This document shows, piece by piece, positions 1-64,000 of a stretch of 64,000 bases of DNA. The notes below the pieces were generated by a model. That model worked only from the letters and a program-made list of their open reading frames with translations, was not told the DNA's origin and ran no database searches. Source of the DNA: a virus; the IMG/VR virus record IMGVR_UViG_3300025070_000022, positions 25,941 to 89,940 of that record; one strand, given 5' to 3'. Every line of letters begins with the position of its first letter. Position 1 is the first letter of the stretch. Both the position numbers and the translations under genes were made by a program.

Positions 1-156
1 GAGATTAGCAATGGGGTTGGCCCCTACGAAGGATATATGGTGCTTACGATAGCAGGAAATCAATTAGATTCGGAAGCGTTTATTCTAGCCAATGTAGTTT
101 CAACCATACAGCAGAACTATGAATACATAGGAGCAGTGGTTCGTAGTGCTGAATAA
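1..156 (+). CDS. C-terminal end of an unknown protein (partial)
   Basis: An open frame enters from the left edge and stops at TAA, giving 51 visible residues ending in VVRSAE. It overlaps the GTG start of the next gene by 11 bases, the coupling seen throughout this block, so it is probably a real gene end. I do not recognise the family and the start is outside the window. Confidence 0.5.
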   Translation, partial: EISNGVGPYEGYMVLTIAGNQLDSEAFILANVVSTIQQNYEYIGAVVRSAE

Positions 157-562
157 GAATATCTTAATAGGTATTCTTTTGAGCAAACCTGCTTACAACA
201 TAGAATTCTTTAGAAGTCCAAATTCTAGACTAGGTTATAGCATTAGGCCACGCATAGTCATAAGAGGAAATCTACCTTTACTCCACCAAATAAATAGAAC
301 CCTTTCTCTCTACGGAATAGTTAATTCAGTGAAAGAAGTAGAGAACAAAAAAAGACCAAAACCAATACTGGTAATTAGGGGCATTGAAAACAATGCTAAG
401 ACAATGGCTCTTATTCCCGAACACCTATTACAATTACAAAATCACATTCAAGAACACAATGATGTTGTTCAAATGCTAGTTAGAAAGGAACACCTAACTC
501 TAACTGGTATAGAAAACATAATGAAAATTAGAGGAATTATAAATGGCACTGACTACGATTGA
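146..562 (+). CDS. LAGLIDADG-like domain protein, probably catalytically dead
   Basis: A 138-residue protein with a GTG start overlapping the preceding stop. Residues about 35-110 have the alternating strand/helix pattern of a LAGLIDADG homing-endonuclease half: a PRIVIRGN segment, an amphipathic helix (LLHQINRTLSLYGI), a KRPKPILVIRGI strand pair, then helices. No acidic LAGLIDADG motif is visible at the N-terminus (ILIGILLSKP instead), so nuclease activity is unlikely. Domesticated LAGLIDADG folds often act as DNA-binding proteins, and the position just before clamp-loader genes would suit a replication or regulatory role. The family call rests on pattern only; it could be an unrelated alpha/beta protein. 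Confidence 0.4.
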   Translation: MLNKNILIGILLSKPAYNIEFFRSPNSRLGYSIRPRIVIRGNLPLLHQINRTLSLYGIVNSVKEVENKKRPKPILVIRGIENNAKTMALIPEHLLQLQNHIQEHNDVVQMLVRKEHLTLTGIENIMKIRGIINGTDYD

Positions 563-1388
563 AAACAAGAAACCAACAATAATTGTCGGAAAGGCAGGAA
601 CAGGGAAGAGTACTCAAGCAAGACAAATATTGCCTAATGCTATCGTACTTTATGCTGACGAAATGAATATACGAGATGTTCTTTCCTTTCCTTTAGAACT
701 AGGAATCATAATCGAAGATGTTCATTACAAACCAAAGACCGATGAAATTCTAAATGTCTTAAGAAAGTATCGAGGTACTATCGTCTTAACAAGCATAAAT
801 CAAAAATCAATACCTAATGAAATTAAAAATATGGTTAAGATAAAAAGAGCGGGTAAGATAAATTATAGACAAGAGCGGTTTGCAGAACTAGCCCCTAGAA
901 GTCAAGAACCTAATAATTTAGAACGAGATGTATTTTCCTTAGTATTGGACTATCTAAGAGAAAGCGATAGAGAGCAGGTTTTAGAATTGATAGAATTCAA
1001 TAACCCTCCCGATGTTCAAATAATAAGTTGGTTGGCTGAAAACATTCATCCTAACCGCCTACTATTCATAGACACTGTAGTAAAAAGAAGATGGCCTCCC
1101 CGCTACTTCAAAGAAATGCTAGCCTATTCTCACAGTGGAAAAACATTCACTAGACCTAGAATGCCTCAACGGAGAACCTATTCCAAAGTACCTAGCCTTT
1201 GTAGAAGGTTGGGGCTAAAGGGTAGTGATGAAAGGATACTTAGACAACTTCTCAAAGATGAAGCGTTTTCTAATTTCGCTAAAACCAAATTAAACAATTC
1301 CGAGTGTAGACTTTTAGGTTTGGGCGAGAAGAGAAAAAGAAAGCCGAAAAAGAAGACGACTAAACGCATATCATTTGGTGAATTCTAA
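543..1388 (+). CDS. AAA+ ATPase, putative clamp-loader large subunit (RfcL-like)
   Basis: A 281-residue protein. Walker A is GKAGTGKS at residues 16-23; a likely Walker B strand is LGIIIEDVH, followed by a sensor-1-like TIVLTSINQ. The C-terminal half has NNPPDVQIISWLAENI followed by a helical region ending in PRYFKEMLAYSHSG, which recalls the helical domain of archaeal replication factor C large subunits. The C-terminus is very basic and ends KRISFGEF, loosely like a PCNA-interacting peptide. It lies three small genes before a clear RFC small subunit, which supports a two-part clamp loader. It is much shorter than cellular RfcL (about 400-480 residues). A different AAA+ role cannot be excluded. 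A GAGG site about 11 bases upstream supports the ATG start. Confidence 0.5.
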   Translation: MALTTIENKKPTIIVGKAGTGKSTQARQILPNAIVLYADEMNIRDVLSFPLELGIIIEDVHYKPKTDEILNVLRKYRGTIVLTSINQKSIPNEIKNMVKIKRAGKINYRQERFAELAPRSQEPNNLERDVFSLVLDYLRESDREQVLELIEFNNPPDVQIISWLAENIHPNRLLFIDTVVKRRWPPRYFKEMLAYSHSGKTFTRPRMPQRRTYSKVPSLCRRLGLKGSDERILRQLLKDEAFSNFAKTKLNNSECRLLGLGEKRKRKPKKKTTKRISFGEF

Positions 1389-1576
1389 TGGCTAATGAAG
1401 TGGCAATAAGGCACTTGAAAAAGTACCTAAGTAGTGGTTCCAAAACCACAGATGAAATCTATAATCATCTAAATAAAAAACTAAAGTGGGGTATCAGCAT
1501 GCCCGAACTTAGCAAAATGTTACCTAAGTTTGCTAGGTTAATTTCTATAGAAGAAGGCTGGAGGAATAAAAATTGA
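1388..1576 (+). CDS. Small winged-helix-like DNA-binding protein
   Basis: A 62-residue protein whose start overlaps the preceding stop. The helix pattern AIRHLKKYL / KTTDEIYNHLNKK / ISMPELSKMLPKF followed by a short strand (LISIEEGWRNK) matches a winged helix-turn-helix. It is the first of three consecutive small HTH-like genes between the two clamp-loader genes. A regulatory or DNA-binding role is inferred. Confidence 0.5.
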   Translation: MANEVAIRHLKKYLSSGSKTTDEIYNHLNKKLKWGISMPELSKMLPKFARLISIEEGWRNKN

Positions 1577-1821
1577 AACACATAAGACTAACAAATAAAA
1601 TAAAGACATATTTAACAGAAAACGGACCAAAGAATACTAGAGAAATACAAGTCCACTGTTCTAAATTAAAGAATAAAAAGACTGGCTCGAAATCTAATGT
1701 AATGTATAATCAAAATATGAATGTGATTGGAAATCTAATGCGAAGAAAATACTTCGTAAAGGTTGGACATGATAAAAAAGTTGCCTTAGATATTTGGGCA
1801 ATAAAGGAGGAATACAAATGA
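1573..1821 (+). CDS. Small winged-helix-like protein (TTG start)
   Basis: An 82-residue basic protein beginning MKHIRLTNKIKTYLTENGPKNTREIQ. The start is TTG overlapping the previous stop by four bases, with GGAGG about 9 bases upstream. The N-terminal helix, the TREIQVHC recognition-helix-like segment and the final strand (KVALDIWAI) suggest a winged helix. It is clearly related to the next gene (shared MKH-x-RLxNKI start and a similar -DxWA/-IWGL end), so the pair arose by tandem duplication. Confidence 0.5.
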   Translation: MKHIRLTNKIKTYLTENGPKNTREIQVHCSKLKNKKTGSKSNVMYNQNMNVIGNLMRRKYFVKVGHDKKVALDIWAIKEEYK

Positions 1822-2105
1822 AACACAAAAGACTACAAAATAAAATAATTCAATTACTTGAGAACGAAGGAAAACCGATGAACACAAAACAAATCGTAGA
1901 CCATCTATCTACATTGAAGACGACTCAAGTTGTCAAGAATAAGAATACTATTTATCAGTACGAATCGGAAACTGCCTTTTGGCAACAACACAAAAGAGTG
2001 GTTGGCCAAATAATGAAGAGAAAACAATTTGATAACTTAGGCTATGATAATGAAACTAGAACTAGCATTTGGGGATTACGAGGTGTAGCATATGCTATGG
2101 ACTGA
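1818..2105 (+). CDS. Small winged-helix-like protein, paralogue of the preceding gene
   Basis: A 95-residue protein. I chose ATG 1818 because AAAGGAGG lies directly upstream; an upstream in-frame ATG at 1794 has no such site. It has an MKHKRLQNKIIQLLENEG N-terminal helix pair, a MNTKQIVDHLSTL helix-turn-helix segment, and a final strand SIWGL. The sequence matches the preceding protein across its length, with a longer loop in the middle. Its end overlaps the RFC small-subunit start by 14 bases. Confidence 0.5.
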   Translation: MKHKRLQNKIIQLLENEGKPMNTKQIVDHLSTLKTTQVVKNKNTIYQYESETAFWQQHKRVVGQIMKRKQFDNLGYDNETRTSIWGLRGVAYAMD

Positions 2106-2997
2106 GAAGTATAGACCAAGTAAATTATCCGATGTACTGGGACAAGAACCATTTGTAATGGATGCTGAACATTGGGTTCTAGACAGACAATGCCCCAACC
2201 TACTGTTGTATGGTAATTCCGGTACTGGAAAAACAGGGGCCGCAGTTGCCCTAGCAAATGCTATTCTAGGCAAAGATGCAACCTCAAACTTTTTTGAAAT
2301 TAATGCTTCCGATGATAGAAGATTGGAAACAGTTAGAACTAAAATCAAAAACATTGCACAAGAGTCTTCGATTGGAGATGTACCCTTTAGAATGATTCTT
2401 TTAGATGAGATGGATGGTATGACTACTGATGCTCAAAACGCTCTTAAGCGTTTGATGGAGCGTTACGAATCTAATATACGATTCATCATTACTTGTAATA
2501 ATAGGAACAAGATTATCTATGCTTTACAATCTAGATGTGCAAACTACTTCTTCAAAAACCTCACATTTGAAGTCATTGAAGAAGCAATTGTTAGAATCCT
2601 AGAGTCCGAGGGACACCCCGTACCCGAAGAAATAAGGCAGTTCATATACTCCTTCAACGGTGATATGAGAAGGACACTTACCGAATTACAGGCATCAGTC
2701 GCATCCGGCATCCGGCTCAACCTGCAAATCGAAAAAGGCCTCAAAAAGTACGAACAAATTACAATGAACATATTGAATAGCAATCCAAACGAAGCACTGA
2801 AAAATCTACATAATCTAATCTACGATGGAATCTCTACTAAGGAGATTTGCGTAGGATTACATGATTATATCATTTCTTCCGAGATGGACAGTAAAAAGAA
2901 ATTGAAATTCCTACGAGTAATTGGTGAAGGAGAATGGCGTTCCCACAACATGACCCCTAAATTACTTGTTTCATGGATGGTGGGAAATCTACAATAA
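2092..2997 (+). CDS. rfcS: Replication factor C small subunit (clamp loader)
   Basis: A 301-residue AAA+ ATPase that would load the PCNA clamp encoded downstream onto primed DNA. It begins LWTEKYRPSKLSDVLGQE, a hallmark of RFC small subunits. Walker A is GNSGTGKT (41-48), Walker B is LLDEMD (103-108), sensor 1 is FIITCNN, and the SRC arginine-finger motif appears in LQSRCANYFF. The C-terminal helical collar follows. The length is close to the usual 310-330 residues. GAGGTG lies 6-7 bases before the ATG. It is translationally coupled to the preceding HTH gene and followed by a putative ssDNA-binding protein. Confidence 0.95.
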   Translation: MLWTEKYRPSKLSDVLGQEPFVMDAEHWVLDRQCPNLLLYGNSGTGKTGAAVALANAILGKDATSNFFEINASDDRRLETVRTKIKNIAQESSIGDVPFRMILLDEMDGMTTDAQNALKRLMERYESNIRFIITCNNRNKIIYALQSRCANYFFKNLTFEVIEEAIVRILESEGHPVPEEIRQFIYSFNGDMRRTLTELQASVASGIRLNLQIEKGLKKYEQITMNILNSNPNEALKNLHNLIYDGISTKEICVGLHDYIISSEMDSKKKLKFLRVIGEGEWRSHNMTPKLLVSWMVGNLQ

Positions 2998-3010
2998 GGA
3001 GGTAAAAAAA

Positions 3011-4213
3011 ATGCAAAACGAAATAAACAAAGCGGCAGAGAAGTTAGGCATCTCGCAAGAAGATGCACAACTGAAATTTGAAGAGATATGCAAAGCGAAT
3101 GGTGTAGAAACCGACTCGACCTTGGCAAAAGGTCTGTGGCGAGCCTACGCTCATCAGCAGATAAGCATGAAAAAGAGAACGAACAACAACACCGAGCGTA
3201 AATCATTTGGAGATACGGCTTTCGGTTTCTTTGTTTCCCTAGAGGAACCAAGAGATATGATGGCTTACAACCGACGAAGAGCGATTGAAGAATGGAAGCG
3301 TGATGCTTACAAAGCCTATCAAGAAGGTTTTGTTGCTACTGTTGAAGAAACAGAAGACGGCAAGTACACTGTAAGTCGAGTGTTCGATGGTGAGGAACAA
3401 ACTAGAACTCTAGCAGTACTAGCAGACGGAGCAGAGACTCTAGAAGACGGCACTATTGTCATTCCCTTAGATGTTACTAAGCGTTATACTAATGGTGGAG
3501 AAAACAAGAACTACGGGAAGCCATTGGCCAAAGAACTAATGCGCCGAAGTGGACTCTTCGTTGGTAAAGTCGGTGACGATTCCGACTACCAATTGTACTA
3601 CTTCTCTTACAAGAATCAAAACGGTGTTGACTTCCTACCAAGAACCTTTGAGTACATTCACATGCCAGTGATTAAGGATAGTAATAGAGAAGGATACATC
3701 TACGGATACACTAAGAAGACTTTGGAAGGTTGGGAATACAATGCGGAAATGGACCCCGAAGGTGACAACCATCGAGAAACTCCAATGACACCCTACAACT
3801 TAGTCAGCAGTATCCTAGCAGATAAGGTAGTTTCTCTATCTCTTCTTGATGATAGGCACATGGAACAGCGTGACCTGCCATCAGTTGAACGATTTGTGAT
3901 TACTATGGGTACTGTGTGTAATATGAACATGACTCCTACTTCTAACGGAAATAGAATCTTGAACATCACTGACCTTAACGCAGACTTCGACTACGACACT
4001 GACGGAATGACTACTTGTTGGGTTCCCCAACATATCGAAGTTGACTTTGGTATTGGTTCCGAAATTGTTGTTGTTGGTCGTACTTCTATGCGAGAAGGTG
4101 ATGATGGCATGGAGCCTTCTACCATCAACTTGTCTGGACTTCTAGTTACTGAAAGAAAGGGACAAGTCGTTGAGATTACCGAAGACGAAGAAGAAAACCT
4201 TGATTGGTTTTAA
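3011..4213 (+). CDS. Putative single-stranded DNA-binding protein (OB-fold, acidic tail)
   Basis: A 400-residue protein. ATG 3011 is preceded by AAGGAGGT; an in-frame ATG upstream lies inside rfcS without such a site. No P-loop or nuclease motif is seen. The middle is beta-rich (for example SGLFVGKVGDDSDYQLYYF and IEVDFGIGSEIVVVGRTSM), as in OB folds. The last residues are strongly acidic and end in aromatics (EDEEENLDWF), the arrangement of SSB tails that recruit partner proteins. Its place between clamp loader and recombinase/PCNA fits an SSB/RPA role. This is inference from composition and context; another replication accessory role is possible. Confidence 0.45.
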   Translation: MQNEINKAAEKLGISQEDAQLKFEEICKANGVETDSTLAKGLWRAYAHQQISMKKRTNNNTERKSFGDTAFGFFVSLEEPRDMMAYNRRRAIEEWKRDAYKAYQEGFVATVEETEDGKYTVSRVFDGEEQTRTLAVLADGAETLEDGTIVIPLDVTKRYTNGGENKNYGKPLAKELMRRSGLFVGKVGDDSDYQLYYFSYKNQNGVDFLPRTFEYIHMPVIKDSNREGYIYGYTKKTLEGWEYNAEMDPEGDNHRETPMTPYNLVSSILADKVVSLSLLDDRHMEQRDLPSVERFVITMGTVCNMNMTPTSNGNRILNITDLNADFDYDTDGMTTCWVPQHIEVDFGIGSEIVVVGRTSMREGDDGMEPSTINLSGLLVTERKGQVVEITEDEEENLDWF

Positions 4214-4304
4214 GTCGGCTAACTAACTCTAATGTGCGTGTGCAAGCAAGTTACCATATAATGTTGCTCAAATGGGTGCGAAGCCCATTAACACGGTGAA
4301 AACT
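4214..4304 (+). promoter_or_regulatory. Intergenic spacer with hairpin and possible TATA box
   Basis: This is the longest gap in an otherwise overlapping block. It contains CATATAAT near 4254-4261, a plausible archaeal TATA element, and a hairpin with AATGGG (4271-4276) pairing to CCCATT (4284-4289) around a 7-base loop. A GGTGA ribosome-binding site follows at 4295-4299, before ATG 4305. It may be an internal promoter or leader. Nothing here has been tested. Confidence 0.3.
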
Positions 4305-4559
4305 ATGAATCAATTAACGATAACAGAAAATATGATTAAAACAAGCAGGGCTATTATTTCCTTTAGAAATATTGCTCACATTTCTTGGAAGTCCGATAGA
4401 AAATACAAGGAAGAAATAGACAATGACGAAATATTCTACGATGTTAGAATTTATTCTAATTCATCAAAGGCAGACGCTATTCGACAAATGATGAATGAAA
4501 AAGAATTTATGAAACTAGCGGCGAACTATACTAATTGGGTGAATGCTAATGAGCGATAA
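4305..4559 (+). CDS. Small beta-rich protein, unknown function
   Basis: An 84-residue protein. ATG 4305 is chosen because GGTGA lies about 5 bases upstream; an in-frame ATG at 4272 falls inside a hairpin. It has a strand pattern (ISFRNIAHISWK, then IFYDVRIYSN) followed by a C-terminal helix ending KLAANYTNWVNAN. The next protein has a very similar layout (TDIQFITWKENYE, strand, helix EQLVQEW), so the two look like diverged tandem copies. No catalytic motif is visible. Confidence 0.6.
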   Translation: MNQLTITENMIKTSRAIISFRNIAHISWKSDRKYKEEIDNDEIFYDVRIYSNSSKADAIRQMMNEKEFMKLAANYTNWVNANER

Positions 4560-4770
4560 TATTATTTTTGAAGAAGGTTTTCTTACCAAGGTAAATACTT
4601 GGACTGTGTGCATGACTGATATTCAGTTTATCACATGGAAAGAAAACTACGAAACTGGTAGTTACTTTGTTAAACTCCACATCGGAGATAAGGAAACTAG
4701 ACTACAACTAGACACAGTAGAAGAAGTAGAACAACTAGTCCAAGAATGGACAACATCAAAAGGTGAATAA
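4549..4770 (+). CDS. Small beta-rich protein, probable paralogue of the preceding gene
   Basis: A 73-residue protein. ATG 4549 is preferred over ATG 4543 because GGTGA ends at 4542, giving normal spacing only to the later start. It overlaps the previous gene by 11 bases. A strand-rich body (WTVCMTDIQFITWK; YFVKLHIGDKETRLQL) is followed by one helix (TVEEVEQLVQEW). Function unknown. Position next to the Sak4-like ATPase suggests a small replication or recombination accessory. Confidence 0.6.
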   Translation: MSDNIIFEEGFLTKVNTWTVCMTDIQFITWKENYETGSYFVKLHIGDKETRLQLDTVEEVEQLVQEWTTSKGE

Positions 4771-4772
4771 AA

Positions 4773-5561
4773 ATGCAAAAAAGAAAAGAAGAACAAACGG
4801 AGATTGACATTGACAGTATGAGGGCCAAGATTCTAGCACAGACTAAGATGGCTAAGGACACCCCTAGGAGAATGCGACTAGGAATAGAAGGTGATGCTAA
4901 GACTGGCAAGAGTGGAATAGCAATGGATACTGATAAGCGAACCTTCTACTTAGATGTAGACGATGGCGGAGTACCTACTTGGAAAGCAAACCACGATTCG
5001 ACTGATAGAATTACTATCTACAATCCGGCTGAATACGGAGAAGATGGAGAACTGCTACCATATCAAACACAAGGAAACATTAGGTCTTTCATTGCTCTAG
5101 CAAGAGAAGCGGCTAAGACAGAAGATATTCTGTTTGTTTGGGATGGAATTGATACATGGCTTGAGTACTGTACTCTTTACATGACAGGAATGGAGAATGC
5201 TAGAATGCGACCTATGAAGACAGCAAAACAACAAGATTGGTGGCAACGAAACAATCCTTTTAGACAAGTTCTAAAGGAAGCCAAGGCTATTGACTGTGAC
5301 CAAATTTACATCACTCATACTAAACCTCCCTTTAGAGATGAAGACCCACAACCAATTTGGAATAAGTGGGACTCCCATCTTTGGGGAGTAATCCGAACTA
5401 CCCAAAGAAACACCGTCAAAGGTATGGAATACGAAGCCTATGTTAAAAGTAGTAAGTACTTCCCTAACCTCTTAAATAAGAGGTTTAGCGTCTTGACTGT
5501 TAGCCGAGAAGGTGAGGTTACATGGAAGGGATTGGACTGTGTTAAGAGTGGTGAAATTTGA
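4773..5561 (+). CDS. RecA-fold ATPase, Sak4-like recombinase
   Basis: A 262-residue P-loop ATPase. Walker A is GDAKTGKS (40-47) and the Walker B strand is ILFVWDGID. The compact RecA core with a short N-terminal helical part, and no separate N-terminal DNA-binding domain, matches the phage AAA_24/Sak4 family of single-strand annealing or recombinase proteins. It sits directly before PCNA with a 1-base overlap. It probably assists recombination-dependent replication or repair. A RadA/RadB-like assignment is the main alternative. Confidence 0.7.
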   Translation: MQKRKEEQTEIDIDSMRAKILAQTKMAKDTPRRMRLGIEGDAKTGKSGIAMDTDKRTFYLDVDDGGVPTWKANHDSTDRITIYNPAEYGEDGELLPYQTQGNIRSFIALAREAAKTEDILFVWDGIDTWLEYCTLYMTGMENARMRPMKTAKQQDWWQRNNPFRQVLKEAKAIDCDQIYITHTKPPFRDEDPQPIWNKWDSHLWGVIRTTQRNTVKGMEYEAYVKSSKYFPNLLNKRFSVLTVSREGEVTWKGLDCVKSGEI

Positions 5562-6391
5562 TGCAACTAAGAGTTGAATCAAAGGAACTACTAGATGCAA
5601 TCACAAGCGTAAAAGGTGCTGGAAAGTACTCGGTTGCTAGTGGTCTTAAGAGCGATAGTATTGGCGACTTTACTTTCTTGGTACAACTAAATGACTCGTT
5701 AGAAGTTTGGAACGCTGATGCTGGTTTCATTCTTAGAGTTTCTATTCCACTAGTTGAAGTTTCTCAAGAAGAAGCAAATACAGTTTGGACACAGACTAAG
5801 GATTTGGGTGTCAATGCAACGCTAAGAATATCGGAAATAATTCCAATCTTGAAGAAATTCAAGGGGCAGATTACTATTGAAGGAGGTACTAGACTAACAA
5901 TTACAGATACTAGTTCTAACCAATTTACTCTAAATACAGTACAGGTTCATCCTAGTTTAGATGTAATTCATAGAGTTTCTGCAATGAATCGTCTAATCGT
6001 AGAAGAAGGAATGCCATACTTTAACACTACACAATACGAAGGTCACATTTCTATGGACGCTAAGGTGTTCTCTAGGACAATGGAGTTTTGTGAGTTAGTG
6101 GGTACAGGAATCTATGAAATAGACTTCAAGGCTGTTTCCGATACACCTACATTAGAATCTCCTTCTGTTCGTTTTTCATCTACTGATAGAGGTCGAAAGT
6201 CTTACTCACATGAATTAACCACAGAAGAATTACTACACTCAACAGGACAGTCTGCTACTGTTCTTTTCAGTGGACCCATCCATAAATTCTTCAAAAGCGG
6301 AACTATTGAGTTCTATTTGAAAGATGCTTTCCCGTTGCTTTTGGTGGGAGAAGACCGACTATTGATTAAAACGCCAAGACTAGAAGAGTGA
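5561..6391 (+). CDS. pcn: PCNA-like sliding clamp
   Basis: A 276-residue protein with an archaeal/eukaryotic clamp pattern: two topologically similar halves, an interdomain segment, and a C-terminus IEFYLKDAFPLLLVGEDRLLIKTPRLEE that corresponds to the final strands and partner-binding tail of PCNA (typically ...YPLKL...YLLAPRIEE). The length is slightly above the usual 245-260. ATG 5561 overlaps the stop of the Sak4-like gene and has GGTGA 5-6 bases upstream. It would tether the split PolB encoded next and be loaded by the RFC subunits upstream. Confidence 0.85.
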   Translation: MQLRVESKELLDAITSVKGAGKYSVASGLKSDSIGDFTFLVQLNDSLEVWNADAGFILRVSIPLVEVSQEEANTVWTQTKDLGVNATLRISEIIPILKKFKGQITIEGGTRLTITDTSSNQFTLNTVQVHPSLDVIHRVSAMNRLIVEEGMPYFNTTQYEGHISMDAKVFSRTMEFCELVGTGIYEIDFKAVSDTPTLESPSVRFSSTDRGRKSYSHELTTEELLHSTGQSATVLFSGPIHKFFKSGTIEFYLKDAFPLLLVGEDRLLIKTPRLEE

Positions 6392-6395
6392 TTAA

Positions 6396-8141
6396 ATGAT
6401 AATCTCACATAATAATTCAAATATTTACATATCGTGGAGAGAAAATGGTACTAAGCACGATTCTACTATTCCGTTTCGCCCATACTTTTTTGTGGAAGAG
6501 ACTAGTAAGGAACCACCTACTTACCAGCCTAGTAAGTACATTACTAGGGAAATAGAATACGAGAGAGGCGATTGGGTTAATCTTGAAGGTACTCGATTGA
6601 AGAAAGTCTATGCAGAAATGCCGGAAGACTTGAGGAATTTGAAGAGTTCCTTTTCTAGAACTTACGAGGCTGATGTACCTTACCCCTACAGATATTGTGT
6701 AGACCGATTAGAAGAAATCAAAGAGTACGATATGCGTAAGTGGTATTGGGATATGGAATGGCAACAAGGTGGAGAACACCATGATAAGATTACTACTATT
6801 GTAATGTATGATAATTACGATAAGGAATACTATCAATGGGTTTGGTTTCCCGACCAAGAACCCTATGATGGATTCAAAGCCTCCACTGATAAAGCACAAC
6901 ATTTATCGGTCTTTAATACAGAAGAAGAAATGATTGAATCTTTCTTGACTACAATGATAGAGAAAGACCCCGACATGTTAATTGCATGGTTTGGTAATTG
7001 GGCCGACCTTCCTAAGTTGTTTTCTAGATGTGCCTTCTACGATATTGACCCTAGCGTTATTTCTCCTTTGGGAGTTGTTGATGGTATAAAGGTCAAAGAC
7101 GGTAAGGTAAGATTCACTAAAGAAGAGAATGGCTATCACGCTACTGCTCAACCCATCCGAGGTAGGATTACACTAAACTTGGACATGGCTTTTGAAAGAC
7201 AATGGAATGATGCACAAAAAGGCACACTACCTAGTCTCTCTCTAGATTATGTTTCTACTGCATTATTCGGTGAAGGTAAATCTAAGGAAACTAAATTTGA
7301 AGATGCTAACGAGTTTTATCGTAGAGGTTGGCTAGAAGACACTCAAGCCTACTTGAAGTATGCTTTGATAGATGTAGAATTACTAGTAAAGATTGATGAA
7401 ACTAACTTCTGTAGTGAAGCCATTCTTTCTTTACAGCGATTACTAATTGCTCCTTTCGATGCTTGCTTCTTTGCTTCTAACATGGGTTCAATCTACTTTA
7501 TGAGAAACGCTTGGTGGAAAGCCCCAACGGGAGAGAAGCCTAAGTTCAAAGTCTGCGATAAGTGCAATCATAAGAATCCAAACGAGAAGACACTAAGAGA
7601 GTGTAAGAAGTGCGGAGCAAGCCTATCTTATTCGGGTGCTATGATTTACAATCCTACTGACGAAGGTACTAACGGGTTGCATTACAATGTAGCCGCTTTT
7701 GACTTTGCTGGTCTTTATCCTAGTATGATTATTGCTAGGAATATCTCGTTTGAAACTCTTACAGAAGAGCCAACACTATTCAGTGCTGACTTGAATACTC
7801 CACAGAATCTACAGCCCGTAGCAGAAGACTACGAGAAAGACATGCGCTATTTCAAGACTGACGAATTGGGACTATTGCCTCGCTCTCTTATCGACTTGAA
7901 AGAGTTGAGAGGCGAGTACAAGAAGTACATGAAAGAGGCTAGGAAGGCTGGAGATAAGGAGGCTGTTGTTAAGTGGAACAACAATCAAATGGCTGTAAAG
8001 CGTTTGATGGCTTCCTTCTATGGTATCCTTGCCTTCAAGGGATTCGGTTGGGCGAATGTAGACCTAGCCGCTAGCATTACTGCTAGTGCAAGAGAGGCTA
8101 TTCGTAAGGCCGCATTTACAGCAAGGGAGATGGAAGGATGA
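6396..8141 (+). CDS. polB-N: DNA polymerase family B, N-terminal part (exonuclease, palm motifs A and B)
   Basis: A 581-residue protein. Exonuclease motif I carries D119 and E121 (WDMEW), Exo II is GNWADLPKLF, and Exo III is YALID. Palm motif A is DFAGLYPS starting at D436. Motif B is KRLMASFYG starting at K535, with Ala where the usual Asn stands (KxxxNSxYG). A zinc ribbon with Cys387, 390, 403 and 406 is inserted between the exonuclease and motif A. The protein stops after motif B at AREMEG, so motif C and the thumb come from a second gene about 1 kb downstream. Both halves must assemble for activity. A comparable split PolB is known in Methanothermobacter. Confidence 0.93.
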   Translation: MIISHNNSNIYISWRENGTKHDSTIPFRPYFFVEETSKEPPTYQPSKYITREIEYERGDWVNLEGTRLKKVYAEMPEDLRNLKSSFSRTYEADVPYPYRYCVDRLEEIKEYDMRKWYWDMEWQQGGEHHDKITTIVMYDNYDKEYYQWVWFPDQEPYDGFKASTDKAQHLSVFNTEEEMIESFLTTMIEKDPDMLIAWFGNWADLPKLFSRCAFYDIDPSVISPLGVVDGIKVKDGKVRFTKEENGYHATAQPIRGRITLNLDMAFERQWNDAQKGTLPSLSLDYVSTALFGEGKSKETKFEDANEFYRRGWLEDTQAYLKYALIDVELLVKIDETNFCSEAILSLQRLLIAPFDACFFASNMGSIYFMRNAWWKAPTGEKPKFKVCDKCNHKNPNEKTLRECKKCGASLSYSGAMIYNPTDEGTNGLHYNVAAFDFAGLYPSMIIARNISFETLTEEPTLFSADLNTPQNLQPVAEDYEKDMRYFKTDELGLLPRSLIDLKELRGEYKKYMKEARKAGDKEAVVKWNNNQMAVKRLMASFYGILAFKGFGWANVDLAASITASAREAIRKAAFTAREMEG

Positions 8142-8377
8142 GTTCACAATTAAGTAAATTACCACCACATGAAGGCTTAGGAGAAATTGTATTACTAGAA
8201 GCCGAAGAAGAAACAGGTGATATTAGTTTCTACAGACCGTGTTTATATCGTTGGAGTGCAGAAGAAATGTCTGCGTATGAAACTAAAAATGATAGAAGTA
8301 ATTTTGGTTGGTGTGTTTATGGTGCTAATCCTGTTTATGGTGTGTTGGCATGGATAGTAAAGGAGGATGAGAAATGA
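8138..8377 (+). CDS. Small acidic protein in the PolB-splitting cassette
   Basis: A 79-residue acidic protein whose ATG overlaps the polB-N stop (ATGA). It is rich in Glu and aromatic residues (CLYRWSAEEMSAYETK; FGWCVYGANPVYGVLAWIV). No motif recognised. It is the first of seven small genes lying between the two polymerase genes. Confidence 0.6.
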   Translation: MSSQLSKLPPHEGLGEIVLLEAEEETGDISFYRPCLYRWSAEEMSAYETKNDRSNFGWCVYGANPVYGVLAWIVKEDEK

Positions 8378-8484
8378 AGTGCATAAAACCAATGATACAC
8401 AGACCGGAATTTGAAAGCAGTCGTCACTGTAAATTGTGTGAAGCAGAACGAATCATCAAGGAAATAACAGGTGAAGAAGAATGA
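8374..8484 (+). CDS. Very small Cys-containing protein
   Basis: A 36-residue frame beginning MKCIKPMIHRPEF and containing one HCKLC pair. It has AGGAGG about 8 bases upstream of ATG 8374, overlaps the preceding stop by four bases, and ends with GEEE, overlapping the next ATG. Strong ribosome-binding sites and chained ATGA overlaps argue that it is translated. Function unknown; a Cys3/His metal site is possible. Confidence 0.5.
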   Translation: MKCIKPMIHRPEFESSRHCKLCEAERIIKEITGEEE

Positions 8485-8681
8485 GTAAAAGAATACGAAG
8501 AACCGGCGTTGCTTGCACAGTATGTGGGGAAACCACTACTTCGGTTTATGCGAAAATTCAATCAACAAAGAATTATAGAAGCATAGGAGGGGTTTGTTCT
8601 AATCTCCATTTTTTCCCAAAAAATCAAGATAACGAAGGATGGAAACACATTAACAGATTTATTACAGGTGAAGAAGAATGA
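8481..8681 (+). CDS. Small zinc-ribbon-like protein
   Basis: A 66-residue basic protein with ACTVCGETT near the N-terminus and a third Cys in GGVCSNLHFF, suggesting a small metal-binding knuckle. The start overlaps the preceding stop, with GGTGA upstream. The C-terminus FITGEEE resembles that of the preceding small protein (EITGEEE), because both carry the same GGTGAAGAAGAATGA string that doubles as the next gene's ribosome-binding site. Confidence 0.55.
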   Translation: MSKRIRRTGVACTVCGETTTSVYAKIQSTKNYRSIGGVCSNLHFFPKNQDNEGWKHINRFITGEEE

Positions 8682-8737
8682 TTGAAATAGTAAAAGCCTT
8701 CGCCCTAGAAACATCAAAGGTGATAATAAATGAATGA
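8678..8737 (+). CDS. Possible 19-residue micropeptide
   Basis: A 19-codon frame (MIEIVKAFALETSKVIINE) starting in an ATGA overlap with the preceding gene, with GGTGA at normal spacing, and overlapping the next start. It may be a real micropeptide or simply a coupling device that carries ribosomes to the next gene. Confidence 0.3.
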   Translation: MIEIVKAFALETSKVIINE

Positions 8738-8867
8738 CAGATGTGTTAGATGCAAAAGCAATGTGAGGATTACCCATCCTTCAAAGTGCTACTGCTTCTC
8801 ATGCTATGTCAAATACTACAGAAGAACTGTAGTCAATAATAATAAAAGAGGAATAAAAAATGTTTAA
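8730..8867 (+). CDS. Small zinc-finger-like protein
   Basis: A 45-residue basic protein with CVRCK at residues 5-8 and a second cluster CYCFSCY, so four or five Cys are placed for one zinc site. GGTGAT lies about 5 bases before ATG 8730. It overlaps the following gene by 8 bases. Probably nucleic-acid or protein binding; function unknown. Confidence 0.55.
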   Translation: MNDRCVRCKSNVRITHPSKCYCFSCYVKYYRRTVVNNNKRGIKNV

Positions 8868-9015
8868 TTTAGATGAATTAATTGAAGTACAAAAAACAAC
8901 AAACGGAACACTCAGCGAACTACTGGCTAATGTCAAGAGAAGTAATAAGATTTTGATGATGGTCAACATTGTCAACATTGCTACTATCGTCACCTTATTG
9001 GTGGTGGTTCTGTGA
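8860..9015 (+). CDS. Small single-span membrane protein
   Basis: A 51-residue protein. An amphipathic N-terminal half (FNLDELIEVQKTTNGTLSELLANVKRSNK) is followed by a hydrophobic segment from about residue 32 to the end (ILMMVNIVNIATIVTLLVVVL), a probable C-terminal membrane anchor. GAGG lies upstream of the ATG. It overlaps the next GTG start by four bases. Confidence 0.5.
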   Translation: MFNLDELIEVQKTTNGTLSELLANVKRSNKILMMVNIVNIATIVTLLVVVL

Positions 9016-9188
9016 ATTTACCTTACTGGTATTTAACAGAACTAACTCATAGTCCAGTTGGAGAATTACTATATTTTACGATAGTTTTGATTCCGTTTAG
9101 ACTTGCTTTAAAATATTTATACAAGAGTTGGAAAAGTAATGATAGACAACCTAGTTTTTGGGATGATTACGATACGGAGGTTCGATAA
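9012..9188 (+). CDS. Small membrane-associated protein (GTG start)
   Basis: A 58-residue frame starting at GTG in a GTGA overlap. A hydrophobic stretch (VGELLYFTIVLIPFRLALKYLY) is followed by a polar tail ending DDYDTEVR. Its last codons contain the GGAGGT that serves as ribosome-binding site for polB-C, whose ATG follows after one spare base. It completes the cassette separating the polymerase halves. Confidence 0.45.
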   Translation: MNLPYWYLTELTHSPVGELLYFTIVLIPFRLALKYLYKSWKSNDRQPSFWDDYDTEVR

Positions 9189-9189
9189 T

Positions 9190-10074
9190 ATGGAAGTAGT
9201 TTATGGACACACAGACTCAATCTATGTCAAGGTAGATTCTATAGAGTCGGCCTTTTCATCTCTCGAAAAAATAAATGAAGAAGTTAGAACTATCTTTCCT
9301 AATTTACTAGGCCTAGAAGAACACCCTGTTATTCTAGAATTTGAGAAATACTTTGAATCATTAGGTGTAGGAATTACAAAAAACAGAAACGCTGGTTTAA
9401 TTTCTTGGGAAGATGGAGTTTGGTTAGACGAGCCTAAATTTACTCTAACAGGATTTACTTCTAAGAGAATTTCCGAAACAACAACGATGAAAGAAGTTCA
9501 AACAGTGGCCCTCAATATGTGGGTTTCCGGTAAATCGGAACTAGAAATAGTCGATTACGCTAAGTCTGTTTATGCCAAAGTCCTTTATGGGGAAATCAAT
9601 TACCGTGAAGTAGCAAAAAGAACTAGACTAAAGAAAGAGAGATTCCAAGTCAAATGTACCTGTAATAGAAAGTACGACATTAGAGAAATATCTTGGACTG
9701 ATGGTGAGTTCTTTTGTGGAAAGTGTGCAAAACACCCTTCTAAGTTCCTAACAGCCAAGGGAAAGAAGCCGACTATAAGCGAAGGCATTGTAGGTGTATT
9801 GTATTCCATGCAAGAAAGAAACCTTACCTTTGAAGACTCCTATGTATTCTTAAGAATAAGACCAGTTGGATTCTTTACTGACCCCTTAACCGGAGTTCGT
9901 AAAGAAGCCACTTATGTTTCCGGAAATACTTTTTCCGAGATAGAGGGTTTTGAACCCGATTGGCCCCACTACGCCGAACAAGTAGTGAAAAAAGTACAAC
10001 CCATTTTCGATGCTATGGGTTGGGATACTAAACAAATTAAAACTAAGCAACGAACTTTTGATGAATGGTGGTAA
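9190..10074 (+). CDS. polB-C: DNA polymerase family B, C-terminal part (motif C and thumb)
   Basis: A 294-residue protein. ATG 9190 is chosen over ATG 9139 because GGAGGT sits 8-9 bases before it and because MEVVYGHTDSIYV aligns directly with the strand leading into polymerase motif C. Motif C reads YGHTDS (residues 5-10) instead of YGDTDS: the first Asp is His, while D9, equivalent to the main catalytic Asp, remains. The thumb contains a zinc ribbon with Cys156, 158, 176 and 179. Joined directly to the end of polB-N (AREMEG plus MEVVYG), the spacing between the conserved Arg and motif C is that of an uninterrupted PolB. Confidence 0.92.
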   Translation: MEVVYGHTDSIYVKVDSIESAFSSLEKINEEVRTIFPNLLGLEEHPVILEFEKYFESLGVGITKNRNAGLISWEDGVWLDEPKFTLTGFTSKRISETTTMKEVQTVALNMWVSGKSELEIVDYAKSVYAKVLYGEINYREVAKRTRLKKERFQVKCTCNRKYDIREISWTDGEFFCGKCAKHPSKFLTAKGKKPTISEGIVGVLYSMQERNLTFEDSYVFLRIRPVGFFTDPLTGVRKEATYVSGNTFSEIEGFEPDWPHYAEQVVKKVQPIFDAMGWDTKQIKTKQRTFDEWW

Positions 10075-10076
10075 CT

Positions 10077-10994
10077 ATGACAGATAAAACAGATTATGAA
10101 ATAGAAATAGAAGCGATGGCAGATTACACATACCAATTCTTGCCGGAAAATTACGACGACCCAACCGAACCTATCCTAAAGATAAGTAAGTCTTCTCTAG
10201 GAACTTTCGATTGGTGTCCCAAAAAGTACGAGTTTAGTTATGTTAAGCGACTACCTCAAGACCAAACAGAAGCCATGCGTAAGGGTACTATCATGCACAA
10301 CGCAAGAGAAGATTTCTTTAACGATTTCGATATTAAGAAGGCAGAAGACATGACCCATAGCGAAGTAGTTGACTACTGTGCAACACTATTCCCGCTAGAC
10401 GACTATTCGGACGACTACCAAACAATCATTGCTTTCGAGGCTCAACGATTTGTAGACGCTAGAACTGATGAAAAACTGGATGAGTTTTTACCTGCTTGTA
10501 ACGAAGGTAAGTTTGATTGTGCTATTGTTATTCGTGCAGACCAAAACCCCGACTATATTCTAAGCAGGGATTATGTAGTTCATCTACAAGGAATCATAGA
10601 TAGAATATTTAAGGAAGGCAACGGTTACATTCCAATGGAATTCAAGACTGGCCCTTGGAAGGATTACAAAGCAACTTCTATGAGAAAGGAAATGGCATTC
10701 TACAAGATTCTAATTGAAAACTCTAGTGACTTGGTTTTGAAACAGGCTGGACTAGAACCCAACATTCCTGTTAGCCATTGGGCTTGGTACTATCCAATCT
10801 CGAACCACTTCCATTGCGAAGACGCTACTAGTAGATACCGAGTAAATAATGTAAATGGAGTTATGAAGAACATTGCTAAGTTGATTCATGCCTACGAACA
10901 AAAAATATTCGAGACTAAGTTTTACTACAAGACTTGCACACACTGTTCCTTCTTTGGGCTTTGTGATGCGGCTCAAGATAGTGGGTGGCTTTGA
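10077..10994 (+). CDS. Cas4/RecB-like PD-(D/E)XK nuclease with Fe-S cluster
   Basis: A 305-residue nuclease. ATG 10077 follows GGTGGT; an ATG at 10065 is less likely. Visible motifs are Cys47 in DWCPKKYEF, the KGTIMHNARE histidine motif, GIIDRIF (catalytic Asp), and YIPMEFKTG (E-x-K). Three Cys near the C-terminus (CTHCSFFGLC) complete the one-plus-three Cys pattern of Cas4/AddB-type 4Fe-4S nucleases. It probably resects DNA ends during replication or recombination. No Cas1/Cas2 or repeat array is present, so a CRISPR role is not supported. Confidence 0.88.
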   Translation: MTDKTDYEIEIEAMADYTYQFLPENYDDPTEPILKISKSSLGTFDWCPKKYEFSYVKRLPQDQTEAMRKGTIMHNAREDFFNDFDIKKAEDMTHSEVVDYCATLFPLDDYSDDYQTIIAFEAQRFVDARTDEKLDEFLPACNEGKFDCAIVIRADQNPDYILSRDYVVHLQGIIDRIFKEGNGYIPMEFKTGPWKDYKATSMRKEMAFYKILIENSSDLVLKQAGLEPNIPVSHWAWYYPISNHFHCEDATSRYRVNNVNGVMKNIAKLIHAYEQKIFETKFYYKTCTHCSFFGLCDAAQDSGWL

Positions 10995-11146
10995 TGGTGG
11001 AAGGCTTAGACAGAAGTACTAAGAGAGATGATAACGCTGGTAAAATTGCATTAGACGCAATTACTATTCTTAGTAATTTAGGTTATAGCCAATATTCCAT
11101 ACTACTGCTCAACAGATTGGAGGCTGTACTCAATGAACGAAACTGA
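10994..11146 (+). CDS. Small helical protein, unknown
   Basis: A 50-residue frame starting in a TGATG overlap with the nuclease gene, with GGTGG upstream. It is mainly helical (DNAGKIALDAITILSNLGY; YSILLLNRLEAVLNE) and overlaps the next gene by 14 bases. No family recognised. Confidence 0.45.
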   Translation: MVEGLDRSTKRDDNAGKIALDAITILSNLGYSQYSILLLNRLEAVLNERN

Positions 11147-11498
11147 AATAGAAAACATAGTTAGGAATCGAGAATGGTCTTTCTCCGAGTTATCCAATTT
11201 GAGAAGTACTATTTCTAATCTAGGGGACGAGATTTACCATGAAATGAATCTAATGGATAGGTTTTCTTTAATTAGAGATGCCGAAGTTTATCCTTCTAAG
11301 ACCTACGAAGAGAGTATGAAGAAAGCAGTTAAAATAGAATTAACTGGAATGATTGCAGAAGTTTTTACTAAAATGCTACAAACAGCAAAGATTGATTTTG
11401 GAGGAAATAAAAATGAAATATCCGAGGGAAGTGTGGGCGGGAAGTCACATCAAGAACGCCCCACAGATGAAAAGAAGAATAGTGCAGAAGAAGAGTGA
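11133..11498 (+). CDS. Helical protein overlapping the primase start, unknown
   Basis: A 121-residue protein with helical N-terminal two-thirds and a polar, low-complexity tail (GNKNEISEGSVGGKSHQERPTDEKKN). The tail is encoded in the region that also encodes the first 28 codons of the primase in another frame, so its composition may be dictated by that overlap. Its start overlaps the preceding small gene. Function unknown; the coupling suggests a primase or nuclease accessory. Confidence 0.55.
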   Translation: MNETEIENIVRNREWSFSELSNLRSTISNLGDEIYHEMNLMDRFSLIRDAEVYPSKTYEESMKKAVKIELTGMIAEVFTKMLQTAKIDFGGNKNEISEGSVGGKSHQERPTDEKKNSAEEE

Positions 11499-12468
11499 CT
11501 ACATTGAGTTTGTGAGAAGTCACAATAATAGGACCAATGTCTACACTACAGTCTACGACTTTGCTAAGTTTGCAGAAACAGCAAAGGTGGAATCTTCTGT
11601 TATCCTAGATAGGGTATTCTTCGACTTTGATGCTCATGGGGAAGACGGACTACAACATGCCTATGAAGATTTAAAGGATACCTTAGACTACATCGGTGGC
11701 ACTAAACATACTACCTTCTTTTCCGGAAGAGGGTTTCACTTGTTTGTCTTTGGTGAAGTGACCGATGAACCAAGAAATCTACAGTTCTACTTTAGAGAAG
11801 TAAAGGATTACCTAAAGTCTAATCATTATCAAAATGCCCCACTAACTTTAGATGAAAGAGTGGGACAGACTACTAGATTAAGAAGAGTACCCAATACTGT
11901 AAATCTAGCCAGCGACAATGGACATGGCATCCCCTACTATTGCATTCCAATCTTTGAAGAAGATATAGAGAAGGGAATCGACCACATACTAGATTTGGCT
12001 ATGGCCCCTCGTCTTGTCCCTATGAAGTTCTCCGGTAGCAAGTTAGCAGTATGGCCTTCCGCACCCCCCATTGATGAAGTCGAAGGGGAAATTGAGCCTG
12101 TAGTCGTTGAGGGTTCGCTCCCTGTTCTCCCCTGTATCTACAATGCCATAATGGTTGAGAACCCTTCCCACATGGCTAGAGTTTATTTGGTATCTTGGTT
12201 CCGAGATTTACTAACAGGAAGACAAGATTTGAAAGAACAAAAACAAAAAGAATCAATACTCAATACTATTGTAGATGAGATAGAAAAGATTGCTACTAGT
12301 TCCGATGAAGTTTGGCTTGATTGGGATAAGGCAACTACAAGAAAGCATGCAAAATTTACCGTATATGGTAATTACAATACTCCTAACTGTAAAACCAAGT
12401 TAATACCCGAAGGGTATTGTGCTGGTAAATGTTGGAGATACCCCGACTATTTGGAGGAAAAAAAATGA
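11413..12468 (+). CDS. priSL: Archaeal-type DNA primase, PriS catalytic domain fused to PriL C-terminal Fe-S domain
   Basis: A 351-residue protein. ATG 11413 has GGAGGA at correct spacing, even though the start lies 86 bases inside the preceding gene. The PriS catalytic motifs are present: FFDFDAHG with D71 and D73, SGRGFHLF from S104 including H109, and a later basic motif TTRLRRVPNTVN. The C-terminal region resembles the PriL Fe-S domain, with Cys in VLPCIYNAI, TPNCKTKL and GYCAGKCWRYP, four in total, and HMARVYLVSWF corresponding to the H-x-x-R-F helix. Cellular archaea usually split these functions between two genes; fused forms are known in some archaea and mobile elements. Confidence 0.88.
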   Translation: MKYPREVWAGSHIKNAPQMKRRIVQKKSDYIEFVRSHNNRTNVYTTVYDFAKFAETAKVESSVILDRVFFDFDAHGEDGLQHAYEDLKDTLDYIGGTKHTTFFSGRGFHLFVFGEVTDEPRNLQFYFREVKDYLKSNHYQNAPLTLDERVGQTTRLRRVPNTVNLASDNGHGIPYYCIPIFEEDIEKGIDHILDLAMAPRLVPMKFSGSKLAVWPSAPPIDEVEGEIEPVVVEGSLPVLPCIYNAIMVENPSHMARVYLVSWFRDLLTGRQDLKEQKQKESILNTIVDEIEKIATSSDEVWLDWDKATTRKHAKFTVYGNYNTPNCKTKLIPEGYCAGKCWRYPDYLEEKK

Positions 12469-12809
12469 ACTACGATTATGCAAAATGGAATCAAATGATA
12501 TACGGCCCTGCTTATTATGATGAAGGAGAACAAGAAGAACCTGCTCCTGTCATTTTATCCGCTTGGAAGTGGGAAGTTAGAATGGAAGGAAGACAAGTCT
12601 TTTGGAGATTTGAAAATAAGATGATGGGAACTTTTAGGTTCTCTCCTAAGAGATGGAATGACGAAGGAAATGAGTATCCTAGGGAGTGGCCCGATTGGTT
12701 GCTCTTCGATTTTATAGATTATGTATGGGGCTATACCGACAAAGAAACAAAAGTTCTCACCACATCTATAAACGAAGACTCTAAGCAACAAAAGTTGGAG
12801 TTGAATTGA
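12465..12809 (+). CDS. Trp-rich small protein, unknown
   Basis: A 114-residue protein. ATG 12465 lies 5-6 bases after GGAGG and overlaps the primase stop. It is rich in Trp/Tyr (SAWKWEVRMEGRQVFWRFENK; EWPDWLLFDFIDYVWGY), which suggests a compact beta-barrel-like fold. No motif recognised. It sits between primase and XPF-like nuclease. Confidence 0.55.
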   Translation: MNYDYAKWNQMIYGPAYYDEGEQEEPAPVILSAWKWEVRMEGRQVFWRFENKMMGTFRFSPKRWNDEGNEYPREWPDWLLFDFIDYVWGYTDKETKVLTTSINEDSKQQKLELN

Positions 12810-13501
12810 TGCTGACTATTGATAGTAGGGAAAGAAAAGGCTCTAAACTAGTCGGTCTAGTTGTCGAAAAAGCCGACTCACTTGGGATACCAAATGAGAA
12901 AAAATGGATAGAGGTAGGTGATTATGTTTTTGACGATGTTTGTTTTGAAGCAAAGTCTTGTCTTGACTTCATTCAATCAGTATTGAACAAAAGAATTTGG
13001 ACTCAAATAGATAACATGGACCGACATTACAAACACAACATAGTAATTATCTATGGTGATTTAGAGAGCGATATTAAGTCCTTAGTAGAACATTCTAGAA
13101 AGACTAACTTTGTATTTAGTCAACACAATCTAAGAAGAAGATTTCTAGGAGCATTAGGTAGAATTACTCTAGACACTGACACAAGAGCCTTTTGGGTTCC
13201 TAGTGAAAAGGAAGCCTCTTTGATAATAACAACTATTTGTAAGATGAAGCCAATAGAAAGGCCCTCATTAAATCCGCAGTTGATAAAACGGATAGCAACT
13301 GATGATATGAGAGTTGATGTATTGACTTCTATTAAAGGAATTTCAGTGAAGAAAGCCAAGGCCCTTTTGAAGAAGTTTGGCTCTGTCGTTGAAATTTCCT
13401 ATGCCAAACTATCCGAGATAAAAGCAGTAGAGGGATTTGGGACTACCCTTGCTGAAAGAGTACTAGAAGTCCTAAACACAGAAGATAAGGTGACAATATG
13501 A
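12809..13501 (+). CDS. XPF/ERCC4-type structure-specific nuclease with helix-hairpin-helix domain
   Basis: A 230-residue protein. The nuclease domain has LTIDSRERKGS, VGDYVFDDVCFEAKSCLDFIQS (the GDY and ExK residues of the ERCC4 core) and a predicted basic helix, but no helicase domain. The C-terminal tandem helix-hairpin-helix is visible in LTSIKGISVKKAKALLKKFGS and IKAVEGFGTTLAERVLEVL. This matches the archaeal short XPF/Mus81-like nucleases that cleave branched or flap DNA, often with PCNA. ATG 12809 overlaps the preceding stop, with GGAG upstream. Confidence 0.9.
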   Translation: MLTIDSRERKGSKLVGLVVEKADSLGIPNEKKWIEVGDYVFDDVCFEAKSCLDFIQSVLNKRIWTQIDNMDRHYKHNIVIIYGDLESDIKSLVEHSRKTNFVFSQHNLRRRFLGALGRITLDTDTRAFWVPSEKEASLIITTICKMKPIERPSLNPQLIKRIATDDMRVDVLTSIKGISVKKAKALLKKFGSVVEISYAKLSEIKAVEGFGTTLAERVLEVLNTEDKVTI

Positions 13502-15081
13502 ATGATGAAGATTGGGTAACAACCCCCGAATACAAAGACGAAGAATTACACGCCCTTCCTATGGAAGAAGCGAGAGAACAGCCGGATAGGATTATAGGAG
13601 ATACTAAATTACCTAAATTCTTAGAGGGATGGGTGAAGGAAGCAACCAATGTTTCTCACTACAATGAAATACCTGCGGCCATGACTGCTTTAGTTCTAGT
13701 CGGACAAATGTGTAAAGGCTTTGTTAAGATACCAATTAAATCTTCTATCATAGATTCGAGAGTACATTTCATTTGGATTCAAACCTCCGGTACTGGAAAA
13801 AGTGAATTGATGAATTTTGTAATACCAGTTTCAAAGGGATTGTGGGAAAAAATTAACGCACACCACAGTTATAGAGAACACAAGTACATAGGCCCACATG
13901 AAAAGTTAGAACAATTTGATAACTTTGAAGTTGTTGAGTACACTGATGCGGCATTAATAGGATACCAAAAAATAGTAATTGCTAATGAAGCATTTGTAGA
14001 AAACAATGCAGAAGTTGAAATTGGTGACGAAGTTTGGGAGCCAGTTAAGGGTTCTTTAGATGGACATGGTTTAGCCCGATGGGATGAGTTCACTAACTCC
14101 GGTGTTTTCAGTAAAACCCAACATAAGAATTCAATTGTCACTTATTTGAATACATTAATGAATTCCATTGGTGGTTCTTCTCAAGTAATAACTAAGAAAT
14201 TAAAAGAAGGTCCAGTAGTAGAATGCCATTCCGAGCGTTCTATTATGGCAACTACTTTCCCGCCGGATACACTAGATAAGGCGATTACAGAAACCGGACT
14301 ATTTCAAAGGGCAACCGTCTATATTTGGAGAGTTCCGGAATACATCAAAGATGAAATTGATGAGATGATTGTAGATAACTTTGGGACATTTGAAGATGTT
14401 AATTTGCCTATTGAGAAATACACAGAAGAACTGTTTGAGATTTACAAACTGACACAGGCTCGCTTCCTGTCTACTGCTAAGTACGATGAACAAGGGAATC
14501 AAATAGAAGCACCCAACCCAACTAAGGTAATTAGAAGGGGTAATGATTTTAGAGATGCTATGCGCCTAAGAATGCATGACTTGAGAAAAATGGTAAAGGC
14601 AGAAGAAGGATTGACTAGAGAGGCCGCTAGAACCTTCTTGACAAGGATGAATATAATGATGGGTAGGATTGCCTACCTTTGTTCTGTAGTAGAAGCCAAG
14701 GACATAAAAGACCCTAAAAAACAGTTCGTAGTCACTGCTAGAAATGTTAATCAATCCGCCTTCATTATCCGCAACTGCTATAAATCATTGATTTCGTGGT
14801 TTGCTCAAAGCCTACGGGTCACTAAGTCCGGTATGGCAAAAACGATTGGAGCGGGATATTTGGAAGTCTATGAAAATTTGATGGAAACTCAAGTTCGTAG
14901 AATCAATGATGTAGACGGTTGGGTTCCTAAGAAATCTATGATGGAGAACTACCGAACTACAAAAAAGGTAAGTCCAGCAACAGGGTACAATCATTGGGAT
15001 AAAGTCGAAGGATATTTTGAGGAAACAAAAGACAACCGAGCAGTATTCGTTAGATTAAAAAAAGAAGGTGAAAGAAAATGA
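13498..15081 (+). CDS. P-loop ATPase, candidate replicative helicase (DUF3987-like)
   Basis: A 527-residue protein. Walker A is QTSGTGKS (95-102) and a Walker B-like LARWDEF lies after a long insert. A helical region (EEGLTREAARTFLTRMNIMMGRIAYL, then RNVNQSAFIIRNCYKSL) recalls the C-terminal part of DUF3987/primase-associated helicases. The last 90 residues look like a winged helix (DGWVPKKSMMENYRTTKK). No other helicase is seen in the replication block, which makes this the best candidate for fork unwinding. I cannot confirm helicase activity from motifs alone. Confidence 0.6.
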   Translation: MNDEDWVTTPEYKDEELHALPMEEAREQPDRIIGDTKLPKFLEGWVKEATNVSHYNEIPAAMTALVLVGQMCKGFVKIPIKSSIIDSRVHFIWIQTSGTGKSELMNFVIPVSKGLWEKINAHHSYREHKYIGPHEKLEQFDNFEVVEYTDAALIGYQKIVIANEAFVENNAEVEIGDEVWEPVKGSLDGHGLARWDEFTNSGVFSKTQHKNSIVTYLNTLMNSIGGSSQVITKKLKEGPVVECHSERSIMATTFPPDTLDKAITETGLFQRATVYIWRVPEYIKDEIDEMIVDNFGTFEDVNLPIEKYTEELFEIYKLTQARFLSTAKYDEQGNQIEAPNPTKVIRRGNDFRDAMRLRMHDLRKMVKAEEGLTREAARTFLTRMNIMMGRIAYLCSVVEAKDIKDPKKQFVVTARNVNQSAFIIRNCYKSLISWFAQSLRVTKSGMAKTIGAGYLEVYENLMETQVRRINDVDGWVPKKSMMENYRTTKKVSPATGYNHWDKVEGYFEETKDNRAVFVRLKKEGERK

Positions 15082-15311
15082 AAAAATACGAAAATACATT
15101 CATCGTGTTCGATGTAACAAAGGGACCGAAAGTTATCATTGAAGCGTTGAATACATACGGAGAAGAAGGATGGGAATGCGCTACAATGATTACTGTAGGA
15201 AACATGAACATTGTTGCTTTCCTAAAGAGAAGCATTGGCGAAGAAGAAACTAAGGCTGACCCTGCTACGGAAAAAATCAACAAACTTTGGGCTACTGATG
15301 GCGGTAAGTGA
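15078..15311 (+). CDS. DUF4177-like small protein
   Basis: A 77-residue protein with YENTFIVFDV, then VIIEALNTYGEEGWECATMITVGNMNIVAFLKR, the strand-helix-GEEGWE-strand pattern of the small DUF4177 fold. The start overlaps the helicase stop by four bases, with AAAGGTGAAAG upstream. Function of this fold is unknown. Confidence 0.6.
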   Translation: MKKYENTFIVFDVTKGPKVIIEALNTYGEEGWECATMITVGNMNIVAFLKRSIGEEETKADPATEKINKLWATDGGK

Positions 15312-15315
15312 TTAC

Positions 15316-15927
15316 ATGTCTAATGTACTAGCGTTGGACATAGAAACAAAAAACATGTCCCATGAGATAGGTGGGTTTGGTAACACACACATGTTCCAAG
15401 TTTCTACTGTGGCCACATGGAATGGCACAACAGGAAATGTTTATCTCTCTAAGGAAGAAGTAGGGGATAGTGTAGAAGCCCTTACAAAGTCCGGATTTAG
15501 TGTGAAGGATATGTCGGAGTTGAAGTATGATTTGGAGAAGCACCAAGAAGAAGGCGGTCTTTTGTTAGGCCACAACATAGGTGCTTTCGACTTACCCATC
15601 TTAAAAAATTCTCTAGACATTTATTGCGTTAGAAAATACTTAGACAATAAGCAGTACATCGACACTAGCCGGTACTTGACCAGCAACTTTGGTGAGCGTT
15701 TTAAGTTACAGAACTTAGCAGAAAATACGCTAAAACAAGATAAATTGATGGAAAGCGCAGAAGCCCCTAAACTTTGGAAGATGGGTAGATACGAAGAGGT
15801 TGTAGAGTATTGTATGAAGGATACTCAAATCGTATATGACCTTTGGAAGCATGGTCAAGAGAACGGCTTAGTCAAAGCCTTCTCAATAGAAAAAGAAGAA
15901 TTTTTAGACTTGGAGGTTGATTGGTGA
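15316..15927 (+). CDS. DEDDy-type 3'-5' exonuclease (RNase H fold)
   Basis: A 203-residue protein. Exo I is LALDIET near the N-terminus, Exo II is GHNIGAFDLPIL, and Exo III is VVEYCMKDTQIVYDLW with the Y-x-x-x-D arrangement of DEDDy enzymes, like the proofreading domain of DNA polymerases or the 'predicted 3'-5' exonuclease' of archaea. PolB already has its own exonuclease domain, so this is a second, free-standing one. The start is uncertain: ATG 15316 (MSNVLALD) is preferred; ATG 15298 adds six residues. Confidence 0.85.
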   Translation: MSNVLALDIETKNMSHEIGGFGNTHMFQVSTVATWNGTTGNVYLSKEEVGDSVEALTKSGFSVKDMSELKYDLEKHQEEGGLLLGHNIGAFDLPILKNSLDIYCVRKYLDNKQYIDTSRYLTSNFGERFKLQNLAENTLKQDKLMESAEAPKLWKMGRYEEVVEYCMKDTQIVYDLWKHGQENGLVKAFSIEKEEFLDLEVDW

Positions 15928-16079
15928 TGGATACATGGGAATGGGTTGGTTTGTTTGCTTTCCTTATCGTGGTAGTTCTGCTGTTCTTTGCCGCTTTTGG
16001 TGGCTCGAACCTAACAGAACAAAGCGTTGAAGAATACATGCAACGGCTTATGCGAGATAACAAAGACGACTTGAAATGA
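15927..16079 (+). CDS. Small single-span membrane protein
   Basis: A 50-residue protein with a short polar start (MDTWEWV), a hydrophobic helix (GLFAFLIVVVLLFFAAFG) and an acidic/basic cytoplasmic-type tail (TEQSVEEYMQRLMRDNKDDLK). GGAGGTTGAT precedes ATG 15927, which overlaps the exonuclease stop. Function unknown. Confidence 0.55.
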   Translation: MDTWEWVGLFAFLIVVVLLFFAAFGGSNLTEQSVEEYMQRLMRDNKDDLK

Positions 16080-16207
16080 CGCTAAAGCAGAAATGCAGTG
16101 AATGTAGCCAGTCTACTATTGCGTTTAGGTTACAGGGGTTTTATCTAGGCTCGGATAAAAAAGTAAAGTTATGGGAATGCCGCAACTGCGGTAATATTTG
16201 GAAGTAA
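16076..16207 (+). CDS. Small zinc-ribbon protein
   Basis: A 43-residue protein with two CxxC knuckles (KCSECSQ and WECRNCGNIW), a complete four-Cys zinc ribbon with the strand between them. It overlaps the preceding stop and is the last gene of the + strand block, directly followed by a terminator. Probably a nucleic-acid-binding accessory. Confidence 0.6.
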   Translation: MTLKQKCSECSQSTIAFRLQGFYLGSDKKVKLWECRNCGNIWK

Positions 16208-16209
16208 TT

Positions 16210-16259
16210 TGGCCACTCGGCTCGCTCTATTTTGGGGCGAATCGGGTGGCCATTTTTTT
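16210..16259 (+). terminator. Terminator hairpin closing the + strand block
   Basis: GGCCACTCG pairs with CGGGTGGCC (one mismatch) around an inner partly paired GCTCGC/GGCGA segment, and the stem is followed by seven T. It begins three bases after the last + strand stop codon. On the - strand no T-run follows, so it appears to act mainly on + strand transcripts. Confidence 0.7.
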
Positions 16260-16309
16260 ATGGATTTTTTTCCGGAGTGCAAAAGCGATTTGAAAAAATA
16301 CTATTTTTT

Positions 16310-16417
16310 TTAAGAATACCTATTACCTACTAAAGAAGGCGACCACCAAAGCATCACTAGATAAATTATAGCAACCACAACAACCACCATATCCAGTAGT
16401 TTTTCTTTAGTTATCAT
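16310..16417 (-). CDS. 35-residue membrane protein at the end of the late block
   Basis: A frame beginning MITKEKLLDMVVVVVAIIYLVMLWWSP, one clear transmembrane helix, starting in an ATGA overlap with the stop of the fibre gene. As the last late gene and a single-span peptide it could be a holin-like or egress factor, but that is conjecture. No lysin is recognised nearby. Confidence 0.4.
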   Translation of the reverse strand: MITKEKLLDMVVVVVAIIYLVMLWWSPSLVGNRYS

Positions 16418-17472
16418 TGCACTCTAAATTCAATAACTGGCATAGTGTTAGTTCTATATTTAGACCCGTTTGAATCTACTCCATCGTGACCACCAGTGAA
16501 GTCGGCATTTGTTAGTGTTGCCGGACCAACAGTTCCACTAACTTTAGATTGTTCAGTCATACCCCATAATGAAATGGCATATAATTTACTTCCATCATCA
16601 TTCCAAGATATACCGGAAAGCCACGGTGTTGTTCCAGTATTGTTTGTTGGTCGCCACGGAGATGTACCCTCATTACCATAGAAAGAAGTCAAATCGAAGG
16701 TAGTAATGAGCGTTCCGCTTGTAATATCGTAAGCAATTGATAAGTCATATTCGTAAATATATCCAGTATGTTGAGAAACATACATCTTAGTGCCATTAGG
16801 ATTGAAAATTAAGTCAGATATGAGGTTATGTGATAATTGAATGCTACCCACAAATGTATCGTTCCTTTCAACTACATAGTTCGCAGTAGATACTGCGTAC
16901 TGTTTAATTACTGATAGGCCGTTTGATTGACCGTAACCAAAATAATACCCAGAACCATCAGCATTCCAGCGAGCGTATCTAACGCCACCTCCACCGGCTA
17001 AAGCCCTACCAGTTGGAGAAAATGTTAAACTACTACCGCTTTGAGAAAGAGTCCCACTACTTATTCTATTTCCGTGAAAGTCAGCAATAATTATTTTTGT
17101 TTCAGTGCTGTCCAAACCAAAACCATCACAACTGTTTAATAACCCCGCCCCCGCCCCCGCAGGGTTTTGTCTTACAACTGCTCCTGTTCCAGTAGAACTA
17201 ATTGGTAACTTTGAAAAAAATACATGGTTGCTATCAAAAGAGTTCCCATTCCCTCTATTTGAAATATACATATCTGTACCTATTACTTGCATACCAGTCA
17301 TCCAAGCGGAATTAGCCGCACCAGCGTTAAAGTTAATTCCTACTGCATTGTTTCCGGCAGTTTCATGTATGGCTTTAACAGAAGCCAAATTGTATAAGTT
17401 TGGATTAACTGTTGTAACAGCATTAGCCTCCTGTTCAGCACAAGAACCAGCAATAGCAAGATACAAAATCAT
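16414..17472 (-). CDS. Putative distal tail/receptor-binding protein, beta-propeller-like
   Basis: A 352-residue protein, Gly/Ser/Thr/Asn rich, with repeated strand units such as LIFNPNGTKMYVSQHTGYIYEYDL and ISWNDDGSKLYAISLWG, the spacing expected of propeller blades (NPDGTKMYV-type repeats). The N-terminus (MILYLAIAGSC) is hydrophobic. It is at the distal end of the tail module, next to the fibre gene, which fits host recognition. The family assignment is by repeat pattern only. Confidence 0.55.
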   Translation of the reverse strand: MILYLAIAGSCAEQEANAVTTVNPNLYNLASVKAIHETAGNNAVGINFNAGAANSAWMTGMQVIGTDMYISNRGNGNSFDSNHVFFSKLPISSTGTGAVVRQNPAGAGAGLLNSCDGFGLDSTETKIIIADFHGNRISSGTLSQSGSSLTFSPTGRALAGGGGVRYARWNADGSGYYFGYGQSNGLSVIKQYAVSTANYVVERNDTFVGSIQLSHNLISDLIFNPNGTKMYVSQHTGYIYEYDLSIAYDITSGTLITTFDLTSFYGNEGTSPWRPTNNTGTTPWLSGISWNDDGSKLYAISLWGMTEQSKVSGTVGPATLTNADFTGGHDGVDSNGSKYRTNTMPVIEFRVQ

Positions 17473-19367
17473 GCCCCCAAAACAACATAATCAGTTCCAG
17501 TTGAAATACAAGTAACACCATTACGAGCCGCTACTGCAATATCAGTTTGTGCGCCATTCATGTTATCGCCCGTACTACTATCTGACCCAGTTCGCAATGT
17601 AAAACCATTACCGTCGTTATTGACAATAGTGAAATGAACACCTGCACCCTGATTGTCGGGAATCGTAATAACAGTGCCACTTCCAGTAACAAAGATGTAT
17701 CTTCCGGCGTGAGTTGCTTCTGTTAAAGTAGTAGAAGTATTTAAACTAACAACTGGTAGTCTTGGAGAAACGAATGTTTGACCTGTTGCTACTGTTACAC
17801 TACCACTCAACGCTAAAGTTGATACTCCTTCAACTGCGGCGACAGCACTAGAACCGCCGCTAGTATCGGTATCAGCAATATACCATCCTTCTGCTACACC
17901 TGCAATACCACCATCAGCAATAGCCTGTAATGTAATAGATTCACCTTGTAGTAGTTTAATTGTATTAGTTACAGTGACTCTTTTATCGTGATTGATTAAA
18001 CCATTATCAATAGTTCCTGCTGTAGGGGTAATTGTCATAGTAGTAGGGTGAACATTTTTAATTGTAATAACCGTATCAGTATAAGCAGTAGGGGCAGGTA
18101 AGGTAGCAGTACCCGAAGGGTCATTAAGATAATTCATAGTAGCAGTAATTGTTGGATTAATGGTAGCGGCATTATTTGGTGCGGCATTTTTATTATGAAT
18201 AATAGTTGAACCAAAATTAACAACTCCATTTAATACGACTCCAATTGAAGTAGAAGCACCTCTTCCTGTAACTGTTTGTAATGTATCTGCCTCAGCAGTT
18301 AAGTAGGTATTACCATCTACTGTATAATTACCAACACCGTTTCTTTTCATAAAGCCGTTGCTTGTAAAGTCTGCATCTTGAAGAGGGTCGCCTAAAAAAG
18401 TTAATACTTGCCCTTGAGTTAATTCTTCAATTACACCATCAGCACCAGAAACTCTTCCCAACACTCTTTCGTCATTAACAACATTTTGAATCTTAGCATA
18501 AGTTATTCCATCGTCCTTTACTCTTAAAGCATCTGAATTAATTTCAATGGTGGAATCATCAACACCCACATTTAGTGTAACATCTCCAGTTGTTCCTCCA
18601 CCAGTTAAAGCACTACCCGCCACAACAGAAGTAATATCTCCCTGTGGTGCTAATGCGGCTATAGAAGAAGCAGTAACGGTTTTAATAACATCATTCACTC
18701 CCGTAGCGTTAGTATCTTGAATTAAAACCTTATCAGTACCTTCAACCGTAGCAGACCCTATGCCCGAAATAAATAATCCCTCACTGGTTCCAGTAATAGC
18801 ACTTGTTTCTGTGTAGGTAGTACTTCCAGCATCATAGCCGATACTCACTGAATTTTCGCTCTTAGCCGTAGTCAAATACTGAATAGACCTATCATTCACA
18901 GTCCCACCCGCATTCAATTTAATTATAGCAATAGGAATATCACCCGAAGTTAGTTGTGGCACTACATCAGTATCGGCCTTATCTCCTCTAATGGCCAATA
19001 CATTTGTAGAGTCACTAGTCACCACTAAGACGAAGTATGCGTTTCCGGAGGCAGGTTCATCGAAGGTAGAAGGAGTTCCTTGAGTGAAAGTAGCAGTAGC
19101 GATTTCTGGCATTAGTTTTCCATCTCTAATGACCTTACCTGCCCTCACTAAGAATTGCGTATTTCCGCTAGAGTCTGTCTGTACTATGCTAAAATTTTTA
19201 GTTGCGTCTGCTGTAGTTCCGTTTAGAATGGCATAACTATTCTGCAACCCTACCGATAATGCCTTGAGCAAACCACTATGCGGGAAATCTACGCCATCAA
19301 CTAAGCCACTACCTGCGGGGTTAGAATGAAATCTACTGTACTGTCCTATGTTTCTGCTGTCTGTCAT
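17469..19367 (-). CDS. Tail fibre protein
   Basis: A 632-residue protein composed of Ser/Thr/Gly/Val-rich strands typical of trimeric phage fibres. The N-terminus (RNIGQYSRFHSNPAGSGLVDG) probably attaches to the baseplate and the middle has segments such as SVVAGSALTGGGTTGDVTLNVGV, a motif common in phage fibres. ATG 19367 is preferred over TTG 19376 because GAGGT is well spaced to it. The C-terminus (ATGTDYVVLGA) is like the tips of pectin-lyase-less fibres. It overlaps the propeller-like protein gene. Confidence 0.7.
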   Translation of the reverse strand: MTDSRNIGQYSRFHSNPAGSGLVDGVDFPHSGLLKALSVGLQNSYAILNGTTADATKNFSIVQTDSSGNTQFLVRAGKVIRDGKLMPEIATATFTQGTPSTFDEPASGNAYFVLVVTSDSTNVLAIRGDKADTDVVPQLTSGDIPIAIIKLNAGGTVNDRSIQYLTTAKSENSVSIGYDAGSTTYTETSAITGTSEGLFISGIGSATVEGTDKVLIQDTNATGVNDVIKTVTASSIAALAPQGDITSVVAGSALTGGGTTGDVTLNVGVDDSTIEINSDALRVKDDGITYAKIQNVVNDERVLGRVSGADGVIEELTQGQVLTFLGDPLQDADFTSNGFMKRNGVGNYTVDGNTYLTAEADTLQTVTGRGASTSIGVVLNGVVNFGSTIIHNKNAAPNNAATINPTITATMNYLNDPSGTATLPAPTAYTDTVITIKNVHPTTMTITPTAGTIDNGLINHDKRVTVTNTIKLLQGESITLQAIADGGIAGVAEGWYIADTDTSGGSSAVAAVEGVSTLALSGSVTVATGQTFVSPRLPVVSLNTSTTLTEATHAGRYIFVTGSGTVITIPDNQGAGVHFTIVNNDGNGFTLRTGSDSSTGDNMNGAQTDIAVAARNGVTCISTGTDYVVLGA

Positions 19368-19368
19368 A

Positions 19369-19707
19369 TCACTCAACCTCTATGCTAATGTAAAAATCAA
19401 TTTCTTCTCCGGAAGTAAATGGCCCTATTCCATCGAATGTAACTCTAGACAACATTTCTGTGTATCCGCTATTGAAAATTCCTATTTCTCTTATTGTGTA
19501 TCCAGCAACGGAGGAACCCAAGAGAGTGAATTTGAAATCTACAATGTTCCCGTCACTAGTAGTAGAAGAAGCAGAAATATCGTATATGGGTACATCTAGG
19601 TTAATAGATGCCGGATTGGTAGAGTTACCACCCACTCCCACCCTAGCCTTTGTAAATGTGTTTTTCAAATGCAAGGCAATGTTTTCTCTAACGGAATCTA
19701 CTATCAA
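19369..19707 (-). CDS. Baseplate/tail-collar-like protein
   Basis: A 112-residue protein with TTG start after GGAGGATGA. It has ARVGVGGNST near the N-terminus and FTLLGSSVAGYTIREIGIFNSGYTEMLSRVTF, the 'G-xxIREIGIF' pattern of phage baseplate-to-fibre adaptor proteins. It lies between the hub gene and the fibre gene, as expected for a connector between them. Confidence 0.6.
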   Translation of the reverse strand: MIVDSVRENIALHLKNTFTKARVGVGGNSTNPASINLDVPIYDISASSTTSDGNIVDFKFTLLGSSVAGYTIREIGIFNSGYTEMLSRVTFDGIGPFTSGEEIDFYISIEVE

Positions 19708-22700
19708 AATTCATCCTCCAGTATTGTTTCAAGGGTATTTCCGCCAGCCGATAGACCTAAATTTAGGTCGAAGCCTAGTGTCTGCTCAAACCCAAGATTG
19801 AAAGAGTTTGCGCTTGCATTAGCCCTTTTCTTGACAACGATTTTTCTTTCTGTTAGGCTTATCTTCTCAAAGAAATCTTTAGATGTACGAACATTATCGA
19901 AAGAATCGCTTCTTGATTGAGCCTCTATCTTTTTAGTATTCTTCAAAATTTCAGCAAACCTATCCGTTAAGCCTTTAGTGAATTTACCAAGTTCTAATTT
20001 GATAGTACCAATTTGAGTATGTTCCATTTCTAAAATTACATATTTAGAGTATGCAATTCCTTCTTGTAATAGTTCAAGTCCTATAATATCCGATGGTCTT
20101 ACTTGTCCTAAATTCCTATGACCTAGTTCCAAAGAAATCTTCTTGTTAGAACTGGAATGTAATCTTAATAGGTTATACGCCCTATCGTCTACTTCCTGTT
20201 GAGTAGATAGGCTATTGTCGTTAATTTCCAATACCTTTCTTCCTCTTTCACGAATACTACTTCCGTTCTTTCTAACTGCTATTTTATCGTTAGAATAAAC
20301 TCTAACTTCATTGTAGAAGTCAAAGAGAACATCAGATTGGCTAAAGTTCACAATTTGTAATTCGTTTTTTGCATCTGTAATTGTTATCTTAGGTGAAAAT
20401 GCTGAATCCTTTTGGTCCTTGATTGAAAATTTATTATTGTCATAAATCAATCTTTTATTTTTCTTTTCAATTAGATAGTTAATTGCTGAAAATAAATCAG
20501 TTCCTTTTAGATTAGGTGCTACAATTAAGGGGTAGTCGTCGGAGTAGCCAGTAGTAAATTCTATGTCATTTTCTTCAAAGAGATTATTGATGAGAGTTTC
20601 TGTTTCTTCACCAATAGTAACTCCAGTACCTATGACTGCCCTAACTGGCTTACCTTTTAGGTTCTTATTCGTGGTGATAGTAATGGTATCCGATAATGAA
20701 ACTATGCCTTTAGTCAACTTATGTTTCCCAAAGGTAATGGCAAGACCCCTTCCTACAATGTCACCATCTCCAGTCCCTAACCAATCTATTTCAGTTGAGG
20801 TTTTGAAAGCGGTATTACCGTCGCTGATACATAGTGTCGAAGGTATTTCTGCCTTCTTAGTTTCTATATCAGCGAATTGATATAAAGCCAATAGCGGGCT
20901 TCTAGACACAACATGTTCCTTTGTACCACTGACCACCTTTCCATCTAAGTCTACAGTACAATACATAGACAACACTCCTTCGTTATGTCCCATGTTTTCT
21001 ATTGCAGTACCAGTGCTATATGTTAGGCTTCTCTTAGGGGAGTTTTCACCCTTTATCAAATAGTCTTTAATTGTACTATAGGTTTCATTCTTATATGGCA
21101 TCTTAGTATATTCCGATGATAAAGTGTTTATTTTAATTTTACTAGGAGTATATTCGTAAGTACAAGTTTCATTAGGTTGCATAACCCTATAGTATCCCGT
21201 AGGCAAATTAACATCACTTAGTACTATATGTCTTTTAGTAGAACTACCACTGTCTATTTCATGGGTCACTACATAACCCATTGAAGAAGGGGATGTGTTG
21301 TTTATTGCGGGTTGTTGTGTATCTAAGTCCACTGTTTGTGTAATGGTAGTGCCAGTTCCGTATTCTATCCCCTTTTCCGATACTAAATAGCATCCTGTTA
21401 AGTCTTTAATGAAATCTAAATATGGATAGTCACTGGAATTTAATGTGTATTTATACAAGGTAGTTCCCGATGGTCCTCTTACAGAAGCACTACTAGGTAG
21501 TTTAATTCTAAGTTTGAATCCCATATAGACCCCTTCTCCGTCGCTAGTCGTTGTAGATTCTAGACTACTATTGCCACCTCTTACGGTTCCTATTGGATTG
21601 TCAAATAGATTAGGTCTTACTGTAAATCCATAATTTAGCAAAGTTCCATTTGGATATTCTCTTAAATGGGCGTTGTTGATTGGCGGAGTTACTGTTCCCG
21701 ACTCCGATAGAATTGAGCCATCTTCCGTGTCGAATCTATCTAATACTACTCCCATAAACCCATATCTTAGGAATTGAGAAGGAGTGGTAGCATTGACAGT
21801 AGCGTCTAAAAGAGAATTATAGTGTTTTAATAATAGACTAGAATGCCCCGTCACAGCAGAGTTGTCGATGAACGGAGCATTATTACTAGAACTACCTTGA
21901 GTCATTGGTAGGATTAAATGACTATGGTGATTGCTAGTAGCAGTGAGTCCGTTTAGTGCGCCTCCTATCTCTGTCGTAGAAGTATCATTTTCAAACTTAC
22001 CACCGTGAAGTATTGAAATCAAAGGATGAATACTAGAATCAAACTCGGAAGCCCCCTTACTATCTCCATGTCCTCTAAATATGGCTTGCCGTTTAACTGC
22101 CTTGAATAAATTACCTGTAGCAATTCCTCCCGAACTAGTTGTCTTTACTATCTTTCTAGTAGAATCCCCATGATACAAATTCTTTAGCGTTATTGTAGTG
22201 GTCGAAACACTAGAAACTTCCCCAATCATATTTCCATCGCTGTCACAAATAATGTCATTTGCACTTAGGGAAGAACTCACATCTGAAGTAGTGAGTATAG
22301 CATCGTCGGAATCTCTAAAGCCAAAAGTCGTTCCTAAATCTGTAAATTCATAAAAGTGATAATTGAAGATTCTCATTGTTTTTGTTTTGTTTGGAAGGTG
22401 TTCGGGGTTTATTTGATTCATAGTTGAATCGAAAACTAACTCAGTTAATCTCATTAAACCAAAAGTAGTCATTTTGGTAATGTCTTCTACATCGTATTCT
22501 AAGATGTTAGCCGTATCATAATCATTGTCTAGGTATTTCTTTGCCTTTCCAGAACCTCCATACTTAGAATGTTTATCGGAAGTAGTATCTTCTGTTGGTT
22601 TGTTCAACAAATACAGACTAAAGTTTTTCAAATCCCTATTAGAGTAGAACAGACTATCATCTCTCAATTTACTATACGGTAATAAATCCGAAGTCGCAAA

Positions 22701-25700
22701 TAGGAAAAGTCTAGCGGCTTTAGGGTCTAACTGTTCCAAGAAATCTTTAATGTAAAAGTTAGATTTAATTCTACCACCTAATGTAGAGTCGTGTGAAGTA
22801 AAAACTTTATCTCTAGAGTGACCTGCTTCATGTACCACATAATCCCAAAATAGTGAACCACTAGCAGGGAAATATCCCCTCTCCTCAACTGGCAAGTGTA
22901 AATGAGAAGTTTCTCTAAATCTACTAGGTATTTTTTCTAAGGCGGTAGAACTTCTTCCTTGATTCATTTTGTAGGACGAAGCATAGTATTGAACCGAACT
23001 ACTACCATCATAGTAATTAGCATCGGAAGCCCTACCAACCTCTTCCTTTTCTGCGGTACTAACATCAGTAGTGTGATATTTACTAGCAATCACTTGTGTT
23101 TTTCTATTAAAAATTCCTTTCTCTATGTGGTTTATTTTGTAAAGAGGAACTCCATATTTTTCAACATAGGTTTCGACCAATTCGTGAGTTAGTGCTGTAG
23201 TTGGTCTAAGATAATTGTAGTAGGTTGGCTTCTGCATATCATCAGCCCCATAATCAACTCCTGCTTCAATTCCATATTGAGAATTCAATAGAGTTATCAT
23301 CTTACCCCCATGTAAATGCTCTCCATTCACTAGGTACAAATTGTGAGTATTTTTTCCGGAATACTGATTATTTGCTGTAGTTGTGAACCCTAATGTAGAA
23401 ATGGTTTCACCCAAACTGAAATTATTTACTGCCCTATCTAAGAAAACTCTCCAAGTATCTACCCCACTTGAAACTGTATTATAGCATACTACTTGAGTAC
23501 AATATCCTACAAATACAGAACTCAAATAAATAGGCAACCCTACATCTGCCACTGTCTTGATAGTAGAAGTATTGGACGGGTTAATGTCTAGGTATTTGTT
23601 ACCATCAACATCAAAACCACTACCACTACTAGTAGTAACACCTATTGTGGTTAATGTGGTATCGTAAGTATCGCTATCATTATGGTCTACTCTTCCTAAA
23701 GTTACAGGGAAGTAAGGGGCTAATTCTATGGTGGTTTTTCCATCTACAGTAGAGGTGTTCAAAACAGTAAAATCAATCAAGGTATTGACTGTTTCAAAGG
23801 TTTCATAATTTGTACCTCCATCACTTAGTTTGGCTTGGAACGCTTCTTCCTTTCCTATAGAAGAGGGGTGTTGTATATGAAATCCAACGGCATTGCTATC
23901 AACTCCGGAAGTTCTAGAAGTAGTACTCCCACTCAGTAGAGTACCGTCTAGTTTTTCGCCACTGTTGAAAAGTAATCCCTTGTCACTATTTCCCCCTAGG
24001 CTAGTAGCAAAGGTGGGTAGTTTATTGTTAGCAGATAGGGCTTTATTTAGAATATAATTTGTTTCTACTTCTTTCCATAGTTGTATTTCATTGACAGTAT
24101 CAGTACTCATTGCTTCCGCCAATGGTAAATTTTTCAAAGATATTGTAGTTTTTCCTATTGATGGAAAGTTTAGTGTTGTGGTCGCTCCCTCTCCTATGTA
24201 CGCTACTACACCATTTGTGTATTTTACAAATAGTTTTTTATTTACTAAACCAGTACTAAAATTAGTGATAGCAAAGGTTTTATTGTTAAAAGTTAAATCT
24301 CCCCCACTGTCCAAAACCCCGACAAGTTCTAACTTATTGTGTGGACTTCTAGTTGAATAGATAATATCCTCCGAAAAATTAGAATTACGATTTACTATTG
24401 GAGAAATTAGTTTTGAATAGTTATCCCTACCGGAAATAGTCATAGTACTCATACCCATATTTTTGTCTATTTCTATTTGTTCTATTTCTCCGTTGAATCT
24501 CTCTACTTCAATGATATATTGTCCGGAGACATATTCCAAAGAAGTGTAAGCAACATTGTATTTTTTACCTATTGAGTTATTGAAGGATAGAGTTAGAAAC
24601 TTTTGGTCTTTATTTGAACTCGTTACAGTCGCTTCAAGTCCTGCATAATTCTTATCCAAGAAAACTATTTTTAGTTGACTTTCTCTTCCTTCAATGAAAG
24701 GAAAGGTAGTGAGTAGATTGCTCTTAGATGAACTAAAGGCTCTACGATATAATCTATCACCTGCGCTTAGTGTATAGGAAGAGGTAGAGAAGGAACTTTC
24801 TGTGTCTAATCTAGAACTAGTAGTGAAAGTAATATCTTGTGTAAATGCACTAGCATTGAAAGCATCAATTGTATCAACTCTTACTACTCTAGACCCTACT
24901 AATATTTCATCATCTAATGATAACAAATTCGCTAAATCATATCCTTCTTCTGTAGTAAATGTGTACTCATTTCCTGTGACATTTGCCTTCACTGTCGCCT
25001 TGAGGGGGAACCATTCAAAGAACTCACCCCTATGCTGTTGCTGTCGAACTCTAAAAGCCTCAAACTCCCCTACCTTTGAGGACATGATTCGGGAGGTGTC
25101 TACAATTCTTGACTCCGCATAACCCCCCCTCCCGCCAAATGATTCTTTCAAATTGGTGCTAATAACCATAGGGACTTCGTTGGCTGTTTCGGGAGAATAG
25201 CCGTAGTGAAGATACCGATATGGGCCAACTAGATTGAGAGCGGATTTCACATTGTTGTCGTCACGCCTAGCATGGTAAAACGATTCATCATAATCTGTGA
25301 AGTCATTATTCACTAATGTCAATCCTTCATTAGAAGTCTGTTTGGTGCTAGTATAACTGCTAGTACTGGGGTCGTCTAGTACCTTTAAATTGTCAACAAG
25401 CGCAGTTTTAATGTTAAACTTACTGTAGTCTTTAACAGAAAAACCATAGTCTTGAGAAGTAATAAATGTGTTTGTCACAAATGAACTAATGGTAGCACTG
25501 CCCATTTGAGAAGAAGCATATTTGACATAATATTTTTTATTGTGGTCAAGTTGATTCTTCTTATCTAGTCTAGAATTGTGAAAGTAAAATAGGGGTTTAG
25601 AACATAGCAATGATTTATTCATTCTGTAGGTAGTGCTACCCGCAGTAATTTCAGTAGCAAGAACACCACTACTCACCGCCACTATAGTAGATTCATCCTC

Positions 25701-26189
25701 ATCATCTCCTCTAAATACCATGAATTTAGTGTCCTTGGTAATAGAAGAACCTAGTCTCGGCTCAAATTCAAAACTATCCCCTGCAACATCATCAGTAGTA
25801 AATTGTGTAATTCTAGCAAAGTGGTGAGTTAATCCACTATCCGAGTTTATCAATACATAGTGATTATAGCCATTATCAGTAGAATTTAGGCGAATGCCTT
25901 CTTCAGTAATGCTATCATAGCACTTTATTTTGTACCCCTCGGTATTTTCTAAATTGGAATATTGTGTACCGGCAGAATCCGAACCTTGTAATTGCTGAAC
26001 GAAAATGTCATTATTAGAATCATCAGTAGATATGTAAGTGAACATTCTATGGGTATCAGTACAAGTAAGCGTATCGTGAATAATAGGATTCGTAGGGCAA
26101 TCGAAATTGACATTGTTACCTGCGTTTCCTAGAGTGGCTTCCACAGTAGGATTTATTGCAGTACCCTTACGCATAGCATATACTGTCAT
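19704..26189 (-). CDS. Giant tail hub/tip protein
   Basis: A 2161-residue protein, the largest in the window. The C-terminal ~450 residues look like a baseplate hub: a segment running LFSAINYLIEKKNKRLIYDNNKFSI, then FDFYNEVRVYSNDK and VDDRAYNLLRLHSSS, as in tail hub proteins of long-tailed phages. The N-terminal 1600 residues are Ser/Thr/Asn-rich and may carry receptor-binding or enzymatic domains. An HEAGH sequence (residues 1120-1124, positions 22818-22832) fits the HExxH zinc-protease pattern, but no supporting third ligand was identified. The order tape measure, tail protein, LamG-like protein, hub, fibres is normal. Confidence 0.7.
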   Translation of the reverse strand: MTVYAMRKGTAINPTVEATLGNAGNNVNFDCPTNPIIHDTLTCTDTHRMFTYISTDDSNNDIFVQQLQGSDSAGTQYSNLENTEGYKIKCYDSITEEGIRLNSTDNGYNHYVLINSDSGLTHHFARITQFTTDDVAGDSFEFEPRLGSSITKDTKFMVFRGDDEDESTIVAVSSGVLATEITAGSTTYRMNKSLLCSKPLFYFHNSRLDKKNQLDHNKKYYVKYASSQMGSATISSFVTNTFITSQDYGFSVKDYSKFNIKTALVDNLKVLDDPSTSSYTSTKQTSNEGLTLVNNDFTDYDESFYHARRDDNNVKSALNLVGPYRYLHYGYSPETANEVPMVISTNLKESFGGRGGYAESRIVDTSRIMSSKVGEFEAFRVRQQQHRGEFFEWFPLKATVKANVTGNEYTFTTEEGYDLANLLSLDDEILVGSRVVRVDTIDAFNASAFTQDITFTTSSRLDTESSFSTSSYTLSAGDRLYRRAFSSSKSNLLTTFPFIEGRESQLKIVFLDKNYAGLEATVTSSNKDQKFLTLSFNNSIGKKYNVAYTSLEYVSGQYIIEVERFNGEIEQIEIDKNMGMSTMTISGRDNYSKLISPIVNRNSNFSEDIIYSTRSPHNKLELVGVLDSGGDLTFNNKTFAITNFSTGLVNKKLFVKYTNGVVAYIGEGATTTLNFPSIGKTTISLKNLPLAEAMSTDTVNEIQLWKEVETNYILNKALSANNKLPTFATSLGGNSDKGLLFNSGEKLDGTLLSGSTTSRTSGVDSNAVGFHIQHPSSIGKEEAFQAKLSDGGTNYETFETVNTLIDFTVLNTSTVDGKTTIELAPYFPVTLGRVDHNDSDTYDTTLTTIGVTTSSGSGFDVDGNKYLDINPSNTSTIKTVADVGLPIYLSSVFVGYCTQVVCYNTVSSGVDTWRVFLDRAVNNFSLGETISTLGFTTTANNQYSGKNTHNLYLVNGEHLHGGKMITLLNSQYGIEAGVDYGADDMQKPTYYNYLRPTTALTHELVETYVEKYGVPLYKINHIEKGIFNRKTQVIASKYHTTDVSTAEKEEVGRASDANYYDGSSSVQYYASSYKMNQGRSSTALEKIPSRFRETSHLHLPVEERGYFPASGSLFWDYVVHEAGHSRDKVFTSHDSTLGGRIKSNFYIKDFLEQLDPKAARLFLFATSDLLPYSKLRDDSLFYSNRDLKNFSLYLLNKPTEDTTSDKHSKYGGSGKAKKYLDNDYDTANILEYDVEDITKMTTFGLMRLTELVFDSTMNQINPEHLPNKTKTMRIFNYHFYEFTDLGTTFGFRDSDDAILTTSDVSSSLSANDIICDSDGNMIGEVSSVSTTTITLKNLYHGDSTRKIVKTTSSGGIATGNLFKAVKRQAIFRGHGDSKGASEFDSSIHPLISILHGGKFENDTSTTEIGGALNGLTATSNHHSHLILPMTQGSSSNNAPFIDNSAVTGHSSLLLKHYNSLLDATVNATTPSQFLRYGFMGVVLDRFDTEDGSILSESGTVTPPINNAHLREYPNGTLLNYGFTVRPNLFDNPIGTVRGGNSSLESTTTSDGEGVYMGFKLRIKLPSSASVRGPSGTTLYKYTLNSSDYPYLDFIKDLTGCYLVSEKGIEYGTGTTITQTVDLDTQQPAINNTSPSSMGYVVTHEIDSGSSTKRHIVLSDVNLPTGYYRVMQPNETCTYEYTPSKIKINTLSSEYTKMPYKNETYSTIKDYLIKGENSPKRSLTYSTGTAIENMGHNEGVLSMYCTVDLDGKVVSGTKEHVVSRSPLLALYQFADIETKKAEIPSTLCISDGNTAFKTSTEIDWLGTGDGDIVGRGLAITFGKHKLTKGIVSLSDTITITTNKNLKGKPVRAVIGTGVTIGEETETLINNLFEENDIEFTTGYSDDYPLIVAPNLKGTDLFSAINYLIEKKNKRLIYDNNKFSIKDQKDSAFSPKITITDAKNELQIVNFSQSDVLFDFYNEVRVYSNDKIAVRKNGSSIRERGRKVLEINDNSLSTQQEVDDRAYNLLRLHSSSNKKISLELGHRNLGQVRPSDIIGLELLQEGIAYSKYVILEMEHTQIGTIKLELGKFTKGLTDRFAEILKNTKKIEAQSRSDSFDNVRTSKDFFEKISLTERKIVVKKRANASANSFNLGFEQTLGFDLNLGLSAGGNTLETILEDEF

Positions 26190-27343
26190 TGGTCTATCTC
26201 CTCGAATCTAAAGTAAAGTACTGTGTCTGCAAATCTAGGGGTTAAATTATTGACATTGAATTTATTTCTAGCCCCCCTACTCATAGCAAATTCGTGAAAC
26301 TCTCCCATAAATTGCTTGTTAGTGGTCGCACTATTTGTACCAGTAGCCCCGCTACCATTAGCACCCAAAAATAAATCTTCTTTATCCATAGCAAATGTCC
26401 CACTCCCCGAATGGGTAGCACTTGCCACTTCACTATTATTAAAATAAATTGCCATTACTTTGCTATCCGAATCATAAGTAGCGGCTATGTGAAATAGCCC
26501 ATCAACATAAGATGGATTCATTGGTGCTTTGATATAGAGGTCTGTTGAATTTAGTGCAGTAGATTGAGAAGTATCCAAAGTCACTGCAAAAGAATCTCCG
26601 GAAGAAGACGATGGAGTGGCGGCAACCTTTCCTATGGAAGTAAAACCAAATCCATTCTTTATGAATAGTTCTTGGCCTTCGTGTAGTATATTGTTTGCAG
26701 TGGAAATAAAGGTCAAAGTAGTCCCACTATTCCCACTAGATTTTGTTGTTCTAGCATAGACATGACTGTATTTACCATTGGAGTCAAAAATACCTTTAGC
26801 ATACGAGACTTGTGTGTGACTACCAAGCGGCCAATTAATTCCACTAGAAGGCAAAATTAATGCAGAAGTTTCTAGACTTTGAGTAGTAGTACCCAGTGTA
26901 ACAGAAAATTTAATCTTGTATTCTGCCGGTTGGTTTTCATTATGCAAAGTAGTATTTATCAAAGAAAGTTGCACCTTACTACTATGGAATATTCTCATCT
27001 CATGTGTGTGTTTTGCAGTTTCAGCCAAATAGTAATGAGAAACATAATCTGTTTGAGTCACATCTTTGTCAATTGCTGGCATTACCTTTCCGGAGTCTGT
27101 TGATACATAATTTAAGGCTCCTACACTATGCCTACCGTATCCGTTTAAGTCGTATGGTGTCACAGTAGCCTCGATAGTAAAAGCGTCGTCTAAAGACCAA
27201 GGCCCATACACTACATCATCACTACTACCAATGCTAGAATCTGCTCCTATCGCAATATTATCATAATAGTCTATTTTCACATGACCATTACACATTACAG
27301 GGAAGACTAAACTTCTTTGCTTTCCTGTTAATACTCGATACAT
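26186..27343 (-). CDS. Concanavalin/LamG-like tail protein
   Basis: A 385-residue protein. The C-terminal half reads like a laminin-G/concanavalin lectin fold: VDGLFHIAATYDSDSKVMAIYFNNSEVAS (the 'WHHVAxTYDG...LYVDG' pattern), then DLFLGANG and GEFHEFAMSRGARN. Such domains bind glycans, so a host-surface binding role on the tail tip is likely. GAGGTGA precedes the ATG. Confidence 0.7.
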   Translation of the reverse strand: MYRVLTGKQRSLVFPVMCNGHVKIDYYDNIAIGADSSIGSSDDVVYGPWSLDDAFTIEATVTPYDLNGYGRHSVGALNYVSTDSGKVMPAIDKDVTQTDYVSHYYLAETAKHTHEMRIFHSSKVQLSLINTTLHNENQPAEYKIKFSVTLGTTTQSLETSALILPSSGINWPLGSHTQVSYAKGIFDSNGKYSHVYARTTKSSGNSGTTLTFISTANNILHEGQELFIKNGFGFTSIGKVAATPSSSSGDSFAVTLDTSQSTALNSTDLYIKAPMNPSYVDGLFHIAATYDSDSKVMAIYFNNSEVASATHSGSGTFAMDKEDLFLGANGSGATGTNSATTNKQFMGEFHEFAMSRGARNKFNVNNLTPRFADTVLYFRFEEIDQ

Positions 27344-27352
27344 AATTTCACC

Positions 27353-28024
27353 TCAAGAAAGAGCGTCGGCTAACTTGGTAGCAACCTTTCCACTTGGGAA
27401 TACTTCTGCAATTTCAAACTGCATACTAAAACCCACATCAATAGTTTCCGAGTCTATTGTAGATTCAAAACTTCTAATGAATCCTTTCATTCCCTCGGAA
27501 GTACTAGAAGTAGGAAAGTCACTGACTACTCTACCAACAGTTCCGTAGTTGTCTAACTTACCACCTTCCCCTCTAGAAGCGTAGTTGAATGGAATAGTGG
27601 TAGCAGTTCTAGCGTTGCCGTCTGCCCCTACCTTAGAATCATATAGAAATACTAGTTCGTTGATAGATTGGAATGTTTGTAATCCAGTAGAGTCTACACT
27701 AGAATGAATCATTTGTGCTATTTCAATTGGAGTGTAAATCCTAGGGCCTTCATCTTCTGTAGCCAGCCCATTCCATTTTTTATTGATAGCCTGTTCTGTG
27801 ATGAAACCTTGTAGACTCACGCTTTTAGAAGCCATACCCAAGTCTAGAGCGGCGGTTACTGATTCTCCGGATAACGCTCCCGATAGAGGAACTTCGATAG
27901 AAGGAATTGTCTTGTTAGTACTGATGCTAAGACTAGTGACCTTCAAAGGAATGGTATTGATAGATAAGTCGTCAGTTCGGTATGCCCCGAATTTCAAGAA
28001 TACTACATGGTCTAATGCGCTCAT
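27353..28024 (-). CDS. Putative distal tail protein
   Basis: A 223-residue protein between tape measure and tail-tip genes, the usual place of a distal tail (Dit-like) or tail completion protein. It is beta-rich with a conserved-looking start (DHVVFLKFGAYRTDDLSINTIPLKVTSLSIS). No motif gives a firm family. The context is the main evidence. Confidence 0.5.
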   Translation of the reverse strand: MSALDHVVFLKFGAYRTDDLSINTIPLKVTSLSISTNKTIPSIEVPLSGALSGESVTAALDLGMASKSVSLQGFITEQAINKKWNGLATEDEGPRIYTPIEIAQMIHSSVDSTGLQTFQSINELVFLYDSKVGADGNARTATTIPFNYASRGEGGKLDNYGTVGRVVSDFPTSSTSEGMKGFIRSFESTIDSETIDVGFSMQFEIAEVFPSGKVATKLADALS

Positions 28025-28028
28025 ATTA

Positions 28029-29555
28029 TCATGCTCCTAAACTTCTAGAGGAAGTCGTTCTGTTGATTTCTTTGTTAATCATCTTACCAACCTTCTGTGC
28101 TATAATTCTTAATTCACTGTCGGAAGACCCAACCCTACCGTTAATATTGACGGTGATGTTATTTCCTCCACTGCTAACCATCTTTCTAGATTCTTGATTA
28201 GAATGTACTCGGCTTCCCTTTGGTAGTCTTACTAGTTCCGGTCCTCTTTCTCCAACTAAGGAGAGGCCGCTCTTAGTCACACCGCCGTTAGCGAATGGGT
28301 TTATTGCCAAAATAATAGCCCCTATTGCCGCCACAATAATACCAGCAAGAATGGCTGGTAATGATATTACACCTAAAGCGAGTATAGGAAACAACGCAAT
28401 TAAGGCTCCTATAGCCATGATAGTAAATGCTATTTTATTTAATTGATTCCCAAAAGAGTATTTTATATCATCTATTTCTTGACCCAATATGGTCATTATT
28501 CCAGCCAAGGCAGGAGATAATAAAATAATTAGTAGGCCTACTGCCATTTCTAATAGGCCGTTAAGAGTGGTAACAAAACCACTCAGTAAGTCGGAAAAAC
28601 TACCGTCTTCAAAAATAGCCTCATACATCAAAGTCAAGCCGTCAATAACAGTACCTAATCCTCTCCCTATTGTACGAAGACCTACCATTGATACTGCTAA
28701 AATGTTCTCAGCCCACTTCATTAATCCCTCTCCAGTCACCCCTAAATATTTAGCAAGTTTAACGACGGCATATACGCCGAGAATTACAAGTAATCCTATG
28801 GCTAACGCCTTTCCTATTACAAGTAAGGAAACGGTGAAAAACATACCTGCTTTTTTAGACACCTTATCTAATCTTTTATACATGGAAACTGACTTACTAC
28901 CCAACCACGAAGTATATCGTGACAACTTCTTTTTATTTTTGAGTTCTTTTTTAACAGCAATTGAACTCTTAGAAATAAAAGATAATAATTTAGATTGAGT
29001 AAAAAATTTCTTTAAGGTTAAGTCTGCCGGACCTTTGGGAGAAAGACCTAACAATCTATCCTTTCTAGTTTGAAATGCAGGGCCTTGCATCTTATTAGGG
29101 CCTTTTGCCAGTTCCATTACAGTTTCTATTTGCTCTTTAGATTTCCTAAAAGAACCCCCAACTCCATAGAGAACAGAACCAATAAAACCCTCTTTCTTCC
29201 CCCCTGCTAAGGGCTTGGCAATGAATGTATCAATACCGGATAACATGGTATCCATACGATTTTTAAAGATGAAATATCCGGGGACTCCGTACATTAACTT
29301 GTGGAAAATACCAGCAGGGCCGCTAGTTCTTCTTAAAAAACCCTTTTCCGCACTACCAATAAATCTAGTAAGTATTGTTTCTACTTCTGCAACATCTTTA
29401 GTAGTTTTTTTAGCAGATTCCCCCAAAGTTTCCACTGCTTTGCTTTGTGCTTTCATAGCAGTACTAGATGCTCTTAGAATAGTAAGCATTTCTTTTTGAA
29501 TTTGGACTAAACCATACATATTGTTGTTGATTTTTTCCAAATTTAATTCAGCCAT
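28029..29555 (-). CDS. Tail tape measure protein
   Basis: A 508-residue protein. It has helical N-terminal parts, several hydrophobic segments in the middle (for example TVSLLVIGKALAIGLLVILGVYAVV and LAGIIVAAIGAIILAI) and a C-terminus ANGGVTKSGLSLVGERGPELVRLPKGSRVHS, a hallmark of tape measure proteins. It follows the tail chaperone pair as in lambda-like tails. At about 1.5 angstrom per residue this would suggest a rather short tail tube of roughly 75 nm; this is inference. Confidence 0.9.
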   Translation of the reverse strand: MAELNLEKINNNMYGLVQIQKEMLTILRASSTAMKAQSKAVETLGESAKKTTKDVAEVETILTRFIGSAEKGFLRRTSGPAGIFHKLMYGVPGYFIFKNRMDTMLSGIDTFIAKPLAGGKKEGFIGSVLYGVGGSFRKSKEQIETVMELAKGPNKMQGPAFQTRKDRLLGLSPKGPADLTLKKFFTQSKLLSFISKSSIAVKKELKNKKKLSRYTSWLGSKSVSMYKRLDKVSKKAGMFFTVSLLVIGKALAIGLLVILGVYAVVKLAKYLGVTGEGLMKWAENILAVSMVGLRTIGRGLGTVIDGLTLMYEAIFEDGSFSDLLSGFVTTLNGLLEMAVGLLIILLSPALAGIMTILGQEIDDIKYSFGNQLNKIAFTIMAIGALIALFPILALGVISLPAILAGIIVAAIGAIILAINPFANGGVTKSGLSLVGERGPELVRLPKGSRVHSNQESRKMVSSGGNNITVNINGRVGSSDSELRIIAQKVGKMINKEINRTTSSRSLGA

Positions 29556-29559
29556 GTTA

Positions 29560-29766
29560 TCACTTCACCTTATTCATTTCCTTGTTCATGGCTTCGGCTT
29601 TAAGTTCTTCTACATTTCTGTGTATATACAAAAAGTCCATCACCATACTTGCTGGCATTTGCATCACTTCTAAGGGGCTTATTGATAATGCGCTGGACAA
29701 TGTATAGGTGATTAAGAGAGATGCCATAGCAGGGTCTTTACTCCTACCATTAAGGGCATCTCTCAC
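29560..29766 (-). CDS. Tail assembly chaperone, frameshift-dependent C-terminal part (gpT-like)
   Basis: A 68-codon frame overlapping the end of the upstream chaperone and directly preceding the tape measure gene. It could start at GTG 29766, but no good ribosome-binding site is seen. It is instead in the -1 frame of the upstream gene, right after an A AAA AAC heptamer. Slippage would append RR plus these residues to give a protein of about 189 residues, as in lambda gpGT. The helical content (TYTLSSALSISPLEVMQMPASMVMDFLYI) is consistent with such extensions. Confidence 0.7.
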   Translation of the reverse strand: MRDALNGRSKDPAMASLLITYTLSSALSISPLEVMQMPASMVMDFLYIHRNVEELKAEAMNKEMNKVK

Positions 29767-30128
29767 TCTTCGTTTTTTGCTGAATCCTCTGCTAGTGCTT
29801 CCATTGGATTAGGTAGCACTTCTTTCAGTTGTGAGCCAATATATGGCGTGAGTCTAATTAGTTCTAGAGTAGATAGAGTTGGTTCTGTGCGAACAACAAA
29901 CTTCTCTACTAGGTAGCGATACATTCCATTTAGGTCAATATCAAAACTTTGTGTCTTGGCATCAATGTTCATTAGAGAAGTCATAGCCTGTTCTACTTCT
30001 AGCCATGTAGGTTCTCTAATCCAAACCTTAAGGTATTCGTCGCTTTCCGGTGACACTCTTAATTCGTGACACTTCTCTTCTTGTAGTGCAAATAATACAC
30101 TCTTATTTTTTACGGTATTTTTCTCCAT
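29763..30128 (-). CDS. Tail assembly chaperone (gpG-like)
   Basis: A 121-residue protein. ATG 30128 follows AAGGTGGAG; an upstream TTG-type start at 30155 is less likely. It contains EYLKVWIREPTWLEVEQAMTSLM, the pattern of tail-tube-subunit-like chaperones (a 'wvReP' start and a helix), and lies between major tail protein and tape measure. The 3' end carries the slippery site described below. It would coat the tape measure during tail assembly. Confidence 0.75.
   Translation of the reverse strand: MEKNTVKNKSVLFALQEEKCHELRVSPESDEYLKVWIREPTWLEVEQAMTSLMNIDAKTQSFDIDLNGMYRYLVEKFVVRTEPTLSTLELIRLTPYIGSQLKEVLPNPMEALAEDSAKNEE
29772..29778 (-). other. Probable -1 ribosomal frameshift site (A AAA AAC)
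   Basis: On the - strand, codons GCA AAA AAC end the chaperone gene shortly before its TGA. The heptamer A AAA AAC is a canonical X XXY YYZ slippery sequence in the correct phase. A -1 shift reads AAA AAA CGA AGA GTG, entering exactly the 68-codon downstream frame. Position between the major tail protein and tape measure genes is where tailed phages conserve this device. Confidence 0.75.
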
Positions 30129-30144
30129 AGTTTTCTCCACCTTC

Positions 30145-30173
30145 AAAACCAACAAACAAACAAACGGTGTTGG
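30145..30173 (-). terminator. Weak hairpin after the major tail protein gene
   Basis: In the short gap between the major tail protein and the chaperone, CCAACA pairs with TGTTGG around a repetitive GTTTGTTTG loop, followed by TTTT on the - strand. A partial terminator here would lower expression of downstream tail genes compared with the tail tube. The stem is only six pairs. Confidence 0.3.
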
Positions 30174-30183
30174 TGGAATATAA

Positions 30184-32424
30184 TCATCCTTGTAAAATCC
30201 AATGTGTTATGACCTCACAAGTATGCAAACTTCTTGCTTGGATAGTGCCTTCAATAGTCACTGCTCCTTTGTCTTCCGGCATAGGCCAAGAGTTAGAAGT
30301 TAGGAAATAGTTGCTAAACTTGAGAGTAATCTTTTCTCCGTTGCCCTTTGTGAAAACTAACTCAACTTGGCTATCTGTAGTTTCGGAAGTATTGACTAGT
30401 TCATTATACATTGCATCATCAGTGACCATAGCACTGAAAGTCATTTCGTAAGTTCTTTGTGCTGGAATAGCATCCTTAACTCCTCGACTTCCAATTCCAA
30501 TGAATCGCTTATCAGTAAGTGTATTATTCATGGCTAGGCTGAAACTAGTAATCTTCAAGAACGATTGTCCGAACATCTTAATTTGTCCATCGGAAAAGAA
30601 GAAAGGTTCTCGGAAAGAATCAGTAGAATCATAGTTGATGAATGAAGTTTCATCAGTGACTCCCCTTCTAGCCTCATAAGATTCAGTCTTTTCTAAGTTG
30701 TGAATTGAACGAACCATGCAGTTCATACTCATCTTGAGTTCTTCGTTTTCGTTAGCAGTGAGGTTGAGAGTATTGACTCGGTTTCCTCTAGCAATTCTAA
30801 CAAAGTTTTCTGTTTCATCAGCGTCACCTGTTTCAGTTCTGTAGGTATTGCTAGATGAGAGTTTAGAAAAGGATTGTTCTAAAGAGAACGATGGTAGATT
30901 ATCTCCATCCTCTTCTGTCATTGTGTAAGTGATTGGATTAGTGATAGAAGTGGCCGTTCCTGTAGGAGCAGTCAATTCATCTAAGTCAGTATGTTGGTCG
31001 TCTAAAGCAGAAACAGGAGGAGTGAGGATAGTACCAATAGAGCGATAGAATAGTGGAGCCTGTCTATGGTTTCCTGTTGAACTTCTGTCGGGGTTTAGAT
31101 AAAACTTGTCAGCAACATCAGCCGCTATATCGCTAGCGGCATTATCAGTAGCATCCAAAGTAGCACTAACAGTAGCCTTACCAAAGAAATAGTAAAGCCA
31201 AGCACCGTGATTTGCCATGACTCCTAAATCAGTAGCCCCTGCGGTTTCGATTCCTTTGTATTGGTATGTGTAGTTTCTAGAACCACCAACCATAAGATTG
31301 ACTTGTTTATTTTCTATTTCATTTTCGGGGAAAGTTAGTGAATCAACAACACCTAACCAATTGTCTGCCGCTAGACGCTTGACCGACGAAGTTGCTGGAG
31401 CAGGTAATGGTGCGCCATATCTCTTTAGTACGAAAAAGTCAGCAGAGGCACTAACTGTAGTAGTAATTGCTGGAGAAAATGTAAAACTGGTAGAAGTGTT
31501 CGAGATTATTCTATGGATTGAAGTAGGAGAAGTCACAACATCTCCAGCCCCAGTAGTAGTAAAGGCAATAACTGGATTAGTACCAGCAACAGACAAAGTA
31601 AGACTATCTGCTCCCGAAACGCTAGAACCAGCATTAATAATAGTAGCATCTCCTAGTGAAACTACTCCACCGTCAACATCACTCCCAATACTTACAAAGT
31701 CCCCGCTATTATCTCCGCCGGTGGCCACTGCCATAGTACCACTGCCAACATATCCACCTGTATTATTAGTGATGGTTAATACAGCACCGCTTCTAGTAAT
31801 AGTAAGCCCACCCGCACCATTTAGTGCTGTTTGAACTGCTACAGCACATTGGATAGCAGTAGCAGAATTAGCAATACTTACTTCTACAAATTCATCAAAA
31901 CCAGCATCACTAGCAACAGAGTCTCCCGCCGCATCAAATAAAATACCAAACGGTGAATCACCCGCCGCACTTGCTCTTTGGATTGTAATAACTCCCGCAC
32001 CATAATTTTGTCCGTCACCATCTGCGGCGGCAAAGGTAAGTTCTGTAGAATGAGCAGAAGGAGATAGGTGAACTTCTGCTCCAGTAGAAGACATGCTTCC
32101 AAGGCCAGTGATTGCGGCATTTTCTATAATTGCTTGAGCCGCAGTGACTTGAGTTCCAGCAGTTGTGACAGTGGCACTTCCTAATGTACCACTAGCAGAA
32201 GAAGAGGCTGGATTAGCAGTACGGCCTCCAGCGTAGTACTCTAAAGTACAACCTTGGTAGAGATTATTCACGAAAAGGAATTTACCTGTGTCAACATTTT
32301 CCGTATTTAGAGTGACCGTAGTTCCACTATCAGTCACATTTCCATTGCTTCTAAATGTAAAATCAACTTCGGGGACAAATGTCACCGATGCACCGCTTCC
32401 TAAAAATATATTATTGTTCGTCAT
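30184..32424 (-). CDS. Major tail protein (tail tube) with surface insertions
   Basis: A 746-residue protein directly upstream of the tail chaperones. The C-terminal part (EELKMSMNCMVRSI; ITSFSLAMNNTLTDKRFIGIGSRGVKDAIPAQRTYEMTFSAMV; GEKITLKFSNYFLTS) has the paired-sheet signature of tube proteins. Residues about 70-330 are Ala/Gly/Ser/Thr rich and look like inserted Ig-like or decoration domains, which explains the large size compared with typical 200-400-residue tube proteins. Confidence 0.75.
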   Translation of the reverse strand: MTNNNIFLGSGASVTFVPEVDFTFRSNGNVTDSGTTVTLNTENVDTGKFLFVNNLYQGCTLEYYAGGRTANPASSSASGTLGSATVTTAGTQVTAAQAIIENAAITGLGSMSSTGAEVHLSPSAHSTELTFAAADGDGQNYGAGVITIQRASAAGDSPFGILFDAAGDSVASDAGFDEFVEVSIANSATAIQCAVAVQTALNGAGGLTITRSGAVLTITNNTGGYVGSGTMAVATGGDNSGDFVSIGSDVDGGVVSLGDATIINAGSSVSGADSLTLSVAGTNPVIAFTTTGAGDVVTSPTSIHRIISNTSTSFTFSPAITTTVSASADFFVLKRYGAPLPAPATSSVKRLAADNWLGVVDSLTFPENEIENKQVNLMVGGSRNYTYQYKGIETAGATDLGVMANHGAWLYYFFGKATVSATLDATDNAASDIAADVADKFYLNPDRSSTGNHRQAPLFYRSIGTILTPPVSALDDQHTDLDELTAPTGTATSITNPITYTMTEEDGDNLPSFSLEQSFSKLSSSNTYRTETGDADETENFVRIARGNRVNTLNLTANENEELKMSMNCMVRSIHNLEKTESYEARRGVTDETSFINYDSTDSFREPFFFSDGQIKMFGQSFLKITSFSLAMNNTLTDKRFIGIGSRGVKDAIPAQRTYEMTFSAMVTDDAMYNELVNTSETTDSQVELVFTKGNGEKITLKFSNYFLTSNSWPMPEDKGAVTIEGTIQARSLHTCEVITHWILQG

Positions 32425-32451
32425 AAAATCCCTCTCCCTTTTACAAACTTA

Positions 32452-33171
32452 CTAGGGGATTGTCTGTGCGTATCTCTTTGCCGTTAATGTCACTTTATAT
32501 CCAAAGAGTCGTTTCTTTCTGTCATTTGCTTCGCTTCGATTTCCAACTTCCAATAAACTAAAGCATGAACCATCGCTTGCAGTATAACCCCGTCGTTTGC
32601 TCTCAAGTGCATGACGAAGTATCAAGTATAAAGACCTTAACCTATCTCTTCCGTAATTAGAATCTCTTGAATTAAACTTAATCGACTGCCCAGTTCTTGC
32701 TTTAGTTGGTGTAGCCGATAGAACAAGAGTAGTGCTATTCGTGATACTGGATACTGTTGTGCCATCTGGGATTCCTGTACCTGTGACCTCCATGCCTACA
32801 GCAATACCCGTAGTTGAAGTAAGGGTCATGTTGGTACTGCTGGTTGTATATGCCCCTCCCGAACTTGTGAACGAAGTACCAACGGCTCTCTCGTCGTGAA
32901 TACAACGAAGGTGTAAAGTGAAAGTATAGGTTTCATTGCGAACATCATAAAGAACCGTAGGATATTCTATGGTGTTACCATCTTCAAAAACTATGATAAC
33001 ATCTTTGCTAGAAAGGTCATATCTAGCACCCTGTCCTTTTTCTAAAGTTCTAACATCAATTAGGTTTGGCTTAGGTAATGCTACTGGAATAGTACCTGCT
33101 TGATTCAAAGCAGTAGCAGAAGCAGACCAATTATTATCCAGCAAATCTAGAATTAGAGTGACCTCATCCAT
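32452..33171 (-). CDS. Tail completion/terminator-like protein with inserted beta module
   Basis: A 239-residue protein upstream of the tail tube gene. N-terminal helix and strands (VTLILDLLDNNW..., EYPTVLYDVRNETYTFTLHLRCI) and a C-terminal helical part with LRSLYLILRHALESKRRG resemble tail terminator proteins. Between them lies an inserted strand-rich module (MTLTSTTGIAVGMEVTGTGI, then PDGTTVSSI) also present in the head-tail connector at 33865. Function by context. Confidence 0.55.
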   Translation of the reverse strand: MDEVTLILDLLDNNWSASATALNQAGTIPVALPKPNLIDVRTLEKGQGARYDLSSKDVIIVFEDGNTIEYPTVLYDVRNETYTFTLHLRCIHDERAVGTSFTSSGGAYTTSSTNMTLTSTTGIAVGMEVTGTGIPDGTTVSSITNSTTLVLSATPTKARTGQSIKFNSRDSNYGRDRLRSLYLILRHALESKRRGYTASDGSCFSLLEVGNRSEANDRKKRLFGYKVTLTAKRYAQTIP

Positions 33172-33355
33172 AGACCATTCCCTCCATTATTGATTGAGAG
33201 ATAGCCCTTTCTAAATCCTCTTCGATGAACCTAGCCAATTCTTCATCCGAGAAAGAAATGTCGATTCCTAGAATAGTAGAAACCCTTTCCATTTCTAATT
33301 GACGCTCTTTGTGTTTATCTATCAAAGAGTTTAGGGTTTCAGTAATCTTCAACAT
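33164..33355 (-). CDS. Small helical protein in the connector cluster
   Basis: A 63-residue protein. ATG 33355 lies just after the preceding stop, with GGAAGG upstream; a TTG at 33373 is in frame but less likely. It is highly charged and helical (ETLNSLIDKHKERQLEMERVS; DEELARFIEEDLERAISQSIME). Overlaps the next gene by 8 bases. Function unknown. Confidence 0.5.
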   Translation of the reverse strand: MLKITETLNSLIDKHKERQLEMERVSTILGIDISFSDEELARFIEEDLERAISQSIMEGMVYG

Positions 33356-33356
33356 A

Positions 33357-33863
33357 TCAATCCCTTCCGTCAAATCTACTTTCTATTTTTTTATGAATGT
33401 TTTTAATTAAAGACTCAATGAATGAATTAGAGGTTTTTGAAAACACACTAATTGTACCGTTTTCTTTATTGTGAGAACCTGCATTGTATTCATAGACAGG
33501 ATAAACGCCTTGGTCTTCTGCTTTTAATCTGTATTCTTCGCCAAAATTATCAGCAATTTCATTTATTTCGTCTTCAAACCCTCTGTACCACAAATCATAC
33601 CAATCTACATCTAATGTTATTTGTATTTCTTCAAATGGTTTTGATATAAAGTCGTCATTATGACGGCCAACATTTGGGTTAAAACTCAATATGTAATTAG
33701 GAAAATAAATCATTCCATTGCTGAACTCAAAACCTTCAAGTCCTTCCTTTCTTTCTATTGTATCAACAAGTTCCCGATACAAACCATTCATAAATTCTAC
33801 TTTAGTGTGATAAGGAATGTGGGTTTTACCACCACTGTTATTTTTTAATATTTTTTTCCACAT
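33357..33863 (-). CDS. Tagged head/tail-joining protein (MWKKILK N-terminus)
   Basis: A 168-residue protein starting MWKKILKNNSGG, one of 17 late proteins with a W-x-x-I-L-K start. The body has IQITLDVDWYDLWYRGFEDEINEIADNFG and a C-terminal helix (SFIESLIKNIHKKIESRF). Between connector and tail terminator genes, it may be a head-closure or neck protein. The tag could direct it to the head. Confidence 0.55.
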   Translation of the reverse strand: MWKKILKNNSGGKTHIPYHTKVEFMNGLYRELVDTIERKEGLEGFEFSNGMIYFPNYILSFNPNVGRHNDDFISKPFEEIQITLDVDWYDLWYRGFEDEINEIADNFGEEYRLKAEDQGVYPVYEYNAGSHNKENGTISVFSKTSNSFIESLIKNIHKKIESRFDGRD

Positions 33864-33864
33864 A

Positions 33865-35169
33865 TCAATCCAACATATACACTAAGTCTTTCTTACCATC
33901 AATAAGAGCCATCCCTTCTGTACGAAGTAAATCGTACTTCTCCTTCGCTGATATGTTTGCTCCAGTTTCAGCAATCATTATTGTTTGGTCGTCATGTCGT
34001 AGAATTTCTGCCGCAACTAATTTAGTAGTGGCTTCGTGAACTGTAGAAGGTACTCTTCCATCACCAGCAACATAAGAAACAATGATTGAGTTCTTGTTAT
34101 GATAAGGATACTTCTTCAAAAAGAAAATTCTTCCATCGTCGCTCATCATCCAAAAGTCTCCTAAACGCTTCATATCTTCTTTGTCAGTAAAAGGTACAAT
34201 AGAACAGACTGTGGGGATTTCATTGGTAGTGGTAAAGGTTAGTGTACTTGAGGCAGAACCAGTAGCGGCTTTGGAAAGAGTGACGGTAGTTCCACTATCA
34301 ATAGAAGAAATAGTAGTAGAGGCAGGGATATTAGTTCCTGTGACTTCCATATCTACTGCTAATTTACTAGAATCGGCTACAGTCAAACTAGTGCTGGAGT
34401 TACTAGTAGTACAAGACTGTTGAATAGTAGCCTTTAGTGTGCAACCTGCTCCATCATCTCCCGATAATAAAGATGAAATTAAGACCTTAGTACCATCTTG
34501 GTCGTCTTTTTGTGAAAAGAAGAAATCCGAAATATTTAGATTACTAGTTTCTAATTCTTTTGAAGCAGTTGCTCCTGTAAATTGAGAGGTATTCGAGGGA
34601 AATTTCTCATTAATCAAATCAACAATTTCATTGTTAGTGGTCTTTATTCCGAAGGTAGTACAAAACTCATCGTTTGCTAGTGCGGAAACATCATTTTCTG
34701 CTAGTAATTCAAAAGAAACTCCACCGTTAGGTAGTTGGAAAATAATAGAGTGTATATCTCTAAAGTTGTCTAAGAGGGTAATGGACCCTTGAGCCGAGGC
34801 TAATTCTCGATAGTCATTACCTTCCCAAACTCTAAGGCTTACAATCTTTCTAATCTTCATCTGTTGTAGTTGTATAAAACCCACATATCCACCATAATAA
34901 GAAGCAATAGGACTCCTAGTAAATTCAAAATCTTTAAACTCATTCTTCCAAATAATGGGTCTAAAAGAACGGTTAATTTTTTCATCTACCATCCCTTCTA
35001 TTCTTTTAATAATGGAGCCGACTTGTGCGGCAGAAGGATTAGTACCGGAGGTGAAAGGAGTGACTTGTAGTAGGTCAGAAACTGCGGCTATATCTGTGTA
35101 GAAACCTTGTCCTGTAGCATAGTTTGGGTTAATTGAAGTATAGTCACTGGGGGAGGATGCTACTGGCAT
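33865..35169 (-). CDS. Head-tail connector/adaptor with inserted beta module
   Basis: A 434-residue protein. The N-terminus (FYTDIAAVSDLLQVTPFTSG, IIKRIEGMVDEKINRSFRPIIW) resembles gp6-like head-tail adaptors that bind beneath the portal, and the C-terminal helices (STVHEATTKLVAAEILRHDDQTIM) match too. An insert near the middle (LAVDMEVTGTNIPASTTISS followed by a strand-rich run) matches the module in the tail terminator-like protein. Long for an adaptor (usually 100-200), mostly because of insertions. Confidence 0.6.
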   Translation of the reverse strand: MPVASSPSDYTSINPNYATGQGFYTDIAAVSDLLQVTPFTSGTNPSAAQVGSIIKRIEGMVDEKINRSFRPIIWKNEFKDFEFTRSPIASYYGGYVGFIQLQQMKIRKIVSLRVWEGNDYRELASAQGSITLLDNFRDIHSIIFQLPNGGVSFELLAENDVSALANDEFCTTFGIKTTNNEIVDLINEKFPSNTSQFTGATASKELETSNLNISDFFFSQKDDQDGTKVLISSLLSGDDGAGCTLKATIQQSCTTSNSSTSLTVADSSKLAVDMEVTGTNIPASTTISSIDSGTTVTLSKAATGSASSTLTFTTTNEIPTVCSIVPFTDKEDMKRLGDFWMMSDDGRIFFLKKYPYHNKNSIIVSYVAGDGRVPSTVHEATTKLVAAEILRHDDQTIMIAETGANISAKEKYDLLRTEGMALIDGKKDLVYMLD

Positions 35170-36782
35170 TATATCACCTTCTCTTTTAATTCAGCAAGTT
35201 CTTCTTCTAAATCGTCAAAGTTTCCTAGTATATCACTTATGAAATCCGAGACAAATACTTGTTGTGTCCTTACCTCATCTTTCATTAAGCGGAGATGGGA
35301 CAAACCATAACTAGCCATTCTTTCAGCGTATTCTTCTTTGGTTTCTATTCTTGTTTTTTTGCCTATCTTTACCCTTTTTCCATATAGGAGAGGTCTTTCT
35401 GTAGGGGTGAATTGCCCTACTCTATCGTCACCTTTACCTTTTACTTTTAGATTAGCCATTTGTGTGAATTTTAGTTCAGTATATTGGTGGGCTATTTCAA
35501 TCATAACTTCATTCTTTGCTTTGATATTATCTATAACATCTCTTTCAATAGCACCAGTAAATCCAGCAGACATAAACTTCTTTTGTTTAACTACAGCAGT
35601 CTTAGTTTTCTCCGCTTCTGCTTCAGCCATAGGTATCCGTTGTCGGTCTTTCCATTGAGTATCTAGGGAGTTTAGTTCCTTATACAACTTCTTTGCTTCC
35701 TTTAAATCTTCATCATCAAGAAGACCATCCTTCCTCTTTTTATTGACTAGAGATAGTTCTTCATATGTACTAAGAATATCTATTTTCAAATCTTCTACAG
35801 TCCTTCTAGGCTTAACAGATTTAACATTCTCTACTAAGTTCTTCACTCCTTCTGTGATGAAATCGTGAGATTTTTCTCCGATTACTTGTCTCTCACCCTT
35901 ACTTTTAAAATCCAATGTCAATTTCAAATTATTAGAAATATCTAAATCTAAAACAGATGGCATAATGAGAAGAATGATTTTAGCAATAACTCCTGCATCA
36001 AAATCCAAACTTAAAAATATTTCAGTATCGGTTTTTTTCCTAGATTTAATTTCATCGGAAAATAATTCTTTAACGGCTTCGCCTAATGCATCCTTATCTT
36101 CTAAACTAACAAGTGCCTTTACTCTTTCTGTATCAGTACCGACCCTAACAATTTCTGCAATTCCTTGTTCTCTAAGCACTTGTGATTTTTCTTCCAAGTC
36201 TATTTCTAGAGTGAATTTTTCTCCCTCGAAGAATTTCTCTTCTGTAAATTTACTTTCAGCCTCTTCCAATTTAGCGTCTATTGCATCTAAGAGAAGTTTG
36301 CCTAAACGAACATAGACTCTATCTTGTAATTTAGATATTTGCTCATCATCCAGTTCCTTTGCTTCATCTATATCTTTATCTGTAGGCTTTCTAAACTCGG
36401 AAAAAGAGCCGAAGCCGGAAACTCTTTTCAGTAAATTAGGAGCCTCTAAATCCTTTATTGAATAATTAAGTAGACTTGGAATTATCGGAGTTTTATCGGT
36501 TTCTTTTTTAGAGTAATCAATTATCAATCTATTCTTCAAATTATACGATTCATCATTAACAATATCAGCAATAGTTCTTTGTTCTAAAGGAACTATTATC
36601 TCTTGTAATTTATCAACAAATTCTTGAAAATTTTCTTCTGTTCCATCCAACGAATCCAAATCATCTAAAATTTTAGAATCTGTTGATAAATGTTCATCAA
36701 AAACAAGTTCTACAATATCCTTTTCTAAAGTATCCTTATTTAAATTATAAGTTGTTGTGCGATTCAGTTTGAAGTTGACCAA
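35169..36782 (-). CDS. Large charged, coiled-coil-rich late protein, unknown
   Basis: A 537-residue protein with a TTG start spaced 7-8 bases after GGTGAT. It is rich in Glu/Lys/Asp with long helical stretches (for example KKRKDGLLDDEDLKEAKKLY) and ends with a coiled coil (DDLEEELAELKEKV). No catalytic motif. Similar in style to the large unknown proteins at 47774, 57285 and 59696. Possibly an internal head or neck protein. Confidence 0.55.
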   Translation of the reverse strand: MVNFKLNRTTTYNLNKDTLEKDIVELVFDEHLSTDSKILDDLDSLDGTEENFQEFVDKLQEIIVPLEQRTIADIVNDESYNLKNRLIIDYSKKETDKTPIIPSLLNYSIKDLEAPNLLKRVSGFGSFSEFRKPTDKDIDEAKELDDEQISKLQDRVYVRLGKLLLDAIDAKLEEAESKFTEEKFFEGEKFTLEIDLEEKSQVLREQGIAEIVRVGTDTERVKALVSLEDKDALGEAVKELFSDEIKSRKKTDTEIFLSLDFDAGVIAKIILLIMPSVLDLDISNNLKLTLDFKSKGERQVIGEKSHDFITEGVKNLVENVKSVKPRRTVEDLKIDILSTYEELSLVNKKRKDGLLDDEDLKEAKKLYKELNSLDTQWKDRQRIPMAEAEAEKTKTAVVKQKKFMSAGFTGAIERDVIDNIKAKNEVMIEIAHQYTELKFTQMANLKVKGKGDDRVGQFTPTERPLLYGKRVKIGKKTRIETKEEYAERMASYGLSHLRLMKDEVRTQQVFVSDFISDILGNFDDLEEELAELKEKVI

Positions 36783-36794
36783 TGTAAATCACCT

Positions 36795-37442
36795 TCACAT
36801 TAACCACTTGCCCCAAGCCGCTAATTTCTGCGCTTTTTGGGCTAAATGTAGACCGCTTTGTGGAGGTTCATAACTCATCTGTCCATTTGTAGGGTCAATC
36901 CAGTAAGGCCTTCCATAATTATCATTTCCACTAGGAGGTATAGGATAGCCACTGCCATTATTCATAGCCAATCCAGTAGTGCCATAGGCTCCTTGTTGAA
37001 TTGGTTGTTGTGGCATTCCATGTGAGGGATTAGAAGCCCCACTAAATCCTTGAGATTCAAGATATTGTTGTTTTGCCATTTTTCTTTGATTAATAATTTC
37101 ACTATTTATTGCAGAATTCAAGATAGCATTCATATCTAAAGCGATATTCTCTTGAGTAATTTGCTCATATTCTCGTAGGCTATCACTACTAACTTTCATA
37201 TTTCCAGTAGTAGAATCTTGACGAAACTCTAATTTAGTTAGCATTCTACTAACACTTCTGTCAATTACATCTTCCATCAATTGCTCTAAACTAGATAAAA
37301 ACTGTTCTCCGTGATATTGAAAGAATTCTTCCACATGGTTTTCTTGTAGAGAAAGCAGGTTATTTACAGTCTTAAACTGCGTGTCATTTTGCGCTTGTAC
37401 TGCGCCCATTACTGCCCCATTACTTGTTCCAAATACGCCCAT
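36795..37442 (-). CDS. Structural protein, unknown
   Basis: A 215-residue protein, helical in the N-terminal half (FQYHGEQFLSSLEQLMEDVIDRS) and Gly/Pro/Gln/Asn-rich in the C-terminal half (GMPQQPIQQGAYGTTG), ending LAAWGKWLM. Overlaps the upstream gene by one base. The low-complexity second half suggests a flexible virion component. Confidence 0.55.
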   Translation of the reverse strand: MGVFGTSNGAVMGAVQAQNDTQFKTVNNLLSLQENHVEEFFQYHGEQFLSSLEQLMEDVIDRSVSRMLTKLEFRQDSTTGNMKVSSDSLREYEQITQENIALDMNAILNSAINSEIINQRKMAKQQYLESQGFSGASNPSHGMPQQPIQQGAYGTTGLAMNNGSGYPIPPSGNDNYGRPYWIDPTNGQMSYEPPQSGLHLAQKAQKLAAWGKWLM

Positions 37443-38071
37443 TATTCCTCACCTTTAGTCACTATAGTATTCAATCGCTCGCTAGATATTCTTATTTCGT
37501 TTGTTAGTCGTATTACTTCTTCTAGTTTATTTTCATCCGTAGTCGGAGTAGGAGGAGTAACTATCCAACCTACGCCCACTAGCGAAACAACATCGGCCTT
37601 TGATAAGGTGGTAAGTGGCCCCTTAGATAAAACTTGGGGCATTTTTGGTCTTGGAATGAATGCCTTAAAATCTAAGCCATGCTCGTCTGCCAGTATTTGC
37701 TGTTGTAGCATTTCCATTTGTCTATGATGTGTAGCGTGTTTAGGGCAATAAGTACCTCTCATCGGCCTACCTTTAGTGACATGGCTTAGTGGGATAGGGG
37801 GTCGCATGTAATCTCCGCTCTCCCAAATATGATGAACACCGCAGACAACGCAACGGTCTTTTAAATTAAATTTCCAGCCATATTTGATGAATAAGAATTT
37901 CTTTTTTTCTGCATTGAGTACCTTGGTAATTTCTTTCAGCATCTTCTTTGGTTTAATCTGCACGAAAGAATATTCGGAAACTGGACCTGCGGCTCTTGCG
38001 CTCATTAGAGGAGGCAAGAAAGAACTAGCAATGCTAGGATTGTTGGCGATTAGGTTGGGCTGTTGAAACAT
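37442..38071 (-). CDS. Zinc-binding-like late protein
   Basis: A 209-residue protein containing RCVVCGVHHIW and, further on, TYCPKHATHHRQ, which together provide Cys and His ligands for a zinc site. The N-terminal part has a helix with Lys-rich region (KPKKMLKEITKVLNAEKKKF). The C-terminal part includes a coiled helix (ENKLEEVIRLTNEIRISSERL). Position among head-completion genes; function unknown. Confidence 0.55.
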   Translation of the reverse strand: MFQQPNLIANNPSIASSFLPPLMSARAAGPVSEYSFVQIKPKKMLKEITKVLNAEKKKFLFIKYGWKFNLKDRCVVCGVHHIWESGDYMRPPIPLSHVTKGRPMRGTYCPKHATHHRQMEMLQQQILADEHGLDFKAFIPRPKMPQVLSKGPLTTLSKADVVSLVGVGWIVTPPTPTTDENKLEEVIRLTNEIRISSERLNTIVTKGEE

Positions 38072-38110
38072 AATTATTCCTCGTTTTCTTTTCTTTGTAT
38101 AGGTTTCTAT

Positions 38111-38569
38111 TTAAAAATACTTTAGCATTTCTTCAAAATGTTCTTTTGCATTATCCCTAGTAGCACTTGTTGTACCATGAAGTCTATCCCCTTCTATTGT
38201 TTTACGCATAGATTCTATCACCTTTTCATCAGGAACTTTTTTCTTTGTAGCATCTTTAAAGTAATCTTCTCCTAATTCAAAGGTTGGCTCTATGCCTCTA
38301 CCCATGCCACCTTCCCCATATTCTTTATCAGCCAACAAATAATAGAATTTTTTACTAGGAATTGCTCGGAATACCTTTGGCTTTCCATCATCTCTAGGAG
38401 TACTCTCTTGTTCGCTACCAAAAAAAGCATATTCTACTGCTTCATCAAAATCAAATGTCCAATGCCTAGTTTCCCCTCTAATTTGAACTCCTTGAAAAAC
38501 CTCATCGTATGTATCAAGTTTAGTCCCGTCAAGTATATGGAAGGGCTTCTTTAGTATATCTTCCCACAT
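38111..38569 (-). CDS. Tagged late protein (MWEDILK N-terminus), toxin-like fold possible
   Basis: A 152-residue protein. ATG 38569 is preferred over TTG 38578 because it gives MWEDILKKPFH, matching the tag of neighbouring proteins. The body contains DEVFQGVQIRGETRHWTFDFDEAVEYAFFGS and a YLLADKEYGEGG segment, which loosely recalls small ADP-ribosyltransferase-like folds, but I cannot identify the catalytic triad. Possibly an injected effector; that is speculation. Confidence 0.5.
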   Translation of the reverse strand: MWEDILKKPFHILDGTKLDTYDEVFQGVQIRGETRHWTFDFDEAVEYAFFGSEQESTPRDDGKPKVFRAIPSKKFYYLLADKEYGEGGMGRGIEPTFELGEDYFKDATKKKVPDEKVIESMRKTIEGDRLHGTTSATRDNAKEHFEEMLKYF

Positions 38570-38587
38570 AATAATCAATATCCTTTA

Positions 38588-38992
38588 TCACATATATTCG
38601 GGAATATCCCATGAGCCATAAGTTGAATTTTTATTCCACATATTATCTGCTTCCCCGCTTTGTCCAATATCTCCAACAAAATCATAGTTTTGGTTGCTTA
38701 AAGCATAGGCAATCAAATGATATAGGTTTTCAGCATATCCTCTTCTCATAAATTCAGTTTTTGTACTAACATCTCTTGCTTGAAAAACATCATCGTCTAT
38801 TTTTTCGGCAAAGGCTCTTGTTAATTGAACTCCTTCTTTATCTACAATATTACCGTCTAAAGAATCTCCATGAATATTAACATTCATTTTTAATTTTTCT
38901 TTGCTTTTAGGGTCTAGGTATATAGCAGTCACACTATTCCCTCTAATAACTATATTAGAAATGGGATTTTGCTTTAGTATATCTTGCCACAT
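38588..38992 (-). CDS. Tagged late protein (MWQDILK N-terminus), acetyltransferase-like possible
   Basis: A 134-residue protein starting MWQDILKQNPISN. The body has strands (VIRGNSVTAIYLDPKSKEKLKM) and a segment MRRGYAENLYHLIAYALSNQNYDFVGDI that could be the acetyl-CoA-loop helix of a GNAT fold (R-x-G-Y-A-x-x-L). The assignment is weak. The tag and location suggest packaging into the head. Confidence 0.5.
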   Translation of the reverse strand: MWQDILKQNPISNIVIRGNSVTAIYLDPKSKEKLKMNVNIHGDSLDGNIVDKEGVQLTRAFAEKIDDDVFQARDVSTKTEFMRRGYAENLYHLIAYALSNQNYDFVGDIGQSGEADNMWNKNSTYGSWDIPEYM

Positions 38993-38996
38993 AATA

Positions 38997-39659
38997 TCAG
39001 TAATCCTTTATCATTGTAGTAACGCCCTTGTAGACCATTTCCGGCTGTGATTTAGCAGAAACAATGTACTTGTAAGTCGGTATTCCCTTGTCGTTTAACT
39101 GTTGCATCCCATATTTAAAAGGAGTGAAAATCGAATGGTTAGAAATATCTACATCTTCCTTGTATTTATCTCCCCAAATGTCATATTTGTTAGCCCAAAT
39201 ACCTACGGCTAGTGGGTAGTCAGTGTTTTTCTTCTTCTTACCATTTGGCCAAGAAGCACTACAAATAGCATCTACTAGAAATTTCCATGCTAATTGATGG
39301 TCTAGATTGGCAGTAGAGTCTAAATGTCTATGGTCTATTACAAAGATAACATACTTTACCTTTCTATTCTTCATATCTTGCATCCATTCTCTCCAATAGA
39401 TTGCTTCACCGCCCATGTCAGCAGTTTTCAAAGTATGAGTATCGCCGTCTAATTTTATTGTTTTTCGACTAGCCCTTTGTTTGCCAACAGTTCTTTCTCT
39501 TATTTCCGGAACTTCGCCTCTAGTTCTTAGTTGATGGTGCAAAGTAGTCTTACCTACCATAGTAGCACCATAGATTCCAAAGTTAATTGCATGTACTTTC
39601 TTGTAAAACGCTACTGTAGCCTCAATACAAACTACTGCGAAACCCGCTAATACAGACAA
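38997..39659 (-). CDS. Membrane-anchored Arf/SRbeta-like small GTPase
   Basis: A 220-residue P-loop GTPase. A hydrophobic N-terminal segment (residues 2-18) suggests a membrane anchor. G1 is GATMVGKT (31-38), a G2 candidate is T57, G3 is DMGGE (81-85) followed by the Arf-type W-x-x-W spacing, IFVID precedes the G4 NKYD (157-160), and G5 is SAK (201-203). The D-x-G-G G3 and N-terminal anchor recall Arf, SRbeta and MglA. TTG 39659 has GGTGAT 4 bases upstream; GTG 39668 is the alternative. It lies in an apparent set with two small membrane proteins upstream. GTP hydrolysis and a membrane or virion-assembly role are inferred. Confidence 0.75.
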   Translation of the reverse strand: MSVLAGFAVVCIEATVAFYKKVHAINFGIYGATMVGKTTLHHQLRTRGEVPEIRERTVGKQRASRKTIKLDGDTHTLKTADMGGEAIYWREWMQDMKNRKVKYVIFVIDHRHLDSTANLDHQLAWKFLVDAICSASWPNGKKKKNTDYPLAVGIWANKYDIWGDKYKEDVDISNHSIFTPFKYGMQQLNDKGIPTYKYIVSAKSQPEMVYKGVTTMIKDY

Positions 39660-39668
39660 AAAAATCAC

Positions 39669-39896
39669 CTAATGTGTAATGTGGTCCCAAGTATCTGTTA
39701 TCTTTTCTATCATCCAACCCATAATGTTGAGGTCAAAGACTCCCATTATGTTGCCAATAAGAAGTGCTGATAATGTGGCACAAGAACCCCAAAACCAAAA
39801 GCGCATTTTAATAAAAAACATGTCAGCAGAATGCGCCCTGCTTTGGTTATATGCGTAGTCGGATTCGGAGAATCCCATTAAGTCGCCTAGAACCAT
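39669..39896 (-). CDS. Small membrane protein next to the GTPase
   Basis: A 75-residue protein. A polar N-terminal region (GFSESDYAYNQSRAHSADMFF) is followed by one hydrophobic helix (FWFWGSCATLSALLIGNIMGVF) and a short amphipathic tail. GAGGTGG precedes the ATG. It sits between the GTPase and a two-span membrane protein and could be its partner. Confidence 0.55.
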   Translation of the reverse strand: MVLGDLMGFSESDYAYNQSRAHSADMFFIKMRFWFWGSCATLSALLIGNIMGVFDLNIMGWMIEKITDTWDHITH

Positions 39897-39905
39897 TTAA
39901 CCACC

Positions 39906-40304
39906 TCACTGTAGAGTGGCTAAGAAATCTGTTGAAACGCCCTCAGTTTCATATTGCGGAGAAATTTGTGGGATTCTAGAAGTTTGATTTTCGGCTTGGA
40001 ATGTCTTCAAAGAATCTTGCATCTTTTTTCTTTGCTGTTCATCCTTAGCAATTCTTTGCCAATAGGCAGTAATTCTTCTGTCTAGTAGCCACATCTCAAT
40101 CTTATCATTAAGAGCCAAATCAAATAATGCCTTCATTACCATTACAGCACCTACTGTAATCAGCCCAAACAATACGCCATGCATTAGAATGGTGTATGGG
40201 AAGTTCAACCCAAATTTAGCGTAGAAGAAGACATTTGCTCCACTAACAGTACCTACGAATAGGATAGTCATAATCAAGCGAGTGTCGTGGTTTAATGCTG
40301 GCAA
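39906..40304 (-). CDS. Two-span membrane protein next to the GTPase
   Basis: A 132-residue protein, TTG start after GAGGTGAT. Two hydrophobic helices are visible (LIMTILFVGTVSGANVFFYA; ILMHGVLFGLITVGAVMVMKAL), followed by a charged helical tail (DRRITAYWQRIAKDEQQRKK) and a polar C-terminus. Likely functions with the neighbouring small membrane protein and GTPase. Role unknown. Confidence 0.55.
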   Translation of the reverse strand: MPALNHDTRLIMTILFVGTVSGANVFFYAKFGLNFPYTILMHGVLFGLITVGAVMVMKALFDLALNDKIEMWLLDRRITAYWQRIAKDEQQRKKMQDSLKTFQAENQTSRIPQISPQYETEGVSTDFLATLQ

Positions 40305-40313
40305 GTAATCACC

Positions 40314-40613
40314 TCAGTTGAATTCTACTGAAACATGTGCAGTAGAAGAACCGGCTTCTGTGACTTCTAAGAATATTCCTCCAGTGCATAACACACCATG
40401 CATGTCATATTCTAGATTATACTGTCCCGTAGTCGTATTGTGAATTCTAGCAATTTCTGTACCAGTATTATCTTGTCCATCAAATACTTTAATGGTCACT
40501 GCCGCATTGCTAGCAATAACAATGTTAGCGTGAATGCTTTTCAATCTACATTGAGTCTTAGAAATTATTGCGCTTGCCCCAAGGACTCCACTGCTTCTAC
40601 TCACATCGGACAT
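40314..40613 (-). CDS. Small beta-sandwich-like virion protein
   Basis: A 99-residue protein with alternating strands (CRLKSIHANIVIASNAAVTI; GGIFLEVTEAGSSTAHVSVEFN), typical of small jelly-roll or decoration proteins in phage heads. Located between the capsid genes and the membrane-protein set. Function by fold pattern and context. Confidence 0.5.
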   Translation of the reverse strand: MSDVSRSSGVLGASAIISKTQCRLKSIHANIVIASNAAVTIKVFDGQDNTGTEIARIHNTTTGQYNLEYDMHGVLCTGGIFLEVTEAGSSTAHVSVEFN

Positions 40614-40666
40614 AAGTTCACTTCCTAAACTTTGGTAATTGCCTCTTCTTAATGAAGGTTGTGCAA

Positions 40667-41059
40667 TTACTCGTCTTCGGTAATCTTAGGTACTGCTTTC
40701 TTAGAAGTAGTTTTCTTAGGTGCAGTTTTCTTCGTAGTAGCCTTCTTTGCAGTAGCCTTCAACTTCTCCGGAACTGTTTTCTTAGGAGGTAGTGGGGCTA
40801 GAGCATTAGCCAATGCTTCTTCGGGGAGTCTAAGGTACTTGGAAAGAATTGCCTTTTCACGGCTAGGTAATTTTTCAATATCCTCTCTATCCTCGGAAGT
40901 AAATTTAACTATGCAGTTCTTACCACCGATGTAATGTGAAGCAACGAAGGCCGAGATTTTAATGTCTTCGACCTTCGTTACTTCCATAAACCCTTTTGCC
41001 CCGTTTCGTAGTCTCAAGGTTGGAACCTTACAAGACTCGCTTAAACGGATGGTTGCCAA
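40667..41059 (-). CDS. Head protein with histone H1-like Lys-rich tail
   Basis: A 130-residue protein. The first 90 residues have strands (ATIRLSESCKVPTLRLRNG; CIVKFTSEDREDIEKL). The tail from about residue 95 consists of repeated Lys/Thr/Ala/Pro units (KATAKKATTKKTAPKKTTSK) like histone H1 tails, ending ITEDE. Such tails bind DNA electrostatically. Close to the capsid genes, it may contact packaged DNA or glue capsomers. Confidence 0.6.
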   Translation of the reverse strand: MATIRLSESCKVPTLRLRNGAKGFMEVTKVEDIKISAFVASHYIGGKNCIVKFTSEDREDIEKLPSREKAILSKYLRLPEEALANALAPLPPKKTVPEKLKATAKKATTKKTAPKKTTSKKAVPKITEDE

Positions 41060-41068
41060 ACAAACACC

Positions 41069-41662
41069 TCAAAGAAGTCCAGTAGCACGAACTCGTAGAG
41101 TTCCCAAGTCGTCTGCTAGAGCCTTGAGTCCGGCAGTAGCGACAGCCGAACCTAGAGTAAAGCAGTAAAGGTAGCAGTATGTACCGTCCGAACTAATGTC
41201 ACCAACAATCCAGTGAGCATCCAACAAAGATGGGTTAGAAACCTCAACTTGTGTAAAGGATGCCAAACCGAAGTCAGCCGCCAATAGTTTTTCACCAACA
41301 TGGAGAAGTTGTTCATCTCCGCTACCGGTGTTAGCGGTAAGAGCAGTTGGTCCCGATGTCGTTAGAACAGTTGCAGTTAGTGTACCAATCTCAAAGACTT
41401 GTGAGTTGTTTGCCGAAGCAGAGCCGAGAATAGTCACATAGTCACCTGCGGCAAAGCCATCAGTAAGATAACTACCAGCACCTCTAGTTAGTATATCGGG
41501 GTCGTCATCAGCCGCAGTAATGCTTTGACTAGCGGCAGTAGCAGGGGAGCCTGTTCGATAGGACGAAACTTCAACACTCGCTAGTGAAACATATTGGTGT
41601 CCCACAACGAATGGCTTTGCTATACCCTTATGGTCAGCGATTAAAGTAACAGTATTTGTCAC
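41069..41662 (-). CDS. Putative capsid decoration protein
   Basis: A 197-residue strand-rich protein directly after the major capsid gene, where phages usually encode head decoration proteins. Segments such as GSYLTDGFAAGDYVTILGSASANNSQVFEIG resemble the beta-tulip/Ig-like units of decoration proteins. No specific family recognised. Confidence 0.6.
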   Translation of the reverse strand: MTNTVTLIADHKGIAKPFVVGHQYVSLASVEVSSYRTGSPATAASQSITAADDDPDILTRGAGSYLTDGFAAGDYVTILGSASANNSQVFEIGTLTATVLTTSGPTALTANTGSGDEQLLHVGEKLLAADFGLASFTQVEVSNPSLLDAHWIVGDISSDGTYCYLYCFTLGSAVATAGLKALADDLGTLRVRATGLL

Positions 41663-41671
41663 TTTACCACC

Positions 41672-43015
41672 TCAAGCCACATTGGTAATCTTGCCTTGTC
41701 CCTTGAAGAACGAACAACCAACTTCACCAATGGTTCGGTAAAGTGCTTGGTTGCCGAGTCGTCCCACACCGAATGGGTTTCCGTTAGAAACACCGTCTTC
41801 AAAGTATTGAGTCGGCTTAAGAACGGAGAGCCACATATGGTCAGTGTCCAAGAACAACAAGTCGCTAATCCCACTATCTGCGGCATTGAGAGTTGTAGTC
41901 ATATCCTTAACAGGAATCAATGGAATGTCGTAGTAGGTTGCCACACGGAAACCAACTTCTGCACCCTTAATTCCACGAATACCGTTATGGGTAGGAATAA
42001 CTTCCTTACGGTCCATGAATCGCTCTTGGCTTTGTAGCAAGTCAGCGATTGCTTGGATAGTATCGTATCCCGTAAGAATACACTTAGGGGAACCTCCGGA
42101 GATTCTCAAGTTGCGAATCATGTTGTTAAGCAAAGTAAGAGTTAGTGGTCGAACCGAAGATGCGGCGTAAGAACTGTTAAAGTCAACTTCTGCATCTAGG
42201 AAAGAAGCAGTATTTCGGTTATCTCCGTAGATTTTACCTAGATTGTTAGTAGCACTCAATGGGTCAGTGCATAGAACATTGCTGTCCATAGCCGCTAATT
42301 CAGCGTTACTTGTAACGACCTTCAAAAGCGAAGTATAGTTTCGCTCAATATCTCCAAGAGCCGCCGATTCACCGTAGACTTGTAGAGGCATGAGAAGCAT
42401 CTTGTTTTGTGCTTCTGCGTGTGCCTTACCCATGTCTTCACGGATAATAGCCCGAATATCTCCAAGTCCATCATCAATTTGAGCCATTTCCATTGCGAGT
42501 TCGGAAATATCGAACTGGTGTGCAATAGTCTTAGGACTCATAAAGAGTTGAGCGTAAGTTGGAGCCATAGAACCAAGTCCATCTGCCGCAGTAGAAAGGC
42601 CGGCGTTTTCTGGAACACCGCCAATTTGGTCAGCGTGTGGCTTACTACCACCAATTCCAATAACACCAGTGCCAGTAGTATCGCCAGTAATATCCACTTC
42701 TAGTCTAGGGTTAGAACCACCAAATGGTCGGCTCTTAAGAATTCTCCATCCGGAAGAAGCATAAGGTCGCTTTGCTAACATAGCAAGAGCATTTACTTCT
42801 CGGTTTAGCATAGACCAAACTTTTTGTCCGTATAGTTGGTTATACATTGCTGTTCCAGTAATACTGGATGTGCCGCTTGCCGCCGCATCACTAATGTCGT
42901 GTGCAGTGTGTAGTCCTTGAACTGCACCTGCTTGTTTCAACACGGAGTTTCCGCCAAAGGCAGGTAGTCCGTATGTCGCCGCTTCTAAATCTCTAATTGT
43001 GTTAATGTATCCCAT
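41672..43015 (-). CDS. Major capsid protein, HK97 fold
   Basis: A 447-residue protein between the prohead protease-scaffold and decoration-protein genes. Features expected of an HK97-type capsid are a helical N-arm (YINTIRDLEAATYGL), a spine helix region (SELAMEMAQIDDGLGDIRAIIREDMGKAHAEAQN) and A-domain strands (SPKCILTGYDTIQAIADLLQSQ; GAEVGFRVATYYDIPLIPVKDM), ending in a beta-rich segment. The N-terminal ~75 residues could be a removable delta domain or remain as N-arm. It forms the shell. Confidence 0.85.
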   Translation of the reverse strand: MGYINTIRDLEAATYGLPAFGGNSVLKQAGAVQGLHTAHDISDAAASGTSSITGTAMYNQLYGQKVWSMLNREVNALAMLAKRPYASSGWRILKSRPFGGSNPRLEVDITGDTTGTGVIGIGGSKPHADQIGGVPENAGLSTAADGLGSMAPTYAQLFMSPKTIAHQFDISELAMEMAQIDDGLGDIRAIIREDMGKAHAEAQNKMLLMPLQVYGESAALGDIERNYTSLLKVVTSNAELAAMDSNVLCTDPLSATNNLGKIYGDNRNTASFLDAEVDFNSSYAASSVRPLTLTLLNNMIRNLRISGGSPKCILTGYDTIQAIADLLQSQERFMDRKEVIPTHNGIRGIKGAEVGFRVATYYDIPLIPVKDMTTTLNAADSGISDLLFLDTDHMWLSVLKPTQYFEDGVSNGNPFGVGRLGNQALYRTIGEVGCSFFKGQGKITNVA

Positions 43016-43025
43016 TTAATTCACC

Positions 43026-44201
43026 TCAAATGTTACCGCCAACAGCCTTATGAATGTCGCTCCAACTCATGTCAGCAATCTCTTCTGTAGAGAAAACCTT
43101 AGTGGTTGTAGCGGCTTCTGTAGCCTTGCGGATTGTGTTCTTTTCTTCTGTAAGTGACTTACGGAGTTCGGAGAACTCTGCGTTAAGTCGTGCGATTTCG
43201 GATTGTGCATCATATTCTGCCTTAGCAACTAAGTCTGCTCGGTTAGTTTCTTCCGAAGCGAATCTCTTAGCGAAGGTTTCTTCGAGAGTTTCGAGTCCCA
43301 TCTTCTCAAGTTGTTCTGCTCGGTATTGCTCGTAAGCCTTCTCGATGTTTGAAGCACTTAGGTTAAGAGTGCGGAATTCTTCGTTAGCAAAGGTCTTACT
43401 AACCATTCCTTCTTTCTTTGCTTGCGCTCCAGCACTTGCCATAGGTTCACCGGCTCCACCAAGATTAGTTTCGTCGTTTCCATCAAGAGTAGTACCCTTG
43501 GCTTCCGGAGTTGACCCACCTTCTGCGTCTTCGGTATCCATGTATTCATCCATTTTCTCATTCAATGGGTGGCCGCCAGACATTTCCATTGATGGTTCTT
43601 CTTCTTCTTTTCGTAGCGTGTTGACTTCTTCTAGAAGAGTATCTAGTTCTGCCAATGCCTTTTCTAATTTGTTCATTGTTTTGTCCTCCTTTAATATATC
43701 GAACCTCGCTTCGGGGTTGATTCCTTTTTCGCATATTGTGACTTCGTGGAGTTCTAGTTTGCTTATCTCGCTATACTCCCCTAATTCATCGTGGTGTTTC
43801 TTCACTTTTTGTAGTGCTTGTCCACCTATGCTAAAAGACCTCAATGACCCCTTGCGAATTCCTCGGTTTATTTCCTTTGCTTTTTCAATATCATCTCTTA
43901 ATTTAATTACTACGAAGAACCCAACATCATCTACTTGGGTCTTCCATAGTTTTCCATTACTATCTCTATGAGATTCAACTACTTCTCCAACTTGAACATT
44001 GGAGTGATTAGTCATAACATTGCGGAACTTATTGTGTTCCATGAATTTTTTAACTGCCTCATTTAAGGCTTTGAGAGTAATTAAATCATTTTGCTTATCT
44101 ACCATTTCGATAGAAGCATAGCCTCCAATCATTAAATCATCATTCGACGCCTTCAAGATGGAGAAGTCATTCTCCTCCATTGCAGACATAATCGTAGACA
44201 T
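43026..44201 (-). CDS. Prohead protease fused to scaffold
   Basis: A 391-residue protein. The N-terminal ~170 residues are an HK97/herpes-type assembly protease: His66 in NVMTNHSN and Ser124 in GSLRSFSIGG, then ELHEVTICEKGINPEARF. The C-terminal half is acidic, Glu/Ala-rich and coiled coil (NKLEKALAELDTLLEEVNTL; RADLVAKAEYDAQSEIARLN), a typical scaffold. The last residues, IADMSWSDIHKAVGGNI, closely match the C-terminus of the protein at 47201 and resemble the N-terminal tag of many late proteins. ATG 44201 is chosen; a GTG at 44231 would add 10 residues. Confidence 0.88.
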   Translation of the reverse strand: MSTIMSAMEENDFSILKASNDDLMIGGYASIEMVDKQNDLITLKALNEAVKKFMEHNKFRNVMTNHSNVQVGEVVESHRDSNGKLWKTQVDDVGFFVVIKLRDDIEKAKEINRGIRKGSLRSFSIGGQALQKVKKHHDELGEYSEISKLELHEVTICEKGINPEARFDILKEDKTMNKLEKALAELDTLLEEVNTLRKEEEEPSMEMSGGHPLNEKMDEYMDTEDAEGGSTPEAKGTTLDGNDETNLGGAGEPMASAGAQAKKEGMVSKTFANEEFRTLNLSASNIEKAYEQYRAEQLEKMGLETLEETFAKRFASEETNRADLVAKAEYDAQSEIARLNAEFSELRKSLTEEKNTIRKATEAATTTKVFSTEEIADMSWSDIHKAVGGNI

Positions 44202-44238
44202 GATGCTCAAGCCGTCTTGTAGCAAATACACTATTTAA

Positions 44239-46725
44239 CTAGTTCGGTTGTTTAGTGTATTTTAAGCCTTTGAACTTGTCTTCATAAATATTCCAAATAC
44301 CTTCGTCAGTATCCTTATCTACTGGCTTCTGCTCATATCCAGTCCATGCTAACCACATATCTTTACCTTCTACTGGAACTACTCTAAAGTGAATCTTAGT
44401 TTCAAACTTATTTCCATTTAGAATGTATTCATGGTATCCATGTCTTTGTACTCCCATTTCTACATCTCCAAGGTCAATTAGTTTTTCCTTTGAAACATTT
44501 GTAGAGATTTGAGCAGGGAACTTAGTAGCCTTACCAAACAGCGAGAATATATCATCATCGGAGTCTAGGTCAATATACCAAGATAAGTTCTCACCTTTGT
44601 AATTCACAATAAAGTCCAAGTTTCCATCCTTTCTAGAATAGACTTTGAATTCTGCTTTTTCCGACTCCTTTTGAATTTCACTATCGTCAACAGAAATTTT
44701 ACCATTATTATATGACATTCCTTCCGAGGCTTGTACCCAAGAACCGAGCCTATTCTTGTCGCTTTCTAAAACAGATTCATAATCCCCTGCATGATTGCCA
44801 GCCAAGAAATTGTGCAAATCTCCTATGGTCTGCGGCTTACCCTTTCCTTTTACAAACTGTTTAATTGACGCTCTCAACTTTCCTTGAATAGTTTTTAGAG
44901 CCATCTCCGCTTCTTGTTTCCACATATCTAAGTCTGCAATAGCATTCTTAGACATTAAATTATTCTCATTAAATCCATAAATGGTAAATCCATCCATGCT
45001 CTTAGCAATTAAAGTAGCACTACCATGTATGTTATCGGTAATCGTTATCCCTTTCTTGAGTGCTTCTACCTTGTACTTCAAAGACGGCTTAGTATCCTTA
45101 GATAATAATTCTAAGGTCACAATCTTATCGGGAGTAGCGGCTTCCGGAACCTCGATTACTTTGGCAGAATATAGAGTAAATCTACCATCCGACTCCTTTA
45201 CCTCATCTACCTTGACTCTAATAATTTCTCCAACCTTAACATCTATCTTGGTATTTAGTGCCTTACCTACATTCATGTAGAGTTTGTTATCCATTTCTAC
45301 TATATGCTTTCCTTCTTCTAGAACTGGGCCAGCCCCTAATGAATAAGAGAATAAGCCGGACTTAGTAGACTTCTTATCTAGAACTAGCATATCTAAATCT
45401 ACAAATTTCTTCCACTTAACCCACTTTGGGTTTTTCTTAGTTCCTACGAAATAAGTAGAAGTTAGGTCTTTGATAACAACCCCTTCCGCAGTAGGCATCT
45501 CCATTATTTCCTTAGCATATTCTTCTATGTCTTTCAAAGAATCTGCAATTCTAGTATCTTTCTTAGAAGGGAATGCAATAGCATCGGAAGACTTTGCTGA
45601 ATAATTATTGAATAGAATGTTAATCCTAATCTGTAGTTCATCATCCATCAAGTTCTTCTCTTCATGTCGCATTATGTCGAAAACATGCGCTCTTAGTTTT
45701 GCTTCGGGATATTTATTCTTGAATACATGAGCAACTGTATCTGCTCTATGTAGGGCTTTATCGCCATCGAATAGAATGAGTTCTGCATCTAGAATACAGT
45801 CACCATAAGATTTCTTTTTCATTTCTGCTACTTGTTCAGTACATTTTTCAGTAATGTCCTTACCGTTAAATGAAAAGATTTCAACCTTATCATCAATCTT
45901 ATGAATTTGTATTCTCATTCCATCGTACTTTTCTTGTACGACATAATCTCCGGAGAATCCCATCAATTCATTCATATCTTCAATATCGAAGATACGATAC
46001 ATCGGTTTGTTAGGAGTTAGGAAGTTAGAGATGGCCTTCTCTTCCTCGGACTTTTCTGCCTTCTTTAATTCTACTCCAACTAATTTACTCCAGTCTTCTT
46101 CGGAGTGTCCGGATAAAAATACCTTCTTGAGTTCCTTTAGTGCATTCTTGAATTTAGAATTCACCTTCTTACTATCTTTATCGTCGCCATAGTGTTCTAT
46201 AACGAATAGAGGAACATCATTCAATGCTAAGTCTAGTCCTTCCAAACCATCAGTTATCTCGTCGCCTTGATATTCTAATTCATTATAGAGTTTAGAAGAT
46301 AGGGCATCATCACCGTTTCTAATTGCATAGTGAATGAACTTCATAAAAACATCTACATTCGATAGTAGAGATTCTAGTACATTCCCTTTCATTTTCTTAG
46401 AGAATGGGTCGTTGACATTCTCGGAGTCAAATCTCATTTGCTTAACAGAATCATAGATAATTTTAGCGGAGCCACTTGTAGGACTACCTGCATCATCGGA
46501 TTCAAGGTGACGCTCATCTAAATATTCTTTGAGTTCCTTACCAAGAGGACTAAGGCTATCATACGATTCCTTAATTTTCTCAAGTATATTTCTCCAGCGA
46601 CCCCCATACTCTTTAGGGTCACTTCTTGCAGATAAATAAGCGACTCTAGTTTCCTCGAAGAGAGATAAAATCTCATTAGATAAGGGAGCCTTATCCTTCT
46701 CGAACATTAGACCAGTGGTTGCCAT
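44239..46725 (-). CDS. ATP-dependent DNA ligase with long N- and C-terminal extensions
   Basis: An 828-residue protein. The nucleotidyltransferase core has motif I KYDG with Lys266, a later ILDAELILFDG (motif III), EGVVIK (motif IV) and WVKWKK (motif V), followed by an OB domain (VGEIIRVKVDEVKESDGRFTL). The first 260 residues are helical and not the usual archaeal ligase DNA-binding domain. The last ~270 residues are extra, ending with KIHFRVVPVEGKDMWLAWTGYEQKP. It lies in the capsid/portal cluster, not with replication genes, so it may seal DNA during packaging or inside the virion. Confidence 0.85.
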   Translation of the reverse strand: MATTGLMFEKDKAPLSNEILSLFEETRVAYLSARSDPKEYGGRWRNILEKIKESYDSLSPLGKELKEYLDERHLESDDAGSPTSGSAKIIYDSVKQMRFDSENVNDPFSKKMKGNVLESLLSNVDVFMKFIHYAIRNGDDALSSKLYNELEYQGDEITDGLEGLDLALNDVPLFVIEHYGDDKDSKKVNSKFKNALKELKKVFLSGHSEEDWSKLVGVELKKAEKSEEEKAISNFLTPNKPMYRIFDIEDMNELMGFSGDYVVQEKYDGMRIQIHKIDDKVEIFSFNGKDITEKCTEQVAEMKKKSYGDCILDAELILFDGDKALHRADTVAHVFKNKYPEAKLRAHVFDIMRHEEKNLMDDELQIRINILFNNYSAKSSDAIAFPSKKDTRIADSLKDIEEYAKEIMEMPTAEGVVIKDLTSTYFVGTKKNPKWVKWKKFVDLDMLVLDKKSTKSGLFSYSLGAGPVLEEGKHIVEMDNKLYMNVGKALNTKIDVKVGEIIRVKVDEVKESDGRFTLYSAKVIEVPEAATPDKIVTLELLSKDTKPSLKYKVEALKKGITITDNIHGSATLIAKSMDGFTIYGFNENNLMSKNAIADLDMWKQEAEMALKTIQGKLRASIKQFVKGKGKPQTIGDLHNFLAGNHAGDYESVLESDKNRLGSWVQASEGMSYNNGKISVDDSEIQKESEKAEFKVYSRKDGNLDFIVNYKGENLSWYIDLDSDDDIFSLFGKATKFPAQISTNVSKEKLIDLGDVEMGVQRHGYHEYILNGNKFETKIHFRVVPVEGKDMWLAWTGYEQKPVDKDTDEGIWNIYEDKFKGLKYTKQPN

Positions 46726-46731
46726 ATCGCA

Positions 46732-47199
46732 TCAGTAAAGATTAAGAGAGTCTGCCATATAAGTTTCCGATTGTAAAATAGCCTTAACACCCGCTTCTTC
46801 ACCCTTAGTCCAATGGCCGTCTTCGATTAGTTTAGGTAGTTTTTTCAATCTATTAATCATTCGAGTAAATTTTTCAACTCTTTTAGGGTCGTTATACTTG
46901 CCATATGAAAGTCTTTCTTGCTTAATTCCATCATTTAGCAGTTGGATAGTATTTTCTATGGTTATGTCGGACTTACCAAAAGTATCTCCAGCAAGACCAT
47001 ATCCGGAATGAGTACCTGTATTGTTCTCAATCTTAGTATCATCTTTTTCTGCCTTGGGTTCCTTGGTCTTAACTTCGGGGGCTTCTATTTCTAACGGTAG
47101 AGTTTCTCTACCCTCTTGTTGTAAGACTTCCTTTGCTTTACGAACCAATCTAATTGCTCTACTAATTTGTGCTTCCTCTTCTGTCATTTTTTCCGGCAT
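46732..47199 (-). CDS. Helical late protein, unknown
   Basis: A 155-residue protein. ATG 47199 is preferred over 47214 because GGGAGG is well placed. It is charged, with helices (EEEAQISRAIRLVRKAKEVL; EKFTRMINRLKKLPKLIEDG) and a linker in the middle rich in Lys, Glu, Pro and Thr. Between ligase and a small coiled-coil protein. Function unknown. Confidence 0.5.
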   Translation of the reverse strand: MPEKMTEEEAQISRAIRLVRKAKEVLQQEGRETLPLEIEAPEVKTKEPKAEKDDTKIENNTGTHSGYGLAGDTFGKSDITIENTIQLLNDGIKQERLSYGKYNDPKRVEKFTRMINRLKKLPKLIEDGHWTKGEEAGVKAILQSETYMADSLNLY

Positions 47200-47200
47200 A

Positions 47201-47428
47201 TCAGTTCCTCCCATTTACGAACTTTTCAATATCATTCCAACTCATCTTATGGATAGCATCAGCATCCGGTACAGATTGATTTGACATAGATGGAGTAGGG
47301 CTATCGACAACAACAAAGCCCGACTTCATAAGCAAGTTATCTTTGTTGTAGACTGCTTGTTCTAGAGTCTTAATTCTACCAACCAATTCCTTTAGAATAA
47401 TCAGCATGTCTTCATTACTTTCACTCAT
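47201..47428 (-). CDS. Small coiled-coil protein with scaffold-like C-terminal peptide
   Basis: A 75-residue protein. The first 30 residues form a coiled coil (EDMLIILKELVGRIKTLEQA); a flexible linker follows; the last 18 residues, AIHKMSWNDIEKFVNGRN, align with the scaffold end EIADMSWSDIHKAVGGNI. This suggests a mini-scaffold or adaptor that binds the same capsid or portal site. Overlaps the next gene upstream by 8 bases. Confidence 0.6.
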   Translation of the reverse strand: MSESNEDMLIILKELVGRIKTLEQAVYNKDNLLMKSGFVVVDSPTPSMSNQSVPDADAIHKMSWNDIEKFVNGRN

Positions 47429-47774
47429 CTCTCAAGTCCCCCTTTCTCTTAGGATAGACGACTTCTCGTAGTTGACGATACAAGACTTCGTACTCCTTAC
47501 GAAGTTTGCTAGATAGGGCCACCATATCAATGTTCCTTTCGTCAATACCGTCGAACTTCTTTTTCATCTTATCATCGGATTTGACCAAATCTAATTCTCT
47601 TAGCATGTCAATGAGTTCACCCATTCGAGTGAAATCTTGGCCAAAGTATTCGGTTGGTTCTGCCGATTGTAGAGTCTTCTTCAATCGCTTTCTCTTCTTT
47701 TCATCTAGTGATTCCAAAATTGGACTGTTTTCTTTTTCTATCATATCGGGTTGTTTTAGTATTCTTTCCCACAT
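47421..47774 (-). CDS. Tagged helical late protein (MWERILK N-terminus)
   Basis: A 117-residue protein starting MWERILKQPDMIEKEN, followed by helices rich in Lys/Glu (LDEKKRKRLKKTLQSAEPTEY; NIDMVALSSKLRKEYEVLYRQL). Start overlaps the preceding stop by one base. No family recognised. The N-terminal tag places it with the proposed head-targeted proteins. Confidence 0.55.
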   Translation of the reverse strand: MWERILKQPDMIEKENSPILESLDEKKRKRLKKTLQSAEPTEYFGQDFTRMGELIDMLRELDLVKSDDKMKKKFDGIDERNIDMVALSSKLRKEYEVLYRQLREVVYPKRKGDLRDE

Positions 47775-49684
47775 TACTTTTCCTCCTTATTTCCTTGTTC
47801 TTTATTAAATTCTTGAATTAAGTCTTGTATTGTATCATTGTCAATTGTAAGATTTTCTTCTCCTATCTTGTCTGTAAATCGCCTAATATTTTTAATAAGT
47901 AGTCGATACATTCTCTGTTTTTGTCCCTCGGACATTGGATAAAATCTAGGGGGAATACTTGGGAAATAAGTGGATTTAATTTTTTCAATATAATCCAACA
48001 TAAAACTTTCTTCAGTTAATTCTCCAACAAACTCCTCGTTAGTGATACCCCTAGTTTCCATTTCATCGACGGCCTCTTCTATTACATCATAATCAGAAAG
48101 TAGTAGATTTTGTAGTTTGTCAAATCCATATTTCTCAATCAATGGACTTTCCTGTATTTTCTCGGAAACTTCATCTCTTAGCCTTATCAATTCAGCCCTA
48201 GATAATTTACCCAATGCCTCTCTTTTCTTCTGCGCTCTAGGTCTAAGAGCAGTAGACCCCTTTTCTCCAGCATAATCTAAAATGTATTCAAATAAGGTTC
48301 TATTATCAACTGTCTTGTTTAACTCTTGATTCATCCTTTCTCCGTTTTTCATCAAATCAGTATATCCTTTAAACAAGGGAGTATAATAGTCAAGGGAATC
48401 CCCACCAGCCTCCCCTAATTTCTTTTTTCCCGCTTCGTAATCGACAAACCTTTTATTCCTAACATCGTAAAATTTTATTCTATTTTCATTGGTTTTTATT
48501 GATTCCAAAAACCTAACTCTAGAGTTAATTACCGGAACTTCCTTTCCAAGAATAGTTTCTAGTCTCTTTCCAATTTCAATATTGTTTCTTCGCACAGCGT
48601 TTTCATTCTTTTCCAACAATGTTTTTTTGACAAAACTAGCCAAACTGCCTTTGTATTTTATGGCCTTTGTTATTTTATTAGTGGTACTCATTGTATCCTT
48701 TTTGACCTCTAAGTCTTCAATAAGTCCTAATTCACCTTCGCCTAACAATTCTTGTAGCGCATTTATTCGGTCTTCCAATTCTCCTTCATCCTCGTAAGAA
48801 CCCACAAGCGTCAACATATTTTTTAGTAGCCTACTAAAAACTATTTTATGCCTATCAAAAGAAGTATCTATGTTAGGTATTTCCTTTCCATCTACTTTAG
48901 TAGTATCGACAGGCCTAATCTCTCTAGACCTGTTAAGATATTCAGTAATGTTTCTAAGATTGTCAAGCAAAGAACTCCTAGGAGAGCCTTCCTTTTCTTT
49001 TAGTCTTTTAATCAACTTTAGCATAGTTTCTATTGTATTTTCTATACTCTTCTTTTTCTTACTGTAGTAAGCATTTAGAATAGAATCTTTTTTTTCCGGT
49101 TGTAAAATTTCTTTTTCCGAAGAAAAAGAAGAACTATCCTTTACTTTAACAGAGGCTAATTCTTCTTCCATTAGTTTGATGTAAGCAGCAATTCTAATCT
49201 CAAGATTTTTCTCTACTACCTTATTGAGTTTCTTTACTTGTTTTTCCAAGTCCTCACTCAAATCTTCTATTCCATCTTTCTGTGTGAATAACATCTTGGC
49301 TTCTTTCGTGCCTTCTTCATCTAGAGTCTTAGCATATTCTCTAAGTAAAATAGAAATTTCTTCATTGGTATCTTCGACTTCCTTTAACGCATTAAAATAT
49401 GCCCTATTCAAATCCAAATTACCTTGTGCATCAAAATATATATTATCTAAATCCAAATCCAAATGTTTTTCACTAGTGTTTCTCAAATCATTCACAAGAA
49501 TATCTTCTTGCTTTGCATAGTCATTAGGTTTGACTAATATGGAGTGTGAATGTGGCTTTCTAACTTCCTTAATTTCAAAAATAAAATTATCAGCGAGAGC
49601 CTTAGCCGCTTCTAAGTCTCTTTTTACTAGTTCCTCAAATCTCTCTTTCTCGTCTGTAGTAAGGTCCACTTTCAAAAGAAGCAA
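47774..49684 (-). CDS. Large coiled-coil late protein, unknown
   Basis: A 636-residue protein. TTG 49684 is spaced four bases after GGTGAT; GTG starts just upstream lack a site. It is strongly charged and helical throughout (EDLEKQVKKLNKVVEKNLEI; RAELIRLRDEVSEKIQES) with no catalytic motif. It follows the portal gene and a small basic protein, so it may be a portal-associated, internal core or ejection protein. Similar style to the proteins at 35169, 57285 and 59696. Confidence 0.55.
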   Translation of the reverse strand: MLLLKVDLTTDEKERFEELVKRDLEAAKALADNFIFEIKEVRKPHSHSILVKPNDYAKQEDILVNDLRNTSEKHLDLDLDNIYFDAQGNLDLNRAYFNALKEVEDTNEEISILLREYAKTLDEEGTKEAKMLFTQKDGIEDLSEDLEKQVKKLNKVVEKNLEIRIAAYIKLMEEELASVKVKDSSSFSSEKEILQPEKKDSILNAYYSKKKKSIENTIETMLKLIKRLKEKEGSPRSSLLDNLRNITEYLNRSREIRPVDTTKVDGKEIPNIDTSFDRHKIVFSRLLKNMLTLVGSYEDEGELEDRINALQELLGEGELGLIEDLEVKKDTMSTTNKITKAIKYKGSLASFVKKTLLEKNENAVRRNNIEIGKRLETILGKEVPVINSRVRFLESIKTNENRIKFYDVRNKRFVDYEAGKKKLGEAGGDSLDYYTPLFKGYTDLMKNGERMNQELNKTVDNRTLFEYILDYAGEKGSTALRPRAQKKREALGKLSRAELIRLRDEVSEKIQESPLIEKYGFDKLQNLLLSDYDVIEEAVDEMETRGITNEEFVGELTEESFMLDYIEKIKSTYFPSIPPRFYPMSEGQKQRMYRLLIKNIRRFTDKIGEENLTIDNDTIQDLIQEFNKEQGNKEEK

Positions 49685-49689
49685 AGAAA

Positions 49690-49914
49690 TCACCACTTGT
49701 TTTCTGTTCTTCTTCTTTTCTTAGCCGGTAGTTGGACTACATCGGGAGTATCTGCACTACTTCTAGTAGGGCGATGAGTAGTATCGGGCGGTAGTCCTCC
49801 TACAGAATAGTCTCTAGATTTCTTAGTAGTTCTATCTTCTGCGGCTCGTTGAGAACGGACCTGTGCCAATTCTTTAGCCAATCTTCTTTCTTTTTGTGCT
49901 GTGTCTTCTGTCAT
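49690..49914 (-). CDS. Small basic protein after portal, unknown
   Basis: A 74-residue Arg/Lys/Thr-rich protein (KERRLAKELAQVRSQRAAED; LPAKKRRRTENKW). The N-terminal half is helical; the rest is likely disordered. Start overlaps the portal stop by one base. Could bind DNA in the head. No family recognised. Confidence 0.5.
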   Translation of the reverse strand: MTEDTAQKERRLAKELAQVRSQRAAEDRTTKKSRDYSVGGLPPDTTHRPTRSSADTPDVVQLPAKKRRRTENKW

Positions 49915-51557
49915 TATGGTATTCTCCTTTCTGTTCTTGAATCCACATTTTGATTACCTGCGTCTGCTGGCAATCCGGTCATTCGCTTATCGGGGCCTAC
50001 GCTCATGGATGGTTTATTTCTTGTGGTAGCGGGATTCTCTTGAGGCTTACCTCTTCCTTCTAACATTTCTCTATTCATCTCATTAATATCTCTTTGGTCA
50101 AAGTTAGACCCTGCTAAACCATCCATACCGGATTGTGCTTTGTTTTCTTGTCCTTCTTGGGGAGGCTCCTCTTTAGGCTCCGGCTTATTGAAGGTAAAGT
50201 TTCCATCCTCATCCATCTCTACTTCAAATCCTAAGTTCTTAACAGAAGCCGCAATGTTGACTTCTAATTCCCTTCGTCTAAGTTCAGCAATTTCATCTTC
50301 TTCTTCCGAAGGAGGTAGTTTCAAATCCCAATCAGTAATTCCAAATTGCTTTGTTAAGAACGGGAAGACATAATTATTGTAGACATTTTGTGCCATTTGA
50401 ACAGCACGATTAGTGACTAATATTTGCATACCTTCGTTGTTAAGTCCACCGCTAGTAGTGTTGTCAGCCATGAAGACTTTACTAACCCCGTAGAAAGCAG
50501 AAATTCTATCTCTCAAATCATCCTTAACAGAAACATATTCCATTTCTTTAAGACTATCCATGAACTTAATCCATTCAACTGAACCCTTGCCATTGTCGGC
50601 TTCGATTCCCATAACTGGAATATAGTGGGGGTCTTGTTCCATTCTTTCTTTTACACTTCTCCAAAAACTAGCCATAGAGTCCATGTTTCTAGTCTGTACT
50701 GCTAGTAACCCTCTAGGCATTCTGCTCTTGGTATAGGAAGAATTGACATAATTTTCCATTGCTATTAAAGTCATTATATGATTGAATAGAGTCATAACTG
50801 GAGAATGGCCATATAGCCTACTTGGGCTGTATTTACTAAAATGTAGGACTTCACCTTTAATGTAGTACTGCTCATCTCCATTTGCTCTATTGACATAATG
50901 TATAGGGTGTAAATTACTGCCACATTCACCACAAGGTTCGTGTGGCTCCTGTGCAATAAAATTTCTATGATTTATACAAGTGAATCCCTTAGTTCCTCTA
51001 ACTCCAAGTTCATCAGCGTAAATTGCCATAGTAACAGGGTCGCCTCTGAACAACTCTTTGATTCTATGCATACGAATTTTACCATTACCATCTAAGTAAT
51101 ATTCCTTGACAAGAACAATGTAAGCATCATCCATAATGTTTAGGTCGTCTTCTAATTCTTTAAGAACATCAATGAATAACTGTTCGGATTGATTGATGTA
51201 TCCCTCAATAAACTTCTCGGCATATTCTAATTGTTTTGGGTCAGGTTTAGATAATTCCAAGGAACCACATCTAGCACATTCACTAACTGGTCTTTTGTGG
51301 GTCTTTTGACAAGAGTTACATCGGGCTTCGTAAGCCTTCTCCCAAACATATCCTCTTCGGAAAATTTCTTGTTTTAGTTGAGTAATACAAGTACGAACAA
51401 TCACAGACTGTTGGGTGACATTGTAGACCATTGGGGCTGTCATCATGTAAGAGTTCTCACGCTCTTGTATTCCGATGTTGTAGACCTGCCTATCCGCCGG
51501 TTTGGGAGTAGACCTTCTAAACAGTCCACTTATTCCGAATCTTCGCTTTTCTGCCAT
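49914..51557 (-). CDS. Portal protein with two zinc-ribbon insertions
   Basis: A 547-residue protein located between terminase-side genes and the capsid genes. Portal-like parts are the wing region (YNVTQQSVIVRTCITQLKQEIFRRGY), the stem segments (RLYGHSPVMTLFNHIMTLIAMENYV) and the crown-side helix (NNEGMQILVTNRAVQMAQNVYNNYVFPFL). Two Cys clusters are unusual: Cys80, 83, 94, 97, and Cys194, His197, Cys209, Cys212, each able to bind zinc. The C-terminal 100 residues are Pro/Gln/Asn-rich and likely disordered. Confidence 0.8.
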   Translation of the reverse strand: MAEKRRFGISGLFRRSTPKPADRQVYNIGIQERENSYMMTAPMVYNVTQQSVIVRTCITQLKQEIFRRGYVWEKAYEARCNSCQKTHKRPVSECARCGSLELSKPDPKQLEYAEKFIEGYINQSEQLFIDVLKELEDDLNIMDDAYIVLVKEYYLDGNGKIRMHRIKELFRGDPVTMAIYADELGVRGTKGFTCINHRNFIAQEPHEPCGECGSNLHPIHYVNRANGDEQYYIKGEVLHFSKYSPSRLYGHSPVMTLFNHIMTLIAMENYVNSSYTKSRMPRGLLAVQTRNMDSMASFWRSVKERMEQDPHYIPVMGIEADNGKGSVEWIKFMDSLKEMEYVSVKDDLRDRISAFYGVSKVFMADNTTSGGLNNEGMQILVTNRAVQMAQNVYNNYVFPFLTKQFGITDWDLKLPPSEEEDEIAELRRRELEVNIAASVKNLGFEVEMDEDGNFTFNKPEPKEEPPQEGQENKAQSGMDGLAGSNFDQRDINEMNREMLEGRGKPQENPATTRNKPSMSVGPDKRMTGLPADAGNQNVDSRTERRIP

Positions 51558-51615
51558 ACTACGAACTCCCCCTCATCTTTGGTTTATCGGCCTATTTAAT
51601 AACCGTATCTCAATA

Positions 51616-51975
51616 TCAAGAACCCTTACGCCACTTCTTGTTTTTCTTTTCTTTGGTTTTACTAGGACTCCACTTTACCTTGTCAGCCCAATAAGCGGCA
51701 GACATTTTACCCCGCTTAATGTTCTTCTTATGTCGTGATTTGAATGCCTTTCTTTGCCCTGCGGTTTGATTGGTCTTAACGCCCTTTTGTCCAAATTTAA
51801 TATATTTGTACTTTCCACCTTCGGAAGCCATAACATGATGTGACTTGCCAGAATTGTCATTTAGCCTTTGTGGAGAATTAAAAGACCTCAATCCCTTAGC
51901 CTTCATTCTTTTACGGGCCGCTTCTCTTGGTCCGGATTTAGGTTTTCTCTTCAACAAAATATCTTCCCAACTCAT
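51616..51975 (-). CDS. Tagged very basic protein (MSWEDIL N-terminus)
   Basis: A 119-residue protein starting MSWEDILLKRKPKSGP. It is extremely Lys/Arg-rich and ends with KSRHKKNIKRGKMSAAYWAD followed by KVKW, a pattern I have seen in small basic proteins of T7-like and other marine phages (KAR-x-x-KNI-x-x-GKMSAAYWAxKxKW). A DNA-associated internal virion role is plausible. Confidence 0.6.
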   Translation of the reverse strand: MSWEDILLKRKPKSGPREAARKRMKAKGLRSFNSPQRLNDNSGKSHHVMASEGGKYKYIKFGQKGVKTNQTAGQRKAFKSRHKKNIKRGKMSAAYWADKVKWSPSKTKEKKNKKWRKGS

Positions 51976-51984
51976 AACAATTCC

Positions 51985-52302
51985 TCACAAAAACGAATAA
52001 CGGGTTTCTGTTTTAATCCCCATTAATTTACCATCAACAACAATTCTTTGTTTTTCTTTTTTAGTTTCTAACAGGTTTCTGTTCTTCAAATATTTTATGA
52101 TGTAATTATGTATCCTATCTGATTTAATACTTTTATGTAGTTTAGAATACCTGCTTCTTACATCTTCTATGAATATATCAAATTCCTTTATGTTTAGGGA
52201 TTGCCCTTTTAATAGTCGGGCTTCTTGAATAATAATCTTGTTTAGAAAGTCGTAGTCAATTTTCCTTACCCTCCCCCGTTTAATTACTTTTTCCCAACTC
52301 AT
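51985..52302 (-). CDS. Tagged protein (MSWEKVIK), winged-helix-like
   Basis: A 105-residue basic protein starting MSWEKVIKRGRVRK. The remainder is helical (YDFLNKIIIQEARLLKGQSL; RSRYSKLHKSIKSDRIHNYI) and ends with two strands (KQRIVVDGKLMGIKTETRYSFL), compatible with a winged-helix DNA-binding domain. Unknown function; member of the tagged set. Confidence 0.5.
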   Translation of the reverse strand: MSWEKVIKRGRVRKIDYDFLNKIIIQEARLLKGQSLNIKEFDIFIEDVRSRYSKLHKSIKSDRIHNYIIKYLKNRNLLETKKEKQRIVVDGKLMGIKTETRYSFL

Positions 52303-52700
52303 TCTTCTCCCCTCAATTGGTTTTCTTTAGAAGTCTTATCATCATCAATTGGGCCACCTTTAGCCCAAGTGTAGCAGGTTCTAGCCGAATGGCATTTGAA
52401 ATCGTGCATCCAACAGTAGCCTAAGCGACCATCTTTATCTGTAGAAAGTGGCATACATTCATCCATTCTTGGAGATATGTCAAATGCAATACAGTTACTA
52501 CAATTAGATTTCTTAGCAACATCAGCAGTAGTATTCCATTTCTTAGCATACTCCTCCCAATACTTTTCGTCGTTTAGATTAAGAGGCCCGTATTGAATAT
52601 GTTTTTCTTTTACTGCCCTGTCCCTATTCTTAGTATTGAGTTTCAAATCTTGGGTAGCCAAGGGGCATTCTAGTTTCTTTAATATAATTGTCCAATCCAT
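52299..52700 (-). CDS. Tagged Cys-rich protein (MDWTIILK)
   Basis: A 133-residue protein starting MDWTIILKKLECPL. Cys are concentrated in NCSNCIAFDISPRMDECMPL and GYCWMHDFKCHSARTCYTW, which suggests one or two metal sites or an Fe-S cluster. Overlaps its downstream neighbour by four bases. Function unknown. Confidence 0.55.
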   Translation of the reverse strand: MDWTIILKKLECPLATQDLKLNTKNRDRAVKEKHIQYGPLNLNDEKYWEEYAKKWNTTADVAKKSNCSNCIAFDISPRMDECMPLSTDKDGRLGYCWMHDFKCHSARTCYTWAKGGPIDDDKTSKENQLRGEE

Positions 52701-52704
52701 AATA

Positions 52705-52911
52705 TCACTTCGGGCTTAGTCCATACTTTCTAACCACATTTCTCAACGCAATTCTTTTCTTAGTTTCATTATCCCTTCCACTAAGGTACGGATTATTATA
52801 TTCTTTTTTGTATTCCTCAATATGCTCAGGTGAGAAGTGATAGGTCTTACCATCTATAGTAAATCTTTGACCGATTGCTCTTATTGTTTTTATAACCTCT
52901 TGCCAACTCAT
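52705..52911 (-). CDS. Tagged small protein (MSWQEVIK)
   Basis: A 68-residue basic protein starting MSWQEVIKTIRAIGQ, then a beta hairpin (RFTIDGKTYHFSPEHI) and a helical, basic end (NETKKRIALRNVVRKYGLSPK). Overlaps the upstream gene by four bases. No family recognised. Confidence 0.5.
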   Translation of the reverse strand: MSWQEVIKTIRAIGQRFTIDGKTYHFSPEHIEEYKKEYNNPYLSGRDNETKKRIALRNVVRKYGLSPK

Positions 52912-53300
52912 GCTGTAAATGGCCCCCTTCTTTTACTAGTTGGCTCATGTGTGTAAAAATCTCCATCTTTGTGAAGAAACAACTTACCTTCCTTTATTAG
53001 TTCAGATAGGGCTTTATCTAAATCCTTTTGACTAGCAATATGCTTCAAATCTTTCATGGCTAAAGCACCTCCTTGTTTGGTCTTGGCAGAAAGGATTTTT
53101 TTCTTAATACCCTTCATTGTATTTTTTGCTTTTTTATTTAACAAATCAAAATCTTCACGGTTGATTTTGCCATCTTTATTTCTATCCAAGTGCTTACTTT
53201 GTTTAGGTGTTAATTTCTTATTTACACATTCTTCACAGTTGCATGGCTTACCCATCTTTTCTGTTCCGCAGTGCCTCTTTAGTATATCTTTCCAAGCCAT
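52908..53300 (-). CDS. Tagged protein (MAWKDILK) with Cys cluster and EF-hand-like loop
   Basis: A 130-residue protein. After the tag come Cys11, 20, 22 and 25 (CGTEKMGKPCNCEEC), suited to one metal ion. Residues 39-50 are DRNKDGKINRED, an EF-hand calcium loop with D1, N3, D5, G6, I8 and an acidic residue at position 12, flanked by helices. The C-terminal half is a helix-rich, winged-helix-like region (MKDLKHIASQKDLDKALSEL, then a strand pair GKLFLHKDGDFYTHE). Calcium binding is inferred. Confidence 0.6.
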   Translation of the reverse strand: MAWKDILKRHCGTEKMGKPCNCEECVNKKLTPKQSKHLDRNKDGKINREDFDLLNKKAKNTMKGIKKKILSAKTKQGGALAMKDLKHIASQKDLDKALSELIKEGKLFLHKDGDFYTHEPTSKRRGPFTA

Positions 53301-53301
53301 A

Positions 53302-53565
53302 TTATCTACCTTCTACTTTTTTGTAGGCTTTCTTTCCAGCCTTTGTTCTAGGAACATGTTGTTTCCCCTTTCTAGTACCGGCTCTTTTCTTAGCACTCTC
53401 TCGCCTTTTTTGTTCGGGAGTAAGGGAATCTCTTACAGATTTAGGACCATACCTTCCACCTTCTGTAGTAAGGTTGTCCCAATCTTCCTTGTTCCACTCA
53501 ACCATGTCTTTCTGCGCTTCTGTTAAAGCCTTCAAAACATCTTTCCAACTACTTCTTGTTGACAA
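53302..53565 (-). CDS. Tagged basic protein (STRSSWKDVLK)
   Basis: An 87-residue protein. TTG 53565 is preferred because GGTGG is spaced before it, giving MSTRSSWKDVLKALTEAQ, in which the tag starts at residue 6 instead of 2. The C-terminal half is very basic (KRRESAKKRAGTRKGKQHVP, then KKAYKKVEGR), consistent with DNA binding. Overlaps the upstream gene by 17 bases. Confidence 0.55.
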   Translation of the reverse strand: MSTRSSWKDVLKALTEAQKDMVEWNKEDWDNLTTEGGRYGPKSVRDSLTPEQKRRESAKKRAGTRKGKQHVPRTKAGKKAYKKVEGR

Positions 53566-53785
53566 AGCCACCACCTGCCTTTTGGTAAAGTCTATTCAAC
53601 TCTTGAGATTTTCTAGCAGACCATTTGTATTTTCCAGTACCGTGAGTGTTCTTGGCCCACAATCTCCTATGTATTCTCTCTCTAAGTTTAGGATTAGTAT
53701 AAGTTCCTTTAGGAGCCTTGTAAGTATGCTTAGGAACCTTCCTTTTGCTCCTACTATTTTTCTTGAGAATCTCTTGCCATGTCAC
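53549..53785 (-). CDS. Tagged basic protein (MTWQEILK) with SARK motif
   Basis: A 78-residue protein starting MTWQEILKKNSRSKRK. The rest includes PKLRERIHRRLWAKNTHGTG and KYKWSARKSQELNRLYQKAG, ending GGFVNKK. The W-S-A-R-K-x-Q-x-L-x-x-x-Y-x-x-x-GGG segment recurs in small phage virion-associated proteins in my knowledge. Very basic, possibly packaged with DNA. Confidence 0.6.
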   Translation of the reverse strand: MTWQEILKKNSRSKRKVPKHTYKAPKGTYTNPKLRERIHRRLWAKNTHGTGKYKWSARKSQELNRLYQKAGGGFVNKK

Positions 53786-53873
53786 TTCCCTTCACCTTCC
53801 AACATTCTTTGCAGTATCCAAATGGCCTTAAATCTATAACATCGCATGTATAACATTTAGTACAGTATTCCAA
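53754..53873 (-). CDS. Small zinc-finger-like protein (TTG start)
   Basis: A 39-residue frame starting at TTG with GGTGAT four to five bases upstream. It has CTKCYTC and later YCKECWK, giving five Cys for one zinc site. It overlaps the next gene by 32 bases and lies just after the LAGLIDADG-type gene. Short, but well-placed signals and Cys spacing support it. Confidence 0.45.
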   Translation of the reverse strand: MEYCTKCYTCDVIDLRPFGYCKECWKVKGSDMARDSQEK

Positions 53874-53881
53874 GTAATCAC

Positions 53882-55498
53882 CTAAGCATTCTCTCTTCTA
53901 AATAGTTGCTTTTCGTTTTTACCATACTTAGTCAAAACTTCTTCGATTTTATTTTTAGCAAAGCCAGCACTAATCATCATCATTTCATCTTCACTGCTTT
54001 CTTCATCTTTCATACCAGCATCTAAGAAAGACATAATAATATCCTCGTCTTCCTTATCCATAGTAGTCTGTTTTAATATCCGTTTAACCTTGTTATAATA
54101 TGCTTTGAATGAAGTATCTCCGAATTCCTTCTTAGCAATGATTCCGCCAATGTTTTCCATTTCATCCATAATAGACATTTTACAATTGCCTTGGTATTTT
54201 GAAATATCATCCACATATATACCTTCCTTAGCAAAATCAAAACCTACATGGTCTTTGTGATTCTCCCACTTCATTAACTTGAAAATCTCATCACAACGAC
54301 CTTTGTACCAATCTGCCTTCTTGTAAGATTTCTTCATTCTAATTAGTTCTAACAGAAGATTGGCATTACCTTTCTTCATCCTAAAATGGGGTAAGCATTT
54401 ACTCAATAGTTCAGTCACATCACTTTGAGAATAGAAATTTAAACGATTAACTGGCCGTGTGTCTTGAGGAGATTTTTGGTCTAAGTGTAATTTACCAATG
54501 CCACCCAAAGCCTTGTGTATTTCAGTCATAAAGGCCTTGCCTCTATCTCCTGTAGCCACCAGTCCGACCCTAGGGTTGTGGTTTCTATCCATAGTGATGT
54601 AGCCATCCGAATCAATAAAGGCGGCAGTGTAAGCCCAAATATTCTTCTTTATTTCCGAGTCTACAGTGAAGTATCTTCCCGAAACAGAAGTGACTTCTAA
54701 TGACTTGGCCATCTTAGAAATAGAGTGCCATGAATTCCTATCATATAATTTAGAAGGCATTCTATCATGTAATTCTCTCGCAGATATTCCTTGATTGTTC
54801 TTGACTTGTTTCAAGATATACTCTCTAGTTTCTTCCTTAATTGATTTCTTTAAAGAGGAAGTAGACACATTTTTAATTTGCTTTCTAAATTCTCTCTTAG
54901 CCAAATTCATTTCTTTGGATAGTGATGAATATTGTTTTCCATAACTAGTATCTTTCAAATCTAATTCTGCTTCCCAGTACTTGCATATTGAATCAATAAC
55001 CCCTCTTCGTTGAGATGCTTCTTTCATACTGTGCAACTTTAAAAGGTCATTCTCATTGAACTTCATTTTCATAAAAGGCTCTCGATAAGGAGTGAGCCAA
55101 TAAATGCTCTTTATGCACTTAGTAATATGTTCGGAATACCCATCAATGATAGCATCTATACTTTTAGCCATTCTATCTCTAGATTCTCCTTTTAGGCTTC
55201 TACGCTGTTTTCTTAAAGATTTGATAACTTCGGGAACTTCCTCACCATAGTACATTTGTTTTTTAGGAAAGGCTTCGATATGCCTTTTTGCTTGAGAAGC
55301 GTTTAGTTTAAATTCTGTAGAAATTTTAGAAACGAGTTCATGCTCGGAAAAAATAGATAGTTCGGTTGAAAGACTTAGAGCAATATTATCATCTAACATA
55401 CTCTTAGCGTCTTCTAAGTCTTTACTTGCTTCTTCTTCTAAAGCGGCTACTTGCTCCAGTCTTTCGCTAGCCTCTCTTAATTCGTCTGGCGTTGGCAT
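53882..55498 (-). CDS. Winged-helix plus LAGLIDADG homing-endonuclease-like protein
   Basis: A 538-residue protein. The first 220 residues are helical and coiled (SERLEQVAALEEEASKDLED). Residues ~226-280 look like a winged helix (QGISARELHDRMPSKLYDRN). TAAFIDSDGY at 291-300 is a LAGLIDADG motif, followed by VGLVATGDRGKAFMTEIHKALGG and a SQSDVTELLSKCLPHFRMKK segment, which complete one LAGLIDADG half. No intein or intron boundary is present, and the adjacent terminase is intact. It may be a free-standing endonuclease guarding the terminase locus, or a domesticated DNA-binding packaging factor. Confidence 0.8.
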   Translation of the reverse strand: MPTPDELREASERLEQVAALEEEASKDLEDAKSMLDDNIALSLSTELSIFSEHELVSKISTEFKLNASQAKRHIEAFPKKQMYYGEEVPEVIKSLRKQRRSLKGESRDRMAKSIDAIIDGYSEHITKCIKSIYWLTPYREPFMKMKFNENDLLKLHSMKEASQRRGVIDSICKYWEAELDLKDTSYGKQYSSLSKEMNLAKREFRKQIKNVSTSSLKKSIKEETREYILKQVKNNQGISARELHDRMPSKLYDRNSWHSISKMAKSLEVTSVSGRYFTVDSEIKKNIWAYTAAFIDSDGYITMDRNHNPRVGLVATGDRGKAFMTEIHKALGGIGKLHLDQKSPQDTRPVNRLNFYSQSDVTELLSKCLPHFRMKKGNANLLLELIRMKKSYKKADWYKGRCDEIFKLMKWENHKDHVGFDFAKEGIYVDDISKYQGNCKMSIMDEMENIGGIIAKKEFGDTSFKAYYNKVKRILKQTTMDKEDEDIIMSFLDAGMKDEESSEDEMMMISAGFAKNKIEEVLTKYGKNEKQLFRRENA

Positions 55499-55507
55499 AT
55501 TTTTCCC

Positions 55508-56932
55508 TCAAAAGTTTAGTCCCATTATGCCGCCACGCCTATTATTTACAGGCGCATCAAATATCCCCAAATCATCTAACAATAAGAAGTTTTCACTAAT
55601 GGTCTTGGTAGCCGCATTAGCCAATGCTAAACTCATTACCATATCGTCGTGTGCGCCAACTCCCTCAAACTTACCTTTCTGCGTAATAGAAAACATAGAT
55701 AATTCTTCAATCAATGCAGAAGTAACTCTTCTACTTTCTTCGTTAGCATAAGGTAGGTTTATTTTTTCATTCTCAAAATTCATTTGTAGATTCAAGATAA
55801 TATCCTGTTTCTTTTTTCTTGTTGTATTGAAATCGTGGACATTTAAATCAGAAATGTTTCTCAATTCTTGTGTAAAGGATTTAGCGAATACATTTGTTTC
55901 AAACAAAATGACTTCCGGTTGAAAGATTTTACCTATCAATCTAACTTTTTGTAGATTCTCCCTAAACTCTACATTCTTAGCCCTGTCTACATAAACAACA
56001 CTTTTGTTATCTTCTTCATCTACTTCCAATACAGTGATTACATTGTAGTCGCCGTCAGTAGAGATAGCAGGGTCAATACCAACATAGTACTTGTAACCCT
56101 CTCTACGAGTGGGCTTCAAGACTAAACTTTTGTTCTTAGACCTCTCTAAGTATTCGGGATTGAATAGCGAAGTACCAGTGGATACAGGAACACAAAGGTA
56201 TTCCCTTGTGAATTTAAGCGAGCCTATTTCTGCCTTCCTAGCCATGAGAGCCTCATAGTCCCAACGATTAGGCCAAAGAGGTTCATTAAGAGAGTTAAAA
56301 CAAGGATACTTTCTAACTGTATATGCCTCGTTTTCCTCTAGTTGAGTGTAAATATCCGTGTAAGAGAAAGGAGTTCCAATAACACGAAGAGAAGCGGAGT
56401 GGTGTAGAGTTGGTATCATGTCACCATAAAACCAATCTGTAACCTTTTGAATTGCAGTTAAACTAAACTCTTTCAAAGGGTCGTCAATAATAATCTCTTG
56501 AGGGTGAAGACCACGAATCTGTGAACCAACAGAACGCTCAAGAATTTGATTTCCATTAGTGAGAGTAATGTTTCCAATAGCCCAACCCTTAGCAGGTTTG
56601 AAATGTTTAATTGTAGGGTTATTGAATACCTTGTCAATGTCTCTCATGTGAACCATAGTCTGCTTTTGGTTAGAGGAAATGTAGAGCATTTGATATGGGG
56701 GTGGTTGGAAGATTAAATTCCAAACAACCCATGAGTGCATGAAGACAGACTTACCGTGACCTCGACTACAAATGATTACTGTTCTTTGAGTCTGCCCCAT
56801 TAACTCAAGCCACTCTTGTTGATGACTTGCGAAATCCCAACCTAGAACATTTTCAAAGAAATAAGGAAATGAATTCTTAGATAGTTCTAAGTCCATTTGC
56901 CGTTCTAGGTTTAACCCTGCAATGTCAGACAT
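55508..56932 (-). CDS. terL: Terminase large subunit
   Basis: A 474-residue packaging motor. The ATPase has a Walker A variant CSRGHGKS (55-62) and Walker B IIIDDPLKE (D150, D151). The RNase H-like nuclease has YYVGIDPAIS, VILFETNVF and a final AHDDMVMSLALA, the three acidic motifs. The length is typical. ATG 56932 is preferred over GTG 56941 because GGTGA is spaced correctly to it. It would cut concatemers and pump DNA through the portal encoded downstream. Confidence 0.95.
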   Translation of the reverse strand: MSDIAGLNLERQMDLELSKNSFPYFFENVLGWDFASHQQEWLELMGQTQRTVIICSRGHGKSVFMHSWVVWNLIFQPPPYQMLYISSNQKQTMVHMRDIDKVFNNPTIKHFKPAKGWAIGNITLTNGNQILERSVGSQIRGLHPQEIIIDDPLKEFSLTAIQKVTDWFYGDMIPTLHHSASLRVIGTPFSYTDIYTQLEENEAYTVRKYPCFNSLNEPLWPNRWDYEALMARKAEIGSLKFTREYLCVPVSTGTSLFNPEYLERSKNKSLVLKPTRREGYKYYVGIDPAISTDGDYNVITVLEVDEEDNKSVVYVDRAKNVEFRENLQKVRLIGKIFQPEVILFETNVFAKSFTQELRNISDLNVHDFNTTRKKKQDIILNLQMNFENEKINLPYANEESRRVTSALIEELSMFSITQKGKFEGVGAHDDMVMSLALANAATKTISENFLLLDDLGIFDAPVNNRRGGIMGLNF

Positions 56933-56952
56933 ATCGCTCACCCCTTCTTCTA

Positions 56953-57279
56953 CTATTCTTGTTCTTTTATGAAATCGACCTTTCTTTTAAAAGCCTGATA
57001 AAAATTCGACAAAGCCAGTCTAATATCAAAAATATCATCGTATGGCCAATCGTCCATATAATCTTCCATCTTGGCAATTTGCCTACTGATAAAAAATATG
57101 ATGTCTTCTTCGTAGTTTTCTCCTTCAAGTACTCTTTTAATATCAGATAACCTACCGGCAAACGACTCCCAATGACCGCCATATTGATTATGTCCTTGTC
57201 GGATTTTGTTTTCTAAATCCTCGTATCTTTCTAATAGGGTTTCTGTAGTTTCAAACTTTAATATTCCTTTCCAACTCAT
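56953..57279 (-). CDS. Tagged protein (MSWKGILK), helical
   Basis: A 108-residue protein. ATG 57279 has GGTGAT upstream and starts MSWKGILKFETTE; a GTG at 57288 is unlikely. It is entirely helical (LERYEDLENKIRQGHNQYGG; DIIFFISRQIAKMEDYMDDW). The piece QYGGHWESFAGRLSDIK is loosely similar to EYGGRWRNILEKIKE in the N-terminal extension of the DNA ligase. Lies directly upstream of TerL. Confidence 0.55.
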   Translation of the reverse strand: MSWKGILKFETTETLLERYEDLENKIRQGHNQYGGHWESFAGRLSDIKRVLEGENYEEDIIFFISRQIAKMEDYMDDWPYDDIFDIRLALSNFYQAFKRKVDFIKEQE

Positions 57280-57284
57280 GTTAA

Positions 57285-59699
57285 TCACCTGAAATTAGCC
57301 TTCACATAATAGACTACTTCTTCGGAAACACCAACATTCGATGAAATACTAGAGAAAGAGTCCACTTCTTCGACCATCTTTACAATGTCCATAGAAGTTA
57401 AATCTAGGTTGAATCTTTCTCTAGAAGAGGTAATGATTGAGTCCATATCATCAATAGAAGAAAGAGAGCCTTGCCCATAGTAGATAGGCAACCCCTTGAG
57501 TATTCTAAGTGAATCGTGTATCTCTAGAATCTTCTCTTCTATTTCCGACTTTCTCAATTCATTTAGTATCTGTTTAATGTTTCTTGCTCTAACCGCACCC
57601 TTGTTACTTATCTGTTTGGCGTTTCCTTCATCTAAAAGGAATTCCTTTAATGCCGACATTACTGTCAATGAAGTGGCTTCTATTCGTTCTTTACTGACAG
57701 GACTCTCCTCCCTAAATTCCGGATAAGGCACACCCATAAAACGCAGTCCTTGTTGAGGATTTTGACTTCTAAGGTTAATTTTACCAAGGAATTGAGCCAT
57801 CTCTTCATTGTATTGTTTGATTATATCTTTATCTCTAAAGATTCTTTTGAGAGAAGATGCTAGCAACCTAGCAGAATTGAAAACCTCTTCATGTTCAATG
57901 TTAGGAGTATTGATTGATTTCAAAAAATCTAGAATATTTTTCAAATCATCATTCTTTAATAGTCTACCTCTTCTAGTATTCGACCTCTTCACTAGTCTAG
58001 TATAGACCTTAGCAAAATCACTAGAACTCAAAGTCTTAATAGATTTGAACGCAGTAGTATTTTTTATTCTAAAGTTTAAATCCAAAGTCATAGCCGGATT
58101 CAAAAGTGGCTTATACAGATAATCGTCTAAAGCCTCAAGAACACTATCTAGTTTCTTCTGCACATCTTTACCTAATTCTCTAGGAAGGCCCTTAGCGGAA
58201 GGGTATGCAGAAACATATGAGTCGCCTCCTCTACCATCTCCCTTTCCTCCTTGGCCTCCTCTAGGTCCAACCACAGTCCCGCCAGTAGACATTTTTTGTT
58301 GCATTGTAATCTCTTCTAGAGTCATAAGAAGAGATTGTATAGCCCCGTTTATTTTAATTGGGCGAATGCCAGAACCAAACCTTCTAGCGAGGTCTGCACT
58401 ATCTAATATCTGCGCTGGCAAATAGAAAGAAGAACCGGAAACAGGTTGTATTTGTCCCATTCTTTCTATGGCTTTATCCAACCTTTCTATCTCGGCTCTA
58501 GACTCTATAATATAAATGATTTTCATAGTTTTTGCCATATTTCTTATTTTGTCTAGTTCTGTAGAATCAGTTAGAATTCCATAAGCGTACTTAGATAAAT
58601 AATTGTAGCCAAGCGGGTCTATTTCAGTCGTTAGTAGGTTGACGAATTCCGGTGAGTCCTCCCTAATTTCTTCAATTACATCATCTTCTAATTGTTCCGA
58701 AACTTCGCTTCCGCTTGTTCCACTATCTCCTTCAAATTGTATGCTTGCTCTACCTAGACCCTCGAATAAACTAAAGACAGCATCATCCGCTCCTTGTTTT
58801 TGAACTGTAGCCTTACCTAATTTAACCACATACTGACCATTTGCATTAAACAATTCATTGGAGGTATGTAATTTAGCCCCGTACTCTTTCATCCCTCCGG
58901 ATTTTAGAGAAGCAATTAAAGATTTAACCGCCTCATACACATCAGCGTGTTTAGGGGCTACCCCTTTCCATGCAGAATAAATAGACCTTCTTTTGCTCTT
59001 ACTGATGTAAGGTTCATTTCCAATAAAAGATAACACATCATCTCTAATGTCTACAACAATACGCTCGCCATCTTCGTCAAACTCTGATTCCAGTACCTCG
59101 CTATAGTAGGCGTCTATTCCTTCCAACACCTTTTCTACTTCTGGCATAAATTTACTCAATAGTTCTGTATCGTCTTCGTCTAGAGAATTAATTCTTGTTC
59201 TTATTCTATCCGAAGACTTGTTTGGTTTATTTCCTGTAAAGGGCCTCTTGACAATAATATCTTTGTTGGAAAAGGTTCGATTCAATACTTCTACAGTAAT
59301 TTTTTTTCCTTTAATGGTGATTCCGGAAAATATCTTCGATAGAATTTTATTTTGGAATAGAACTTCATCGAATTCTCTAACACTTTCGTCTTCTATTACT
59401 TTCTTTCCATCTTCTTCGACATATTCCGGAGTTAATTCATCGGCTTTATCTTTAGCCAACTTTCTGTACTTTCTTTTAGTGGCTAGATTCACTTCTTTGA
59501 TAGCAGTCACTCTTTCAGTAGCCCCTACTGGCACTTCCTTCTCCCTAAATTCAGTAGCCAAGTCTTCTCCAATTTTAGTAATGGTTCTTTTCATAGTAGG
59601 GAAGGGGGACTTCCCCCTATCTTCAATTAACTTAGCCTTTTGAAATATGGTCTTTTCTTGGGAAGCCACTCTCTTCTCTAGTTCTAATTTAAAACTCAT
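57285..59699 (-). CDS. Large late protein, unknown (804 residues)
   Basis: A mainly helical, charged protein with a Gly-rich linker in the middle (STGGTVVGPRGGQGGKGDGR). GGAGGAAG precedes the ATG. No enzymatic motif seen. Begins four bases after the stop of the next large protein's frame, and the two appear coexpressed. The place between small terminase candidate and TerL is not typical of structural genes in well-known phages. It could be an internal head or ejection protein. Confidence 0.55.
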   Translation of the reverse strand: MSFKLELEKRVASQEKTIFQKAKLIEDRGKSPFPTMKRTITKIGEDLATEFREKEVPVGATERVTAIKEVNLATKRKYRKLAKDKADELTPEYVEEDGKKVIEDESVREFDEVLFQNKILSKIFSGITIKGKKITVEVLNRTFSNKDIIVKRPFTGNKPNKSSDRIRTRINSLDEDDTELLSKFMPEVEKVLEGIDAYYSEVLESEFDEDGERIVVDIRDDVLSFIGNEPYISKSKRRSIYSAWKGVAPKHADVYEAVKSLIASLKSGGMKEYGAKLHTSNELFNANGQYVVKLGKATVQKQGADDAVFSLFEGLGRASIQFEGDSGTSGSEVSEQLEDDVIEEIREDSPEFVNLLTTEIDPLGYNYLSKYAYGILTDSTELDKIRNMAKTMKIIYIIESRAEIERLDKAIERMGQIQPVSGSSFYLPAQILDSADLARRFGSGIRPIKINGAIQSLLMTLEEITMQQKMSTGGTVVGPRGGQGGKGDGRGGDSYVSAYPSAKGLPRELGKDVQKKLDSVLEALDDYLYKPLLNPAMTLDLNFRIKNTTAFKSIKTLSSSDFAKVYTRLVKRSNTRRGRLLKNDDLKNILDFLKSINTPNIEHEEVFNSARLLASSLKRIFRDKDIIKQYNEEMAQFLGKINLRSQNPQQGLRFMGVPYPEFREESPVSKERIEATSLTVMSALKEFLLDEGNAKQISNKGAVRARNIKQILNELRKSEIEEKILEIHDSLRILKGLPIYYGQGSLSSIDDMDSIITSSRERFNLDLTSMDIVKMVEEVDSFSSISSNVGVSEEVVYYVKANFR

Positions 59700-61594
59700 T
59701 CAACTTCCTCCAGTAAATCTCTATTCTGTAATGCCTCGTAAAGTTCTTCACCAACTTCATTAGTATAGAACCTACGCCTCTTAGCAATGTCTTGTAATTT
59801 ATCTCGAACTCCTTCCACAATAACAGAAACAACTTCACCTAAAGAACTAGCCAAACTGTTTTTGAATTTTCCAATATCGGATTCTATTTTTGTTAGTAAT
59901 TGCTTGTCTGCGGTTGTTAGGTATTCATCTATTGTCTTATCCAAATCAATAGTGATAGATTCCATAGTATCATCTAATAGATAACTAAAATTGGTTAAGA
60001 CGCTCAAACCTTCAATAGGTTGTAGGCGGGCTTTGTATGCCATATCCATAGCGTATTCATCAAATTCAAAGACCCCTCTCGTTTCGTCTTTCTTGGCCCT
60101 ATCAATTTTATCAGCAAATAAAGAAAAGATTAGTCTATCATCTGCATCCGTTAGAGTAAAAGAAACTGTAGAATTTTTAATAGGGATTGAAGAGGGTATT
60201 CCTGTTAAAGATTCAATAGTTGGAATTAGTGCTACAATTGTATTCGTGAAATCATTTTTAGGCATTTTAGTAATTCCGGATTTAGTGATAATTTCGTTTG
60301 CATAATCGGAAGGCAACTCTTCAATTTCATCTTCCAAATCTTCTCTATCAACTTCTTCTAGTTTTTCCAACCATTCGGGCGATTCCCCCTCTAATAAAGG
60401 CTCGATAACTTCCCAAATATCTCCTCTTAAATACAAAGAATCGCCCCTATCTTCATCGAAGATTTGTTCAATATCTCTATTCGATATATATGATTCATCC
60501 CTAATAGATTCAAGAGTATCCTTTAACACTTCATCTCTGTCTATTAAGAGTTTTAACAAAACAGGATTAACAGTGGATTTGCTAAAAAATGAAGAAGCAA
60601 CATTGTGCGGTCCCAGTTTAGGCAAAAGCAATGATTTCTTTTTCATCCTACCTATTTCCTCTAGGTAGTGGGCTACATCACTAGAGTCTAGTGTACCTTT
60701 AGGTCGCAAATCATTGCCCTCTATAACTATCTTCAAATCACTCTTTCCAAATAGTTTTTCATAGAAGGGAGGATATTCAAACACATAAACTAATCTGTCA
60801 AATTGTGTCAAGTCTTCGGTCAACCCTAGAGAAGTATAAGGCCCTCTCTCTTCTTCTATAGCCTCTCTAATTTGAGCCTCTCTTTCCTTGACACTATCAT
60901 CGTCGTCTATCTCTTCTAGTAAAATAAATCCGGTTTTCTTACCTGAGCCTGTTGGTCTACCTTCGGGAGTTTCTTGGCCAGTACCATAAGATGCTGTATA
61001 TCTCCCCCAACTAACTTGAGCCGAGGATTGAAACTCTTCATCGCTCTCCGGTTTATGCCTACTAGGACTCCCATAGTAATCTTCAACCGAATCAAACAAA
61101 GCATACTTGTCTATTTTTGCCTTGCCTAGTTCTCTTGATAGGTGTCGAGCATCATCATTCAAAACATAAGTCATTAACTTGTCTATGTCTTCTTCATTAA
61201 GACCATCGTTGGTGATTCTTTTGAAGAACTCTGCACTGCCTTCTGCCTTCGGTTGTGCTTGAAATAGCATGGCTATTTTTGGAGTCAAAATTCGCCTTAG
61301 TTTGGTAGGCTTCATTCCTAGTTTTTCAGCGAGGGGTTCAATGACGCTAGTAAATTCTTCTTGGTTTTTAAGAGCATCACTAACTGATGAACGAACTCCA
61401 CCACTAATTGTAATGGTCTTCAAGGCATCCATTATTTTACTAGCATCTGGATTTCTGCCCCCTGTTAGCGGCCTAGATAGATGGGCAACCAAAGGCTCCT
61501 CTCCACCTTCTCTTGCTAAGGCTCTAAATAGTGTACGAGGAGTATAAGGAACACCGGAGATGTTTTCGCTTCTAGGTGCTTTCCTTATTGTCAT
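59696..61594 (-). CDS. Large late protein, unknown (632 residues)
   Basis: An acidic protein with helices and several Asp/Glu-rich patches (EKLEEVDREDLEDEIEELPS). It contains an isolated short segment YGSPSRHKPESDEEFQSSAQ that looks disordered. No motif recognised. It partners the adjacent 804-residue protein by a four-base overlap, and both share a style with the other large unknown late proteins. Confidence 0.55.
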   Translation of the reverse strand: MTIRKAPRSENISGVPYTPRTLFRALAREGGEEPLVAHLSRPLTGGRNPDASKIMDALKTITISGGVRSSVSDALKNQEEFTSVIEPLAEKLGMKPTKLRRILTPKIAMLFQAQPKAEGSAEFFKRITNDGLNEEDIDKLMTYVLNDDARHLSRELGKAKIDKYALFDSVEDYYGSPSRHKPESDEEFQSSAQVSWGRYTASYGTGQETPEGRPTGSGKKTGFILLEEIDDDDSVKEREAQIREAIEEERGPYTSLGLTEDLTQFDRLVYVFEYPPFYEKLFGKSDLKIVIEGNDLRPKGTLDSSDVAHYLEEIGRMKKKSLLLPKLGPHNVASSFFSKSTVNPVLLKLLIDRDEVLKDTLESIRDESYISNRDIEQIFDEDRGDSLYLRGDIWEVIEPLLEGESPEWLEKLEEVDREDLEDEIEELPSDYANEIITKSGITKMPKNDFTNTIVALIPTIESLTGIPSSIPIKNSTVSFTLTDADDRLIFSLFADKIDRAKKDETRGVFEFDEYAMDMAYKARLQPIEGLSVLTNFSYLLDDTMESITIDLDKTIDEYLTTADKQLLTKIESDIGKFKNSLASSLGEVVSVIVEGVRDKLQDIAKRRRFYTNEVGEELYEALQNRDLLEEVE

Positions 61595-61643
61595 ATTGTT
61601 TCCCCGAATAAAGGCAATAGTCCACTCTATAATAAATGAACTG

Positions 61644-61805
61644 TCAATCTAACTTTGTCTGCTGTGTTGCAGTATCTTCCTTCGGTGGCGGAGTTTCCTT
61701 GGGTTCATTTCCCCATTCTTCTGCTGGAATTGTAGATACGGTAGCACCTTCTGTAAGTTTTTTGGGGAGTTTGGTTTGTCTTTTGAGAACACTTTTCCAA
61801 CTCAT
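61644..61805 (-). CDS. Tagged small protein (MSWKSVLK)
   Basis: A 53-residue protein starting MSWKSVLKRQTKLPKK, the rest low complexity and rich in Thr, Pro, Glu and Gln (GNEPKETPPPKEDTATQQTK). GGAGAGATT precedes the ATG. With such a short, apparently disordered body, the tag itself may be the main functional part. Confidence 0.55.
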   Translation of the reverse strand: MSWKSVLKRQTKLPKKLTEGATVSTIPAEEWGNEPKETPPPKEDTATQQTKLD

Positions 61806-61816
61806 TGTAATCTCTC

Positions 61817-62134
61817 CTACATCAATCTCTTTGCTTCAATCAAATACATATACTGTTTTCTTAATCCCATCTTTGAAGTAACGGCCCCTGCTAGTTTCTT
61901 TAAATTCTTTTGAAAACTGAAAAATTCGGGAGAGTAAAGGTCATTTAACTCATCTTTATCTTCAACCCTTTCGTAGTATTCATCAAATTTATTCAATAGG
62001 GCCTCACCCGCTTGCTTTATTTTGGGGTCTTCATTGTAGGCCATAAAGAAAAGTAATTCGTGAACATGGCCATGTAAAGGGGCATCTCCATCTTCAACAT
62101 ACCAAGTATTTTTTAGTATATTCTCCCAACTCAT
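61817..62134 (-). CDS. Tagged helical protein (MSWENILK)
   Basis: A 105-residue protein starting MSWENILKNTWYVEDGD, then helices (HVHELLFFMAYNEDPKIKQA; LLNKFDEYYERVEDKDELND) and a C-terminal basic helix. GGAGAG precedes the ATG. Overlaps the small terminase candidate by four bases. Function unknown. Confidence 0.55.
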   Translation of the reverse strand: MSWENILKNTWYVEDGDAPLHGHVHELLFFMAYNEDPKIKQAGEALLNKFDEYYERVEDKDELNDLYSPEFFSFQKNLKKLAGAVTSKMGLRKQYMYLIEAKRLM

Positions 62135-62784
62135 TGTAATCTCTCCTGCATCTTTTTCTTAATGTCAAGCCAAATTTCCGGATTGTTCTGTGCTAACACT
62201 TCTTGAACAACTTGCATCTGTGCGACAATAATTGTATCTTGTCGCTTGTGGACAAGTTTGCCTTTGAACTCCATCATGTATTTTAAAGACTCACGAACTT
62301 CTCTAGCCAACTTCACTAGAGCGTCTAATTCCTTAGCATCTAAATCATCTCTAGATGCTATCTCGGTGATTTTATCATCGAGCAATTGAATGTTATTTGA
62401 TAGCATATCGACCTCATTCAAATCTTTCTTGGCAATAATAGCCGCCGCAGACTTTTGAACAACGGGCTGTAAATGGTGCTTAACATGTCGATGGACTTGG
62501 GCCTTAGAAATTCCAAGGCCTACGCTGACCTCCTCGGCTGTGATTAGACCCTCATGCAATTGCCTTTCGTATTCTGCCCTCATTGGGTCTACACAAATGG
62601 CACACTTTGGATTACTACTTTGCACATATTCTCCCATGTGATTTCTTTGATGCTGTGCAGAAGTACCGCTTCTCCAGTTCATCTTTTCATCTAATTCATC
62701 GGGAGTAATAGTAAGAGATTCTAAGTCGGCTTCCATAGAATCAACATCACTGTGTTGACAAAAGGCACAACTCTTTCTTCTCAT
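62131..62784 (-). CDS. Putative small terminase subunit (zinc/HTH)
   Basis: A 217-residue protein. The N-terminus SCAFCQHSDVD and KCAICVDPMRAEYERQLHEG give two Cys pairs, and HTH-like segments are followed by His motifs (HQRNHMGEY; VHRHVKHHL). This doubled 'CxxC ... HxxxH with HTH' layout resembles small terminases or related DNA-binding proteins of actinophages. A C-terminal helix bundle (NNIQLLDDKITEIASRDDLD) would allow oligomerisation. The location near TerL supports DNA recognition for packaging. Confidence 0.6.
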   Translation of the reverse strand: MRRKSCAFCQHSDVDSMEADLESLTITPDELDEKMNWRSGTSAQHQRNHMGEYVQSSNPKCAICVDPMRAEYERQLHEGLITAEEVSVGLGISKAQVHRHVKHHLQPVVQKSAAAIIAKKDLNEVDMLSNNIQLLDDKITEIASRDDLDAKELDALVKLAREVRESLKYMMEFKGKLVHKRQDTIIVAQMQVVQEVLAQNNPEIWLDIKKKMQERLQ

Positions 62785-63026
62785 TTCTGCACACCCGTAC
62801 TAATGATTTCAAATTCTTCTGTCTTATTACCAAGCATCTCTAATGAAACATAGATAGGTAGGTCGAAGCCAATGATAGGACGAGAGGAAGAATCGTAAAT
62901 CATCTTAGTCTTCACTGCGAACTTCTTTTCAATCATTTTAATCAGTTCGTCTAAACTTCCCGTCTTTCCAACGATTTCCTCTATTTCATCTAGAGTCATT
63001 TCTTTTAGTATGTTTTCCCAAGTCAT
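62781..63026 (-). CDS. Tagged protein (MTWENILK)
   Basis: An 81-residue protein. ATG 63026 lies after GGTGA and starts MTWENILKEMTLDE; an upstream in-frame ATG at 63062 would hide the tag inside. Followed by a helix (EEIVGKTGSLDELIKMIEKK) and strands (VKTKMIYDSSSRPIIGFDLP). Function unknown. Confidence 0.55.
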   Translation of the reverse strand: MTWENILKEMTLDEIEEIVGKTGSLDELIKMIEKKFAVKTKMIYDSSSRPIIGFDLPIYVSLEMLGNKTEEFEIISTGVQK

Positions 63027-63036
63027 ATTATTCACC

Positions 63037-63456
63037 CTATATCCCAAATTTTCCTTGAACATTAGGGTTGCCTTTTGAGGCTTGAATCATATCACCCATT
63101 CTTTCAACTTTGAAGCCAAATTGTTCTAATACAGGAATACCATGTTGTTGCACAAAATTAGCATCACCAAATAGGTCTTGTTGCATTTCCCATATTAACG
63201 CTCTATTACCGCTTCCTTTTCTTCCCCTACCTGTAAAATTTTCAGGAACTACCTTAATGGCAAATTTCCCATTTTTTTGAAATTCGGGGTCTTTTTTATA
63301 CGCACTAATTATTTCTGCCATATGTTTTTTTACATTTTCAATCTTCATTTTTTGATTATCAGTAAGTTTAGGTTCAGCAGAAGTCTTGTTTCTTCTAAAC
63401 CTACCAAACGGTGCTTTCTCTATTCCGTCTTGTTTTAGTATATCTTTCCAAGTCAT
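63037..63456 (-). CDS. Tagged protein (MTWKDILK)
   Basis: A 139-residue protein starting MTWKDILKQDGIEKAPFGRF. It is basic with a middle helix (NQKMKIENVKKHMAEIISAY) and a FTGRGRKGSGNRALIWEMQ segment. Start overlaps the preceding stop by four bases. No family recognised. Confidence 0.55.
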   Translation of the reverse strand: MTWKDILKQDGIEKAPFGRFRRNKTSAEPKLTDNQKMKIENVKKHMAEIISAYKKDPEFQKNGKFAIKVVPENFTGRGRKGSGNRALIWEMQQDLFGDANFVQQHGIPVLEQFGFKVERMGDMIQASKGNPNVQGKFGI

Positions 63457-63836
63457 TCTTTCACTTCCCTATTAAAAATAATTTCAAACTCTTTTTCTCT
63501 TCTATCTGTTCCTTTCAGTTCCATGACTCTAGCAGTGTAATTGAATAGATTAGGATAGTTGTAAATCTCAGCACCTCCTATGGGAAATCTGTTTTTACTC
63601 GACAACTCTATTGAGATAGCAAGGTGAACTTTATTCGGTCTTTTACCCGTTGTTAAGAACCATTCTGCTAAAGACTTGTTTGGCGTATCCTCATTAAAAA
63701 CATCATCATTATCATAATACATAGTTGATAGTTTGCCCCTGCCTTTCACTATCTCCATGACTCTATTCTCTACTTCTTTTTTATCTAAGTAGTCGTAGTT
63801 TATTGTATCGCTTTTCAATATGTTTTTCCAAGTCAT
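63453..63836 (-). CDS. Tagged protein (MTWKNILK)
   Basis: A 127-residue protein. ATG 63836 is preferred because it gives the tag at the extreme N-terminus (MTWKNILKSDTINYDY) and follows GGAAGGAAG; TTG 63854 would add six residues. The body is alpha/beta (LAEWFLTTGKRPNKVHLAIS; YTARVMELKGTDRREKEFEI). Function unknown. Confidence 0.55.
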   Translation of the reverse strand: MTWKNILKSDTINYDYLDKKEVENRVMEIVKGRGKLSTMYYDNDDVFNEDTPNKSLAEWFLTTGKRPNKVHLAISIELSSKNRFPIGGAEIYNYPNLFNYTARVMELKGTDRREKEFEIIFNREVKE

Positions 63837-64000
63837 AGTAGCACTTCCTTCCAACTTTTAATAACCGGACTAACCTTTACGCTCATGTTCGACTTCATGT
63901 AATCTTTAATCAATTTACGAGTCTTAGCCGGAGTCAACTCGATTGTGAATTCAGTAATGGTCCCTCCTAAGTCGGGAACTTTCATGTATCTAGATAGCAT
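63833..64000 (-). CDS. C-terminal part of a late protein ending SWKEVLL (partial)
   Basis: An open frame enters from the right edge; its 55 visible residues end VIKSWKEVLL, and the stop overlaps the next ATG (ATGA). The ending resembles the shared SW-x-x-[IV]-L tag, but at the C-terminus, as in the scaffold. It also encodes the ribosome-binding site of the following gene, so coincidence is possible. An ATG is in phase at 64000, so the true start is unknown. Confidence 0.45.
   Translation of the reverse strand: MLSRYMKVPDLGGTITEFTIELTPAKTRKLIKDYMKSNMSVKVSPVIKSWKEVLL

Follow-up and report, generated by a model that had tools for sequence, protein, structure and literature searches.

A Short N-Terminal Peptide on Unrelated Late Proteins of a Tailed-Virus Group as a Probable Head-Loading Tag

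Introduction

The closest described counterparts of the system considered here are found in the phages T4, P1 and P22 and in the herpesviruses. The T4 internal proteins (IPI, IPII, IPIII), which bear a capsid-targeting sequence (CTS), begin with peptides such as MKTYQEFIAEA and MKTFKEFTST (AF158101). In phage P1, according to passages of PMC9024508, the N-terminal 30 residues of DarB direct a reporter to the capsid. Accounts of P22 (gp8) and of the herpesviruses (UL26/UL26.5) describe scaffold C-termini that bind the coat protein, and passages of PMC9962691 present the loading of P22 with cargo fused to its scaffold as an engineered system.

In this study, we consider a window of 64,000 nucleotides, positions 25941-89940 of an 89,940-base record of a marine archaeal virus, in which a first-pass annotation had listed 17 late genes with a common start peptide. 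This peptide, M-[S/T/N]-W-x-x-[I/V]-[L/I]-K, is probably a head-loading tag, a version of a docking motif that also appears at the C-termini of the predicted scaffold and of a small head-module protein. On the best reading, by analogy, it would work like the T4 CTS; here too a short N-terminal peptide is common to otherwise unrelated proteins, and is carried by late proteins (the strand being assigned by gene content). The aromatic-x-x-hydrophobic-hydrophobic spacing of the T4 peptides recurs in the tag, an agreement seen by eye beyond which the two have no sequence in common. Whereas three T4 proteins were read, the loosest pattern starts 13-21 late ORFs per genome among nine genomes of this group; unlike the CTS, the tag has a similar motif at the end of the scaffold and is followed by a residue that is not conserved. 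The passages of PMC9024508 report no consensus among P1 Dar N-termini, in contrast to the strong consensus of this virus group.

The arrangement of the head genes is reminiscent of the herpesvirus and P22 plan, with a protease domain followed by a putative scaffold half beside the capsid gene, a nested start that would serve the scaffold alone, and a conserved C-terminal tail. The herpesvirus and P22 passages, unlike the present proposal, describe no docking motif shared with many cargo proteins. The resemblance between the tag and the C-termini of the protease/scaffold and of the 75-residue protein is a new observation. The tag spellings had no match in the open-licence literature, no such tag was mentioned in the titles and abstract openings among the listed open-licence archaeal-virus papers on targeting or internal proteins, and the main text of a magrovirus survey (PMC10160649) contained neither 'N-terminal' nor 'internal protein'.

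Tagged Proteins in the Window

All 17 listed tagged starts are present, each read from the DNA. Fifteen use ATG, the ORF starting at 53785 uses GTG and that at 53565 TTG; a purine-rich stretch lies 5' of most, those of 33863 and 52911 being unclear. The tagged ORFs, all on the minus strand, are as follows.

33357..33863 (-), MWKKILK
38111..38569 (-), MWEDILK; family alignment made
38588..38992 (-), MWQDILK
47421..47774 (-), MWERILK; directly upstream of the 75-residue ORF
51616..51975 (-), MSWEDILL, a variant tag; body phrog_7595
51985..52302 (-), MSWEKVIK
52299..52700 (-), MDWTIILK; Cys-rich body
52705..52911 (-), MSWQEVIK
52908..53300 (-), MAWKDILK; dockerin/EF-hand-like stretch, under the Pfam cut-off
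53302..53565 (-), (M)STRSSWKDVLK; TTG start, uncertain because Trp is residue 6
53549..53785 (-), (M)TWQEILK; GTG start
56953..57279 (-), MSWKGILK
61644..61805 (-), MSWKSVLK
61817..62134 (-), MSWENILK
62781..63026 (-), MTWENILK; body resembling the C-terminal payloads of p160 relatives
63037..63456 (-), MTWKDILK; absent from the record's other end
63453..63836 (-), MTWKNILK; absent from the record's other end

The first-pass count was too low because the window covers only part of the record, whose first 5.5 kb, outside the window, hold nine further tagged or near-tagged ORFs, three of them near variants (e.g., MTWKDELK).

Distribution of the Tag by Strand and by Position in the Protein

The strict tag was defined as W..[IV]L[KR] within three residues of a start codon, and was counted in nine genomes of 81-93 kb, judged near-complete by length only, with greedy ORF calls and with the late strand defined by gene content. 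It starts 107 of 634 late-strand ORFs and none of 561 early-strand ORFs (Fisher p 4.6e-32, only indicative because related genomes are not independent). A loose form starts 137 late-strand ORFs, among which LWISMIN and IWISMIN are doubtful, against a single early-strand ORF, so that the motif, which the first-pass annotation had not seen on + strand replication proteins, is almost absent from early-strand ORFs in these genomes.

In the window and 80 relative loci, the strict tag occurs 134 times at the N-terminus and 41 times elsewhere. The corresponding figures for control patterns are 0 and 20 for the reversed motif, and 4 and 131, 6 and 78, and 5 and 13 when Trp is replaced by Leu, Phe and Tyr, respectively. 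Tag-like scores are also enriched at late C-termini. Away from N-termini the tag pattern has 13 C-terminal and 20 mid-protein matches, the former including spurious or cut cases (an MWLEVIK ORF that overlaps the capsid gene; a truncated capsid gene in L035), as compared with 1 and 4 for the reversed motif, 8 and 92 for Phe, and 3 and 27 for Tyr.

Selection acts on the peptide, because conservation ends at the Lys of the tag, all later positions carrying less than 0.45 bits of information, and because all six Leu codons are used within it, along with three Ile codons.

Diversity and Turnover of the Tagged Bodies

All fetched loci together yielded 285 distinct tagged proteins, which fall into 131 BLAST clusters at E 1e-5 (88 singletons), a few of these clusters being spurious and at least one certainly so (L049:15011-15166). 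There is no full-length homology among the tagged proteins at BLAST level, in agreement with their earlier description as otherwise unrelated. When relatives were sought by body alone, 205 of 221 proved to have kept the tag, and 10 of the 12 that lack it show a near variant instead. A tagged ORF is represented by relatives in 1.3 of the 8 other genomes, versus 5.0 for untagged late ORFs. Because bodies are exchanged fast while the tag is kept, this modular construction suggests that the tag is an address for plugging in new genes.

For at least three tagged bodies, unrelated phages encode relatives whose alignment begins only downstream of the tag; one is the phrog_7595 body, which is common to roseophages and cyanophages. 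The five outside relatives that were read, from four phage records, all lack the tag. In other phages the Cys-rich body of 52299..52700 carries the annotation 'high potential iron-sulfur protein'. Very few tagged bodies matched in Pfam and PHROGs searches, and many are small and helical-looking. The HELSH tagged family gave only sub-threshold Pfam matches, and its structure model (pLDDT 71) matched no PDB entry at an E-value of 0.001 or lower; the model of the 38114-38569 family (pLDDT 47) was unusable. An ADP-ribosyltransferase-like guess for the latter family found no support, a GNAT-like tagged protein (L130:8914-9438, E 0.0056) fell below the cut-off, and no confirmation was obtained for L025:5764-6168 as a ParB-like protein. 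Strong basicity, noted for some of these proteins in the first-pass annotation, is not distinctive, as the share with a pI above 9 is 34% among the 131 tagged representatives, 29% among the 497 untagged late ORFs and 24% among the 561 early ORFs. The effector or DNA-condensing roles proposed for them are unproven.

The Head Module and Its C-Terminal Motifs

The head-module features to which the tag is compared are listed below.

41672..43015 (-), major capsid protein; SU10_MCP match just below the cut-off
43026..44231 (-), prohead protease (Peptidase_S78), its C-terminal half interpreted as scaffold
43047..43070 (-), tag-like motif MSWSDIHK, C-terminus of the protease/scaffold ORF
43026..43676 (-), nested frame, predicted separate scaffold of 216 residues; ATG at 43676, aggagg at 43690-43685
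46732..47214 (-), p160; conserved in its N-terminal half, with a variable payload at the C-terminus
47201..47428 (-), 75-residue ORF, coiled-coil-like by eye
47222..47245 (-), tag-like motif MSWNDIEK, C-terminus of the 75-residue ORF
49914..51557 (-), portal protein; Phage_portal 38.8 bits, cut-off 39.1

The protease gene adjoins the capsid gene, and its Peptidase_S78 match (E 2.3e-10) covers residues 30-183. The C-terminal half, which we infer to be a scaffold, ends in a tail whose Trp is present in 66 of 66 relatives, and contains a stretch near residue 203 that is conserved to the same degree as this tail. The internal Met of the nested start is found in 61 of the 66, 47 of which have a Shine-Dalgarno-like stretch, and this start signal probably allows the scaffold half to be made alone. 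An 828-residue ORF (44239-46725) at first suspected as scaffold bears an ATP-dependent DNA ligase domain. Two further tag-like strings in the protease ORF, the N-terminal 'DFSILK' and the internal 'FDILKQ', lie at the edges of the conserved protease domain, to whose fold they more simply belong.

The motif ends the protease in nine of nine genomes and the 75-residue ORF, which has no Pfam match, in six; in G008 and G009 the latter ends with MSF rather than MSW. In the scaffold motif, His, Glu or Asn takes the position of the tag's Leu. A pattern broad enough to cover both tails, composed after both had been seen, has 16 matches outside N-termini in the nine genomes, 15 of them being these C-termini. 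With a PSSM built from N-terminal tags alone, both tails rank 11th-15th in the lineage of the window, while in other lineages the protease tail falls to as low as 446th and that of the 75-residue ORF to 6458th. A chaperonin-like gene was also recognised by eye in the record.

An eight-residue label on about 20 otherwise unrelated late proteins, together with a similar one ending the putative scaffold, probably serves to bring a rapidly changing assortment of proteins into the particle. During assembly the scaffold tail would dock through the motif, which may be helical when bound, either on the portal or on the coat protein at its inner face; the major capsid protein is thus a candidate receptor and the portal protein an alternative one. 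By occupying this docking site too, tagged late proteins would become trapped inside the prohead, and such cargo may ride in the virion and possibly be delivered to the next host. What the sequences show directly is the tag, its confinement to late-strand ORFs, its modular use, the two similar C-termini and the nested start signal; encapsidation, delivery and any role of the cargo are inferences. The idea of a head-targeting tag, already put forward in the first-pass annotation, is strengthened by the two C-terminal motifs, the fast gene turnover and the untagged outside relatives; removal of the tag by the prohead protease, also suggested there, finds no support in the residues after the tag, none of which is conserved.

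Alternative Explanations

That the motif docks somewhere other than the head shell or portal, whether on the virus's own chaperonin, on a protein of the host or on a membrane, is unlikely; its short amphipathic pattern and the chaperonin-like gene would fit such a partner, but the late-strand restriction and the similar motifs on two head-module proteins point to head assembly. It is slightly less probable that the motif serves chiefly to be recognised or cut by the prohead protease, marking a propeptide removed from the scaffold and internal proteins at maturation. Such a role, which is compatible with docking, would suit the position of the motif on the protease's own tail and beside the protease gene, as well as the N-terminal CTS propeptides of 10-20 residues given for T4 in passages of PMC5694885. 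Against it, no conserved residue follows the tag (<0.45 bits), and some tags are located within a few residues of a C-terminus, a position at which cleavage would free next to nothing.

Descent of all tagged proteins from one ancestor by duplication, with the tag as its last recognisable relic, is very improbable: the many small, helical-looking, matchless proteins could be remote kin, but the separate BLAST clusters, the bodies with tagless counterparts in unrelated phages and the drop of information to background directly after the tag argue otherwise. Hardly any weight falls on a DNA or RNA element, such as a repeat, regulatory site or translation enhancer, that encodes the peptide incidentally. 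The position at gene starts, and a purine-rich stretch upstream of 108 of 131 tagged representatives (by a loose expression), would agree with it, but the varied Leu and Ile codons, the similar motifs at C-termini and the lack of the tag on early-strand ORFs speak against it.

Extent of the Loading System

If the head-loading explanation is true, cargo loading would be tied to the docking motif of the scaffold, and the tag would offer a natural short loading tag. We lean slightly towards a broader proposal, in which an order of archaeal tailed viruses would run an open cargo-loading code, with one motif placed in similar form at the tail of the scaffold, on another head protein and, in each virus, on a quickly exchanged complement of some 13-27 late proteins, working at either terminus, with domains also moving onto p160 and with delivery to the next host. 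The p160 protein is a possible second cargo carrier; the target of the fourth payload match among its relatives (L102 to L056, E 1.2e-4) is a loosely defined ORF.

A DNA pattern for MSWKDILK, the only spelling scanned, matched 74 stretches of a viral contig collection, 69 of which have proteins in common with the nine genomes. Three short stretches (L175, L201, L220) bear further tags; two others (L159, L174) have no protein relatives in the nine genomes, and their matches lie, by coordinates, inside one longer, unrelated frame. A scan of genome contigs returned four loci, three in a Maricaulis MAG and one in a Thioglobus MAG, neither of which is a genome of the Poseidoniales, the putative host group.

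Source Virus and Gene Layout

The window, 25941-89940 of a virus record of 89,940 bases, codes on its minus strand for an S78 prohead protease and a DNA ligase domain, as well as for a terminase and a portal, both near Pfam cut-offs. Matches to its capsid protein, also encoded on the minus strand, in the phage collection were confined to 11 records, all archaeal tailed viruses, the best being HCTV-1 (Druskaviridae) at 25% identity. Druskaviridae are distant relatives of the magrovirus group, and in Magrovirales replication and morphogenesis genes form two clusters with opposite transcription (ICTV profile, PMC10768690). By its gene content, the virus is probably a magrovirus, a member of the order Magrovirales, which infects marine Poseidoniales. 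Hereafter, "late" denotes the strand with more coding in each genome, and "early" the strand with less. Individual features are as follows:

38997-39668, minus strand: ORF resembling small GTPases (SRPRB and Ras-like matches under the Pfam cut-offs), lying among the structural genes
43026-44231, minus strand: Peptidase_S78 prohead protease (residues 30-183, E 2.3e-10), adjoining the capsid gene
43674-43690, minus strand: nested start inside the protease ORF (ATG at 43676, Shine-Dalgarno-like aggagg at 43690-43685)
44239-46725, minus strand: long ORF encoding an ATP-dependent DNA ligase domain (E 1.1e-27), inside the head module and adjoining the protease
46732-47214, minus strand: p160, with its N-terminal half kept and its C-terminal payload variable

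MAGs labelled Maricaulis and Thioglobus also contain relatives of the virus protease (loci L148-L151); these are probably mis-binned virus contigs.

Occurrence and Strand Bias of the N-Terminal Tag

The first-pass annotation listed 17 starts sharing the peptide M-[S/T]-W-x-x-[I/V]-L-K (the tag, written more broadly as M-[S/T/N]-W-x-x-[I/V]-[L/I]-K), all of which were found in the sequence, and the record's first 5.5 kb adds nine more tag or tag-like starts (MGWKDILK, MWQDILK, MSWKDTLT, MSWENILK, MTWKNILK, MSWKDELR, MTWKDELK, MTWKDILK and MTWEDIIV). Its statement that replication-strand proteins lack the tag holds across nine genomes of 81-93 kb (this record and eight relatives), in which the strict form, W..[IV]L[KR] within three residues of the start codon, opens 107 of the 634 ORFs on the late strand and none of the 561 on the early strand. 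A loose form gives 137 late-strand ORFs against one on the early strand, and a still looser pattern 152 against three, with 13-21 late ORFs per genome; all these counts are lower bounds, since greedy ORF calls miss some basic genes (e.g., 52908-53300). The lone early-strand loose tag, MDWKEVMK, lies at 33431-33895 of the relative G005. At the DNA level, a pattern encoding W-x-x-[IV]-L-K occurs in 18 of 18 related records, chiefly on one strand, and a backward-control pattern gave 0-3 matches per strand in the same records. In HCTV-1, the tag is absent from the starts of 36 proteins chosen from the late half, and a scan of viral_contigs with a single DNA spelling of the tag turned it up almost exclusively in this virus group. 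Thus, as far as searched, the tag is a feature of the group and not general to archaeal tailed viruses.

Conservation of the Tag and Turnover of the Bodies

As had been noted from the window, the bodies behind the tag differ: the 285 distinct tagged proteins fall into 131 clusters. Over 131 cluster representatives, the residue before W is S in 44, M in 28, T in 24 and N in 18; the two positions after W hold K (48), E (34), Q (21) or F (11) and then D (52) or N (30), followed by the hydrophobic pair and lysine (I 112; L 101 or I 30; K 129). Information drops to 0.43 bits at the residue following the tag and to about 0.1 further on. Because the search itself required W and limited the choice at three positions, the unforced evidence lies in the S/T/N, K/E/Q and D/N preferences and in the Lys:Arg ratio of 129:2. 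Tag codons use six spellings for leucine and three for isoleucine. Among 221 relatives found by body alone, 205 carry the tag and four more are cut; the other 12 comprise ten with near variants such as MSWKNTLK and MWKDELK, one at a contig edge and one in a spurious ORF family. In the family of 38111-38569, the tag residues M, W, I, L and K are invariant, while the bodies share 29-37% identity with the one in the window, save one 90% pair.

Turnover was compared for ORFs of at least 60 aa (129 loosely tagged late, 447 untagged late, 483 early), which have BLAST relatives in an average of 1.3, 5.0 and 4.1, respectively, of the eight other genomes, and no relative there in 52%, 24% and 25% of cases. 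The difference between tagged and untagged ORFs persists within 60-250 aa (1.4 vs 4.3). Body relatives occur in 44 phage records for 51616-51975 and in six for 52299-52700, with alignments beginning at residue 12 or later in all 30 listed of the 44 and in 6/6; for a third body, 53302-53574, alignments with two phages begin at residue 13. Five outside relatives read from four phage records were all without the tag: one each in roseophage CRP-13 and vibriophage D274, two in ctYwJ313, and one in phage DSL-LC01. In this last protein the body follows a different domain as part of a fusion, and the start, MAETDWLSKL, contains a Trp without matching the tag. The record's two ends (window 62870-64000; fetched locus L002, 1-440) overlap at 98% identity and differ by ~0.7 kb, the left copy lacking a stretch that carries two tagged genes (63037-63836), a difference that suggests gain or loss of a cassette at population level.

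The Cys-rich body of 52299-52700 (minus strand) has phage relatives annotated as high potential iron-sulfur protein, one of which adjoins a capsid maturation protease.

Tag-Like Motifs at C-Termini of the Head Module

The variable, helical-looking half after the protease domain is read as a scaffold, and the ORF ends in ...EEIADMSWSDIHKAVGGNI. In an alignment of 66 sequences, the most distant at 51% identity, this tail keeps Trp invariantly, Met at 97%, Asp at 91% and Ile at 82%; mean conservation over residues 196-385 is 63%, with a stretch near 203 of up to 94%. A 75-aa ORF of the head module (47201-47428) ends in ...IHKMSWNDIEKFVNGRN. The pattern M[STNDEGA]W.[DENS][IVLM].[KRHN], composed after the motifs had been seen, has 16 matches in 191,619 positions beyond the first 45 residues in the nine genomes: nine protease C-termini (9/9 genomes), six C-termini of the 75-aa ORF (6/9) and one elsewhere. 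A PSSM from N-terminal tags alone ranks the tails of G000, G005 and G006 at 11-15 of 192,757 positions, except for the G006 protease tail at 39; the remaining tails rank lower, with G008 and G009 scoring poorly (446th and below). A few further late proteins end in a Met-less tag (VKSWVELLRV, TSKWMEVLKWN, KKSWFKVLKERT), and one is tagged at both ends (start MTWKNIIK, end MDWKGILKE). Tag-like scores occur at 21 of 6,498 late C-terminal positions, at 31 of 117,987 positions in the middle of proteins and, for early C-termini, at 1 of 5,538; without the protease, the 75-aa ORF and repeated orthologues, the late C-terminal excess is 7.4-fold (p 2e-5).

The internal Met of the nested start is present in 61 of 66 protease relatives, the other five having failed to match the search expression. 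A Shine-Dalgarno-like stretch precedes it in 47 of the 61, versus 168 of 758 internal ATGs overall (the 61 included), and the remaining 14 read GGAAGTGA, a form that also precedes the starts at 40613 and 63456. A scaffold protein separately made from this start is predicted. The predicted plan is like that of herpesvirus UL26/UL26.5, in which a scaffold nested within the protease binds coat through its C-terminus (PMC12474303). In the 303-residue P22 scaffold, the helix-loop-helix that binds coat spans residues 271-300, and a scaffold without its 11 C-terminal residues no longer binds (PMC9965877).

Proposed Working and Cargo

The tag spaces W, I(+3) and L(+4) as a short amphipathic helix would, and of two structure models one has a helix at residues 2-5 and the other at 2-6, though at pLDDT 40-50. 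We propose that one groove of coat or portal would be the docking site for both the scaffold tail and the cargo tag; the cargo would therefore be enclosed with the scaffold and stay when the scaffold leaves. The nearest working parallel is the T4 targeting sequence (PMC3012670).

A tagged family with a HELSH motif (L010:6659-7198 and relatives) is metallopeptidase-like by motif only, and a PDB search with its model (pLDDT 71) gave no match at E 0.001. Searches with 100 of the 131 representatives found nine PHROG and three Pfam families at E 0.001, every family in a single protein, the Pfam three all being pentapeptide repeats.

Possibly, p160 is a second cargo carrier. The C-termini of its relatives carry 38 distinct payloads, which group into 23 clusters, and three payload families are also found behind a tag (window 62781-63026, an ORF of locus L197 starting MDWKDTIK, and L084:12821-13060; best E 1.8e-7, 2.9e-7 and 8.8e-6 for the three). 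Compared with the untagged ORFs from the nine genomes, these payloads matched p160 itself and, in G009, one neighbouring late ORF.
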